Shown here: piece by piece, positions 1 through 64,000 of the stretch
How positions within the stretch are numbered: position 1 is the stretch's first letter
Layout: every line of letters starts with the position of its first letter
DNA from: Epinephelus fuscoguttatus
Taxonomy: Eukaryota > Chordata > Actinopteri > Perciformes > Serranidae
NCBI RefSeq assembly: GCF_011397635.1
Contig: NC_064770.1
Span: 26,615,603 to 26,679,602, forward strand
DNA length: 64,000 bases
Direction: 5' to 3'
The notes under the pieces: model-generated
What the model was told of the DNA's origin: nothing
The model's input: only the letters and a program-made list of their open reading frames with translations
Database searches by the model: none
Translations under genes and position numbers: made by a program

Positions 1-1501
1 TTCAGGCACTAATAAAAGAGAGCCCAGTGCTTCAGCACTGTGATTTTATTACAAGACTGGCTAACCTCAAGAAAGTACTCTAGACTTTAAAACAAAAAGC
101 AATGACTACATATGAAGTCAAAGTTTAGTTGTGACCAGTGTGACTCTCAGGCATTTGTGCTGTCATATCAAAATTACAGTTTTCTTTGAAATGCATAATT
201 TCAAAAAATGCATGGTAAATTTGCAGATGCTACAAAACACCGCCAAAATCAAAAGCAAGCAGACAAAGCAGGGGTGCTAAATCCAGTTAAAGCTAGCTGG
301 TGAGATAGCAAAAACTAGCTTTTAATGAAGCTAAATTTAGTTTGGGCATTTTAAGGAATTTCTATATTTTAGTACTGGCATTAAATTGTTATATAGTACT
401 CAAGTTATCACAAAACAAAAAAAATCTAAGGTAAGATTAGGAATGTAATATGGCCAGCAACAGAAAACAAGTGCAATTTGACTTTCATTTATTAAACAAC
501 CAGTTTAATTAGCAGATTAAATAATAAATTAAAAGTTAACGTAAGAAAAATCAGACTGTGACACTGAATCCATTATTATCGAGGTAACCGTGTGATGCTA
601 ACAGCGCTGTCACTCTGTGTGTGTTTGTGTGTGCGGGCGGACCCTATCTAACCATTACCTAGTGCGGCACTCACACTCCCGCATTAGTCTCATGCCACAA
701 AGAGAGAGCGACAGCGGGATGAGGAGGCGCTGAGCGAAGTAATACACTGTGTGCAGCTCTGCAATTGAATAAGATTTTACATATTTTTAACAGTAAAAAG
801 AAATATAAATGTCATGTTCACATGTGGGAAGTTGGACGGTTATCACTGGCGTCCAAATCGAGTACTTGAGAATTCTTGCCAATCCCTACTTTTTACCTAT
901 AGGTGTTTGCTGTAATTGAAATTCTGTCACTTTTCATGAACTAATGTCAAAGTAATTAAGTTTGTTTAGGTAGCAACTAAATCCATTCATGAAGAAGCTA
1001 ACTAGCCTATCTTAGCAACGTAGCACTAACTGCCATCTCAGATTTTGTCTGTAGTTAAATGGTTAAGCAAATTTAAATAAATGACATATTTAGATGTATT
1101 AAATAACAGATGAATGTATTGTATTGATTTCAAGGTTTAAAAAATTAAAATGAAGGCATATATCCTATCCATCTGTAACCACTTCACCAGTATTTACCCT
1201 GAAAGCTTTTAGCGCTTCTGTCCCTAGCTTTTCTGTCATTAATGCACCCCTCCTTTGTAGAGCAGTTCTGCAGACGACATAATACACCGTCATCTACTAT
1301 CATTAGCTCCCAGGCACAGTTTGTTTGACCAGATAAACACTGTGTTTTACTGTGAAATGGTTAAACTGTACTCAGCATATTGTAAGCTGTTTGGTGCTAA
1401 TAACATATACTGTCATCCAGAAACAGTCTGTGAAGGCATTCCTTAAATGTCAGCCACTGTTTCATGCTTCGGATTAATGTGTTGTGTTGTTGCGTCTGTA
1501 G
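1..1501 (+). other. jpt1: last intron of jpt1 (3' part)
   Basis: AT-rich sequence ending in a splice acceptor (gttgcgtctgtag, AG at 1500-1501) directly before the jpt1 terminal exon. No coding exon is recognisable in it. A GC-richer stretch at about 570-760 may be a decayed repeat, but no termini or target duplication could be defined, so I do not name it. Confidence 0.6.
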
Positions 1502-1653
1502 AGTGTCCTGACAACGCAGAGGGTGAGCAGGAGGAGCAAGAGCAGCAGCAGAAGGAGACAACAGAGCCCTCTGCCCCGTCGGGAGGTGCCAACGCTGCCA
1601 CAGGTGGCCGAAGAAACCCACCGGGTGGCAAGTCCAGCCTCATCCTGGGTTGA
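1502..1653 (+). CDS. jpt1: Jupiter microtubule associated homolog 1 (HN1), terminal coding exon
   Basis: This is the last coding exon of a JPT1/HN1 gene. The visible product is an acidic, Gln/Glu-rich stretch (CPDNAEGEQEEQEQQQK), then a Ser/Ala/Gly linker, ending in RRNPPGGKSSLILG and TGA (1651-1653). The C-terminal RRNPPGGKSSL-LG is the hallmark of JPT1; the paralogue JPT2 ends instead in NPPGGKSSISFY, so JPT1 is the better call. The exon begins after an AG at 1500-1501 and its first two bases complete a codon started upstream, so an in-frame ATG at 1447 is intronic and not the start. JPT1 proteins are small, intrinsically disordered and associated with microtubules and proliferation; that comes from family knowledge. 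The upstream exons lie outside the window. I cannot tell which teleost paralogue (a or b) this is. Confidence 0.85.
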
Positions 1654-2070
1654 GACCACTTTTTTTTCTTTTTTTTTTTTTTTTCATTCGAACGCTTTTT
1701 TATTTTTTAAAGATAAATACCCCCCACCACTCTCTTCCTCCTCATTGACTTGTCACCTTCTTCCCTACTTCACCTGCACTCACGCTGTCACGTCCATGGA
1801 CCCCTGTGTCCTCTCCCTCCACCCTCAAACCTTTTGTTTTTTCCTTTTTTCTATTAAAAGAAGAAAACTGTTGACAAAAGCACTTTATGTATCTCTCTCC
1901 CCCTCCTCCATTTCAGCCCATCCTGTAGTGCATCGCGCCTGCTGGGAAAGGCATGACGTTTAGCTTGTCCCTCATTCTTCCCTGTTGTAAATGGTAAAGG
2001 AAAAAATAATAAAAAAGATTTGATGCGTGGATTTCTAAATACAATAAAGATTGATATGAATTTGCTGTGG
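1654..2070 (+). other. jpt1: jpt1 3' untranslated region with poly(A) signals
   Basis: T/C-rich sequence follows the stop codon, including a long T tract at about 1661-1684. Two AATAAA hexamers are visible, at 2008-2013 and 2043-2048. The second is followed by a TG-rich region (tttgctgtggctgac), as expected around a cleavage site near 2065. The transcript end is inferred from these signals only. Confidence 0.6.
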
Positions 2071-3287
2071 CTGACTTTTTATGTAGTAACAGTGATGGAA
2101 ATTTGATCATGCTCGGTTACAGGTCAGAAGGCACGTAAATAAAGTACAAAAACATAGACTTAAACTCAGCTGTACTGTTGAATCTCCTTTCCAGTTTTCA
2201 TGTGCATAAATGGCCCAACAAATGGAGCCGAATATTATTTATGTACTGAGAGATGGAGCCTGAAGACTGCGGCCGTTGAGAGCAGAGACAGGCTCTGTGG
2301 CTGGAAATCTGCCCAGCCAAAGTAATCACGAAAGCTGCCTACAGTTCTGCCAAAAGAGAAACTGCATGTCTTTTCATGACATCATACGCCGGATATTTGG
2401 CTCTCCTAACAGTGTTTCTGATTTGAGAGAAGCCTAGCATTTTGTGAAGAATTGTAGGATTTTTAAAACAAAAGTCAGATTTAAAAGGTGAAGTGATTCG
2501 TGCAAATAGTTACTTGTGAAACTGGGCCTCAGACAGCACTCCTCAAATATGGCTTTATTTGGAAATGCTTGTCTTAGTCGGAGCTTATTTGCCTTCTTGA
2601 GCACCATTAGGAGCACACAAAGGGGATACAGTGCACCAGTTATTCTTTACCAGCACTTGTATTGCTTTGACATGAGTACGGTTTGCTTCAGAGGGGTGCT
2701 CACATATGCACAAAAAATGCTGAGTCACAGCTCTGAGTCCATTTAGAGGGCTGAAAAGGACCAAATGTGAAACACCCTTAGTCTCAAACTTGTATTAAGT
2801 CTGGAGCTGCTCCGTAGACAATGAATGGGAGCCTGATTTTGTGGACACAAAATATTTGTTTTCTTTTAAAACCCAAATAAGCTTTATTCTATTGTAGTGT
2901 TCTCAGTTCTGAAACTGAAAATGTACCCATGTACTCTTAACATTCCCCCTGGGTGCTCTCAGTGTCATCTGTAACATCTTCCCTAATTCATTGTTTATGG
3001 AGCAGCTACAGTCTTTATACCTGATGACATCACAAGTTTGAGTTTTAACACTGGGATTTGGGAGAGAGTCGGTCATGTTTACCAAAGTTATTGGGCTTTC
3101 TTATTTTGAAAATGGGTGTAGTTCCCCTTTAACATATGACTAATAACAGCATGGAAGCTACAGTTCCTAAACTGACTGAGTGGCAGAGTTGAGAAAGTAA
3201 ACGCTCATTCAGATGTTCCAATTATCATAGAAAGGGATGCTAAAATTCAACCCTGAAAAGTAACGAAGGTTTTGAAGGTTTATGTAG
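2071..3287. other. intergenic, no gene seen
   Basis: Only short chance frames on both strands, with no splice-supported exon, RNA gene or repeat with definable ends. The sequence is ordinary AT-rich fish intergenic DNA. Confidence 0.4.
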
Positions 3288-3508
3288 CCCTAGTTCTATT
3301 AGACCAGGCAGAGCCCTCTACAGGACCCTGGGTAATATTCGCCTCTAATTACAAGCACGCATTTGCCCTCTAAAATTTGCATAAACGTAGCCAGTCAAGC
3401 CGGACGTGCAGAGCTCATGGACGCATTACTACACACCCTACATCCTGTTCAGCAAGCAGCATAGAAGCAGCATGGCCCCTATAGGTCAAGGGCTTCACCT
3501 GTGCTAAT

Positions 3509-4182
3509 TAGGGCTGCCCCCAACTAAGAAGTTTACTAGTCAACCAATAGTCGTCATTTAGGACCATTAGTCGACTAGTCGCCCTCATGTTTCCGATATC
3601 AATTTAATTCTTAAATGATGTATTTTGGGCGGGGCAACACAATGGTTTGAGTTGAAGGTGTGAGAAAGAATGGTATCAGTAACATTGTTAACACTGTGCT
3701 ACATTACAGAGAAATACAAAACTGTACTAATGAACCTTCATTAATATAGGCCTATATTTTATCTACAAGTGCACGTCACACACTGAGCGAGCCGCCTGTT
3801 AACGACGCTGTCGGCAAAGCAGTAATGATTGTGCTAAGTGGCTAATGGGCATGTAGCTACTTCCATGTTTCAGATGATGCGTCATGTTTGTAGTCGACCA
3901 ATAAAGATGAGTTTACATATCACCTTGGGTTCGTCCTTCACCTTCTCAAAATGATCCCACACTTTGGATTTCCTGCCCGACATGTTACTAACTAGCCTGT
4001 GGAATAACCATTTTTGATTTATTTTGACAAAGCATAGCTCCTAATAGAGTTTCACATTTTTTTTGTTTTGTTTTTATTTGTTTGTTTTGTTCATTTCTGT
4101 GACTAAGCGACCAATGAAATCGTGCCAACCGATGACCTTTCTGGTTGACTATTGTTTGGTCGGCTATTAGGGGCCAGCCCTA
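3509..4182 (-). mobile_element. hAT-type non-autonomous element with perfect 8-bp TSD
   Basis: The 674-bp element begins TAGGGCTGCCCC and ends GGGGCCAGCCCTA. It is flanked on both sides by the identical octamer GTGCTAAT (3501-3508 and 4183-4190). Eight-bp duplications and TAGGG.TG..-type ends are diagnostic of hAT transposons. Near both ends are repeats of the type GTCGACTA/GGTTGACTA, as in other fish hAT families. It retains only a fragment of coding sequence (see 3921-3983), so it cannot encode a transposase. It is inserted inside the right terminal repeat of an older MITE. Confidence 0.85.
3921..3983 (-). pseudogene. start of a BED zinc-finger transposase, deletion remnant
   Basis: On the minus strand, an ATG at 3983 opens a frame reading MSGRKSKVWDHFEKVKDEPK and then a Val codon. 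This is the typical beginning of the BED zinc finger (pattern SKVW-HF) found at the N terminus of hAT transposases and ZBED proteins. After about 21 codons the similarity is lost, a stop follows, and the Cys/His ligands of the finger are not complete. It shows the surrounding element is an internal-deletion derivative of an autonomous hAT. Confidence 0.7.
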
Positions 4183-4200
4183 GTGCTAATAGAACTAGGG

Positions 4201-5767
4201 TTACAATATTGTAACCTTTGTTGATGAATGAATGCCCATGGCAATGTAACATCAAGCAAGCTGCACCGATCCTGACCAGCTAAAGGTTAGTCGCTCCGAC
4301 CCGCCTACTTCTTTATAACCTAGGCCATTGTAGTGGAGAAGCAGGGAGCCCCAGCCAACCCAGGAAGTATGCAACCAAACTGGGAAATGCCATGGTCTGA
4401 CCTTGCATGGGTTGAAAGTCAAGCAATAGACAGCGGGCAAATCGCTGTTGCTGAGGAGAAAAAGGATGTTTGATGATGTCATAATCCCTCTTTATATACG
4501 GTGGGCTCCACGTGTATTGGGTAGGCAAGTCCTGATTAACTACAAGATTTCAGTGGCCGAATGAGTGCTCATGATTGGAGGAGAGTATTATCCATAGAGT
4601 CCAGTGGAGGGCGGAGCCTTTGAGAGATAGAACAGTTGATTGTATATTTTCAAAACCTCGGTCCAGTCCTTAGTGAACTATATTCAACCAAGATGAGTCT
4701 CAGCATGAAAAGATGATCTTCAGATGTATCCCCCCTCAGTCTTTTTTGGTGTGAAAAAGATCACTCCTGATTACACACACAACGCAGTCATCTTGTCTTT
4801 ACTCCTTGACTTTGATTTGAACAGTGTGTATTGTAGGCTCTTTGTAAGTCTCTCACTGTGAGGCTGAAGGATCTTTTAGCAGTGATAACACTCTGGAGAA
4901 ATAACAGGGAATGACAGAAATGGGCAATTTGACAGGTTGTGCTGACCCAGAGAATCTGAGTTTAGTATTTTTCTGAAAGTCTTCATGCTGTGTGCTCACT
5001 GTGGGCTTCAACAGTCAGTGTCGCTCTACTGCACTGTCCATATGTCTGTGCAGGGATAGTTTCAGCCTGCTAGAGAAGGTAGAAGGTAGTCTTATTCAAA
5101 TTCAAGCTGAAAAGTGACAAAGAAAAGAACTTAAATAGTCAGAGTCAGTCCTAACCGTCTTTTGGCCCAAGCAAAATTCGTCCAATGGGCCTTCCTACCT
5201 TGACCGTGTAAATCATTTATATTGCCACACAGTCGTACCGACACGCCAGTCTGTAACTGTGTGTTTTCTCTCCACTGTCTGAGCTACAACTCGAGCTCCT
5301 TCAGAGCCAAACCCTGAGCAGCAGACGAAGAGTGCTGTGGAACAGCGGTGTGTTTAAGCCCTCATCTGCTGCGAAAGGCATGCAGAGGTCACGTAAGATC
5401 AGGAAAAGAACTTCCTGCCCTGGAGAGATGCCAGGATGTTGGAGGGCAGTCAATAAAGGCTTGTTCTCGGTAAGTGCTGTGCCCACAAGGAAAGTCCTGT
5501 GCCTTTTATTATACCTTCAGACACGGAGTCAGCCTGGCTCTCTGCTGCTTTACTCAGTCTTCTTTCTGATGCACATATGACCTTTGGAAATATGCAGAAA
5601 TATGAGAAAGGAGTGAATCGTGTTCCCAGCATTCATTTTGAGTTCGAAATGTTTGGTGTGCAGTTTTATTTTTGTCTCTTTTAGTCAGCCAGGTCACCAG
5701 AATAAGTGCCAGCATTGATACATTTGTATGTTTCATATGTAGCAGATATTCTGTTTCTTTACTTTTC
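4201..5767. other. intergenic, no gene seen
   Basis: No supported exon. A perfect 18-bp palindrome, GGTTACAATATTGTAACC, starts just inside the MITE end at 4199-4216. The rest holds only short chance frames. Confidence 0.35.
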
Positions 5768-5862
5768 ACTTTTTTGTTGTGACAACGCCGTGGGTAGCGT
5801 GTGGTTAGGTTTAAGCACAAGAAACACTTGGTTATTGTTAGGAACATATCATGTTTTGGCTT
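5768..5862. repeat. fragment of an interspersed repeat also seen at 30.7 kb
   Basis: The phrase 'gtggttaggtttaagcacaa', followed by 'aaacacttggttattgttagg', matches the 30.7-kb copy ('ggttagttttaggcacaa', 'cccttggttgtggtcagg') and, more weakly, 37.64 kb. This marks a shared dispersed family. No termini were found. Confidence 0.45.
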
Positions 5863-6303
5863 AAAGGGATAGTGCACCCAAAAATGAAAATTCAGCCATT
5901 ATCTACTCACCCATATGCCGAGGGAGGCTCAGGTGAAGTTTTACAGTCCTCACATCCCCTGCGGAGATCCAAGGGGAGAGGAGGTAGCAGCACAACTCCA
6001 CCTAATGCAGGCTGACGGTGCGAGTTTAAATGACGTTTTTCCAAACAACTTTTTATGTCAGGGCTTCAGGACACTTGGATCACTACGGACGAGCAGTATG
6101 GAGATATTTTGTGGTTTCAATTGGTTTGGTGGTTTTAATCTGGGGCGCCGTCAGCCTCCATTAGGTGGAGTTGTGTTGCCACCCACTCTCACCCTGGGAT
6201 GTCCGCAAGGGATGTGAGGACTCTAAAACTTCACCTGAGCCTCCCTCGGCATATGGGTGAGTAGATAATGGCTGAAATTTCATTTCTGGGTGCACTACTT
6301 CTC
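5863..6303. mobile_element. palindromic (long-TIR) MITE
   Basis: The left arm 5863-5970 and right arm 6197-6303 are inverted copies of about 107 bp with few mismatches; both read AGTGCACCCA, then GCCATTATCTACTCACCCAT, on opposite strands. A second inverted pair lies inside (around 5995-6020 and 6147-6172, CTCCACCTAATG...AGGCTGACGG), so nearly the whole 440 bp can fold into a hairpin. The outer motif TTAAAGGGATAG is typical of an abundant fish MITE group. No clean target duplication is visible. Confidence 0.8.
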
Positions 6304-6314
6304 CTGGTTACAAT

Positions 6315-7107
6315 TCCTTCAGGGTTCATTGTTCAGGAGGTTTTTACCAGGAGGTGCATTATCTGCAGAGGTGTCTTGCTCTCCAAAACAAACACACCTG
6401 GTGATTTATACTGGTAAAAACACAGAATACAGCAGTTTCATGTTACAAATCAGTGTCTTTCTTATGTTGTTTGGTTCGTCAGAGATGGGCCACTCGGCTG
6501 GCAACTTTTTCTCTGATAACTTAAGACCCAGATGTTCAGGAGGTTTTGAGCCAGAACCAAATTATCCACAAAGGTCTCTTCCTCCCAAAACAATCAGACC
6601 AGGGGTCTCATTTTTAAAACAATGAGTAGGATCCATACTAGAAATTTATGTACAGACAAAAGTCAAAGAGGGCATGCGCCAAAAATTATTCGAAAATATC
6701 TACAATCAGGCTTCCACCTCACCATCTGTGTCGCTAATTTCCAGTCTCCAAAATGTTCATAAGCATGGGTCAAAGTTAGAAGTAGATCACATGTTGCATG
6801 GGAAAGGGCGTACACCACTTTCAGGCCTCATTTTGAGTGTACCCAGTGTTTATAGATGCAGGTGATTTAAACCAGTTGAAAACACTGAATAAAGCAGTTT
6901 TATGTTAACAAAATCTGTTCAGACACTGCACGTCATGAAGGAGATGCTAACAATGGTGGCCAACCCAAAAATGCGAAAATGCAAATGACTGTATCTAGAA
7001 GCCATGTTGGTTTGTCCATTCTGGGCTACTGTAGAAACATGGCCCACTGTCTATGATATAAAAAGCTCATTCTAAGGTAAGGAAAACACAATGTTTCTTA
7101 TTTTCAG
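6315..7107 (+). mobile_element. MITE with internal ~200-bp repeat units, interrupted
   Basis: Two units beginning CAGGAGGTTTT (6334 and 6537) match the 220-bp units at 34.5-35.3 kb. The 3' part (6935-7107) contains 'ggtttgtccattctgggcta', shared with copies at 10.3, 27.2 and 35.35 kb. A foreign segment (6603-6859) splits the second unit. The left terminus is not clear. Confidence 0.6.
6603..6859. mobile_element. insertion inside the 6.3-7.1 kb element
   Basis: Comparison with the tandem units at 34.7-35.2 kb shows that the host unit is cut after 'atcagaccaggg' and resumes at 'aggtgatttaaacc'. The 257 bp between start with 'tctcatttttaaaacaatgagtaggatccatac' (two runs) and belong to another dispersed fish repeat. 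Boundaries are approximate. Confidence 0.45.
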
Positions 7108-9002
7108 CCCCGCCCTCTCATTTTGTTGGTCTGCTGCTGGTGTTGTATTAAAGCCTATTCCCCAGTCGAATAGTGGTTCCCTCCTGTTGATGTGTAGCGC
7201 CATCCTCGTTGTTAGGGTGAGGGATAAAGTTTGGTACAGGTTTAGGTAGGGTGAAACACGTATTAATGGGGAAACAGGCCTTGACACAACATCTGATGCC
7301 ATCTCACCTATAGCAGGTGTTTCACAATCCACAGTTCCCTTCCCTCAGCTTACGTACATGTAATCTGAACTATGTCATGATATGATGTGTTTCTTGATAG
7401 GATATGTTTGCATTGATTTAGATTTCAGGGGAGATGGAGGGAACACATCCCATCCCCCTGTTTTTTTTAATGAAATTAAAGACATTTACACCATAAACTG
7501 ATACAGAAAATTCTCATGTTGGTGCATTAAAATTCACCAGAATGCAGGAAATTAAATGTTTCATGCTCAAAATTTTCTGTGCGCCCCTTCCCTACAATGT
7601 TAAATCGAAACCTATGCCCTTGTACGTATGTAACTTACAAATGTAACATATGTGGTTTGCAGAAACGTACAAAGCCAATATTTTACTCTGCCGACTGAGC
7701 TACCCCAGTTTGCCCTTTTGTCCCAGTCAACAGCTAATCAGTAAAACCACATTAGAAACAGACTCTCATGTCTATCCCCCCTTGATCATCCAACTAATCT
7801 TTCTAGAGAGACGGGAGATTACCATTTTCCACCCCCACAGCCATATGCCAAGTTATTTAACTGATGTCTGTGATGAATGTGTGAGCGCCCCTGCTCATTT
7901 GCAACTTCAATGTATTGACAGGGCCGTAATACCATGTGCATCCCAGATGAGGCTGGGAGATCTCTGAAAAGGAAGAGTGTGGAAATGAATCGAGGAAACG
8001 AGGTGAGTCATCTCTAAGTGACATGGCAAGTGATCTGGCAATCAATACTCCCATTCAGTCATCCTGCAGTGACTCAGCAACTATAGACGGGAGGAGAAAG
8101 GAGACTTGTGGGAGGAAATACACTATTAATATGTTGCTCGATATCCTAACAACAAGCAGAAGACAGTATTACTTCTCTCATGAAATTATAAATCCACAAC
8201 CCAAGTAATTATGTTGTTATATTGGGAAAAGAAATCAAATAACCATTGTTGTCTTCCTGTCCTCGCTGTGACCACAGACAGAGCCTCCGGATTATCTTGC
8301 ACTCTCAAAACTATAACGCTTCCCACCCACCAGAAGCCCTAAACAGGAAGCACTGGTTGGCAAATGGACAGGGCCGTTTCCGTAGCGACTAAAGGGGCGT
8401 AAAAGCCCTCCTCGCAGTGTCTGCTCCAGCTCACATTGTACCTCCTTAACCAGATGAGACTGGAGGAGGGGAGCTGATGGAGGGAAGAGCGGTGGGATGG
8501 ACAGGGACCTTTTTTAGTCTGTCCCAGAGGAAGGCAGAGAGAGCAGGGGGCTGGGGTTTGTTTTTAAATGTATCTCCAAAGACTGTGAAAGCTTTTATTG
8601 ATGTTATTGATGTTGACTTTACAATTCTCTCAGGACAGTGACATCTTAATGGAGTTTGTTGAGGTCATTTTAGCCTCAAATGGTCATCATCTTATATATA
8701 GTGCTGAAACCCTGTCAGCAATCAGTAAGTTAGTGTGATAATTTATCGCTATAGCATTATGATTGATTGGAATTTGTCTTAGTGAGCTTAAACAAAGACA
8801 GAGAGTAAAATAAAGCTATTTACAAGCACATTATGCGTTAAACACAGATGGCAAAAAACAGATAGGTGCTATCCACACCCATGCAATAATCATCAGTCTA
8901 AAGAATAAAACAACTACATAAAATAAAATTCAACCGATAAGAGCACCATCGATAAAACACTGGCGCCTATAGGGAAATGGGCAGCAACAACAAACAAACC
9001 CT
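7108..9002. other. intergenic, no gene seen
   Basis: No exon supported. At 7620-7690, the stretch around 'tggtttgcagaaacgta' is shared with 31.08-31.15 kb, so part is dispersed repeat. A GC-richer, apparently unique stretch at 8250-8560 has no coding frame. Confidence 0.35.
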
Positions 9003-9560
9003 CTAAATAAAGTGCATTAAAAACATCCGCCCTACTGCACAATTGCCCTTTTGATAAGCCTCACCCTTTTGTGATGGTCCGACAAGCTGCCGACTAACTG
9101 CACTCCCTGAAGAAATATAATCAAATTTTTGGAAAACTGAAACAGTGATTCCAGAGAGAAGCAGACAGAGGGGTCTACAGTCTGTGTTTGAAGGATATAT
9201 CCAGGATGTCAAACTGACTCAGCAGCAACAACAGGTTAAAAAGACAAAGATAGTTAGAAGCTAAAGCCCAACTATAGGCTACAGATCACAGTGTAAAAGT
9301 GAACCACCACATCACTGCTGATCGACTCACCAGACAATGAATATAAAGGGAAACTTTGCTCATATTGAACCAGCTGTGTGGCATCGCAGTGTGTGCAGAT
9401 GAACGGTGTTTGGCTTCACCCCCGTGCTGCTGCCAGCACCTGGACCTCCACCGCCGCTGGACGGGCAGATGTCTGTGAAGCATCCATCTTTTAGAATTTT
9501 TAGCTTCTTTGCAGTGACATTCATATGTAAAGCACTGTCAACTGTCATGGCTGCATATAA
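9003..9560. repeat. dispersed repeat, copy A of a pair
   Basis: The sequence matches 18165-18600 in the same orientation. The segment 9145-9324 is identical, base for base, to 18331-18510 (180 bp). Flanking parts show point changes and indels. A minus-strand frame starting MTSWIYPSNTDCRPLCLLLS is shared by both copies but is short and has no recognised domain. Confidence 0.75.
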
Positions 9561-9762
9561 CTCTGGACAAACATGGATGTAAACTGTAGCTTCAACTTGA
9601 CTGGTTTGCGGAGGCATATGACCACGAGGCGGTAATTCTAGTTTAACCTGCCTAGCGGTCTGTCATGCTATGTTTGTAATGATAAGGAGGTGGACAGCTT
9701 CAGGATAATGATGAATTAGTGAAAGGGCGTACCAGGAAAAGTGTCACGGGCCCACAAGGGGA

Positions 9763-9926
9763 AACAAAAAGACCACAAAGAGACACAAAATAACTACAAA
9801 AACAGGCAAAACAATCACAAAGAAACACAAAAATACCTTAGACAAACACAAAACCACAAAAAGATGCATAACGACTAAAGATAGACACAGAAAAACAACA
9901 AGAAGAGGCATAACTACCACAAAGTC
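9763..9926. repeat. degenerate A/C-rich minisatellite
   Basis: Irregular repeats of a phrase like 'accacaaagagacacaaaa' of about 20 bp, with many substitutions. The G-poor composition stands out from the flanks. Confidence 0.6.
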
Positions 9927-10027
9927 AGTGTGTCTTGCTCCAGTGTAGGGGAGGTGTTGGGTCAGTGGCCTATTGTCTCATGTGGATATTTAGTGTTTTG
10001 GAACCTGGATGTTCTGATCTTGAAGAT

Positions 10028-10455
10028 GCAGTGTGCAGGTTTTAGTGGCATCTAGTGGTGAGGTTGCAGAACTCAAACTTCTCCCGGGCATGCTCGCATG
10101 TACCCTGCCCCTTGCTCACTCCCAACTCATCAAATACCGCCATTTGTCACTGGATCTCAGTGTCAGTAACCGACGCACAGAGGCATCCTTTGCAGCAGTA
10201 TGATACCCACTGGGCGGGTGCGCCAAGTGTGTAGGAGAACTACAGTGGCCGATGTGAAAACGCGATGGCCCTATCTGGAGCTAGTGTTTGGTTTGTCCGT
10301 TCTGGGCTACTGTAGAACAACATGGCCGACTCTAGGGAAAAGGACCTGCTTTGAATGTAGGTATAAAATGCTCATTGTAGGTTATCATAAACACATCAGT
10401 TCTTACTTTTAGGTGAAACATAGTTATGAATATTATATTACATTTCTACCAGTAA
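10028..10455 (+). mobile_element. MITE copy (AGTGTGTAGGA family)
   Basis: Starts with 'cagtgtgcaggttttagtgg', contains 'tacagtggccgatgtgaaaa' and 'tggtttgtccgttctgggct', and ends near 'catttctaccag'. The same order of phrases occurs at 27077-27774 and, in part, at 6.9-7.1 kb and 35.3-35.5 kb. The terminal repeats are eroded in this copy. Confidence 0.6.
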
Positions 10456-11740
10456 TGCTTCTTAGTCCTTTGTGAGAGGGAAGGAAATTTAAAAAGGTCG
10501 TTAGCAAGGTCACAGACCCTTCTTTTGTATTGTAGCCTTATAGATATTCATGCAAAGAAATGCTGTGCCTATTTTGGTCTTTGTCACTTAATACTTTACG
10601 TGAGTAACTGAGATATGGACCGATCATAAGTCTGACTGAATTTTACAGTCACAGTTACACTGTGTGCCACACACTTGTTGTGTTCCTTGCTTGTAAAGGT
10701 TCAGCTCAGTCATTCAATCCCTGGTTTTGTTTGTTTTTCCTTTGAATGTGTCGTCATGTGTAGTGTGAGCATTGTTTTATGTCAAACCTGGAGATGTAGT
10801 GCGACAGAGATGTGGTTTATCCCTCCATAGGCCTAGATCTGAAAGTTTGGCATTCGCTGATGGTTTCTTTGTTGTTGTCTCTATGTGATTATATTCATAT
10901 ATCCTGTTATAGTTATATTTACATATCCTTCTGGGACCCTCCATAATTTATAATACACTGTAATGTGTTTTAAGCAGATAAGAGGCCATTTTAGGTGTTA
11001 AAATACACAGTATTTGTCACCATATTATATTGTCATTCAGTATGTGTTTACATGCCACTTATTGGGGACGAGGAGTTCTAGCTGTAGACAGATGCATAAA
11101 TAAATAAATAAACACTGAAACTACATTATAATATGTTAATAACTATTTATTAAATGCTTATATAGAGCTTATAACTGCTAAATATGGGGTTTCTTGTATA
11201 TAACCTGTTCTGTATATGTCCTCTAAATGGTTAACACTCAGACATGTTTGTTCTCGTGCCACTAGAGGGCAATAATAACCCTGTAACACAGAGGCCTCCC
11301 ACCCTCTGCTGACATTAAACTTTTGACCTACTTTCAGTGAGGAATATGCATCGACATTCTATCCCTGTAGAGCAACCTCAAAAACACATCAGCTGCTAAT
11401 GTGTTTACTTGTGTCAGATGAAGAGCAGTCTAGTGTTCAGCTTCCCTCTCAGTAAGAGTTATGTGGCTTGTTTTTTTTTTTTTGAAAAGGTGATAATATA
11501 TTTCATGCTATGTGTTCATAAAGTTATTGTAGTCACTAGTTCAGATTACAGCTGCCAGCCTCACATTGCAATGTACTGTGTATAAACTGTCTGTCTGGAT
11601 TTACCAGTTTAGTTGACTGTGTCTCTTACCCACAAGTTTTACATTCTTGTTGTTGACAGTCAACAGATGTGAGGCGCAACCATAAACATTTTCTTACACT
11701 TCTGTTTTGTGGTCTCTAACTTGATGTGAAACCTTTATCA
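10456..11740. other. intergenic, no gene seen
   Basis: AT-rich sequence with a short AAAT run at about 11097-11112. Nothing coding is supported. Any promoter of the ancestral duplicated cd7 copy would lie here. Confidence 0.3.
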
Positions 11741-11900
11741 GAGTCACTCTCAGCATGCTGCTGTCTGGTTTAACCTCATAACCATCCTTTGTCTCCTCTG
11801 CACAGCCCTGAGTGACCAAGGTAAGACTGATTACTTGTTTAATGCCAAAAAATCAAAATGTGTCTTGTGGTAATGAAATGATGAGTTTATACAGACCCTT
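11741..11900 (+). pseudogene. relic duplicate of cd7 exon 1 and start of intron 1
   Basis: The region 11755-11820, with its donor gtaagact at 11821, aligns with the real cd7 first exon (14994-15060) through 'ctcataaccatcct' and 'cctgagtg', and similarity continues upstream (ctcagcatg) and into the intron (gactgattacttgt versus gacttgttacatgt). The relic exon is 66 nt instead of 67. One base is missing between the ATG and the CTCATAACC core, so the start codon runs into TAA after eight codons. No Ig, membrane or tail exon follows before 14.9 kb. It is the 5' stump of a duplicated gene, or a lost alternative first exon. Confidence 0.7.
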
Positions 11901-12383
11901 TAAATTCATTTCATATAACTGCATATTGTTTTATGTTTCTATCTGGCCATGTTGTAAACTGGTTCTCAAATGGGGTACTTTAGAGTATTGCGGGAGGTAT
12001 GTGAGACTTTTAAATGTTTAAATTTAGAAAATATCAGCATATGCATAATTCCTAAAATAATCATACTACTGCAAGTTCAATAAAAACGTAAATTTAAGTT
12101 CAATAGACCACATCAACAATATTTCTATTTTCAGTGCAGTTGTTATCTGCCATGAACTGCCGCACAAACGCAAACACCTTTGCATCTAGGTTTATTCACT
12201 GTGTGTCTCTGCCAAAAATGTTTTGCACTGATCAGGGGATACTTGGCTAAAGAAACACAGATGGCAAAGTGTTTTCTGTTTGTTTGTTTGTTTTGTTGTT
12301 TGTTTGTTGCCCTTGGGGTTGGTTGCCTAGGGCACTTCCATTATCTCCACTGCTGTCTGTTTATACGTGTATCTACTTAGAAC

Positions 12384-12470
12384 AGTAGTCCGCAACCTTT
12401 TTTCTTAAAGGACCCCTTTTCTATCTTTGAGTAAAGTGACTTTTTTATGGATATTTCATATCATATTCAG
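12384..12470. mobile_element. hAT end fragment
   Basis: Begins CAGTAGTCCGCAACC and continues 'aaaggacccctttt'. This resembles the terminal CAGTGGTCCCCAACC motif of hAT (Charlie-like) elements. The opposite end and target duplication were not found. Confidence 0.4.
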
Positions 12471-12662
12471 CGCATAACAATAACAGATAAATTGTACAAG
12501 TAACCCTAATAGTGAAGGCAGTAACAGCAGGAAGTTAAAGGTAAAATTAGCAATCTGGATGAATTTTGAGCAGATCATTTGCATGGATTTTACATTAGAG
12601 ATGAGGTTTTCTGATATTTTAGTAACTTCTTGTATGATTCTCTGTCTGTTTTAAGTTTTTTT

Positions 12663-12800
12663 GGTGACCTTTTACAATAAGGTACACAGAAAAATGTGTA
12701 GTTACTGGGTAACTAATGATGAATAAATAAGGAACTAAATATTAGTTAATGGCCAGTTAACACTAATGTAAGGTTTACAAGCTAAGTTAATTTATGTGTA
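12663..12800. repeat. dispersed repeat fragment (ACAATAAGGTAC motif)
   Basis: Contains 'ttacaataaggtacac' and 'actgggtaactaatgatgaa', phrases I recognise from an abundant teleost repeat. No termini were resolved. Confidence 0.4.
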
Positions 12801-14150
12801 TCAGTAAACTGTAAAAATGCATTTTCTGCAGTCAAGTATTTGCACATTTATGTTTACAATTATTATTCAAATATTTACATGTTAAAATATTTGCAGCAGC
12901 ATGGTTAAACACGGTTAAATAATTTGCTGCATCTGCCTCAGTAGTTCTCATATTCATTTACCTCAATCTAATTCATTCCTTTTACTCCTCACTGGTTACT
13001 TAAGAGTCATGTGACCGCCAACCAGGAAGTGTAACGAGGAAAAATGTTTGGGTTTTTTAAATTATTATTATTATTATTGAACATTTTTATAATAAAATAC
13101 AAAAAGGCAGTTTTATACAGAGTGAATAATTACTTAGGATTGACAACTGAGCAGCAATATCAGAAGTATACGAACATAGATACATAAAAAATGTTGTGCT
13201 GAAGTATGGAAATAGTGGCGCTGTCCCATTTTTCCACACTTGGCTGAGTGCACTTGGTTATGCACACACTTTGGTGACGTTTTGCCACGCAGAACGTACA
13301 TTTGCCTATAGTGTTCAAGCATGTAAGTGGCCAAGTACGCAGGGCTATTTAAACGAAATTGGGACAGACTTGACAACGGCCCTTACATTGTGCACTGGAT
13401 GTCATTCTCCACGAACAAAAACATTATCCAAACATGATTCAGTTTAGAAAAGGGTGTAAAGAAATAATTTTCATGTAGGGATGAAAAAAGGTGTGGATAA
13501 TCAGCAGGGATCTGCAGCTGTGATTTATGTTGAGCTGATGTATGTATGTATATGGATATATGAATATATTTTCATGTTACATGAACAATTCATGATATTT
13601 CTATTCCATGCATTTAAGAAAGTCAGTTAATATGCTGGCATATATAACACTACGTTGGATATCTAAAGGAAAGTTAAAGGTTATTAATTAGTGAATAAAA
13701 GGGGAAGGATTAAATAAGTTAACTACTGTTTTATAATATTTGTCATGTTGGAAATAAAGACATCAATTAAAAGAAATGACGGAGCAAACTACTCACCTGT
13801 ATCCATCAGCTGCAGTATTTTTAGCCCCGGCAAACAGGTAATCGTTTTCCAAATTGGAACGTTTGTTCCGTGGTCCCTATTTCAGATAAATTCTGTGGTT
13901 AGTAAATAATTCAAGGGCAAAGCTTGATGTGAATTTCCTCACCACAGACACATTAACAAAGCTTCCTAACATGTACCATCATGACGCTATGATATGAACG
14001 GGGCTATGATATAAAGTTACATTTATAAAACATTTTTCTTACATTGAACTTTCTTCGGTGGCATCTCAGTTGAAATCCCGATAATGGCAGACTCACTGAA
14101 CTATAGTGGGCAGACTTCAACAGCATTGAAGCATTGATGCATTGTGGGAT
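12801..14150. other. intergenic, no gene seen
   Basis: An ATT run lies at 13061-13078. Short frames here lack splice sites or recognisable domains. Confidence 0.3.
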
Positions 14151-14154
14151 TTAT

Positions 14155-14235
14155 ACTTGGCCATTGTCAGCTGGGACAGGCTCCAGCCCCCCGTGACCCT
14201 CAAGAGGAGAAGTGGTTTTAAAAATGGATGGATGT
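14155..14235 (+). repeat. 3' fragment of a dispersed SINE-like repeat
   Basis: Reads 'gtcagctgggacaggctcca' followed by 'gccccccgtgaccct' and ends near 'aaaatggatggatg'. This is the tail shared by the copies at 21.03-21.19, 28.08-28.41, 44.65-44.97 and 63.36-63.60 kb. Confidence 0.6.
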
Positions 14236-14561
14236 TTATGTTCCTTGTTTCATGGTGTTCATTCATGTTTAACCTGCTTCCTGTTTTATTTCATAGATTC
14301 TCTCCTCATGTGTCGTGTCTGGTTTCACTTCCTGCCTTTGTGTGTTCTCCCGCCTGTTTTCTGTCACACCTGTCTTATTAGTCCTTCCCTGTTCCCGGAG
14401 TCTTCCCTTCACACCTGTTCTGTATTAGTCTTGTCTGCTCCACCCTCGTGTTCCCCTCCACACCCTTGTTGGTAGCCAATCCCCATTTCCCTCCTTTTGC
14501 CTGTGTGTTCCTACTCTAGCTGTATCTTGGTCTCGTGATTAGTAGAAAGTCCTCTTGACTC

Positions 14562-14622
14562 CTCGTGAACCTTTGGCGACCTCCAATGAGGGTCGGGACC
14601 CAAGGTTGGGAACCAGTGACTT
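14562..14622 (-). mobile_element. hAT end fragment
   Basis: Reads 'gggtcgggacccaaggttgg' and then 'gaaccagtg'; in reverse this is CACTGGTTCCCAACC..., a common hAT terminal motif. A similar end lies at 57813-57870. Confidence 0.45.
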
Positions 14623-14993
14623 GGAATATACTCCTCTTTACAACATACAGAATATTGTCATGTAACACACACCCCCTGTCTAAAGATCTTTTTGTGAGAG
14701 CTAGTTTAAAAGGGCCTTTCCTTTTACGGTACAGCTGGATCGTATCTGATTGGTCTTGCCTAATAACTTCCTGCATGAGTGGCATGACCTCAGAGAAAAG
14801 TTGCTGTTTTGGATCTCACAACATAATGTGTCTAAGCTGTGTGACTGCAGTCACTTTCCCAACCCACATCAGATGCGTAGATGTAGGTCTCGTGCTGCTG
14901 TAGCTGCATTTGGTTGTGTGGGTGAAAAACACCTTTGCATTTCCTACTGAGGATAGAGTTCGAGTGAACCTTTGTGTGACTGTCATTCTCAGC

Positions 14994-15060
14994 ATGTCTG
15001 CCGTCTGTCTGAAGCTCATAACCATCCTGTGTCTCTCCTGCACTGTCCTGAGTGGCCCAG
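14994..15060 (+). CDS. cd7: CD7-like T-cell surface antigen, exon 1 (signal peptide)
   Basis: This exon encodes MSAVCLKLITILCLSCTVLS, then Gly-Pro, a hydrophobic signal peptide, and ends with the first base of a Gly codon before the donor gtaagact (15061). It joins exon 2 (15210) in phase 1. The four exons together give a 200-residue type I membrane protein: signal peptide 1-20, Ig-V domain about 24-134, membrane span about 146-171, cytoplasmic tail 172-200. I chose this ATG because it gives the full signal peptide and no in-frame ATG lies just upstream. The order signal / Ig-V / stalk plus membrane span / tail, one per exon, matches mammalian CD7. A broken duplicate of this exon lies at 11755-11820. 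Confidence 0.7.
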
Positions 15061-15209
15061 GTAAGACTTGTTACATGTATAACATCTAAGAATTCAACAA
15101 ATGTGGTTTGTAGTGATTAGCTGTAAGGCAGGATGAGTTCTTAAAGCTTCATGAAATGTAAGGTGAGATGAAATTGAATAACTGTGCAGGGTTTTGTGTG
15201 TCTGTGTAG

Positions 15210-15545
15210 GGGGCAGTGGAGTGGTATGGAGAGATTTTGGAGGAGCCATCACCATCCAGTGCAGACCTTGTGAAACAGACCAGGAGTTCCTGGCTGTGCA
15301 GAAGGGTCTCAGTGAGGACAATCGAATCTTGTTCATAGATGGCAGCTCTCAAAAAGAGACTTTTCACAAAGACTTCATGGGCAGAATTCAGTCAAATGGA
15401 GAATTCCCCAACATGGATATCCTCATCAAAAACTTGACCACTGAGGACACAGGACCATACTGGTGTGTGTACAAGAAGTTTGATGTGAATTCCGAGCAAA
15501 CCATAAGCACAAAAGGCACAGGGTCCGTGCTCCTGGTGGTGACAG
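15210..15545 (+). CDS. cd7: CD7-like antigen, exon 2 (Ig V-type domain)
   Basis: The exon is 336 nt, phase 1 at both ends, as usual for Ig exons. It follows tctgtgtag and precedes g|gtgagcc. Residues 24-134 form a V-type Ig domain. The B-strand Cys is Cys40 (AITIQC), the F-strand motif is DTGPYWC with Cys108, and a G-strand GTGSVLLVV closes the fold. GRIQSNG at 80-86 is the conserved D-strand Arg region. An extra Cys43 lies close to Cys40 (QCRPC), and there is no usual Trp in the C strand. One N-glycosylation sequon is present, NLT at 97-99. By homology it would bind ligand at the surface of T or NK cells. Alternatives are a CD300/NITR-like receptor; the tail motif in exon 4 favours CD7. Confidence 0.75.
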
Positions 15546-15914
15546 GTGAGCCTCATCGATTTATATACATTCATAATTCAACTTCATCATCATACACAGC
15601 ACAAAAATGCATTTTGACAGTAAGCTACTGGTGTAACTAACAAATGTGACATGAAAGTAATTCACCATTTTGTGTTCAGTCCAGTAATCTTGAATGGAGT
15701 ACTTGTAATTTTACTAAAACAATATTGTATCAGAAAATGGGGAGAATTTCACCTAAAATGTAAAATCATTGAAGCAATGTGCAAATGAAAAATCCCCCAA
15801 AAAAGTCCAGATGTCACAGGCGATAAGATTACTGTATAGTGGTGAGCAAATACGAGAGAAACTTAAAACCTTCCAGCTTGAGTCTGCGCTAAACACAGTG
15901 TCCATCAATACCAG

Positions 15915-16027
15915 ATACAGCGAAGCCGTGTGACTCCTCAACCAACTATCTGCTCCTGGTGTCTGTTGTGATCAGTGCTGCTGTGCTACTGGGCATCTTC
16001 ATATGCTTCCTCATATGGCTCATCAAG
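15915..16027 (+). CDS. cd7: CD7-like antigen, exon 3 (membrane span)
   Basis: The acceptor taccag (15909-15914) and donor aag|gtaccc (16028) enclose 113 nt. With the split codon from exon 2 it encodes DTAKPCDSSTNY and then a strongly hydrophobic span (LLLVSVVISAAVLLGIF, then ICFLIWLIK). The stalk is very short, about 10 residues, compared with the proline-rich hinge repeats of human CD7. The exon ends in phase 0. An in-frame read-through past the donor into a GT microsatellite gives a meaningless Val/Cys frame. Confidence 0.7.
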
Positions 16028-16041
16028 GTACCCATGTGTTT

Positions 16042-16045
<4 letters not shown>

Positions 16046-16074
<29 letters not shown>

Positions 16075-16112
16075 TATGTGTCTGTGTGTGTCTATGTGTC
16101 TGTGTGTGTTTC
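16046..16112. repeat. (GT)n microsatellite, interrupted
   Basis: Uninterrupted GT from about 16046 to 16073, then (TCTATGTGTCTGTGTG)-type interruptions. It starts about 20 bp past the donor of cd7 exon 3. Confidence 0.9.
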
Positions 16113-16506
16113 TTTGTATTTGTACTTTGATTGTATTTGACAACATGACTCAAACCCTGATGGAATCTCGGGGGCTGTTTCCATGTTCCTGTTATTCTCG
16201 ACAGTACTCGTCTGACACACACACAGAAAAATAAATTGTGGAAATTATTATTTGAAAGCAGAGATTTATTGGCAACGTGACTTTCATACTTTTGATTTAC
16301 CCTGTGAGGTGTTGATTCCACTGTGTGGCCATTTCCACTGAAGTGTGTGGTGCTGTTGTTGTCTGTAATGTGTTTTACTTGTTACTTGTTAAATAGATAT
16401 AGATATATGTATATGTATATGTATAACATCAATAATGTTATTATATGTGTATATACATGCTCAATGTAAGTTAAATCATTCAAATGGTGATATAAATTGA
16501 GGTTTT

Positions 16507-16552
16507 ATTTATATACATATATATACACACATATACATACGTGTGTGTGTAC

Positions 16553-16609
<57 letters not shown>

Positions 16610-16738
16610 CGTGTATATGTGTGTGCATATGTGTGTGTGTGAGTGTGTGTGTATATGTGTGTGTGTGTCTGTGTCTGTGCGTATATGTATATGTGTGTAT
16701 ATGTGTATATATGTGTGTAAATATGTATATATATATAT
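16507..16738. repeat. compound GT/AT microsatellite
   Basis: About 230 bp of alternating pyrimidine-purine sequence: TATACA, a long GT core at 16561-16599, GCGCGC at 16600, then GTATAT tracts. It lies in cd7 intron 3. Alternating purine-pyrimidine DNA of this length is prone to Z-DNA and slippage. Confidence 0.9.
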
Positions 16739-16879
16739 CTATATATCAATAATTTAATACAAATTAATATTTAAATTCATTTAATTTATTTTAATTATAA
16801 TTTAAATTAAACTTTACTTCAATTTACAATTTAATTAATAGTGTTCATATATGTTGATAAAAGTGAATTATTTATTTAA

Positions 16880-16921
<42 letters not shown>

Positions 16922-16938
16922 ATATATATATATATAGC
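16880..16938. repeat. (ATCT)n microsatellite with (AT)n tail
   Basis: About ten perfect ATCT units followed by an AT run ending at 16937, in cd7 intron 3. Confidence 0.9.
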
Positions 16939-17179
16939 AGAGAATGATCACCCTTCATAGATGAAATAACCATCTCTGTCTTTTAATTGTACATGTCAGG
17001 TTTTAAAACACACCTGACCAAAACACTTTGAATGTGTCATTTTAAAATGTCACAATGATCTAAGAAAGAAAAGCTTCATCAAAGACAAGTACAAAAAGTA
17101 CATTTGAATAAGGATCCTACTACTTATTGTGTAATAGCCCTACATCTAACATGTTGACAACCATATCTGTCATCACCAG

Positions 17180-17266
17180 ACCAAGACTTTGTGCACCACA
17201 AAGAAACCGCGGCACGTCCCCAACAATGATGTTTATGAGGACATGCGTGGAACAATCAGACGCTAA
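17180..17266 (+). CDS. cd7: CD7-like antigen, exon 4 (cytoplasmic tail with YEDM)
   Basis: After catcaccag (AG at 17178-17179) the exon encodes a 28-residue tail, starting TKTLCTTKKPRHVP and continuing NNDVYEDMRGTIRR, then TAA (17264-17266). The juxtamembrane part is basic. VYEDM contains a YxxM motif, the binding site for the SH2 domains of the PI3-kinase p85 subunit. Human CD7 carries the same VYEDM in its short tail, and this shared motif is the strongest reason for the name. No ITIM or ITAM is present. The frame joins exon 3 in phase 0. Confidence 0.75.
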   Translation, partial: TKTLCTTKKPRHVPNNDVYEDMRGTIRR

Positions 17267-17790
17267 AGATGTCAGTCTGCAAGCAAGCAACCTGAAACTC
17301 TACAGTGTCTGCACCGCTGAGGCACAAGTGATGCACAAGAAGCAATTCTGCAACTTCAGCATGTTCTTGAACATCTCTTCAAGCCTTGTGTGTCTGGGTG
17401 AAAGAACGTTAAGACATTACGGTCCATGAATTGTCCCCAGGTACAACACGGGAACACACGCAATGCCAGTGAACAGACTGGCACAATGTATTAAAATACT
17501 TTATATAACTCTGTTTGAATGTAGTAGGGAGGCTCAAATGTCACAGTTTGTCTTGTCTTTCATTGCATCAGACAGACATCAGAACTGGATTGTCCTCTGA
17601 CATGATCCTGACATACGTTTTTAATGTAAATATTTTAATTTCATTAATTTCTTCTGTACAAAGTGATGATTATTTTGTAGAAGCAGCAGGTTTAACTTGA
17701 CTCCCATAAAAGATATCTCCAATGTTTTGTTATATAATAACTGTAATTTCATGTCTACATAAATAAAACAATACATTTGTGGGAAAAGTA
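17267..17790 (+). other. cd7: cd7 3' untranslated region with poly(A) signal
   Basis: About 500 bp after the stop, ending with AATAAA at 17762-17767 in 'cataaataaaacaatac'. No other strong gene signal intervenes. The end of the transcript is inferred. Confidence 0.55.
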
Positions 17791-18164
17791 GCCATGTCTG
17801 AAGTCAATTACTTTTTTCTTGAAGATAAAGAAATATCTTAATTATCAGATTAGTTGGAGATTAATTTAATAGTTGACACAGAAGTCATTAATAGATTTAT
17901 AGTTGCAGCTCTAGTGTGCACCAGATAAAAGTGGCTGACCTTTGTTTCAAACATTGAACTCTCAGTCTCATTATCTGTGAGCCACACCTTCAGATGTCGA
18001 TGACTGATTAGCAGCATAGCAGCGCTGGGATAATGTGGATTACTAAAAAAGTGAACAGGTGATGACTCAATTCAGTAACACCCCTGGTTTGTTCTGTGAA
18101 CCTGCACTTACAGTGACTTACTGTAAAAGAGATTAGGTCATAGCAAAGAGCTACTGCTTTGCCT

Positions 18165-18740
18165 TGGGGGCACGTTTACAAAATGACAAGTGGCCAGAGG
18201 CAATTGACCTTTTGCGATGCCCCGCCCCTCTGTGATGGTCCAACAAGCTGTCGCAGTAAGCATGGAGCCCACACTGTAACTAACTGCACTCACTGAAGAA
18301 ATATTATCATATTTATGGAACAATGAACCAGTGATTCCAGAGAGAAGCAGACAGAGGGGTCTACAGTCTGTGTTTGAAGGATATATCCAGGATGTCAAAC
18401 TGACTCAGCAGCAACAACAGGTTAAAAAGACAAAGATAGTTAGAAGCTAAAGCCCAACTATAGGCTACAGATCACAGTGTAAAAGTGAACCACCACATCA
18501 CTGCTGATCGCCACACAAGACAATGAATATAAAGGGAAACTTTGCTGATATTGAACCAGCTGTGTGTCATCGCAGTGTGTGCAGATGAACGTTGTTTGAC
18601 TTCCTCCGGAGATCCCTGCCTGTCTGGCGGCGGAGGTCCTGGTGCTGGCAGCAGCACGGGGGGAAGCCAAATACCGTTCATCTGCACACACTGCGATGAC
18701 ACACAGCTGGTTCAATATCAGCAAAGTTTCCCTGCTTCCC
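18165..18740. repeat. dispersed repeat, copy B, with terminal inverted duplication
   Basis: Same-orientation partner of 9003-9560, including 180 identical bases (18331-18510). Beyond them, the segment 18532-18594 reappears inverted at 18666-18733 with few changes, forming a hairpin with arms of about 63 bp around a GC-rich centre (ctggcggcggaggtcctggt). Copy A lacks the second arm. Confidence 0.75.
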
Positions 18741-18763
18741 TTCACTGGTTCCTGTACAGCAGG

Positions 18764-19045
18764 GTCGGTTTAAAATTCACTTGGGGCTCCTGGGTGAAAG
18801 TGCGGAGTTGGTTTGACCCATCCACCACCTCTCCTTCCCTCCCTATATGGACCGTCTTGCACTTTATATTATGGTAGTTGCTGGCAGCCCATGTGTATAC
18901 TGCCACGACTGGTGCATCTGTGCTTCGGTGTCTGACGCTATCATCCACTGACAAATCAGCAGTTGACAAATCCGGAGTGACACCCGTCTGTCCCCTGGCA
19001 TTGCTGCTTTTTTTATACAGCCTTGCACCTTTTTTACATTCAAAG
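18764..19045 (+). repeat. dispersed repeat (GGGTGAAAGTSC family)
   Basis: The phrase 'gggtgaaagtgcggagttgg' followed by 'tttgacccatccaccacctc' recurs at 37.72 kb and, inverted, at 48.6-48.73 kb. No coding capacity. Confidence 0.5.
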
Positions 19046-20960
19046 TACAAAAAAAATCCCAGTGCGAAATGATTTATTGACTAGTGCTAATAAGGAAATG
19101 GTCAGTGGGCCTCCCAGCACTGAATCTGTTCTGCTTTTTTAAAATAAATATTATGCACCTAGTCTGCGGTGAACATCTTCACAGCTTCAGCCACCAACAT
19201 CCCACAGGAAGTCAGTGCATTTCAAGAGTGTTTTTTTTTTCAACTGACACACTCTTGTTAACACAATAACTCAGTGAATTGTTTTTGATATTAAATATTT
19301 TAATGTTTTTTCCTCAACAAGTCAAAGTAAATGTTGAACCACACACACACACACACACACACAAAAAAAAACAACCTTTTAAAAAACAGAACAGTAATTT
19401 ATAATCGGTGCCTAGCCGAGCTGAGTGCATGTGTTCTCCAAAGTAAACGCTGCATCTTTAAACACTGTAACTCAAGGAACACTTCAAACAATGCAAGTCA
19501 GGTTGCATCCAAGCTCAGGTCCGAGAGACACCGCATGAGTCAACATCAAAATGTCAGAGAAAAAAAAATCCCTTCTCGTGGTAGCATACAAGACGGGAGA
19601 ATGTTTACTCAAGCGGTGTGTCTGTGTGGTCACAAGCTGTGACTCTTTTTCCTCCACCAAACAGCAAAGATCTGCTGAAGCAGTTAAGTGTGAAATGTGT
19701 GTTTACGCCTGCATGTGGGGTAAGTGTCATGGTACAAAGTGTTACGGGTATGCAGTTAAAAAACCTTGTAAGGGGTCCAGCGAGAAATGGAAACTGTGTT
19801 TGAGGTGAGTGGTAGCACACAAACGGAAACTGAGACCCCTCTTACAAGAAAAGCAGCATAAGCACGTTTACAAAAAACGCCAGGAGCATCTGCGCCACAA
19901 TGTCGCAGCTACTTTTCAACCAATTTTTTAAACCAGCAAATGTTCCAGTGCACTAATTCAGACAAAGTGCAGAAAACTCCTGACTGTGCAACTGCAGCAG
20001 TTTCCATATTTACAGTAACTCGTAACAGGAAACACCAAATGATTAGGTACGGCAGAACCAGAGGTACATAGACATATAACACAGGAAGACATAATAATCT
20101 GCCATAGTTTTACACAGCCAATAGGCGCTGTGATGCGTGTTTACAAAACCAGAGGATATGATGTTTTTACTTTGAAACTGCACGTATCAACCTCTCTTAA
20201 TGTGACTTCAAAGACCTCGGTATCAGGTCTGATAATCCACACACACAGGTGTTGTTGATCACGGTTAAGTCATATAACGGTTTCTGAAATGTCACTGCTC
20301 TCCTCACTGCTTGTGTATTTTTTTTTTTTTTTTTGTAATTGCCAAAATTGTCAGAAGCTGTCTTTTTGTCACAGAGGTAAGAACGGAAACCGTGACATTC
20401 ACTGGGTGCTTTTAAAAGTGTAGGTAGGTGTTGGGTGAAACAAGCTTTTGATTCAAAGTGCCTGTTTTCAAAGTTATCTGATGAGTGTTTTCCATGCAAG
20501 TCATACAGTGTTTTAAGGTTCAACAGCTCTCAGTGCATGTATCTTTCTTGCACCTATAGAGGTTTTTTGGTTGAAGCCTGCCTGGGGGATGAGAGGCCTA
20601 GATCAGCTGTTTCATAATAGCACAGGATGTGGTTATGGCCGTACCTATAAGGACATACATGTAAATAAGTCTGGGGCCCCTTCACAAATATATAGTCAGC
20701 CTTTAAAGTCAAGTGGTACATAGCTAAACTTCATCTGCGTGTACAGCATGTGCTGCGTATAACTTTATTCATCATTTTTTGATAAGGGTGCATCAATGTA
20801 ATTATATCCACATGGTTATCTTTCAGAGACATTACTTGGCTTTGAATAAATTTTACATGAATACACTTCTGTTGCGATCCAAGCTATTTCTTGGAGATTG
20901 CTTTGTGGAGGAAATTTGTATTTTTATCAGCAGCTGCAAGTTCAGTTAGAATAATTCTGC
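19046..20960. other. intergenic, no gene seen
   Basis: Contains a CA run (19341-19363) and an A/T homopolymer (about 20319-20335). Overlapping short frames around 19.5-19.8 kb have no splice sites or recognisable domains. Confidence 0.35.
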
Positions 20961-21031
20961 ACTAGGCTTGGGTGGTATCAAGATATTACAGTATACCTGG
21001 GTCTTTAGAAATCCCAAAGATATGATTTTTA

Positions 21032-21185
21032 ATTCATTCATTTTCTGTAACAGCTTATCCTCTTGAGGGTCGTTGGGGGGGCAGGAGCCTATCCCAGCTG
21101 ACATTGGGTGAGAGGCAGGGTGGACTGTGGGGGGAAGCTGGAGTACCCAGAGAAAACCCACGCTGACACGGGGAGAACATGCAAA
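21032..21185 (-). repeat. SINE-like dispersed repeat, internally deleted
   Basis: Reads 'attcattcattttctgtaac' ... 'gcctatcccagctgacattg' ... 'gagaaaacccacgctgacac', the minus-strand version of the copy at 44.65-44.97 kb, but lacking its middle. Confidence 0.65.
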
Positions 21186-21334
21186 CATAATGAACAACAC
21201 AGTCACTCCTCCTCTTTCTATTAAACTGATACAAGGATGCTGTATTGAGGATGTATTGTTTGTAGTGCACAGCACGCGCCACCAGAGCTCAGTCTTCACT
21301 GATGGAACAGCAACTGAACTCAAAAATATGGTGA

Positions 21335-22133
21335 TTTTAGCCCTGTTTCCACCAAGAAGTATGGAACAGTTCAGTTCAGTTCAGTTCGGTACGCTTTTTT
21401 TCCGTTTCTGTTGGGGTACCTAGCACACAGATCTGGTACTAAAAGGTGGAGCTGTGAACACTGCAGTCTGTTGATTGGTCAATAGAGGGCGGTCACTCTG
21501 CTCAGGGCTGAGTTGTGGCTGGTTTTGAGGCTCATGTAACCATTGTTCATACTGTGGAGAGTGTTACATATATTAGTAAACTGTAACTATAAAAATAAAG
21601 GATGTTTCAGAGTGAAAAAATAACTCAATTCACGGGGCCGACTGCCGGTGACTTTTGAGTTGAGACTTTTGAGGTGCAACGTTAACTTGTAATGTTACTC
21701 AATGCATGAGTCGATGACGTGAATCTGGCAGCACGCCTTGAATTTCACTGTGACAACTTTGACAAAAAAAGCGCCTCAGAGAGTCTTTCCCGTGTGCTCT
21801 GCTGGCAACACTAAACCCCTGTGCTTGCCTGAGAAGGACTAAATGCACAAATCTGCTTTTTAAAGAAAAATACCATGGAGAGAGACTCTCACTGCAGCTT
21901 GTTCTATTTTGTTCTGAAAATTGTGGCGTGCCGCCTTGTTCTGTGGATGATAAACGAGGTGCAGACTGATTAAAAAGGAAATACAGTGAGTGACAACAAC
22001 CCTGCCCACATGAAAGAGCACTGTTTGTGGTGCAATTGCTAAGCAAACTGAGGGTCTAGGTACCATGTCTGAAGTGTTACTTTTGGTTCCAAAAGCACCA
22101 TACCGAAAGTGTTTGGTGGAAATGGGGCTTTTG
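21335..22133. mobile_element. MITE with AGCCCTGTTTCCACC ends
   Basis: Left end AGCCCTGTTTCCACCAA (21339-21355); the right end reads, in reverse, AGCCCCATTTCCACCAA (22113-22129). Tandem 'cagtt' units follow the left end and 'ggggtacctagcac' lies inside, as in a widespread fish family. About 800 bp, no coding capacity. Confidence 0.65.
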
Positions 22134-22816
22134 AGTGGTGGGGATAACGTTGCAGGACTGGTAAAAAGCTGGCCTGCAACAGCAGAGAGGGACAGTAGGG
22201 AAACACAGCAGTAGAGTCAGCATGTTTTTACATCTAACTCTGTGAACTGGGTTACTCCAACCAAACCAGAGTTGGTGATTGTCTGAACAGTGGAAAGACA
22301 AACCAAGACAGTTTCAGTGAGTTTGATTTTGTTTGTTAAGTTTGACAGGAGGGAATGGGGTGATCTCTGGCTCCCCTTTGTAGAGTGTGTGTCCCATATA
22401 GGCTGAGCCCTTACAGCCTCACAGGTTTGATTCCAACCTGTGAGCCTTTGCTCCATGTCATCCCCCTTCTTTGTGTCCCGTCACCTGTCATTCTCAAGCT
22501 GTCCTATAATGGAGGCAAAAGCCCCAAAAATACTCTGTCATAAAGAGAAAAAAAAGTTTGAATGAAGTGTTTTATGATGATTTATCAAGGCAACACACAC
22601 ACCTACAGGAATACATGCTACAATAATGTTTACCACCACCAGCTCCTTTTTTATTTAACAAAGTACCATCATATACCATATCGAAATATTAGGACAGTAT
22701 GAAGGTATGATAGCTAGATAGCTAGATAGATACCGTTCAAGCCCATTCTGCAGCCTTATTAAGCCCAGTCCACCAAATCTAGTGGTCCATTCTCCTAAAA
22801 ATCCAGTGAAGTTTTA

Positions 22817-23403
22817 GGCCATGTTTACATAAAAACGATCCACTGAAAACGGACTTGTTTCTCGTGTTCATTTTCAAAAAAGTTCTGCGTTCAGACGACA
22901 ACGTTTTGATAACAATCGTCATGCACATGGATCTGCAAAAATGACCAAAAATGCTGTAGTATACATGCCAGGCCCGTAGTTGGCGGTGTGACTTACACGT
23001 GTGATAACATGCACCTGCGCACACGGGCTTACTTCTACAGTGCGGTGATGTATAAAGAAACAAAATGGCAACCGCACGAATGTTGTCTGGACGGGCGACA
23101 AGGTGGAGTTGCTACAGTAAATCTACACTTTGCTGGAGAAGCGTTGATAAATTTTATAGGGTGAGCAGCACAAACAGAGCTCGGGAGTTTCAGGAGAGTT
23201 GACTTTCTTGCACGTGCCTAGCGACTGGAACCGTAATGCGCATGTGTGAAAAGTCCCCGTTTTCAGAGGGACTGCATATTGCAAGTTTATCTGACAACAG
23301 AGATGGTGCTGTTTCCAAAAAATTGCTGTCGTGTAAATGCTCAGCCAAAACACAACTGAGGTTTACTGTTTTCGGTTGAAATCATTGTCGTATAAACAGG
23401 ACC
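22817..23403. mobile_element. MITE with GGCCATGTTTACA ends
   Basis: Left 'ggccatgtttacataaaaac' and right 'gtcgtataaacaggacc' are imperfect inverted ends. Further inside, 'caacgttttgataacaa' and 'gttttcagagg' belong to the same pattern. No clear target duplication. Confidence 0.5.
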
Positions 23404-23427
23404 TCAAGATTCACCTCTTACTCTTAA

Positions 23428-23520
23428 AGTGATAGTTCAGGTTTTTGGACATGAAGTTGTGTGAAACGCTGACCATCTGTAGCTCTGATGTGAGGGTGTC
23501 CAAAAACCTGAACTATCACT
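23428..23520. mobile_element. 93-bp hairpin MITE with perfect 24-bp arms
   Basis: Arms 23428-23451 and 23497-23520 are exact reverse complements over 24 bp, beginning AGTGATAGTTCAGGTTTTTG. They enclose a 45-bp loop. The preceding TTAA and the AGTGATAGTTCAGG end match a very common teleost MITE group (compare the right end at 62258). Confidence 0.8.
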
Positions 23521-24067
23521 ATGCCTGACTTGCTGTTGCTGATGTTGATCCCCACGTCTTGTACATGCAGTAGTTACAGCAGCCATTCTGAATGGCCAGC
23601 CTCCAAACAGTCTACATAACCCTTAACAGATTTTAAAGTTAGAGTAAAGTATGTGGCTTATATACAAGTACAATATTATGGAATGCTCAATGGTTTGCTT
23701 TTGTGATCAACAACATCAGGCATTGTGGTTTTCTGATGCTTTGCTTGTGCTGACACAACACATGCTCTTCCTCCTACAAGTCTTGAATGAAACTGGGCCA
23801 AAGTGTCTCCACTGCACATGGGACTTTATCCTCTTTGGCATGAATGCCACAGATGTTTGAGACCCTCACTCTGCTGCAGAGATCCACACTTGGTGTTACA
23901 ATGGTGGTGATGAAAACTTGTAGAGCTGTCCCAGAAGTTCCAGTAAGCACTCAGTTAAGTGTAGACATTAACTTTAAACTTTTAACATGAACTCATGTTT
24001 GACAGACATTTGAAAAGTTTTGTGTAAATAACAATAGAAAATGAAAACATTAAAGGATGACTTATGT

Positions 24068-25600
24068 ATTTCTAAAACTTGACTCTATTTCCCCATATGT
24101 TTGTGCCTAAGTGAGTAATGAGAATAACATTTCTTGAAACTGGTCCAGTATTGAGCAAGCTGGCAGCGGTGAAACAGTAACTCTAACTGTAAGAGTCTGA
24201 CAACATAATGGAAAAGATCCCCACCATGACAGACCTTCTTGTTAAAGAGTGAGGTCCTTCTTGTTTAACCAGAAACAGCACCACAATCGCTACTGGCAAA
24301 CCCGCCAGACTCCATTAAAATAAACAGTAATTCTAGGGAGTATAGAGCCAGAATATTTTCACATCTAAGTGGATGTATTAAGGGTTGATTTTGACCAAAC
24401 CGGAGTTGGATTTGTTGGAACAGTGATTGAAGACGAACCAAGACGACTTCTGTGAGTTTTATTATTATTATTATTACACCAATAACATAAAGATTTCGAA
24501 TGGTTTATTGCATATGAAGGATTATGGGTTCAGAGGAAAGCGTGAAGGATCGAGAGATAAGAGAATGATAGGATGTACGATAAAAGGATGAGGGGATGGA
24601 GGGTGAGGAATGAAGGGTCTGAGATGAAGGACAAAGGGATAAGGCTCGAGGGATGAAATGATGACAATGGAGGAATGGGGAGGTGAAGGGTGAGGGATGA
24701 ATGGATGAGGGTCAAGGGTCAAATGGATGAGGGTTGAAAGGTTGAGGGATCAAGGGCAAATGAATGAGGATTGAGGGTCAAATCGATGAGGGATGAGGGC
24801 CAAGGGACGGATGGATGAAAGGTTAGGGATGACAGGATGAGGATCAAGGGATGAAGAGTGAGAAATGAAGGTATGAGGGTTGAGGGATGAAAGCTGGGTT
24901 TCTGGGTAGTGGGCAAGTGCGATGATGGATGTGTTGGTCAAAGGCAGGAATGCAGGAGGGATCCCCGGAGTCAGAGTGGGTGTTTCAGATGTCGTTTGGA
25001 TCATGGTGCATATGTGTGACGTTCACTAAAGAAGACAGCTCCGTGTAATATTTATGTGGTCAAGAATTTTCTGCCTGTTGGCGGTTAAGGTGGCTCCACT
25101 GCGAAGAGACAACCCAAGCAAAAACAGTCGAAAGAAGGTTGGAGGCTGGTGCCAATTGTCAGAATTTCTCGAATTGACAATGGGAAAGCGAGAGTCGACC
25201 ACTGAGGATATGGGCGGAAAGGGGATTTGTTTGAGGCGTGGTCTTTGTTCCCAAACCTAGTTTATAAAACTACATTAATGGAGTCTGGTGGGTTTGGAGG
25301 TAACAATTTTCAGGCTGTTTCTGGTTAAAGAAAAGGGATCCTTCTCTTTAACAATAAGGTTTACCTCTGTAGGATCCTTTCCATAATGTTGTCAGGCACT
25401 TACAATGACAGTCTGAGCCTGTCAATGGCAAAAACAAGCACATTAAGTAAACTGATGGTGCAAACAAGCCCAGAGTGGTTACATTGCAGCCTGTTTCATG
25501 GCTGCAGCCCTCTCGCTCAATACTGGACCAATTTTAACAATTTCTGTCTCCATTAGTCACTTAGACACAAAAACAAGTGAAAATAGAGTCCAGCTGAAAA
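24068..25600. mobile_element. long-TIR DNA element enclosing a minisatellite
   Basis: The left arm (about 24068-24318) and right arm (about 25273-25600) are inverted relatives, both carrying 'ggtccagtattgagc', 'acaacat(a/t)atggaaa', 'taaccagaaacagc' and 'ccagactccattaa' in the same order. Similarity is clear but reduced by indels. The interior contains a purine-rich minisatellite (24530-24895) and no transposase frame. Confidence 0.65.
24530..24895. repeat. purine-rich minisatellite (GATGAGGGT-type)
   Basis: About 365 bp of irregular 13-16-bp units such as 'gatgagggtcaaggg' and 'gatgagggatgaa'. Nearly every base on the + strand is A, G or T with few C. The minus-strand frames read as Pro/His/Ser/Phe-rich repeats and are not genes. 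Confidence 0.8.
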
Positions 25601-27076
25601 ATATTGAGGCCTTTCTTTTCAACTGTGACCATTACCAACAGCTGGGGGCTTGTCTCGCAATGTAAGACAGTTTAGTTGGCTGGATAAATGCAGTGAGTAA
25701 AAGTCTGAACACCTCTACCTCAGCATGTTTCAGATTTTTGGTGGTTTCTAGGTTTCACTCAGCAATAGTTAGATAACTTAGTAATCGTGCATTGGGTGCA
25801 TTGGGAGATGGGAACCTGGAGTCATAGAGTCATGTGGTTGCTTCTTGCAGCCACCACTGTGTGATACATCTGGAATACAGAAACGCTGAGCCTCTGAATC
25901 AGCAGTTATGGGTTATTATCCCGTTCCTGCAGAAGAGTCTGATGAGGTTCCTGGCTGCTGCTGGCAAGCAGAGGGTCATGCTGATGTTGTGATCCAGAGC
26001 ACCCCACATTTGAAGCATTACAGAACTCAAACATGAATTAAAGACTTTTTAAAGATGGCATGATATTTTTCTAATTTTCTTGTGCAGGTGCATGTTTTGT
26101 TTTGTTTTGGTTTTTTTTATGTTTTTGATGCTTATCCAACCACTCAGTACTTAGTCCCTGTGGGTAGAGGCCTCTGAGAGTGGTTGCTGAAGTTATTCTT
26201 TCATTCTCAGATTGATTCAATGAGCCCAAAGCCTCCAATCTTCAGCACAACAGAGCTGCGTCAGCCTTTCACAGCAACAAAGAAATGATAAATCTCTCTC
26301 TGGTCCATGCACAACACGCAAATGCATCTGATTTCTGAGAACCAACATGACTCACTTGACTATTTTTGTGTCACTTCCCTTGCAAACCCACATTAAAACT
26401 CACACTTGGTGATTTAAAAAAAATGGAGAAACACATTATTTCTCTTACAAAATCAAAAGGTAAGGTCCTAAGCAATTAAATCCCACTTAATTTAATTCCA
26501 TACATGCAGGGGTTTTGCTGCTAACGCCTTATTTGGTCTAATATGATCAGCATCTAATGGAAGCTAATGTTAGAAAACAATAGTTCTCTATAGCTGAATC
26601 AGTTTGCGGTCTTCGTAAGTCTTTGTCACTTTCAGGCAGCATTTTAGCATTCAAAAATTTCCATAATTGCTTCTTGTGGGTTGTAGTTTTTCCGCATAAA
26701 TTGCATAATCTTGCCTTAAGGTGCTAAATCCGGGTCTGTATATACTGAAACGATGACAGAATCATTGACAGTAAAAGCTCATCTGATAAAAATGCATGCC
26801 CATACATTTAACTGATACCTGATAACCTCTTGCTTACAGGTTTTTTTCTGGGTCAAACAGCTTGCTGGTCCACCCACAGCTGTCACTGCTGATGTTTTTC
26901 TTTGACATTGTTTTTCTTTGACACTGTGTGACTCATCAGCAAGTTCTCTTTACTTAGTTAATGGAGCTACTGACAAACAGGCTCTGAAAAACCGTTTTTC
27001 CCCCCAGTTAGTGACACACTCATACAGTTGGTTGTTGAAGCTTTAATGAGGGAAAATACTTCCTAGTCATCTGTCA
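25601..27076. other. intergenic, no gene seen
   Basis: AT-rich, no supported exon, no element with definable ends. Confidence 0.3.
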
Positions 27077-27774
27077 GTAAAGTTCTAGTGTGTAGGACTT
27101 AGAGGCATCTAGTGGGGCAGGTTGTAGATTGCAACCAGCTGAATCTTATTTGGCACGCTAAGCATGTATTAGTACTACAGTGGCCGATGCAAAAATGCTA
27201 ATGGCCCTATCGAGTACCAGTGCATGGTTTGTCCGTTCTGGGCTACCCTAGAAATGAATGCACACAACACGGTAGCTATCCATTATTTTATGAAGTCTGT
27301 GGTCATAACCCCCTGCGAAAATTACTTGTTTCACTATCCTGATTTGATCCATTCGGTCCGATAACATTTCTACAGTCTGGAAGAGCTGCTCAATCAGATG
27401 ATCTTATCCCCAGTCAAGTCAGCGGAGGGACAAACAGGAAGTTAGCTGCTCAGCTGACGGACATTAGCTTCTTGGCTCACAAAATTTGTGGTGCGCTTGC
27501 TCTATGGACCCAACGATGCGGAAGACCTTGGGTAATTGTATACCTGGAAATTCACATCTATTTTGCTCCATGCACCACCAAACAGCTGTCATAGAATGAA
27601 CAGGGCCTGGCTTCCAACGCTTTATCCAATTCTCTTCATGCGTCCATGGAAAGGTAACGACAACACAACAAATTTTGTTTTCAGGTGATTATAAACTGAT
27701 GAAAGCATACATAGGAATATTATATTCAGTTTCTGCCAATATAACACCCTTAATCCTACACACTGGACCTTTAA
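27077..27774 (+). mobile_element. MITE copy (AGTGTGTAGGA family) with both ends
   Basis: The left end 'taaagttctagtgtgtagga' and right end, in reverse 'taaaggtccagtgtgtagga', are inverted repeats of about 20 bp. Internal 'gtggccgatgcaaaaatgc', 'tggtttgtccgttctgggct' and 'ttttcaggtgattata' match copies at 10.0-10.45 and 35.3-35.5 kb. Relative to those copies, about 370 bp (27275-27650) is extra and is probably an unrelated insertion. Confidence 0.7.
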
Positions 27775-27827
27775 ATGTGAAGTCTTGTATAGTAATGTTA
27801 GACTAAGCTACAGTTGCAGCCATACAC

Positions 27828-28516
27828 CAGTTTCAAGGTATACTGTGATATTTAAGTCGATGGTTATCATAGTGTGTCCATTTACTTATCTACGGTATTG
27901 GGAAAAAAAATGCAACTAGATGGAGAATCTCTTCTTTCTTTGAGTTATTTTTTTTAAAGGGGAAACCTTTTACACATACTCCCATTAACTAAATGGGCTT
28001 GGGTTTTAGTGCTAGTGATAAATTGTTTGTTCAACCAAAAATAACCCTTCAATTTTCATTCCTTTAAAGGTCATTTGTTCATTCATTTTCTGTAATGGGG
28101 GGCTGGAGCCTATCCCAGCTAACATTTGGCAAAGGGCGGGGTACACTCTAGACAGGTTGTCAGACTATCACAGGACTGACACATACAGACAAACATCAAT
28201 TCAAGCTCACATTCACACCTAAAGTCAATTTAGAGTCACAAATTAACCTGACTTGCATGTTTTTGAAATGTGGGAGGAAGCCAGAGTACCCAGAGAGACA
28301 GAGGGGCTTCCCCACCCCTTGTTTTTGAGCCCCAGACCCTGGATTCGAGCCGAGAACCCTCTTGCTGTGAGGCAACAGTGCTACCCACTGCACCACCATG
28401 CTGCCCTTTAAGCTTAGACAATAATATAAATACTGTAATACCATGATACTGCAAAACTGAGCTATTTTCTGAGACGGTTATCATACTGTGAAAATCTTCC
28501 ACCATTGCAGCCCTAC
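27828..28516. mobile_element. degenerate MITE split by a SINE-like repeat
   Basis: Both flanks of the SINE-like piece (28077-28406) carry 'ggttatcat' and 'tactgtgat/tactgtaat' phrases, and the right edge ends 'attgcagcccta', a common fish MITE terminus. Left boundary uncertain. Confidence 0.35.
28077..28406 (-). mobile_element. tRNA-headed SINE-like element, near full length
   Basis: Read on the minus strand it starts 'gggcagcatggtggtgcagt', then 'gggtagcactgttgcctcac' (A-box-like TGGTGCAGTGGGTAGC) and 'ggctcgaatcc' (B-box-like). The body follows with 'gtactctggcttcctcccac' and the tail 'tagctgggataggctccag'. It ends in 'cagaaaatgaatgaa'-type sequence. The tRNA-like head does not form an intact tRNA gene. 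Confidence 0.6.
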
Positions 28517-29150
28517 TTTAAGCCCACTAATGACACCCCAGAGAAAGATGGGATGTTAGAGGCAGCCATACATGATGGATAACACAGATATCTGCTGTGT
28601 CTGAGCTGCAGGACCAGGCAGCAGCCACAAGAGGTCTCCACAGCTCTCGGACCTGCAGCTCCTCATGACAGGATGTGCATTCAGTTCTTACGAACATGAA
28701 GCAGGTTGCCACAGTCTGACATGTGGAATTTAAATAAGGTTAAAGGCTGTGGGCACAGCTGAATATCTAAACACAATGTAGGCTTACTCAACAAGTGGCT
28801 GCACACAGCCACAAAGTTTATACTACAAACACATTGCCCCACACCAAACACGCACACATACACACAAGTGGCCTACATGGTACACATGTGGTGGTGTGTG
28901 GGTGAGGCACGAGCTCCTTGAAAAATTACATCATATAAATACACATTAAGAGAGGGAGAGTTATTTTGTATTTGCCTTTTTTAAAGGATCATTATAATCT
29001 GTTGGATGACTGCTTTAAAATGTTGCACCACAGATAAGACCTTAATTTCAGGATGATGTCCAATTTATTAATTTGCTTCAAATAGTTCTCCTGAAACCAC
29101 AAGCCCATAGCAACTATTATTTTAACGCCTTTATTCCACCTCTGAGCTTT
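28517..29150. other. upstream flank of septin 9, no gene seen
   Basis: No exon supported. This unique-looking sequence leads into the GC-richer septin 9 leader and may hold distal promoter elements, but none can be named. Confidence 0.3.
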
Positions 29151-29529
29151 AATACGTGAAAGCCCCCACAGTTACAGTAAACCACTCCCGCTCCTGGACT
29201 GGGCGTGCGTCAGGAGCGCAGGTGTGATTGTATCCATTCCCAACAGACTGTCTCCCCAAGTGGTTCGCGGTGGAAATTAAGACGGGATTAAGTCCAGGAA
29301 GTTCAATAAGCAGTGACTTTACCTGCGCGCAGGTGCGTTTGGAGAGCTTAGCGTCCAGGAGTGGCAGTGGGAAGAGAGGGAAGAGTGGAAACAGAGGAGC
29401 GCGCGAAAAGAAAAAACCTGGAAAAGTTACGGATGCAAACGTGCCATTGACACTGAGGAACCGGAGCGACTCATCAGCTGTTGAGATCTTCATATTCAAA
29501 CACCACTGAGACAGGACACATCTACAGCC
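29151..29529 (+). promoter_or_regulatory. septin9: presumed promoter and 5'UTR of septin 9 long isoform
   Basis: A GC- and CpG-enriched island (for example 'gggcgtgcgtcaggagcgca', 'ctgcgcgcaggtgcg', 'gcgcgcgaaa') in otherwise AT-rich DNA, directly before the ATG at 29530. No TATA box at a convincing distance. Transcription start not determined. Confidence 0.5.
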
Positions 29530-29551
29530 ATGAAGAAATATTCATATCCAG
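29530..29551 (+). CDS. septin9: septin 9, first coding exon of the long isoform (MKKYSYP)
   Basis: ATGAAGAAATATTCATATCC codes for MKKYSYP and ends with A plus one G of the next codon, before the donor gtaagcc (29552). Human SEPTIN9 variant 1 begins MKKSYSG from a similarly tiny first exon, and this exon ends in the same phase (1). It joins the exon at 49517 without breaking the frame. Septin 9 is a GTP-binding cytoskeletal protein that occupies the ends of septin hetero-octamers and binds microtubules and actin through its N-terminal extension; those domains lie downstream of the window. On its own a 7-codon exon would be weak; the leader, donor, phase and the two companion exons make it convincing. 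Confidence 0.65.
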
Positions 29552-30565
29552 GTAAGCCTGTTCTAATGTAACGCGTGTTTTCTGTTTAGATATGATCAGC
29601 CTGAATTTAGGAAAACGCTCCAACGGTGTGGTGTGTGCGTTCATGAGTGTGCCCATGTGACAGAGGGCTAGACATAGAGACAGGGAAATATCAGGAAAAT
29701 GTTTAACAGCAGTACTGCTCCTCCACAGATGTGAACATTTCAATCTGCTCTTATTTTTAGTTCCCCCTTTGCAAAAAAGAAAAGGGCCCACTCATGGATC
29801 TGTGGGTGCGGTTGTAAATCTTCTGATTGTAGCCTCACATATATGACATCATGACAGAAAGGCAGCACAGAGAGCTGAGCTCATTCTTCTACAAGTCTTC
29901 AGGCAAAATGTTTCTTTTATGCCTTGAAGAATAAAAAATGTAAATGTACTACTCCACTGGTGTCCTGCATGCTGCTGGTGTCTTTATCTAGATTGGCACC
30001 GAAACAGAGGAAACATTGAGTTCACACAGGTTGTGCAGGATTCATTTGTAGTTCGTAGCAGAACAAGACTAAAATATCACAATGCCTAGTGTTTGCTCAA
30101 ACCATGGGGCAGCTAGGTTGTTAATCTGTTTTGACTGACAGTTTTATGGTGCAGTTCATTCACTCCTCCCCACTAATACCCTGAAGAGTGAGTTGATTTA
30201 TGCATCAGATCTACGCAAGCTTTATTCTAACACTGACTGGCTGGATCTGATTGTGGTTATTACGAAATTCTGTCTTATAGTAGGCAGAGATTATCCTAAC
30301 CTGGTGTTAGACAGCTAACAGTTTATCAAAGATCTCTGAAAGACCATATTGAAAATAGACTCAGTGGTGTAGTGGAGGGTAAACACAGGTGTATGAGGTA
30401 TCAACATACCTGTTTTTCTTACAGTGTACCCACGTATCAGCCAAAAAGTCAGTGGAATATATAGGAGAATATACCCACTTCATTCTCAGTAACCTACCCA
30501 TCTACGTAGTAGTACACCTACTTCATCAACTACCACTACACCACTAGTTATACTGATAGTGCTGG

Positions 30566-31150
30566 TAAAGTCGAATGTGCACCCCGGTCACCAGAAAAAA
30601 TGCTTATTTTGTATGTTTTTGCACGATACATTATGCTTGTACGTTATTTTGTAGTAGATACACTGAAACTTTATGTTTCTCAACAATGCTGTAGTGAAGG
30701 TATGGTTAGTTTTAGGCACAAAAATCCCTTGGTTGTGGTCAGGAAAATAGGATATTTTGGCCTAAAACAACCAGATTTGGTGGCACAAAGATGGCAGGAA
30801 AATCAGGGATAGGTTGCTAAAAAACACCCAGGTTCGGTAGCTCCTAGCAGCTGGGAAACCCCTCAGTGTGCTGCTAAAAACACTTTGGTTCAGTGCCACA
30901 AACATCAGTGGAAATACCATCGGTATTGTTGGTGCACTTCCTTAGGACCTGGGTCTGCAGCTTGGCAGGCACCTTGCTGATGTGACACACCATCCACCAT
31001 CCCCTCCACCTCCTGATAACAAAACTCAGCTTATATATTGTGTCAGTTTAGAGACATTTTTAGGATCCGTGTGAAATATGCAAATGTAATGTATATATGG
31101 TTTGCAGAAACGTATAGGTCGAACATTTTCCTCTGGGGATTGGGTTGGAG
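30566..31150 (+). repeat. dispersed repeat (GTGCACCCCGGTCACCAG family)
   Basis: 'gtgcaccccggtcaccag' near the left edge, 'ggttagttttaggcacaa' in the middle and 'tggtttgcagaaacgta' near the right edge. The second and third phrases recur at 5.8 and 7.65 kb. Boundaries approximate. Confidence 0.5.
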
Positions 31151-31564
31151 TGTTTGCTCAAAAACCCTTAAGCAGAGAAATGTTTGATGCCTTGAGACTG
31201 TCTGATTGAACGAAGACTCACTAACCACTAGGGCTGCCACAAACAGTCCATCACTACTACATATGTCCTGACTGACCCCTGTGACATCCGTCCATCTCCT
31301 TCTTCCCTCCTTCCTTTGTCCCTCTTCTCCTCCACCTTCTCCTTTTTCTCCAGCACTCCTTACAACCACTTCCATCATCCTCCGAGCCTCCTTGCCCTCC
31401 TCCCCCTCTCTCCCTCTAAGCTCCAGCTCAGTCCAGTGTACACAACCCTATCCCGCGGAATGCCGGCTTTCCCGGCTCTTCTTCCCTGAGTCTTTGTGCG
31501 ATGGAGCGTCGGACGGTTTTCCATCGGAGCCAAGTGCATGTTGAGTCATGCTGCCTCTCCTCCC

Positions 31565-31567
<3 letters not shown>

Positions 31568-31594
<27 letters not shown>
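31568..31594. repeat. (GT)n microsatellite
   Basis: About 13 GT units within the septin 9 intron, following a C/T-rich stretch at 31275-31430. Confidence 0.9.
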
Positions 31595-31595
<1 letters not shown>

Positions 31596-32120
31596 TCTCC
31601 CTCTGTCGTGCGACGTGTGTGGAGCTGTCACATTCTTTGTTGGAGCTCCACACGGGGAATTGTCTAATAACAAAGTGTGTGTGTGTAGTCTGATGTGTTG
31701 TGAAAGGCCCTCCTCTCTAACATGTAGGGGTGTTTAGACAAGCATCGGAGATGAGGAGGGGTGACTTTGAGAGAGGAGGGTTGACCTGCATGTCAGCATG
31801 TGTATGTTTTGTACGCAAATACCCTGACACACACAAGCAGAAGGATTGCTGGCACGTCTTAAATTTTAGTTTTAGACCGTACGTATGGAAATGTGTGTAC
31901 ATGTCGTTTCAGGGGAGGTTGTGTATACGTGTGTGTGTCTGCATTCACTCATGCAACCCCTCGCAGCTGCTCATGGAGCCGATCCCTGCCTTGTACACCA
32001 CTCCCTCAAGTCGTCTGGATCAATGAGTAACCTGTATGAATAACAGCCCACTCCAGCACACACACAGAGTCATTATTTTCCAAGTACACTCCTCCTGGTA
32101 TGTGCTTTTATGTGCTACTC

Positions 32121-32123
<3 letters not shown>

Positions 32124-32168
<45 letters not shown>
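32124..32168. repeat. (CA)n microsatellite
   Basis: About 22 perfect CA units in the septin 9 intron. Confidence 0.95.
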
Positions 32169-32172
<4 letters not shown>

Positions 32173-32639
32173 ATTCCACTTTTTGTACCTGTGTGACAAA
32201 TGCCTCACTCCGCGTTGCATTATGGCTTTTAGCCTGTTTATACTGGAGAGTCAGCGAAGCTTTGATTCAGAGCCTAAAGCTATTGTTGGATGGTAACATG
32301 AAAGTCAAGCTATAAACTGTGTTGAGACATATTTGCCCTGTCATCTGGCAGAGCATGCCGAGGATGGTCTAACCCTCAATTTGGCTTCCTAGAGGCCTGT
32401 GAATAATGGACTAATAAGGTATTTGAACACGTGGACATGCACGTACAGTAATCTAGTGTGATCTGTAATGGTGGTGTCATGGAGCTACAGGTCTGACTTT
32501 GGAAACAGTATCAGAAGCCAGATAGGAAAGCATGAGGACACAAAACACATCAGCACTGGGTTGCATCAGCTCAAAGTAGTCTAATAGTTTGGAGTTGTCA
32601 AACTTAAATCTTACACTTTGCTCTTGTTAAGTGTAAAGT

Positions 32640-33178
32640 CCTCTGCACCGGACCGTTGTGATGAAGAGGGAGCGGCGCCAGAGGGCAAGGGTTTCGATTT
32701 ACTGGTCCATCTACATCCCAACCCTCACCTATGGTCATGAGCTCTGGGTGGTGACCGAAAGTATGAGATTGCGGATACAAGCGGCCGAAATAAGTTTCCT
32801 CAGAAAGGTGGCTGGGCTCAGCCTTAGAGATGGGCTGAGGAGCTCAGACATCCGGAGGGAGCTCAGAGTAGAGCCGCTGCTCCTTCGTGTTTAAAGGGGA
32901 CAGTTGAGGTGGTTCGGACATCTGATCAGGATGCCTACTGGGCGCCTCCCATTGGAGGAGTCCTGGGCACGTCCCACTGGTAGAAGGCCCCAGACCCAGA
33001 ACACACTGGAGGGATTACATATCTCATCTGGCCTGGGAACACCTTGGGGTCCTCCAGGAGGAGCTGGAAAGTGTTACCCAGGAGAGGGACATATGGGGTG
33101 TCTTTCTTGACCTGCTGCCACCGCAACCCAGCCCCGAATAAGCGGATGAAAATGGATGGATGGATGGATGGATGGATG
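32640..33178 (+). mobile_element. 5'-truncated LINE (RTE/Rex-like), end of the reverse-transcriptase ORF
   Basis: The frame reads TYGHELWVVTESMRLRIQAA, then EISFLRKVAGLSLRDGLRSS, DIRRELRVEPLLL, a stop at 32892-32894, then LRWFGHLIRMPTGRLP. This is the C-terminal tail typical of fish non-LTR retrotransposon polymerases. A frameshift near 32990 follows (the expected W-RDYISHLAWE appears in another frame). The element ends in (ATGG)n at 33152-33178. It is 5'-truncated and dead. I place it near the RTE/Rex3 group from the tail sequence and GATG repeats, without certainty. Confidence 0.7.
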
Positions 33179-33274
33179 AGGAGGAGCAAAGTATACTGGC
33201 TGTTTTGCATCAATAGCGTGTTCTCCGTGATAGATTACACCCACCGGAGATCTTGTGCCTTTTATACTGAAAAT

Positions 33275-33516
33275 TAGGGCCAGGCAATATATCAGTATTA
33301 TCTTGAAATCATGATGTAGACCAGGAATCATCTTAGATTTTGTGTTGTCTTTTCCTGGATTTGAAGGCTGAATGACAGAGAAGTGATATAATTTTCTGAA
33401 CTTACCAGACTGTTCTATTTTGTAAAAGCACCAACAATCAACCCTACAAAATCGATGCTGAGATATTTGGTCAGAAATATTGTGACATTTGATTTTCTCC
33501 ATATTGCCCAGCCGTA
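33275..33516. mobile_element. hAT-type MITE, 242 bp, 8-bp TSD with one mismatch
   Basis: Begins TAGGGCCAGGCAATAT and ends ATATTGCCCAGCCGTA, inverted with two mismatches. Flanked by CTGAAAAT (33267-33274) and TTGAAAAT (33517-33524). The inside ('tgtcttttcctgg', 'ttctgaacttaccagactgt') belongs to a widespread fish MITE whose ends read TAGGGCTGGGCAATAT. Confidence 0.8.
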
Positions 33517-33535
33517 TTGAAAATTGCTTGAAATT

Positions 33536-33690
33536 GATTGGGGGTGTCTGTAAACCAAGCGGCAACCTCCGGATCCGAAAAATTAAGCCAACACTGAAAA
33601 ACTGCAGTTCTTTGAATGGCCACTGGAAGCTCCAGAAGCCAGTGGATTCCCATAGACCCCCATCTTAAAATTCCCAATTTTACAACAGAC
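33536..33690 (-). repeat. dispersed repeat, same family as 57885-58110
   Basis: Minus-strand copy carrying 'catgggggtct'-like 'gatgggggtctatggga', 'tggccattc' and 'gaactgcagttttt', followed by 'ggaggttgccgct', in the order seen at 57.97-58.10 kb. Confidence 0.6.
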
Positions 33691-34188
33691 TTCACCAGTC
33701 ACCTGTTTACATTTTATGCAGGCTTGAAGTTAATTAAGGACAGGCTGTCTGCTGATAGTGTCCTCAGCTTCTCAGGTAAATCCACCCCACACTCCTCCAC
33801 AGTGCCAACCTCTTGTCGATGACAACGGCTGTAGTGCCGAACCCAATTCGTCCACTTTGTCCTGTATTTCTGTGGAAACCCTACTCTGTTTCATACTCAG
33901 TGAAGTTTGGCCATTTGTCCAACTGATATTTAGCTGGTTGCGCAAAAGGCCTGAATGCATATATCCATCACTTCTACTTTGTACTACACTACACTCCATA
34001 GTGTTTGTACCACAGTGTCACTGATATGCTGTGGAATGTGGACTTCCCCTGATTGCAGGAGACCTACAGTCTATGTCTTGTCTTTGCTGTGTATGGTCCT
34101 CCCCTCTCAGCCGTGTGGAGCCTGCTCTGAAGTGTCCACTCCGCTCTGTGTTTATTATCTGCAGCCAAGAATGCGGCTCTGTGATGCT

Positions 34189-34217
34189 GGCTGCTGCTGC
34201 TGCTGCTGCTGCTGCTG
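34189..34217. repeat. (CTG)n trinucleotide repeat
   Basis: About nine perfect CTG units ending in GGGG, within a septin 9 intron. Confidence 0.9.
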
Positions 34218-34423
34218 GGGGTGTCAACTGATACAACAGACTGTCTGTACTGTAGGCCTGAGGCCAGGAGAGAGCCTGTAAAAAGATAATGGCAGGCTCA
34301 GAGAGGTTCTGATGTGTGGTGGAACATGTGCACTGACAGCTAGACATGGGTATTAGAATGATAAAGTGCATAGACAAGCACACGTACATGCATTTAGCCA
34401 TTTCAAATAGATGTATTAAATAA

Positions 34424-35485
34424 GCAGTGTGTAAGATTTAGGGAGATTCAGTGGTGTCTGGCAGCGAGGATCGCAGATTTCAACCATGTTCATCAATTAG
34501 GAGGTTTTTATTGGTAGCTTAATTACCTGCAGAAATCTCCTCCTCTCCAGAACATATGGACCAGGTGATTAAAACTGGTAAAAACACTGAATAAAGCAGT
34601 GTAATGTAACAAATCAATGTCACTTCTATGCTTTTTGGCATGTTGCAGATGGGCTGCTCATCCAGCGCCTGCTGTATGTGCTCACGTTTCTATAATGTGT
34701 GTGCTCACCTTATTTCAGATCCAGATGTTCAGGAGGTTTTTACCATGAGCCGAATTATCCGCAGAGGTCTCCTCCTCTCCAAAACAAACGGACCCAGTGA
34801 TTTACACCAGTAAAAACACCAAGAAAAGCAGTTTCATGTTACAAATTAGTGTTTTTCGATGCTGTTTGGCATGTCGGAGCCAGGCCATTAGCCTAGCATT
34901 TGTTAATGTTAGCTAATCTTTTTCTCTGATGGCTTAAGATCCGGACACTCAGGAGGTTTTCACCATGAGCTGAATTATCCACAGAGGTCTCCTCCTCTCC
35001 AAAACAAATGGACTCACTGATTTACACTGTTAAAAACACCAAATAAAGCAGTTTGATGTTACAAATCAGTTGTTCTCCGATGCTGTTTGGCATGTCGGAG
35101 CCAGGCCATTAGCCTAGCATTTGTTAATGTTAGCTAATCCTTTTTCTCAGATAACTTAAGATCCAGACATTCAGAATGTTTTCACCGGCAGCCGAATTAT
35201 ATGGAGAGGTCTCCTCCTCTCTAAAACAAACAGAACAGGAAATAAAAACTGGTAAAAGAAAATAAAAATCATGTTTTTCCGACACCGCTTGTTGCAGAGG
35301 GGCTGCTAACTACGGTGGCCGGTGCAAAAACACCAAAACCCTTTCTAGCGTCAGTGTTTGGTTTGTCTGTTCTGGGCTAATAAATTACTAAATAAATTAC
35401 TTTTCAAAGGTAACAAAATCACAGTGATTCCTAATTTCAGGTGATTATACACTAAAGAAAACACACTCCTACACACTTGACCTTT
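34424..35485 (+). mobile_element. MITE carrying four tandem ~220-bp units
   Basis: The outer parts belong to the AGTGTGTAGGA family (left 'gcagtgtgtaagatttaggg'; right 'ttcaggtgattatacactaa' and 'cctacacacttgacctttc'). Inside, units start with C/TAGGAGGTTTT at about 34499, 34730, 34950 and 35172, a period of 220-231 bp. Units 2 and 3 are nearly identical, sharing 'gctgtttggcatgtcggagc' and 'caggccattagcctagcat'. No coding capacity. Confidence 0.75.
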
Positions 35486-37596
35486 CATTGAGACGACTTA
35501 AACTTTTAAGTGACCTTAAATTCAAGTTTATTGCATAGGCATCTCTTTAACCTGAAGGCAAAAAAGAAGAGATGTAGAAATTGCTTCACCTCGGTAGGCC
35601 AAAGAGCCCACGCGGGAGATAGTAACTGTGCTGTTTGGCAGGAGTAACCTTGTCCTGTCATGACATGAATGAATGTTTTATCGCGAACAATTGAAGTGTT
35701 AGTGAGTCATATCTGTTCAGAGAGCTTACTGGAGCGCAGAATTAGCAGGATACTCTGAGTGTTGGTGCATGTGAGAGTTGTTTCTGGCAGCATACAAACT
35801 CTTTCTATCACTTGTAGCAAAGTAGTGTTCAAGATAGTCACTATTCATAAATAAGATTTCAGTTTGATCAGCTTTATTAAACATGATAGTTCAGAACTGT
35901 ATTGCAAAAGTGATGAGATAGAGGCGGTAAAAGACATAACTTTTAAGCTCAATGCTTTCATGCATACAGTCAGATGCACGTTAAAGCATAACCGCCGTCC
36001 TATGCTTATTGCTTCAGTCTCGAGTGACGTTTGTTTACTCTTTCTCACATTTCTCAACATGCTCATACACACAGCCGCTCACTCGCTCAGTTGTTCACCT
36101 CTGACATACAGTAACTACATGTTTCCCAGGGGAGTTTCAACCCATAAAGCTCCATGGACTATTTAACTGACTCCGTGGGTTTTAACAGCCTCTCAATAAG
36201 GAAGGCCGATCCTTATCTGCCACACCAGTGTTGTTTTATAGACTGCTGTGGTATCCTGTCTAAGCCGGAGTTTGAAAACACTTTTATGTGATGTGATTCA
36301 GGCTTGTGTTTGCATTTTGAAGAGTACAGAGACGTGACTGTGTGTTTGTCAAAGTGGTGTTGGTTTTCAATGAGCGTGGTGAGTGAGGAATAGGTTTGTG
36401 TTGAAAGTGCAGAGGTAGGAAAAGGTGTTGCCAGTTCATACCTTTGGCACCAGAGCAACGGCTATTCATTTGGGAGGAGTGCAGTTTGGGGTCATGACCA
36501 ATGTCTTTCCTCCACTATATGTGTGACCACATGTGCGTATGTGTGTGTGTTTGTTGCAGTCCTTACTCATTAAGAATACATCCAGGTAAAGGGCTTATCT
36601 GGGCTGTAAAAACAATCTTGAAAAATGTCTTTCTAGCCATTCAGTCTTTCTTGCTTTCTTCCTTTTTTTCACCCACTCTCTTTCTCTCCGCCCGTCCATC
36701 CGCTCCCGGCTCTTTCATAGGCGGAGTTGTGAAATGGTGTGTTTGCAGCGTACCCTTAACATGTGTAATGAGGGCCATAAAAACACAATGGAACAGATGG
36801 GTGAGCAGAGATACAGAGAAGGGAAGGAATTAGGGATGAATGATGTTAACCCCTTTCACACTGTGATTCTGACTAAACAAAAACTATGATATATGATATA
36901 TAATTTCCATACTTAGAGTGCCTTTAGATACTCTAATATCAGTTATTTACAAATGAAACTACATAAAAGTGTGGGTGATGTATATTTACGAGAGAGATTT
37001 ACATCACATCCTCGGCTTTGCAAATACCACGCACTGTGGAGTTGTAGAGAGATAACGACCTGAGGACTGAACGACCTCATTAAATATACAATATGTCAAC
37101 ATTTTATGGGGAGAAGAAAGAAAAGGAGATACAAGAGATAAGTTAACAATACACAAAGAGACACGGGATCAGAATTTATGAATTGTATCACTGTCTTTAA
37201 ATGTGCTATACAACATTGAGAACATTAATTTAGCATTTGGCATTTGCTATGTAAAGATATAGTGGAGTGGTAGAGTAATGGTGTCCTAAGCAGAGAATGA
37301 AGTCACACTGCCTGTGTGTGTTTTGTAATCTGAACTTCTGTGTTCTTTGTTTTCGTAGCCGGGCCGGCCCCGTGCATGAGAGTCCCTCAATTTATGTCCC
37401 GCTGTCTAGCCAATCGCTGCCTTCCACCTCCAGATATGGCATGAAAGATAACCTGGGTGTGTTGGTTGTTGACGTTCTGGGACGCCGTGTCAAGTTCTGC
37501 CTGTTTCCTGCATTGTCTTCTTTCGAAATACACTTCCGATGTCACAGGAAATTACCATTTACATACAGTCTCTCTCAAAATAAAAGCACTATGTCA
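35486..37596. other. septin 9 intron, no feature seen
   Basis: Ordinary intronic sequence with short chance frames. A GTGT run near 36537-36550 is minor. Confidence 0.3.
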
Positions 37597-38050
37597 CTAC
37601 AACAACGTAAATAGACATTTTTTTTCCTTCAACAATAAACACACGTGGTTAGGTTTTGGAAAAAAGAACAAGGTTTGGCTTTAGAATCTTACAGGACACA
37701 AACACCTCTCTCTCGGGTGAAAGTCTATGTTTGTTGGACCCGTCCACCACACCTCCCGCCTGCTCCAGTCGGACTTCACCAGCTCAACTTTCCCCCTGAC
37801 GCTGCTGGGCACCATTAAACTGTAATGGCAACCGGCAGCGTATCAGGCCGATGTTAAAGGACGCCTTTTTTTCGTTGGTTTCTAACACCGCATATCACTG
37901 CCCTAGCGCTGGATTTCATCAACTTAAGAGTGAGACTGGGCTCTCTTTTTCGTTGGTTACTGCTGATGGTTACTGCTGATGACGCTTTACCGCCACTGTG
38001 TTGGGATGGCATCATAATGGAAGCATAACACCTGCCCTCTGATTCCCCAC
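37597..38050 (+). repeat. dispersed repeats (two families abutting)
   Basis: 'gtggttaggttttggaaaaa' matches the 5.8/30.7-kb family, and 'gggtgaaagtctatgtttgt' followed by 'ggacccgtccaccacacctc' matches 18.8 and 48.7 kb. The latter continues to about 38.05 kb with a repeated 'ggttactgctgatg'. Confidence 0.45.
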
Positions 38051-39255
38051 CAGTTAAACAATGTTAGCGATGTCACCACCGTTGCAGTTGTTAGCAGTGT
38101 TAAGCGCTCAACACTTCTGATGAGTGATGCTCAACTCAAATGGTGTATCTTCAAAAGAAAAAACTATCGCTCAAACTTTTTTCTTATATTGCGCATCTGG
38201 AGTCTTTACTATGTCATGAACAACTTCATATTTTCTTGAGCAGTGTAAGTTGTATTGTTACTATCGTTGCCATGGAGATACTAGTTTTCAATCCACACCG
38301 ACTCTGACCCGCATTCAGCGTCTCTGATCACAGAAGCAGCTGCGTGTCAGCAGCAGCTCATGCGGAGCTGAGGGGACAGTAGCCAGTCAAACTAGCTTCA
38401 CCAGCCTGACTTACAGCAGACATTTACTGAACTAAAATATTTTTCATGTCAGCTCCACAGGAAGTAATCCACAGTATCTGTATTTAATGATTCACTGATT
38501 TTATCTCACAGTCACCTGCAGCGAGTTAGGGGAATTGGCTGCTGATTAATCGCTGAATACATAGATGATAAGTTAAAAAACATGTATACAGCGTGATATC
38601 TGTGTGATTTAAACAGCTGTCCGTGCAGATTACACTTCACTAGGCTAGACTCAGACATACTCCGATGCAAATGGACTCGGACTATAAAAAAAACACAGGT
38701 GATCTTTGGTTACCGTGGAGACAGTTGAAAACAACATGTGATTGTTAAATTTCTGTCGAGCCACACCTATCAGAAGTGTCGACCAAAAAACAGGCTTTAG
38801 CACTGTTAGCACCATTAGCATGGTTAGCACTGTTAGCTGCCGTCATTTCGGCTCGGCCACCTCACGTTTGTCTGTAACGTCAGAGGTGAGAGCCATACGC
38901 AGGCAATCCTGGCCTAGACTCTGAGCATTAACTTGTACTTTAAATTATAATTGTAATTATTAAAAATCCCTTATGTTTATTATCAGATTTGAGTTTTAAA
39001 TTTGGATCTTAAGCATGCAGTTGTTAATTTTTGTGTGACTTTTCCTGGATATTCATGGTCATGGTTGCAATCTGCTTGCACACACAACTTGTCAGGTGGG
39101 TGATGTATGTATATGTGATTTTTTTTATTGAGATATTGAGGTTTATATCGTGATAATAGTGATTTTTTTTTAAATCAAAATCAATTGAGATTTTTTAAAT
39201 TTATTAATTTATGAAATAACCAAAGTGGAATGTCTGTTTTTTGGCTAACACAGTG
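38051..39255. other. septin 9 intron, probably old repeat
   Basis: Contains short 'gttagca' tandem phrases (about 38798-38840) and AT-rich tracts. Nothing coding. Confidence 0.3.
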
Positions 39256-39267
39256 AATCAAATATGT

Positions 39268-39424
39268 AAAAAAAAAACAAAAAAAAAAAACTACAGTATG
39301 TTTTTTTTTTTCAAAATATATCAGTGTATTGGCTGCTTTTCTTTAAAAAAACAAAACAAAAAAAAAAAACCTAATATATCAGTGTATTGGCTGCTTTTCT
39401 TTAAAAAAAACAAAAAAAACAAAA
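39268..39424. repeat. tandem duplication with A/T homopolymer tracts
   Basis: 'atatatcagtgtattggctg' followed by 'cttttctttaaaaaaa' occurs twice, about 58 bp apart (39316 and 39374), separated by A-rich runs. Confidence 0.7.
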
Positions 39425-41280
39425 CTTTAACCCTACCAAAAAAGTGTGTAAAGCAGTAGGCGTAGCAGTGTTTAGTGACTCTAGCTTTATAACCGTGGGC
39501 TGAAAGCAATGACAGCAGTTATTATTTATGAAGTTTAAAAGAAAACACCGCTTTCATCACAAAGTTGTGGCTTCACTTCAACAAATGTCTGCCACAAAGC
39601 TGATTAATGTTTTAATCAAAACACCACCCACCCCCAAAGGGAAAGGTGGAAGTAAAAAAGGATGGAGACAGAAAGAAGGCGGGTAAAGATCCTTCACCTC
39701 CTGCTCAAATAAGACACGACGTGCCCACCTTTTGCAAACACAAAAATCTCAGGTAGTTGCAAATCACTCCACCCTTGTATGTGTATCTGTTCGCAGGCCT
39801 CCATTCACGTGTGTGTGTGTGATAGCTCTTGTGTTTCAAGTGCGTTAAAGTGCTGCACCCTCTGCCCAGTGTTTATCTTCTCTAGTCATCTAAGACCAAT
39901 AACCAATCAGTTGACGTGTTTGTCCAGGCATAGCCATGCACTTGACTGGTCATATTTCCCACACAGACACACAAGCGGTGCAGTTGACATCAATCATTCG
40001 AGGCCTATAGTACATAACACAGGCAGCAATGCATCTACTCTGGTGCACAATATGACCTGCAGCGCTGCTCCAAGTAGGTTTTTTTCCATTAGCATGAACA
40101 CTGGTCTCATTCTTTTCATGTATCATGTGCGAGTAATGACCTCTCTTGTACAGAGTGGTGTCATAAGGCAAATATGACCTCAGAAGATCACAAACCCCTC
40201 GAGGGGGAGAAAGACATGGATCATAATGTCGGGTTATTTTTATGAAACCTGTTCAAGCAGTGATCTGTACTGTGTGTGTGTATGTGTGTGTGTTTGTGGC
40301 CCCAGACAAGACTGAGCAGGTGAGTTCAGCCACACACACACACTTCTGTGCCAACACACAGTTTAACTTTTCAGGTGTCACTCCTTCAGTTTGCGTTTAA
40401 CCTGGCTGTGATTGGCTAATGCATATTTGCTTGTTGTATGTCACTCAGTACTTTGCCCTCACTTTAAACCACACAGCGACCGGCAGTGCTGGATTATCAC
40501 TTCACTGCCAAATACCATCTTATCAACTCAACTTTGTGGTGTTGTTTCGGTTTCTGTGGCACAGTATTGCTGCAGTCATAAACTCTGCGTGGTCTGTCTG
40601 AAGCACTTTGTGTTTTTAAGGGTGTGTGTGTGTCTTCACCTCGCCTCTCTCAAGCTGTATTCCCAACGAAAAGAGTAAATAGGTACGGGCATGCTTTTTG
40701 GCTGCAAGGCTTGAAAGACTTGGCTGACTCTTATTTGTTTCCATGCACTTAAAGCTCTTAAACACACATAGATGTGTACACACTCGCGTTACAGACTGAT
40801 GGTGTTATCACACGGCTCATGGCAGATTAATGATTTGCATTTAAAGCAGGAAAAAGGGTCGACTCTTTGACTGTTGCGCCTCTGACAGTCTGAACGCCCA
40901 GTCGGTGATTAAAAAAGTCCAAAAGTAATGAGTCAGTGCTTCCTTTCTGAAAAAACAATGAAGCCAGATGCAGCTCCATTACTGATATTTATGCCAATTT
41001 TAGATTAATGCTTTCTGTAAAACAGTTTATATTGATACTAAAATTTGGAGTCAGAGCCACCTAAAGACATTTTATGATACTCCACACACTACTTTGGATG
41101 AAAACGCAGCATTAATCTCTTCTCAGAGGTTGTCAGATGTCGTCTGACACAAGTCCCTTTAGTTAGATCTGAGTTATTTGCTGCACATTTGGAAAACTGA
41201 TCTTAACCTGTTTCACAGGAGCTCAGACATTCTCACCATTTTCCATAGTGGGATGTGGACTTCTGCCATTAGTTTAACAC
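39425..41280. other. septin 9 intron, no feature seen
   Basis: Short GTGT tracts near 40271-40295. No supported exon; frames lack acceptable splice sites in matching phase. Confidence 0.3.
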
Positions 41281-41540
41281 AAACAAGTTTTCTGTTTCAG
41301 TGCTTCGATAAGGTGCTTTGTGGAGTTTGCTGCTGTAGACGGGTCATTCTGACCTGGATCTTTTCATTTTACTGCAATATTCTTATCTTTGCATGATATA
41401 AATTCAAAATAATGAGAGCATCTACACTTATCAAAGCATCCAGCCTCCTCTGCCAACGTTATTCACAATCTTCCTGCCTGGAAATTGTGCAGAGGCTGTT
41501 GCATAGCACGGAAGAAATGAGCTAATGCAAAATAATGACA
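41281..41540 (+). repeat. copy A of a direct duplication (partner at 43391)
   Basis: 'gagtttgctgctgtagacgg', 'gtcattctgacctgg', 'actgcaatattcttatcttt' and 'aaagcatccagcctcctctg' recur in the same order at 43391-43685. Copy A lacks the CA run found in copy B. Confidence 0.75.
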
Positions 41541-42189
41541 TTATTTTATGATCATCTCCGTCAGGCGTAAGCATTTGTGTGTGTGAGTGTGTGTTTCAGG
41601 CTGCTAATCCCACAAACTACTTGACCAATCAGCCTATTTTGTGTGCACATTCATGCCTGTATACTCAAGGAACTCTCATTTGCGGTGATTCACAATTGTT
41701 GAAAAACCTATTTATTGACTGTTTTATACAGTCATCGACTCCAGACTCCTCACTCCTCCTCACTGGACAGTGGGTGATGCGAGTTTTTCAGAAATCAACT
41801 AAAAACAAAAACCTTTACCGTCTGTTGCAAGACACATTTTGGTCTTTGCTATGGCTCAAAAACTGACATCCATAGAAAGGTTTCATTTTGAACTGGAGCA
41901 TCTACAGATTATTATTTTTTGTTAACATGCTTACATATTCACATTAAAAAAAAGTAGAAATCTCATAAAGTTAAATTGAGAATATTAACAAAAATCAGCA
42001 ACATTAAACTAGAATTTCAACCAACATATCATCCTGACCGTTACTAGGTCATCAGATACCACTGCTGTGTCAAGCTTCTCAACGTAGCGCATAGTAGTAG
42101 CATACGTAGTATACAGAGCAAGAAAGTCCACATAAGGACAATTCTACTGAGACTAGCTGTGCTGCGTACCGACTGCCATCGCTTGCACC

Positions 42190-42971
42190 CATGGGTGCAG
42201 ATCCTGGGGGGGCGGGGCGACATCCCCCTCCCCCAAATTTCTGAAAAACACAAATTGTGCCCCCCAATTCAAAATAGCCTAAATGATTGAAATTGAACAA
42301 ATGCATTTTCTGACTCCACGTTCCCAATTCTAAAATAAATGACAATTGTGGAACAAATATTTTTATAAGTAAAAATAAAATTATTTTTATTATTATTTTT
42401 ATTTATTTAAATAAATCTGATTGTGTTGGGTCAACTTGTGTAACTTGTAAGTATTTATTGTGCTCTTAGAACTGTATTAATACTAGCATTTCTGGCTCTA
42501 TAAAAAACATGATCAGTTAGATTAACCAAGCTCAGTTAGGGGCTCATATTCTGATAATCATCCATATCCACTGATGTATACTGTAGTCCCATATACTGGG
42601 AGAAAGGGAAGATGATGAGGAGAATTGGGAATCTGTGAGAGGTGAGAGATGAGAACACGAGTTGACATAACATGCCTGAGACCCTGAAACTAGAAGTAGC
42701 ATTAACTAACAGCGAAGCAGTGAAAAGAAGGGTGATGGCGGGCTCCATGTACTACTGGCTGTTTAAGAGAAATAAACAGGAAAGGTAAGCATATGATTCT
42801 CTGTGTAGTGCTTTTTGAATGACTTGGTGATGGTGATGAGCCTCTATGAGATCGTGAAATATGCTGGCAATCTCAAGCGTTCTGTGGGCATGATTCGCAC
42901 GTGTACAATTAAAAAAAAAAATCACAACTGATTGTGTCCCCCCCAAACTTGTCATGAGATCTGCACCCATG
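42190..42971. mobile_element. hAT-like element, 782 bp, perfect TIRs and 8-bp TSD
   Basis: The termini CATGGGTGCAGATC (42190-42203) and GATCTGCACCCATG (42958-42971) are perfect 14-bp inverted repeats. CTTGCACC is duplicated exactly on both sides (42182-42189 and 42972-42979). G/C homopolymers lie just inside both ends (gggggggcggggcg; ccccccccaaac). Only short frames inside, so it is non-autonomous. Insertion in the septin 9 intron. Confidence 0.85.
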
Positions 42972-43390
42972 CTTGCACCGCATTTTGCTCTGTCCGCCAC
43001 ACAGCTTCATAAATATTTTACAAGCGAAGCGTTTTGCCTGCCTGATTTTGTAGACTTGCAGATTTTAATGATTTGGTCACTTTTCCCTGATATACGTGCT
43101 TCTACCTTAAATACAGAAGAAATGACTGGGATCAGACCGGGCAGCCGTCTGGTCGCCTGGCAGAGATCTGCACTCTGCTGAGTGTGCTTTTTCTTGTTTA
43201 TTTTATGAAATATGTAACAGCAATTCGTGTAATGTATTTGGTGGAATGTTATGCTAAGTGTGTGACTTATTGAGAGAATAACATAATTCTAACACATCAC
43301 CATGACTCAGTTGTCTCATTAATCTGTCATTTTCATCATTTATGTATATTTAGGGCAGCATTTTGCTTTTTGGGTTCAACCATCAGTATA

Positions 43391-43463
43391 ACATGTTTTT
43401 TGTTTCAGCGCTTCAACAAGGCGCTTTGTTGAGTTTGCTGCTGTAGATGGGTCATTCTGACCT

Positions 43464-43505
<42 letters not shown>

Positions 43506-43685
43506 GCCTGCTCATATTACTGCAATATTCTTATCTTTATATGGCATAAATTTAAAATAATGAGATTATTTCCTCTCATCAAAGCATCCAGCCTCCTCTG
43601 CCAACTTTATTCACAGTCTTTCCTCTGTGCTGTTACATGTCAGGGGAGTAGAAATGAGCTCATACAAAAAAAAGACTTTGTTTGA
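43391..43685 (+). repeat. copy B of the direct duplication, with (CA)n
   Basis: Same phrases as 41281-41540, with a perfect CA run (43466-43503) inserted after 'gacctgga'. The copies differ at perhaps one base in six outside the run. Confidence 0.75.
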
Positions 43686-44205
43686 GTAAACACAATTGTG
43701 TATTTTAATTCAGTGCTCTGTTCTGCTGATAATTCTGTCAATTTTAATGTGTAGCAGCAAAATCGATGATATAATTTCAGTCAGGAACACACTCATTATA
43801 GATTTAATCATTTATTGCAACAAATGGAAAGTTATGCTTGGCACCGAAGACTCCACTCTAAAGATGCTCCCTGGAGCCCTGGGCTCAAACCACACCTGTT
43901 ACAGGCAAAGCTTTGCCAGCAGCAGCAGCAGTGTGTGGAATCATTGGTGTAGCAGGGATCAGTAAGTAGGAGGCCATATTTAAATGGATGGCCGATGATC
44001 CAATCAGCTGGCTGTCAGCTGATTACAGCTGGGCCATATGATCTCTGTGTCCTGCATAAACTAATGTGAAGCGTCATTAGTGAAAAGTAAGCAGTTATGC
44101 TTTGCATAACTGTGTTACCTAGGAGAATAATGACACATTGTTGTAACACATTGCCACATCTAAACTATCACAAAACAGAAGGGGAGATGATAATGTTGAT
44201 TGATT
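43686..44205. other. septin 9 intron, no feature seen
   Basis: No supported exon or repeat with ends. Confidence 0.3.
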
Positions 44206-44640
44206 AAAGGGGAACCTATTATGCTCATTTTCAGGTTCATACTTATATTCTGAGTTACTGCTAGAGTATGTTTACTTGCTTTAACGACCAAAAAACTCTT
44301 TATTTTTGTCTTACTGTCTGTGCTGGAACACCTGTATTCACACTCTCTCTGAGACACTCCATTTCAGTGCCTGTCTCTTCAAGGCCCTCTCCTGAAAAAT
44401 CAGCGTTTTTGCGTCAGTCTCTTCATCATCATTGCAGGCGGATGAAGACTGTAATTGAGAGTAGCGGGACTTTCTACTGTGAAAAATCACCAGTAAAGGC
44501 TTCTAAACCAAAATCTTCAAAGCTGGATGTGTTCCAGCAGGAATATTTTGTGAAATCAGGGAGCAATCAACAACATCAGCAACCAAGATTACATGTTTCC
44601 CCATCGTTAGCATGTAGCTGTCACTGGTTTCATTGTTCGC
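44206..44640 (+). mobile_element. MITE fragment (AAAGGGGAACCTATTATGC end)
   Basis: Begins 'aaaggggaacctattatgct' and continues 'tcattttcaggttcatactt', an abundant fish MITE. The other end is cut by the SINE-like element at about 44647. Confidence 0.55.
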
Positions 44641-44646
44641 ATTGTC

Positions 44647-44965
44647 ACCACACAGCAAGAGGGTTCCTGGTACAAACCCGGCGGGATTCCTTCTGTGCGG
44701 AGTTTGCAAGTTCTCCCTGTGTCAGCGTGGGTTTTCTCTGGGTACTCCGGCTTCCTCCCACAGTCCAAAGACATGCAGGTTAATTGGTGACTCTAAATTG
44801 TCCGTAGGTGTGAATGTGAGTGTGAATGGTTGTCTGTCTCTATGTGTCAGCCCTGTGATAGTCTGGCGACCTGTCCAGTGTACCACGCCTCTTGCCCCAT
44901 GTCAGCTGGGATAGGCTCCAGCCCCCCCGCGACACCCAACAGGGTAAGCAGTTAATGAAATTAAT
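44647..44965 (+). mobile_element. SINE-like dispersed repeat
   Basis: Contains in order 'cacagcaagagggttcctgg', 'agtttgcaagttctccctgt', 'ggtactccggcttcctccca', 'aattggtgactctaaattgt', 'tgtcagctgggataggctcc' and the 'aatgaaattaatgaatg' tail. Only part of the tRNA-like head is left. Confidence 0.7.
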
Positions 44966-45776
44966 GAATGTGCCTTTGGAGGCGTGAGGTATTAGTGTAA
45001 GTTTGTGCCTCTTCAGATTCAGGTTATGCTTGAAAAGAACTTGTTTGTATGACATGTTGTCCAACTTCCTTGGTGGGCAAAAGTGTAGTTTTTCCCGAAT
45101 GGCTATGCTTGACTGCGTAGTGATGTCGGTTAAATATAGGGATAACGGCTCACATTTTCAGAGGGGTTCTCCTGGAAGACATGATCATGTTGTTCACATA
45201 AAAAGTGACATATGTAAAGAATGTAAAAAGCAAGCTTGGAGGAGAAGTTCAAACCCTGGTTCCTTTCTCACCTCCGCACAGCTGACCAATCATCAAGTGG
45301 GTGTGAATATTGGATTGTTGGTTTTGCCAAGTTACACAAATGATCAGACACAGAAACTGAAATACTGCCGGAGTTTCTACAGGAGAGGAAAGCAGACGCT
45401 GCACACTTCATCTTATACAGTAGTTTCTTTATTTACTTTTCTCCTTAAAAAGTGAGCAACCTCAAGCTCTCTCTGTCTCACACTCACACACTCACACACA
45501 TTACAGAAGCTTTACTCATGTCTTCCAGTCATACAGCGGCACATTCACTCCCTCTCCCTCGAACCAGCTGCCTTTGTGTTAAAACCAGTGACAACACAGG
45601 CGGAAAACCACCATGTTTGCTGGCGTTATTGGCATAAAATGAATGTCATGTCGAACGCTGATTTGCGGTAGGAAGTATTTCTAAGACCTTAAAAACAGGA
45701 CGGTACATCTGAGTCACCAGCCACCGGATGAACTTACCTCATTTGAACAGAACTGACTGAGTTGATGCAGAGATGA

Positions 45777-46220
45777 TGGGGGAGGTGGAGAGAAGAAAAG
45801 AAAGAGTGTGTGGTTGATGTCGGAGAGATGCAGCGTCTTTTTATCGGGCCATCACAGGAAACTATAAATGAGAACCTCATGGTGGCGCTAGAGGAGTTAG
45901 GGAGATCATTGTGTGTGAGCCATGAATATCTGGACATAATTGCAGAAATTATTTCAGTCTTGAACAAAGAAATGGAAACACCCGAATCAGCCGAATCATC
46001 TAAATATAAAACAACAGTCGTGTCCCTGTTTGGCTCATCCTGTCCCCACACAGCAGCTGGTGATTCAGCAGAACTGAACACACACATTCACACGGACACA
46101 CACACACCAGAGTCGATCAATGAGAGATTACCCGCAGCATTCCACCAGTGTCAGAGAGCAGACCGTCAGCCAAGAGGAAGAGGCATTCCTCTGAACCCTA
46201 AACCAGCCAGCGTCATGTAG
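45777..46220 (+). CDS. open frame of unknown status (possible exon or retro-copy)
   Basis: An open frame after a TGA at 45774-45776, ending in TAG at 46218-46220. The first in-frame ATG is at 45828 (MQRLFIGPSQETINENLMVA, then LEELGRSLCVSHEYLDIIAE). The first 60 residues look helical and protein-like, with regular charge spacing. The later part is His/Thr-rich because it runs through a CACACA tract, which argues against selection there. No splice signals in a phase matching septin 9, no recognised family. It may be a retro-copied fragment or a chance frame. Confidence 0.2.
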   Translation, partial: WGRWREEKKECVVDVGEMQRLFIGPSQETINENLMVALEELGRSLCVSHEYLDIIAEIISVLNKEMETPESAESSKYKTTVVSLFGSSCPHTAAGDSAELNTHIHTDTHTPESINERLPAAFHQCQRADRQPRGRGIPLNPKPASVM

Positions 46221-46427
46221 AACCTGGCTGTTGGTGCTGGGAGCTGTTACATGAGCTTGAATCAGGATGTAGACCATCTGGCTTTCCAAAAACAAAATAC
46301 TGGACCCGGACCAGACTCATGTAACTGACACAGTATCAGGTACCCTGCACTGCATGGTAAGGGACGGGGCGACTCAACTGGACCAGCTTGTTTTTGGTTT
46401 TCTATCAGTGAGAGTTGTGGATAGGGC

Positions 46428-47400
46428 CTGGTACTTTTTTGGTACCAACTCAGTCGAGGTTTGAAGTGAGCTGAGTTGATATTAGAGGGTGGAGTTAAAC
46501 AGGCTGGTCTCATACACTGTTTGGACGCATACCTGCAAAAGCAATGCACTGTAATTCGTATATAACCCATGTAATCAGGAAGGCTGCGATCATGTGGGAG
46601 TAAAGAAGGAAGTAGTGACGAGGCAGGTTGGGGTAGTGGATGAGTCATAAATACGGGACTTACCTTAGGAGACTGTTGTTTCAGACCAAGTGAACTTTGA
46701 GTTATTTTAAGGTATGTCGTGACCATGGGGAAAAAATCAATACAGCATAGTATCGCGATATTTTTTGTGGCAGGATCGTATCGTCACACGGGGGGACATA
46801 GTTTGCAGTTAAAAAAAGTTGGAAATCGCACTGTATTTTATCGCAATACTCGGCATATGGCAACATATTTAAAATCGCAATGATATTGTATCACAACTTA
46901 AATATCATGATAATAGCGTATCGTGGATCCCCTGGTGATTCCCTAGCCCAAATAACTGAACTAGCCTAAACCTAACTTTACGTTAATGTCATTTGTTAGA
47001 TATCTTTCAAACTATTATATGAGGATTTGTTAAGTTAAAACACTGCAGACCCCTGATAAGTCAGAGAAAATCATCACGTGTACAGCCTGTACAAACCCAC
47101 AATTTTTAAATCGCAAAGTTACTGTCACTGGTGACGGCCTGTTTTTTTTTTGTTTGTTTTTTTTTCAATCACTAAAACGGCAGACCGCAAGCTACGCTGT
47201 ACACTACTTACACTACGCTGCACAACTGTCAAAGAGCAGACAATCCTCTATTTGTTTGCTGATTAAAGGATTAAATGAGTGTCACGTTAAAGATGATGTC
47301 GCTATGTTTAGGGGGTGCTAACTATGAACAGTAGAAAATGAAATAAAGAACATGACCTGGTACCAAAAGTGAGTTGAGTCGAGCTGTACTGTGCAGAGGA
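46428..47400. mobile_element. probable MITE (GGTACC-rich ends), interrupted
   Basis: 'ggtaccaactcagtcgagg' at the left, and 'ggtaccaaaagtgagttgag' followed by 'tcgagctgtactg' at the right, are typical of a fish MITE with CGACTC-rich ends. The interior holds another element (46724-46949). Boundaries not fixed. Confidence 0.35.
46724..46949. mobile_element. MITE fragment with ATCG-rich termini
   Basis: 'tagtatcgcgatatttttt' at the left, and 'cgtatcgtggatcccctggt' then 'gattcccta' at the right, match a common fish element with repeated TATCG motifs. The ends are only roughly inverted. Confidence 0.4.
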
Positions 47401-47747
47401 GATTACCGCAGTAGTGACCCATGTGTCTGCTTCTTATCCTCAGTTGTTTCCTGCAATTTTAACTCCTTTTGAAAAGACAAAATCAATCACAATCAATACT
47501 AGAAGATAACGTAAGTTTATTTACAACATTTTCCCTGATTGTTTTACACTTGTATTGGCCCTTACTGTGCCCTTATTATATTAACTTACCTGCGGGTGTT
47601 TATCAATACTTTGTCTTGTCTTTTGACAAATTTGTGATCGCCTGACATTCATTTTAAAATAGTCTATCGGGCCATTGTTGTGGCAGAACTGTTTGCAAAT
47701 GTGTGTGGAGAATTGTGTTACTGTATCTCAATCCATGTGTGTGTGAT

Positions 47748-47869
47748 CAGATTTGGAAATGTGCCAAAAAAATCTCCAAATCTGTATTCACATTTGCAAG
47801 TGTATTGAGATTTGTAAATGTGTTGACAAATCTGTGAATACGTAGACATTTACAAATCTCAATACACTT
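47748..47869. repeat. two adjacent hairpins with CAAATCT motifs
   Basis: First hairpin: CAGATTTGGA (47748-47757) with TCCAAATCTG (47775-47784). Second: perfect 24-bp arms 47798-47821 and 47846-47869 beginning AAGTGTATTGAGATTTGTAA, around a 24-nt loop. Confidence 0.8.
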
Positions 47870-48479
47870 CATTTTTTACACATTTAAAAAGTATTAATAT
47901 TTCAGGTTTCTCCTTCAGCACTGTTTTACTGATGTGCAAACTGTGGTACAGTGTTCACTATGCAGTTTTGCAACTGTGCTCCTTCATGAGTTTTGTTCCA
48001 CATGCACGTTTGGTCCGAGTTGTTTCCACACCACACTGTTATAAAAATACAAACAAACCACAAATGAAATTTAGAAAAATGTCTGGCTTTTCTTCAGTAA
48101 CCAAACGCCAGTTTCTCAGTGGTCAAGTAACAACAGCCATCTCTCAAATATTGCTTGACTTTGTTTTTCCTCATGACAACTGTAGATTATTTGGCCTGGA
48201 GGAGAATGTGAAGTAACTGTTTTCCACATGTTTTGCTGTATTGTTTGGTCCAGAGCATCAGCTAAAAAAAGATTTTATGGGACAGTCAAAAACCAAAAAT
48301 GCCACTCAGGCTGGTTCTCTGGAAGACTTAGTATTTCTAAAAGTATTTACCAGAAATGATGTATCAGAGCTTGGGCAGTGGTTCCTTCTGAACACTGAGC
48401 CTCTTGTTGATGGATGTATAACGGCACATCTGTTGACTATATTAGTATAGTCATATAGAGTATAGTTTCTCCATACTGT

Positions 48480-48735
48480 TCCCATTTCAGGTCGTCACAT
48501 ACTGACAAAACGCCTCAACACCAACTTTAATGCCTTTATGAGACGCATCAGGCTTTCATCTAACTCCAGTGTAAACCCATCCACAGCAACACTCAACACT
48601 GAGAGCACCTGATGTAGTATAAAGAGCTTGAAAGTTCGCAGAGGATGGGAGGGAGAGGAGGTGGTTGGGTCAAACCAAACCGGACTTTCACTCAGGAGAC
48701 TGCAGTTTGTGTCCCATGTGAAATCAAACATCAGT
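48480..48735 (-). repeat. dispersed repeat (GGGTGAAAGTSC family), minus strand
   Basis: In reverse it reads 'gagtgaaagtccggtttggt' and 'ttgacccaaccacctcctct', matching 18.8 and 37.7 kb. Confidence 0.5.
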
Positions 48736-48809
48736 GTTGTTTTAATGTACTGTTGTGCAATTTACACACTTTAGTCCTTTGTGAAAACCACAAGTCACAA
48801 TTTTTATAA

Positions 48810-49010
48810 TCAGTGTGGGGAAGGTTAATTTTGAAATATAATTGGCCACAAATTACTAGTTACGTGGTTAAAAGTGTGAGGTAACTATTTTAATTACTTC
48901 ATCAAAATAATCTAACTTTTTATACTTGATTACTTTTTGATTACTTATCAAACAAAAGTTTTAAACTAGCCAATAAAGCTGAAGAATGTCTGTAAATAGG
49001 CTATGACAAA
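48810..49010 (+). repeat. dispersed repeat (ACTAGTTACGT motif)
   Basis: 'gtgtggggaaggttaatttt', 'cacaaattactagttacgt' and 'gattactttttgattactt' are phrases of a well-known teleost repeat. Copy appears partial. Confidence 0.5.
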
Positions 49011-49516
49011 AGGAGGAGTTCCTGCACATCGAAAAGATTCATAGCAACAGAATGAATATTGTATTCTACTTCTAAACTTTTTTAACCAAAAAGAATATAT
49101 TTAATGTAACCCATTGTAATCACCAACATTTTGAGGAGTTAATCTTGTTTTTTAAAAATTCTAGGAAACCAATTGTCTGGAAAAGGCTTGTAAACATAAC
49201 ATTTAGTCTTAAGTTATCTATATTTATAAAGTACAGTAAACATAACACTCTTACTTTATTTACGTACCTTTTTCAAGGCATTGGTGACCTAGATTTTTTT
49301 AGTTTTGTTGCCTGATTCTAACCACAGTTGTTTCAAAACGTTAGCCTTGTGTTACAATGTGTTTGAGCAGTATGTCACATAGATGCACCAAAGGGTGCCC
49401 CAATACGTTGCTATCAAAGCATTAGTCTTTAAGCATAGGAGTAAGAAGGGGCTGGTTTCTCCTGACTTTCCAGGACATTCTACTAATTGTCCTTCTGTCC
49501 TTGTCCCCACTCACAG

Positions 49517-49579
49517 TGAGATCAGCCAGCGCCCGGACAAGGAGAACAGAAAGAGAAGGATCTGGCATCACCAGTCCCA
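49517..49579 (+). CDS. septin9: septin 9, second exon of the long isoform (basic N-terminal segment)
   Basis: Follows 'cccactcacag' (AG at 49515-49516) and precedes the donor a|gtaagtat (49580). It is 63 nt, phase 1 at both ends. Joined to the exon at 29530 it reads V-RSASARTRRTEREGSGITSP. Human SEPTIN9 variant 1 has at the same place GGTRTSSGRLRRLGDSSGP: the same length, the same Ser/Arg-rich start, paired Arg, and a Ser-Gly...Ser-x-Pro end. In mammals this basic region precedes the shared exon starting LKRSFEVEE. That shared exon is not in the window. The strong donor and symmetric phase support a real exon. Confidence 0.65.
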
Positions 49580-52284
49580 GTAAGTATCCTGACCTGCACC
49601 TCTGACTCTTCCATCTACACCATCTGCCATCTGTCTATTCATCCTTCCATTTATACATTCAGCACAGGTGTACCAGCAGTATAAACATACATCCATGTCC
49701 ATGTGTCTGTCATCCATCCAGATTTGGTCATTGCCAATCTCATACTCCGCCTTCACTAGCTTCCATTTAACCACTCTCTATTCTTGTGAAGTATTACATA
49801 AGTCACTGTCACTGATCCTCAGCAGAGATGTGTGGTAACACAGGGCAGAGCAGATACTGTTTCCTGTTCAGATAACAGCTCATAGCAGGTAAACAGCAGA
49901 TCACAGATGCAGAGATAAAGAGGGTTTAAGAGACAGAGGAATGGCAGAGTGCCCTGCAAAGGACAGAGGACATTTGTGTCTTGGTGCACACACACGTTGA
50001 TATCAGAGTGATATCGGCTTTTTTCTTAACTACTGAGGAAATTGTAAGTCATTTCCCCAAAAGAAAATTGGATAATCAGAAAATTGGAAAATTAGTTTGT
50101 GTTTTTGTCGAACAGAACAGGAGACCTACTGAGAACATGACATAGTTAAGGGACCTTTCTTTGCTACTTCTTTTTGTTGCATGTAGTTCATACACAGTTT
50201 TAGCATGCAGGCTGAATCTGTGGCTGTGGCTCACCACTGAGGCATCCTTTACCAGTGGGAAGAGCAACGCCTTCTGCAGCATCAGCACATAGAGAGGAGG
50301 GAGAGAGCAGGAAGCAGAGCGACTGTAACACACTGTAGACTGTACGTGAAGGCGTACACTCACCGTGTGTCGTTCAGCGGCCTGTTTTTTGCAGCATGCA
50401 AGCTGTGACCTGCAACATGAGATCATTTCCTCTCATGTTCATTTTGACAGACTTAACCAAAATGCATGAGCATGCAGGATCACCTCTGTGTGTGCCCGGG
50501 GATGTGTATTCATTCCACTGACAGCTGACGGTCGATGAGACAGCAGACACATTCTGACAGTGCATGGTGGTTGTGTGTGTTTCTGCATATGTGTGTGTCC
50601 AGACAGATGAGTGTCTGGAGGTCATTACATACAAAAAAATGAGCAAGCAAAAGCTAAGCAGAGGTTTTTAGAGCAAACAAGGACAGCAACATGAGGGTCA
50701 TAAATGTTGTTAAATTTGGGTGAGCCAGAGCACTTCCTGCTGCCCGGTCTAGACTATAGGAACAGCTGTGAAATAAATTTGACCCCAAACACACAAATTA
50801 GGGTGTATCCTTTTCATGCAGACACCCTGTTACGTTCTCAAGTGCTCAGGATCTGCCTAAATATCTGGAGAAAAGTTTACATGATTATACTGAGTGTACA
50901 CAAAATTCAAATATGCTCTGTGTAAGTTATGTTAATTTTTTCCAAAGTGACAGACAGGCAAGAAATGAGCAGTTCCACATAGGTATACACACAGACATCC
51001 ACAAACACACACAGACGCAGATATGCATAAGCGGATACACTCACATACAGGTTGTAGGGAAGTGCTTAAGGGTGAGGATAAGGCCCTGCTTGTCAGCAGA
51101 CCTCCCTGGCGTTGATACAGTCGCCACAGGGCATGTGTGTTTGTGTGTGTTCGTGTGTGCACATTAGCATTTGGAGAGAGATGGCCCCGTACAAAACATC
51201 TGCCAACGGGGCAGATTTACGAGCCAGCGGGCGGGCGTTTGAGAGGATGCTTTACTGTAACCTCGACGAATGACACACACAAACACACTCAGGTCTATCC
51301 AACACTGTCCCTATTGTTGCTCTGTGCGTAGTTAATTCCCATCTGGCAGTCAGCAGATCCTGCTGCACTGGACACACAATTAGTGCTGATCACAGTCAGA
51401 GGCATGTGTGTCTACAAGATGAAATAACATCCTCTAGTTTGAAGTTTGTTTTTTTATTCCCTCCAACAGTGATGACATATTATCAAGATTATTACTATTG
51501 TGACATTTAATAAAGACCCAGCAGGCTAAACATACATTTACCCCCACCTCATCTAATTTTTCTGATTTTATTTTTGCTGCTGCAAATAAGCAAATAGCAA
51601 GATTATATGTTGAAATGTGTTCTCCATACTCATGACAACTTGCAAGCGTTCAGAGTTCCATGTTTTTGCCATTTGGGGCCGCCAAAGTGCACATTTTCCT
51701 TATTTCATCACCAAGTGCAGCAAAATCAGGCAGCTGGCTTTTGAGGTGGAATTTGTCATGCTTGGCCACATGTTCCTTATTAATGGGGGGCAGCATTTCA
51801 CCTCTCTTACTATAAGCTCTACTAAGCTTTTTGTCTGAGAAACAAAATAAACTCACAAAATGTCAAGGAAGGAGATATTTTTACACCTGTTTTCTTATTA
51901 AAGAGAGAGATAAAACTGTACACCCTCTGAATTCAAGCTTCTTTGTTTCACCGAGCTAAGACTACCTTGATTGTCATGATAACGTAAAACACCATTAATT
52001 CAAACTCGACATACAAATGACATACAAACTCGACCAAAACTGTCTTGGTTACACCAGAATTCCACTGGATGCATGTCCATTGCGGAATGGCTGTGCTGGT
52101 TATCCGCTGTGTGCTCCACCGTCTATCAACACCCACCGGGTGTGTATGTGGTGCGGAGTGGTGCAGCTCCACCGGACAGCGGGAGTCACAAGGACCCACG
52201 TGAATTCACATATAATCGCGCGATATAACAAGATGTATGTATATATTATACGGGTCATATATGATTTTATGATTTTGCACCTCC
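49580..52284. other. septin 9 intron, no feature seen
   Basis: Unique-looking intronic DNA with short CA/GT tracts near 50570-50600 and 51130-51160. No supported exon. Confidence 0.3.
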
Positions 52285-52700
52285 ATGATTAACATTTATT
52301 TATTTATTTATTTATCAGGGACAATGCATATTAATGAACAATGAACTGTAAATATACCGGAATTAGCCAAAAGGCTGGTTTTCATCCGCAGTCCCTGGCC
52401 AGATCTGAGTTGGCAGCCTAAGTAATAAAAAAGTTAGAACAAGTTTAAAACAATATCATTGCATGCAGATTAAGATATAAGATTAAAAATATAGTAACAG
52501 GTAAACATAGCAACAAAAACATAAAAGCAGAGCGAGCCAAGACTCTACAAATAACAATTACAAAGCAGCCTAATTCACAAGAAACAAACATAGACTGCGA
52601 CAAACAACAGCAAGACAGACATAAGCAAAAGAATATGGCAGGCAGGCAGTTGTTAAAGAGCAGACAGAGGCAGCAGTTGAGTATTAATGTGTACAGGTTT
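52285..52700 (-). mobile_element. 3' end of a LINE, minus strand
   Basis: Read in reverse it ends '...gcattgtccctgataaataa' followed by ATAA repeats (52292-52315). That is preceded by 'ctggccagggactgcggatg' and 'aaaaccagcctttt'. This layout, a short 3'UTR ending in a 4-bp tandem tail, is typical of fish non-LTR retrotransposons. No reverse-transcriptase frame remains. Confidence 0.5.
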
Positions 52701-55300
52701 GATTATTGATGAGTCATGATTTCAACTGTTTTGTGATCAAATGGTATGAACTGTGTTCTCTGATATGCACTGGTACTGTATTCTCTCCACATCTCCTCGT
52801 CCATGGTGTTAACGGGGTGAAATGACGTCTGAAAACCTCTGACCTGATGACTTCAGGCCTGCCTCCACCCATTATAACGTCTTCAAGGTGTAGTGCAGGG
52901 AAATATGATCCGCCGTGAACACTGTGTATTTTATTTTGAAAATTAACTGGATGTTTTATTTTGTTTCTGTGCACGACTTCCTGCCCCGCACGTTGTGCTC
53001 CGGCGTCCGGCAAAAATAGAAGTCCTGCGTATCTGTTACGGAGGGCTCTGGAGCGCCGCAGCTGTGACGGAGCCAGAATGCAGCACAGCCGCAGCCGGTG
53101 GAAGAACACACATTGACTAGAATTGAAACGTATCAGGTGGGATTAAGGGGTTAGTCTTTCCATTGTTCCAACAATCACCAAATCTGGTTTGGACAAAATA
53201 AAACCTAAATTCACTGAATTAAACCTCCTCATAAATGGACGTGATCAAGTGAGCAAGTGAACGTCAAATGTTTCAGTGTTTCCCAATACAGATGCTCTAA
53301 CCTGCTCCAAAGATCAGTGAACAGACTATGCGATGTGTCGCTTGTTTGAATAACCGCTCACCCTGGCTCTATTTTGGTGAAGCTTCACACTCCTCCAACC
53401 TATTTTCAGACCAACAGCAAACTCGCTCAGGGCATGCTAGACTTCCTGAATGTTATTATTGCTTCATCATGTTTGATCTGCCATAGTTCACTCGCTCGCT
53501 GTATGTTATGAAGACATGATAGTTGTGAAAATGTGCCAGCTCTAACACGCTGTGTTTCCTCACTGTCTGCCTCTGCCTCTTAGCTGTCCATTGAGGTGGC
53601 AGCGTGCACTCATTCTTTGGAGGCGGACCATTAAAAAACAAAATAAAATGACAAAAATCCCCCAAATAATCACCCAGTGTACTCTATAGTCAGTATATTC
53701 ATCCAATCGCCTAACCCCATTGACAAGCCTTCGGGGAAGCTCTACTTCTTTGTCCAATCATGTTGGACTGAGGGCAGACTGGATATGATAGCGACCTACT
53801 GTCGCCTCTCAAGGTACAAATGGTATTACATGACAGGATGGGCCCAGGCTAGCTGGTTAGCATGCTCATTTCAGTTAATGCAAATTCAGTCAGTCATTGT
53901 GAATTCTGCATGACCTTGCAGTTCTGTCCAGTGACGGCAACTTCACCGCTAATTTGACTATTTAAAATGGATAAAATCTTACTGAACTGTAGCGATGTGT
54001 ACACTGTATTGCTTCACTCAGTCCCTGTCTCTTACTCTCTCTCTGCTTATCATGAGACAATACTGAAGTGGGAGCTTGAGCTTGGCGTCTGGGACAGAGA
54101 CACACAGACACAGTGACAGGGCTAACTGTTAGCATCACATGGCTAAAGTTACCCAACAGTCATTTAAGAGATTTAACAACAGAGTCAAGCAGGTTTTGGT
54201 ATTGGTTTGAGATTGTTGGGACTGTTAAACAGCTAGGTGTCAAAGGTTAGCCGCTGCTGATGTGTTAGCTTGTGCTAATTGTGCAGAGAGAGCAGGGGGA
54301 AAGCGGGTTATGAGGACGGTCCTTTAGTACTGCGTTGAACGACAGCAACAGCCCCCCATCACATATAGATTCTAAATTTGTGGGAAACACTGAATATTCT
54401 TAATAATAGGCACCAAAACCAATTCAGCATTGCAGCTATTTTGCTGCACTTCTATCGCAAAATAACACCTATAAACATCTCCACTATCCTACAAACAACT
54501 CCTGGAGTATCTCTGCAACACAGTTGAAGATTGCAAAGACAACATGACAAACACATGATACACACAGGTCAACATGCAATACACAAGGGCACTGGAGCGA
54601 TGTGTGTTGCACAAGACGTCAGACGTCAGACTGACATGTCCGAGTGTGTTTGATCTCTCTATCAGAGCTCAGACTCTTGCCATGTGACCTCTGCCCCCCG
54701 GCACAGTGTGAGGGACGTGCCAAAGGTCAGAGGTCATCTGAGTTTCCTGAACGCAGAGACAGGTCTACACACCAAGCAGCATTTCAGAGCGAGCGGCTGG
54801 GGTTTCACTAATCTTCTCAACACACACACACACACACTCTGTCTGTCTCGGTCTCAAGTATTCACTCTTGCTGTCATTTTTCCTCACACTGCCTCTCCTG
54901 TATTAACCCCTCTTAAGTCCCACTTCCCACTTAGGGAAGTGTGTTTTAATGGAGGCCCCCCCCCCCGCTTCCCTCCTGTATTGTTTTTGCATGTCAGTAT
55001 TATTTCAACAGGCTACCATCCTTCCCCACGTTCACAAAGGCAGAGCTCTATCATCAGGGGGAAGTCTAGATGCAGTTCAGGGAACGTCTGTCACTCCAGC
55101 TCGACCAGATTTTTCTGCTGGTATCAAATGAATCAAGGCCACATGTGCCCACGCCACACACACACAAGGAACATTTTAAGTAAGCTGACGGATGAGTTTG
55201 CAAGTCCGGCGGGTTATTTTAGTCTGTAAGGAGCCTGTCCGTGTCACATGGCGGGGGCTAATGGTTTCTATTTTCGAGATACAATGCTGCTTCAGTCTTT
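52701..55300. other. septin 9 intron, no feature seen
   Basis: Contains a CA run (about 54821-54837) and a C run (54956-54966). The 181-residue frame at 54684-55229 crosses both and shows no domain, so I do not call it a gene. Confidence 0.35.
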
Positions 55301-55304
55301 TGGT

Positions 55305-55558
55305 CTCATCAGAGGAGAAGGAGAGAGAAAGAGGGAGAGAATGCAACATATGATAAGCACATGGGGATGTCGTAATTCTGAATTCATTAGCAAGACACAC
55401 TGAAGGAATCAAACTGGGGAGAGGGAGGGAGAACAGAGAGCCCGAAAGGAAAGAGAGAGTAAGAAGAGGAGGAAGAGGAACAGAGGGAGGGAGGGAGGGA
55501 GAGAGAGAGAAAGGGAAGTCCAAAAAAAGACAGAGAGAGAAAGAGAGTGGAGTCAAAG
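55305..55558. promoter_or_regulatory. septin9: polypurine (GA-rich) tract upstream of septin 9 exon 1c
   Basis: Two GA-dense blocks, 55310-55342 and 55417-55558, with runs such as 'gggagggagggagggagaga'. They end about 40 bp before the MEGDKFS start codon. GA/CT tracts of this kind are common in TATA-less vertebrate promoters and can form triplex DNA. The regulatory role is inferred from position. Confidence 0.5.
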
Positions 55559-55598
55559 AGCAGACACTACATGTGGCTGTGGAGGGAGTGATCTGGTT

Positions 55599-55620
55599 AT
55601 GGAGGGGGACAAATTCTCAG
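55599..55620 (+). CDS. septin9: septin 9, alternative first coding exon (MEGDKFS)
   Basis: ATGGAGGGGGACAAATTCTC encodes MEGDKFS with one extra G before the donor gtaagac (55621). Human SEPTIN9 variant 3 begins MERDRIS and then joins the shared exon through a codon split after its first base, exactly as here (phase 1). The position downstream of the long-isoform exons, with its own purine-rich upstream region, is as expected for an internal promoter. Transcripts from here would skip the exon at 49517 and make a protein without the basic Ser/Arg segment. The 5'UTR start is unknown. Confidence 0.7.
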
Positions 55621-57039
55621 GTAAGACAAACTCTCTGGAAACTCTCAGCCCAGATGCTTCTGTCCTGAATGGAAAGTGTAGCTTAAGGATCTTCAATCAG
55701 CGCCTTTTTTTTTTTTTTGCTGTGATCGGGTGTCTATTCTGTAAGAGACTGCCTCTATTTTCCCCTCTATGGTATTTTCCACTCTCTCATTCTGTCCTGT
55801 TTGCTGACTGCATGTTTTCTTTGGGGTTTGGAGCTGGAGCTGTGCAGCAGTTTGTGTAGCAGCAGCAGCAGCTTTGCGGACCTGTTTTGGTTTATCTGTC
55901 TTTATCTGCTCTGTGCCTGTTGTGTTTGCAAGCTTTTTTTCTGTCTCTGTTTGTGCCCAACACGTCCACCCTCCCCTGTCCCATTGTTTCCACTTAAATG
56001 TTTTTGTCTCAACAGGTTGTCGCTCAGTCGCCACCTCTTTTCCATTCACGTCTGCCTTACACATTTTCATTTTCACAAGACATTCACTCCAGGAAAAAAA
56101 AACTCTGGACTCAAGTGACACAGAGACTGTGCTTATTTCTTAGACATTTCTCTGTCTGTTTTTTCTCCATCTGCATTCTTCCATTCTTCTTTGGTGTGAA
56201 AACAGGAAAGAGCTCTGTTTGAACAGTACTACTCTTGTCCCTTGTGGCTCTGATCCCGAGTCGGCCATCAGTCAGTCCCTCCTTTAGCCAACAGGAGAGA
56301 GAAAGCTTTGCTTCAGTCCACTAGTAAATGACTCTGCAAATAAAAAATACTTTTTCCAAACTGTCCTCCAGTTGGATGCTGTAAACAAATACATATTGAA
56401 TTGATAAGAGTAGGCTGTGTGTGTATGTGTGTTGTACATCATGCTAAAGTCATTAGCAAGGCAAAGCTGTCTGCTTCTTAATGGTGTTTTTATGAGCGTG
56501 TTGTTAAAAAGCTCGTTGGCATGAAGAAAAGGTGGCAACGGTGTGTGTGTGTGGTTGTGTGTGTTTGTGACCTAGCATAGCTTGTAGCACCTTCACGGTA
56601 TGTGAAATCTGGATGTAGGTGAGATCATTGACAAGTGTGTGATGGAGGTATCACCCTCCCTCCTCTCACTCTCTCGTTGTGGCCCCTTGTCTCCAGGTGC
56701 TTCCTCCAGGGAGCTGTAACGGCTTCAGCAGGACATACTTTGTGTATGTTTCTGTTGTGAGCGAATGTTCACTGGAGTATTTCTGCATTCATACTTTCCA
56801 GTGTGCTTGTATGTATGTGTTTGGCTGTGTGCTTGTGGGTCAGTGTGATGGCGTGTGTGTGAATGCACTCAAACAGGAGGTATCAGTGGGACCAAACCAT
56901 TGTTTTGCAAGTCACAAGTAAGTCACAAGTCTTTGCACTCCCAAATCAAGACAGGCAAGTCCCAAGTCCTTAACTTTGAGTTTCAAGTCCTAAAGAAGTC
57001 GTAATGCGCTCTTCACCAAATATAATGCCATTCTAACAA
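55621..57039. other. septin 9 intron, no feature seen
   Basis: T-rich stretch at about 55708-55720 and scattered GTGT tracts. No sequence encoding the shared LKRSFEVEE exon was found here or later in the window. Confidence 0.35.
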
Positions 57040-57300
57040 CCGAGTAATAACCACCGACATCACCCATTTGTTTATGGACTGCTGTTTTAAAGCCTTGAAT
57101 TTGGCATTTCAGAAGTCGCCATCTTGGTTTTTTGGAGCCAGAAGTGACCATATTTGAGCGAGAGTGTGGAGCTGTGGAGGAGTGAGGGGTGGATCTGACC
57201 CATCGACTGTGGGGACGCCTCACAGACAGCCTGTCACTCAAGCAGCCACACCCTTAAATATATTTAACTTTAAGCCTTACTTAAATGTAAACGAGTGAGT
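57040..57300 (+). repeat. dispersed repeat, 5' part, copy 1
   Basis: Carries 'accgacatcacccat', 'gccatcttggttttt', 'ccagaagtgaccatatttg' and 'gatctgacccatcgactgtg', in the same order as 60908-61165. The two copies are about 90% alike by eye. Confidence 0.75.
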
Positions 57301-57516
57301 TATGTAAAGTCCACACAGTTCGATATGTTCAGCGTCATACTTGTGTTTGGCCATGACGTTGAGCTAGTTTGCTGTCTCTGTTAGGTAGCTGTTCGGTATT
57401 CACTCACTCTACAGCACCAAACGACATTTCATAATAAAAGCTCTGTGTTGGAAGTTCACTGTACTTAAGAATAACGTGTGTCTTTTACAAAGTTGATACA
57501 TTCGCAAGTCACTCGA

Positions 57517-57810
57517 GTCTGGCGGCTGTGGCTCAGAGGTAGAGCGGGTCATCCACCAATCGGAAGATCAGCGATTCGATCCCCAGCTTTTCCAGTCTGC
57601 ATGTCAAAGTATCCTTGAGCAAGATACTGAACCCCAAAATGCTCCTGATGATGCTTCCATCGGTGTGTGAGTGTTTAAAAAAGTCGCAGGTGGCACCCTG
57701 CATGGTAGCCTCGGTCACCAGTGAATGAATGGGTGAATGTGACTCATAGTGTTAAAAGCTTTGAGTGATCGGATGACTAGAAAGGCGCTATGCAAGTGCA
57801 GGTCAATTTG
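57517..57810 (+). mobile_element. tRNA-derived SINE
   Basis: The head 'ggctgtggctcagaggtaga' (A-box) and 'cagcgattcgatccccag' (B-box) resemble a tRNA. The body has 'ccttgagcaagatactgaac' and 'aaaggcgctatgcaagtgca', phrases of an abundant fish SINE. The anticodon arm is not intact, so it is not a tRNA gene. It sits within the larger repeat that resumes at 57885. Confidence 0.75.
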
Positions 57811-57812
57811 CC

Positions 57813-57870
57813 ATTCAGAATGGACTCATGACCCAATTTCGGATCGCGACCCACCAGTTGGGAACCACTG
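57813..57870 (-). mobile_element. hAT end fragment
   Basis: In reverse it begins CAGTGGTTCCCAACTGGTGG and continues 'gtcgcgatccgaaattggg', a typical hAT terminus. Only one end is present. Confidence 0.5.
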
Positions 57871-57884
57871 ATGTAAAGTTTACC

Positions 57885-58110
57885 CCCTGAACAGTTGTCA
57901 TGAATGGTAAAATTAACTATATAGACCAAAAAATGTTTTTGTTCCAATGCTGTAAACATATTTATTTCTGCTGTAAAGTCGAGCATTTTAACATGGGGGT
58001 CTGTGGGGATTCACTCTCCAGCCTCAAGTGGCCATTGGATGAACTGCAGTTTTCAGCAATTCTGAATTGGCATTATGTTTTACCCTCGGAGGTTGCTGCT
58101 TAGCCATTAA
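57885..58110 (+). repeat. dispersed repeat, 3' part
   Basis: 'ttgttccaatgctgtaaaca', 'atttctgctgtaaagtcgag', 'catgggggtctgtggggatt' and 'ggatgaactgcagtttt'. In my recollection of fish genomes this follows the 57040-57300 segment; here the two are separated by the SINE and a hAT end. A minus-strand piece lies at 33536-33690. Confidence 0.55.
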
Positions 58111-60907
58111 GCTAATGTTAGCTATTAGCCTCGACTTACTGTTCTTTGTGCAACTTCACATGTCAAACAAAGCTGGACATCTCTGCTTGTGATTTTGGAC
58201 CCACAGTTTTGCGTACAGCAATTCATTTTTTGTTGACCGCCACATGGTTTTTGTACAGGAACAAAAGTATCTTTAGTATCATTATTTTCGTAATGCAATG
58301 CATGTATTTTCTGTAGTTGACGATCTTCATGTATGCCAGCAAGCTGAAATTATATTTGAGAGTTTGAATCTGATGTGTTTAAAGTGGGGCAAGTGGGGCA
58401 AGAAAAACATTTTTATGGGTCCTTGAAAAGTCATGAAACAGTTTTGAAATATTGTCCATGACAGTGTGTGGGAACCCTGTCAGCAACATGGCATTAGTTC
58501 TCCATGGTTCTGTCATCAGACTTGATTGGCTGCTGTTGGACAGGTTTAAATGAAGTGGATCTGGGGAATTGCGTGTCTACTTGCTGGGAATAAATAGCGT
58601 TCGTTAATTCAGGAAATGAAGGGGAAAAAATGACAGGTGGCACATTTTTTAAATAAGATCATTTTTGGGTGGGAGGAAATGAAGTCAAGAGTCATTTAAA
58701 GTCCAAGCTGAGTTGCAAGTCTTTTTTTCATTTTGTCAAATTGAGTCTAAAGTCATCAAATTTCTGACTTGAATCTGACTTAAGTCCAAATCATGTGACC
58801 CTAGTCATCACCTCTGGCTGTGTGCTCTATGTGTGAGTGTGTGTGAATACAGCTTGTGGCAAAGTACTTCATCAGTGACTTGTGGTGTTACTATGTTATC
58901 TGGACACGTCTCATGAGCACCTCTCATCTCCCTCAGCCAAATCAATTCAGCTCACTTCTCGCTAATGTTCCTCCTACTCTGGTGTTGATGCTGATGTGCA
59001 AGGCTCCCTTTGTTTCCTGTGTTTTCTTCCCACATGAATCAACAGTGATGACGCTCTCAACGGAAACTGTCCATCAGCCACACAGAGGCTGAGAATGGAG
59101 TGTAAAGGGGCTGACGTGTCCCATTTATTCCAGTCACAGCGAGGTCATCTGATGATGGTTGAGGAAGGTCTGTGGGATGCAGCCACAGTCAGCTCGGACT
59201 CATGACTTACAGGGATACTCTGCCCACCAGACCAGTTTCATGAAAAGACCATCTTTCCAGCAGTAAAAAAAAAGCAGCTTCAGCTTTTCATGAATTCAGA
59301 GAAAGGTGTCAGGTGTCAGTGCTGAAAATCTGTTTGATATGTAGTATACTCGTCCTCCACCAGGTGGAGGTGCTGAGTTGAGTAATCCAAAAATACTTTT
59401 TATGTCTCCCTCTCTCAGGTGTGAACACACACAAGACAGCAGGTGTTGTTTTGGTGTTTCCTGTGTTATTTCATTTGTCACAGCTTGCTTATTTTAAATA
59501 TATCGCTCTTTATTGGTTTATAGAGACGTTTAATTAAAGGAAATTGTGGTCATGTTGCGTCACCGATTGCCTTTGTTGGGTGAGTTGTCATGGCAATGTG
59601 CCGAGCAGAACAATATGTGAGTGCTGCGGAAACAGCGAGGATGGTGAGCACAGTGCTGGCGTGTTGATGTACTAAACAGTGTTATTACCCGGTGGAGAGA
59701 TGGAGCGGCCTACTGAGAGTCATCTGTGATGGAGGACAGCTGCTCTCTCTATTTACCAAGCCATTCCATGCGTGAGGCAACACACACACACACACATACA
59801 CGCATGCAGGCAGAAGCATGTGTGCACACAGTCGAGACACATACACAGCCACACTGCAAAGAAAACCACTGAGCAAAATTAAGAGGGTATGCCAGCGTGT
59901 GCATGTGTGTATGTGTGTGTGCGTGCAGAGGAGCCATGTTTCCAACAGGTGCTGTATTTGATTAAAGTTAGCAGAGCCTGGCTGGGTGCTGCTGTGTAAC
60001 ATTTGGTTAAGGGCAGCTGCTGTCACTACAGCTGTGCATATACTTTAGGCCAAGCTACTTCACCATGTGGGCTCTGGGGCCACGCGAGGGGGTTTCATAT
60101 GTGTGTGTCGGTTATATTGTGAAACCGTCTGACCCGCTGCCCCATATCTTTACGACATTCACGATTCACCAAATAATGCAGTCTCTTCAGAAGGCGAGCT
60201 ACACAGTGACAATCAGGGGGTCAGATTTTTCTCCAGGGTGTAAAGAAAACCCTGTACAGCGCGTGCTTCAGTGAACTGAAGTCTTACAATCCTTACAGTA
60301 TCTTGCTTGTAAATGTCTGCAGGCAGTAGATGCTGATAAATCAAATCCACTACACCAGCCCATGGGGCATGTACCAATAACATCTTCTGTATTCAGGGTT
60401 CACCAATAAATCCAGCAAGTCTTACCGACACGCTCACAGCAACAGCAGACCGTCTTTTCTGCTCAAACACAGACCTACACAAAGAGGTAGACAGATGTGG
60501 TACTGCCACACAGCATCTAGGCCTGTGCTTGACTAACATTAAAATAAATCAAAATTCTACACTGCAGATCCCATACTGGTCCTAATAAGATAGGACTCAG
60601 TTTATAGGCTCAAAAGCCCAAGCTAGAGTGACTCCTATCCCTTTACTCAGAGGTGAGAAACATGTGGCTCCTATGGAAACAAAGATCCTGTAGAATATGG
60701 ATTTATTTTTTTCTATTTAAGTCTATTGTTTTTCTGTTTTCAAGATAAGAAAACAGTGGACAAAGTTAGGCGAGACAAATACGACAAAGTTAAAGAGATT
60801 GTTTTCGGATTTTTTTTAAGGGGTGGTTTAGACAGAGTATTAATATATTATACTTACAAAAATCACAAACACTTTTTATAGCCATAGACTGAATACGATA
60901 ATTGATG
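58111..60907. other. septin 9 intron, no feature seen
   Basis: Short CA/GT tracts (59780-59800, 59905-59922). No supported exon. Confidence 0.3.
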
Positions 60908-61165
60908 TAGCTACCGACATCACCCATCGGTTTGTGGACTGCCACTTTAAAGCCTCAAATTTGGCATTTTGGCCGTCGCCATCTTGGTTTTTCGGAACCA
61001 GAAGTGACCATATTTGGGCAAGAGTGTGGAGCTGTGGAGGAGCGCAGGGTGGATCTGACCCATCGACTGTGGGGACGCCTCACAGACAGCCTGTCACTCA
61101 AGCAGCCACACCCTTAAATATGCATCACTGTAAGCCTTAATTAAATGTGAACAGGTGAGTTATGT
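60908..61165 (+). repeat. dispersed repeat, copy 2
   Basis: Same phrases as 57040-57300, ending 'gtgagttatgtaaagt'. The matching 3' part is absent here; a different MITE begins immediately. Confidence 0.75.
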
Positions 61166-62258
61166 AAAGTATAAGGGGTTTAAAGAGGGTTGTATGGGGT
61201 ACTTATCCATAGTCGATGTATTACATATGGTAGATATCAGTCGGTACACCCCCAGTTTGGAGAAGCAGGCTGGAGTCCGACACGGAAGCTAAGCAATGTA
61301 CTGCTGTGGATGGGGGTCAGCAGCAAAACGTATTTTAGACACTTAAATATGTCAATATCAGTTAAAGTGCTATACTGAGAGTATTTTCACCACTTTCCCT
61401 TTCCCTCAGACAGCCCGTTAACAGCTTCAGTTCCCCATCTATGCTCTTGTCAAAGCCACCAGACTCCATTGACAAAACAGTAATTTTAGCTAGCTGATCC
61501 GGGAAGCTGCTGGTCTACCACTACTTCAATCAGTTAATTACCTCTGCCAAGGAGATTATGTTTTCGCCAGCGTTGGCCTGTTTGTCTGTTTGTCTGCATT
61601 ATAACTCGGAAAAGGATTTTGATGAAATTTTCAGGAAGGGTTGATAATGGGACAAGGAACAGATGATAATTTTGGTGGTGATCGGTTGAAGCGAAGTGGA
61701 TACAATAATAAAATGGCGGGAAATCCGAGCTGCTTGGCGGAGGTCTGCGCTCTCCGAGTGCTCTAGTTAGTTAATGTTATTCACCTTCTTTGGTGAATCG
61801 GTACCAGCCCTTTCAAATGCCAAAATCAAGCAATGAAACAAATAAAGTAACTATTAAAGGCAGTGGTAGACCAGCAGCTCCTGCATTCAGCAGTGTTAAA
61901 TCACTGTTTTTCTCAGTGGAGTCTGGCTTTGAAGTGAGCAATGTAACGTCTTCATTTTCCAGTTAGAAATCACTGTTTGACATGAAGGTAAAGCAGTGAA
62001 AATATTCTAAATATAGCATATGTTTAAACTGATATTGATTCTTTTAGGTGAGACTTTTTTCTTTCTTTTTTTTTGGTGGCTTAGATACATTTTGTTGCTG
62101 ACCTCTCAACAGCAGTACATTGCTTAGCTTGCGTACTGCACACTAGCCTGCTTCCTCAAACTAAGGGCATGCTAACTGACATCTACTCTATGTAATACTG
62201 TCTATGGACAAGTACCGATACAGCTCCACCTCCAAAAAATCTGAACTATCCCTTTAAG
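61163..62258. mobile_element. long-TIR MITE with nested insertion
   Basis: The left arm (about 61163-61240: 'gggttgtatggggtacttat', 'ccatagtcgatgtattac') is inverted relative to the right arm (about 62175-62258: 'tctatgtaatactgtctatg', 'gacaagtaccgatacagctc', 'tgaactatccctttaa'). A second internal inverted pair ('ctgctggtctaccactac' at 61508, 'agtggtagaccagcagct' at 61864) folds the middle. A 230-bp repeat is inserted at 61539-61768. Confidence 0.75.
61539..61768 (+). mobile_element. nested repeat with 7-bp TSD (ACCTCYGCCAAGGAG family)
   Basis: Starts 'tacctctgccaaggagatta' and ends 'ctccgagtgctctagtt'. Flanked by AGTTAAT on both sides (61532-61538 and 61769-61775). Internal 'gttttcgccagcgttggcct' and 'gcggaggtctgcgctctccg' are phrases of a very widespread animal repeat. 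Confidence 0.7.
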
Positions 62259-62584
62259 AAATGGTATGGTCTCCTTTAGGGGTGTCTGAAATCACTTTAC
62301 AAGGTTCTTCCCGGTATGACCATGGGAAATAGATTGTAATATTTACAATTAAAGATAAAAGTTTTTCTGGGGGGTCCAAGTCTTAATTAAAGGGGTCAGA
62401 CCCCTACAATCCCACCTTAATTTGAACCACAAGACTCTTACATTGTGTGAGTAACTGTATGTGTGCAATGATCAGCTTCAGCTGTGCAGATCTTTTGTTT
62501 GCAACGTTTTTGAACATACGGGACAGTCGGTGATCCTCACCCCGCTCCCTTGCCTCTCATTCCCACGTTTAGCTGAGAACACAG

Positions 62585-62622
62585 TACTGTACTGTACTCT
62601 ACTGTACTGGACTGGACTGGAC
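62585..62622. repeat. pentanucleotide repeat (TACTG)/(GGACT)
   Basis: Four TACTG-type units followed by GGACT units, all 5-bp period. Confidence 0.8.
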
Positions 62623-63359
62623 TGAAAGCCAGGCACTCTTCTGGTTATGTTTACACTACCATTGCTGCTGATTCCATTAGTCATGGTAACGCAGCTCTCT
62701 TTCTGTTTCTTTCTTTCTTTCCTTCTCAAATCTTCCTGCTTCCTAGTTTCCATTAAAGCCGTGAAGGTTCAGTGTCACTTCACATATCTCTCCATATCTT
62801 CCTCTCTGTGCCTGGGGAGAGAACTGGCACACCTTTCTCCTTCTTGTCTAGTCCATCTCCTCTCCCTCTCTCCCCTCTGAAGTCCCGAGCCAGGTGAAGC
62901 TGCTTATTATGGGGGTTGCCATGTAAACAGAGCTGCGGTAACTAGCCAGTCACATCCAAAATATACACACATGTACAAATGAACACACGCCATCAATGCA
63001 AGCAATGCACGCTCTCACCAATACAGATTTTACCTCTTTCCAGATGGCTGACTTATACGGGCCTGACTCATGGGTGAGTCGGCCACATCGAGGCTAACAA
63101 AGCTTTTGTTGTGTTAGGATGAACTCAGCAAGAAACTGGGGTTTCCTCTGTGGCTGATACTGGTAATGTTTGAAATAACAGTGACTGTCCAAACCCAACA
63201 TGACCTGAAATTATTCACACTAGAAAACTGGCAGGTGCTAGTCATACTTGCACTTCCTGTAACAGATGTCAACATTGTTTATTTTCTTCACAATTAAATA
63301 CACTTTATATTCAGCCTTTTAAATCACCCCCTTCATTTTTTTCCCACATTATCTGTACA

Positions 63360-63600
63360 GGTCAGGTCAGGACAGGTCACCAGACTATCGCAAGGCTGAC
63401 ACATAGAGACAGACAACCATTCACACTCACATTCACATTAATGGACAATTTATAGTCACCTGCATGTCTCTGGACATTGGAGGAAGCTGGAGAACCTGGA
63501 GAAAACCCACGCTGACATGTGGAGCACATGCAGACTCCACACAGAAGGGCTCCAAGCCCAGGTTAGAAGCAAGTATCCTCTTGCAATGATAGCCTTGGTT
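63360..63600 (-). mobile_element. SINE-like dispersed repeat, minus strand
   Basis: 'ccagactatcgcaaggctga', 'cattcacactcacattcaca', 'gagaaaacccacgctgacat' are minus-strand phrases of the 44.65-kb element. The tRNA-like end is missing. Confidence 0.65.
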
Positions 63601-64000
63601 GGAGGCATTATGTTTTCGAGTTGTCCGTCCATCCATCCCATTCTAGTGAATGCAATAATTAAAAACTCCTTGAGAGAATTTCTTTAAGTTTGGCACAATC
63701 TTGGATTCAAGAGTGAACTAATTAGATTTTGGTGGTCAAAGATCAAAGGTCAAGGCCATTGTGAACTCAGAAATAATGCGTTTGCCAATAATCCAATAAA
63801 TTCATCCACAAATTTTGACAAAATTTCAAGCAAATGTCTACTAGAATAAAATGTGAAGGTGTGATGACATTTTATATCCACAAGGTCAAAGGTCAGCTTC
63901 ACTGTGACATCATAATGTGCTGCAAAACCACCTTTCTGGCCACTATTCAACACCATAGCGGATACTGTATCAGTGACACTAATCTTGGGTGTCCATCTTG
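63597..64000 (+). repeat. dispersed repeat, runs off the window
   Basis: 'ggttggaggcattatgtttt', 'gtccgtccatccatcccatt', 'ttagattttggtggtcaaag', and 'aaggtcaaaggtcagcttca' with 'ctgtgacatcataatgt' belong to an abundant fish repeat with TGACCT-like spaced motifs. Confidence 0.55.

Follow-up and report, generated by a model that had tools for sequence, protein, structure and literature searches.

Three small exons in Epinephelus fuscoguttatus match two alternative starts of septin 9a

Long isoforms of human septin 9 differ through alternative first exons (PMC5364497; papers are cited here and below from excerpts). Within a 64-kb window, meaning the whole stretch of Epinephelus fuscoguttatus DNA that was analysed, three small plus-strand exons had been proposed to belong to septin 9, which raises the question of whether this DNA holds the 5' end of a septin 9 gene and whether its starts are laid out as in mammals. 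On the evidence of exon letters, splice phases and protein matches, the probability is about 95 % that a teleost septin 9a gene has its 5' end, with variant-1 and variant-3 starts, in the window. The finding is real and was mostly read correctly in the original prediction; it is also ordinary and already known in kind, the layout of the starts having been described in zebrafish in 2010 (PMC2873287).

Three small exons and their splice phases

The three exons had been placed correctly to the base, and each ends in phase 1 at a usable donor, that of exon 2 being weaker. The features of the locus are as follows.

29300..29529, + strand: probable variant-1 promoter region with the 5' leader, suggested by CpG content; limits approximate
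29530..29551, + strand: exon 1 of septin 9a variant 1, coding part; encodes MKKYSYP and ends on G in phase 1; the donor, GTAAGC, is at 29552
29552..49516, + strand: variant-1 intron between exons 1 and 2, 19965 nt as computed; its flanks, when joined, give the exact start of the Eleginops maclovinus protein P0121
49517..49579, + strand: exon 2 of variant 1, 63 nt, basic; encodes (V)RSASARTRRTEREGSGITSP and ends on A, with phase 1 at each end
55402..55598, + strand: purine-rich, probably the 5' leader of variant 3, suggested by the sequence; limits approximate
55599..55620, + strand: variant-3 first exon of septin 9a, coding part; encodes MEGDKFS and ends on G in phase 1; the donor, GTAAGA, is at 55621

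With a slash marking the splice site, exon 1 reads ATG AAG AAA TAT TCA TAT CCA G/gtaagc and the variant-3 exon ATG GAG GGG GAC AAA TTC TCA G/gtaaga. Exon 2 follows ...cactcacag and runs from (G)TG AGA TCA to CCC A/gtaagt, encoding the peptide VRSASARTRRTEREGSGITSP; its acceptor, CTCACAG, has a pyrimidine-rich stretch. Spliced together, exons 1 and 2 (85 nt) encode MKKYSYPVRSASARTRRTEREGSGITSP plus a single base A, while the variant-3 exon (22 nt) encodes MEGDKFS plus a single base G. When the 4313 plus-strand GT sites were ranked by a simple donor matrix, the donors of exon 1 (rank 6) and of the variant-3 exon (rank 10) proved strong and that of exon 2 (CCA/GTAAGT, rank 98) weaker. The pattern of ATG, six sense codons and G/GTRAG occurs at just two plus-strand places in the window, and these are the two first exons. 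Each of the two ATGs has an in-frame TGA upstream of it, at 29482 and 55401, respectively, and the window ends 8380 nt beyond the variant-3 donor.

With phase 1 at their ends, both first exons are compatible with one shared acceptor; since each donor leaves one codon base, either start would be in frame there. Exon 2, with 63 nt and phase 1 at both ends, could be kept or skipped with the frame unchanged. Joined to an exon starting with C, the final A of exon 2 or G of the variant-3 exon would give a junction residue of Thr or Ala, respectively, as was found in two isoforms of Eleginops maclovinus (Thr in P0121, Ala in P0153). Among the 102 proteins P0121-P0222, Thr follows exon 2 in 32 of the 33 non-cyprinid fish records, the exception being P0145, and Ala follows the start in all 36 records of the tv3 type; the remainder comprises 10 tv2, eight alpha, five carp exon-2 (all with Ala) and 10 other, mixed records.

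Identity with fish septin 9a proteins

A protein search with the window tail joined to the human septin 9 body as query returned 38 proteins from 86 candidates. The best of the 38, Eleginops maclovinus isoform X1 (P0121), starts with MKKYSYPVRSASARTRRTEREGSGITSPT followed by LKRSFEVEE and is identical to exons 1 and 2 at 28 of 28 residues, 7 of 7 for exon 1 and, with the split Val included, 21 of 21 for exon 2 (residues 8-28). A second search, in which the variant-3 exon was placed ahead of the body of P0121, yielded 77 proteins out of 79 candidates; the best was isoform X4 of the same fish (P0153), which starts MEGDKFSA/LKRSFEVEE and matches the variant-3 exon at 7 of 7 residues. MEGDKFSA is the opening of 26 of the 222 proteins fetched. 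Across the 35 comparable residues there is no difference from X1 and X4, whereas the alpha-type start of Eleginops maclovinus isoform X3 (P0173) is without a counterpart in the window. The bodies of P0121 and P0153 are identical across 605 residues from LKRSFEV onward, and that of P0121 carries a septin domain (PF00735, 372.7 bits) preceded by about 340 residues; P0121 and human SEPT9 (P0001) aligned over residues 2-634 with 57 % identity. Together with the phases, these matches support the claim that the three are septin 9 exons with a common splice phase.

Short ATG-plus-donor patterns could merely resemble septin 9 starts by chance, and in a gapless scan with human peptides alone the variant-3 exon ranked third among the v3 matches, and neither exon 1 nor exon 2 reached the best eight. 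Fish peptides, however, gave unique perfect matches in the window at all three exons, the expected numbers of exact six-frame matches being 2.5e-5 for MKKYSYP, 2.2e-5 for MEGDKFS and 3.6e-22 for the exon-2 peptide, and two isoforms of one fish agree with the exons in order and phase. The protein identities rule this explanation out, and its probability is negligible. The exons might instead belong to another septin gene, either septin 3 or the paralogue sept9b, given that neuronal-specific septin-3-like is the name borne by the closest records, P0121 and P0153, and by 15 of the 32 non-mammalian proteins in the window-tail search. Against this, the alignment of P0121 with human SEPT9 runs from residue 2 as far as the end of P0121, whereas human SEPT9 aligns with the solved septin-3 chain 9bhw_B from residue 277 on. 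The long N-terminal half is therefore a sign of septin 9; judged indirectly, by the comparison with this chain and by the roughly 340 residues that precede the septin domain of P0121, the N-terminus is not the short one of septin 3. In zebrafish, long forms are made by sept9a only (PMC2873287). Membership of another septin gene is therefore very improbable, septin 9a remains the preferred reading, and the septin 3 labels on those 15 records are a naming matter.

It had also been suggested that gene models may miss these starts. This is not supported in relatives, because their records contain both, Eleginops carrying one in X1 and the other in X4. A fish-type MKK/MRK start opens 26 of the 38 proteins of the window-tail search and sits behind an extension in one more (P0149); the rest are five proteins with another start on exon 2 and six mammalian ones.

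Promoters and comparison with zebrafish and human genes

The variant-1 start is moderately CpG-rich (observed/expected 0.61 at 29301-29800, rank 64 of 635 intervals) and the variant-3 start is CpG-poor (0.17 at 55301-55800, rank 582 of 635), so base composition marks no promoter at the latter. These CpG-poor surroundings would fit a variant-3 exon without a separate promoter, used through splicing or from a start far upstream. This is unlikely in view of two observations: zebrafish have tv3 mRNA at the two-cell stage but tv1 only later, from the high stage (PMC2873287), which suggests separate control, and human v3 has an active, reporter-tested internal promoter (PMC3236340). In the preferred reading, with a separate promoter for each variant, transcription from a start above 29530 would produce variant 1, in which the 22-nt coding first exon would be joined across the 20-kb intron to the basic exon 2 and then to the shared exon that opens the LKRSFEVEE body. 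A second, internal start above 55599 would produce variant 3, with MEGDKFS spliced directly to the same shared exon. The outcome would be one septin body with interchangeable tails.

In zebrafish, tv1, tv2 and tv3 of sept9a and a fish-specific alpha form were detected by RT-PCR, with unique N-termini of 32, 18, 7 and 10 residues, respectively (Landsverk 2010, PMC2873287). The morpholino MO2, directed against the tv1 exon-2 acceptor, reduced tv1 (PMC2873287). Read as the sense strand, MO2 gives ...CTGACAG/GCATCGCA, which with a G from exon 1 encodes Gly-Ile-Ala, and the phase of this acceptor is that of G/TG in the window. The likeness to zebrafish sept9a consists of a tv1 with a separate exon 2 at the same acceptor phase and of a shared LKRSFEVEE body, seen in Eleginops for the window's side. 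The tv3 start has 7 residues in both, MEGDKIA in zebrafish records and MEGDKFS in the window, whereas the unique tv1 tail has 32 residues in zebrafish and 28 in the window.

The tv2 and alpha starts gave no match on either strand of the 64-kb window. Nor did the shared LKRSFEVEE exon, and the septin domain is absent from the 64 kb; this exon and both of those starts probably lie beyond it. SEC14L1, which from synteny we take to be the upstream neighbour of septin 9, was sought in the window and gave no convincing match. Pfam searches of 19 of the 84 open frames of at least 90 aa in the window returned a single V-set match, and searches of the window for Rfam families and tRNAs found none.

Human SEPT9 isoforms 1 and 3 (P0001, P0093) likewise have two alternative N-termini on one body, and the human tail shares the KK...RxRR arrangement, one [KR]xx[DE] motif and a net charge of +5. 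The tail residues differ, and the human coding first exon and exon 2 are 19 and 57 nt, as estimated from P0001 and P0090, versus 22 and 63 nt in the window. These protein comparisons and the conservation of the tail motif bear out the proposal that isoform architecture and basic segment have been kept between fish and mammals. Genomic sequence thus confirms two of the mammalian septin 9 starts for a further lineage of fish, with their layout conserved. The products of these two starts behave differently in human cancer-cell studies, and the conserved layout makes fish usable for testing isoform-specific function.

The variant-1 tail and exon 2

The variant-1 tail of the window contains KK, ten residues and RTRR, has one RRTE motif and carries a net charge of +5, compared with -1 for the variant-3 tail. 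Tails beginning M[KR]K were surveyed in 99 variant-1 records, which reduced to 71 distinct tails (three of these being forms with or without a short extension; the MRR tails of P0035 and P0089 were left out by the pattern). KK or RK followed after 10-12 residues by a basic RxRR-like cluster was present in 70 of the 71 distinct vertebrate tails, the exception being platypus (P0043), and the [KR]xx[DE] motif was also present in 70 of the 71. In shuffled tails (200 per tail) the frequencies were 4.2 % for the bipartite pattern and 30.6 % for [KR]xx[DE]. Because the records are related and were collected by similarity, and because the pattern was picked after looking, this indicates conservation rather than function.

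The tail of human isoform 1 is described as having MAP-like microtubule motifs with an overlapping bipartite nuclear signal (PMC11430720, PMC13174562 and, as an in silico prediction, PMC6553528). By analogy, the variant-1 tail in the window is expected to contribute a bipartite nuclear-localisation and microtubule-binding signal not present in the variant-3 tail. The KK and RxRR clusters are encoded by two exons 20 kb apart. A more tentative proposal, and one that we think somewhat doubtful, is that splicing puts the isoform-1 tail together as a composite targeting signal, in fish as in mammals. With K2K3 on exon 1 and RxRR on exon 2, only transcripts joining both would then have the bipartite signal, and skipping of exon 2 or use of another start would shift the compartment of septin 9 while leaving the rest of the protein untouched. 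The division of KK and RxRR between two exons offers a simple, testable idea for switching one tail on or off. No statement of a split signal or of its conservation in fish was met in the excerpts of the literature searched, which did not cover Kuzmic 2022, cited there as the source of the motif, and we make no claim that the idea is unpublished.

In some of the 222 proteins fetched, exon 2 looks like a cassette. MKK is joined straight to the body in three mammalian records (P0090 from human, P0105 from Peromyscus and P0112 from Microcebus) and in no fish record among the 222. Exon 2 is joined to another start in 15 of the 222 records; this count excludes P0115, P0119 and P0120, which have MRK starts that the search pattern missed. 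Four alternative fish starts on exon 2 (P0144, P0145, P0151 and P0152) were compared with the window and rejected as further starts of this locus, as they matched it at exon 2 only. For P0144 the match continues into the sequence directly above exon 2 and so hints at a read-through start of that protein.

An immunoglobulin-type frame upstream of septin 9a

One open frame in the window matched a domain family of the immunoglobulin type:

region 15182-16234, + strand, its first open frame scoring 28.9 bits (cut-off 26) for the immunoglobulin V-set domain PF07686

After the V-set frame, a second frame, at 15893, contained a hydrophobic, membrane-span-like stretch. The 15182-16234 (+) region appears to belong to a fish gene for an Ig-type receptor, lying upstream of septin 9a.

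Names and alpha-type starts of fish septin 9a proteins

The name neuronal-specific septin-3(-like) was borne by fish septin 9a proteins, including P0121 and P0153 (Eleginops maclovinus isoforms X1 and X4) and others in both protein searches. In the 38-protein set, obtained with the window variant-1 tail placed before the human septin 9 body, a septin-3 name was found on 15 of the 32 non-mammalian rows. Several fish proteins (P0173, P0174, P0194, P0204 and P0216-P0219) had a septin 9a start of the alpha type (..SYVKRVK.A / MFTKHLKRVKSA), which was longer at the upstream side in Eleginops and Trematomus (MPHAM.., MPYTM..).

Repeats and base composition of the window

A single dispersed repeat family was present at 21032-21186, 28097-28296, 44655-44971 and 63370-63584, with copies roughly 79-94 % alike. 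Tandem repeats with a unit of about 225 bp occupied 34499-35257, with related copies located at 6324-6603 (69-79 % alike). Two fold-back stretches, at 5870-6297 (78 % similarity to its reverse complement) and 18533-18733 (83 %), are likely to be small transposable elements. CpG observed/expected ratios reached approximately 0.84-1.10 at 22601-23400 and at 46501-47300, the latter inside the 20-kb intron separating septin 9a exons 1 and 2, against a window average of 0.40. A strong G-over-C skew (+0.276) was observed at 24001-26000, with far lower values in the remaining 2-kb blocks.
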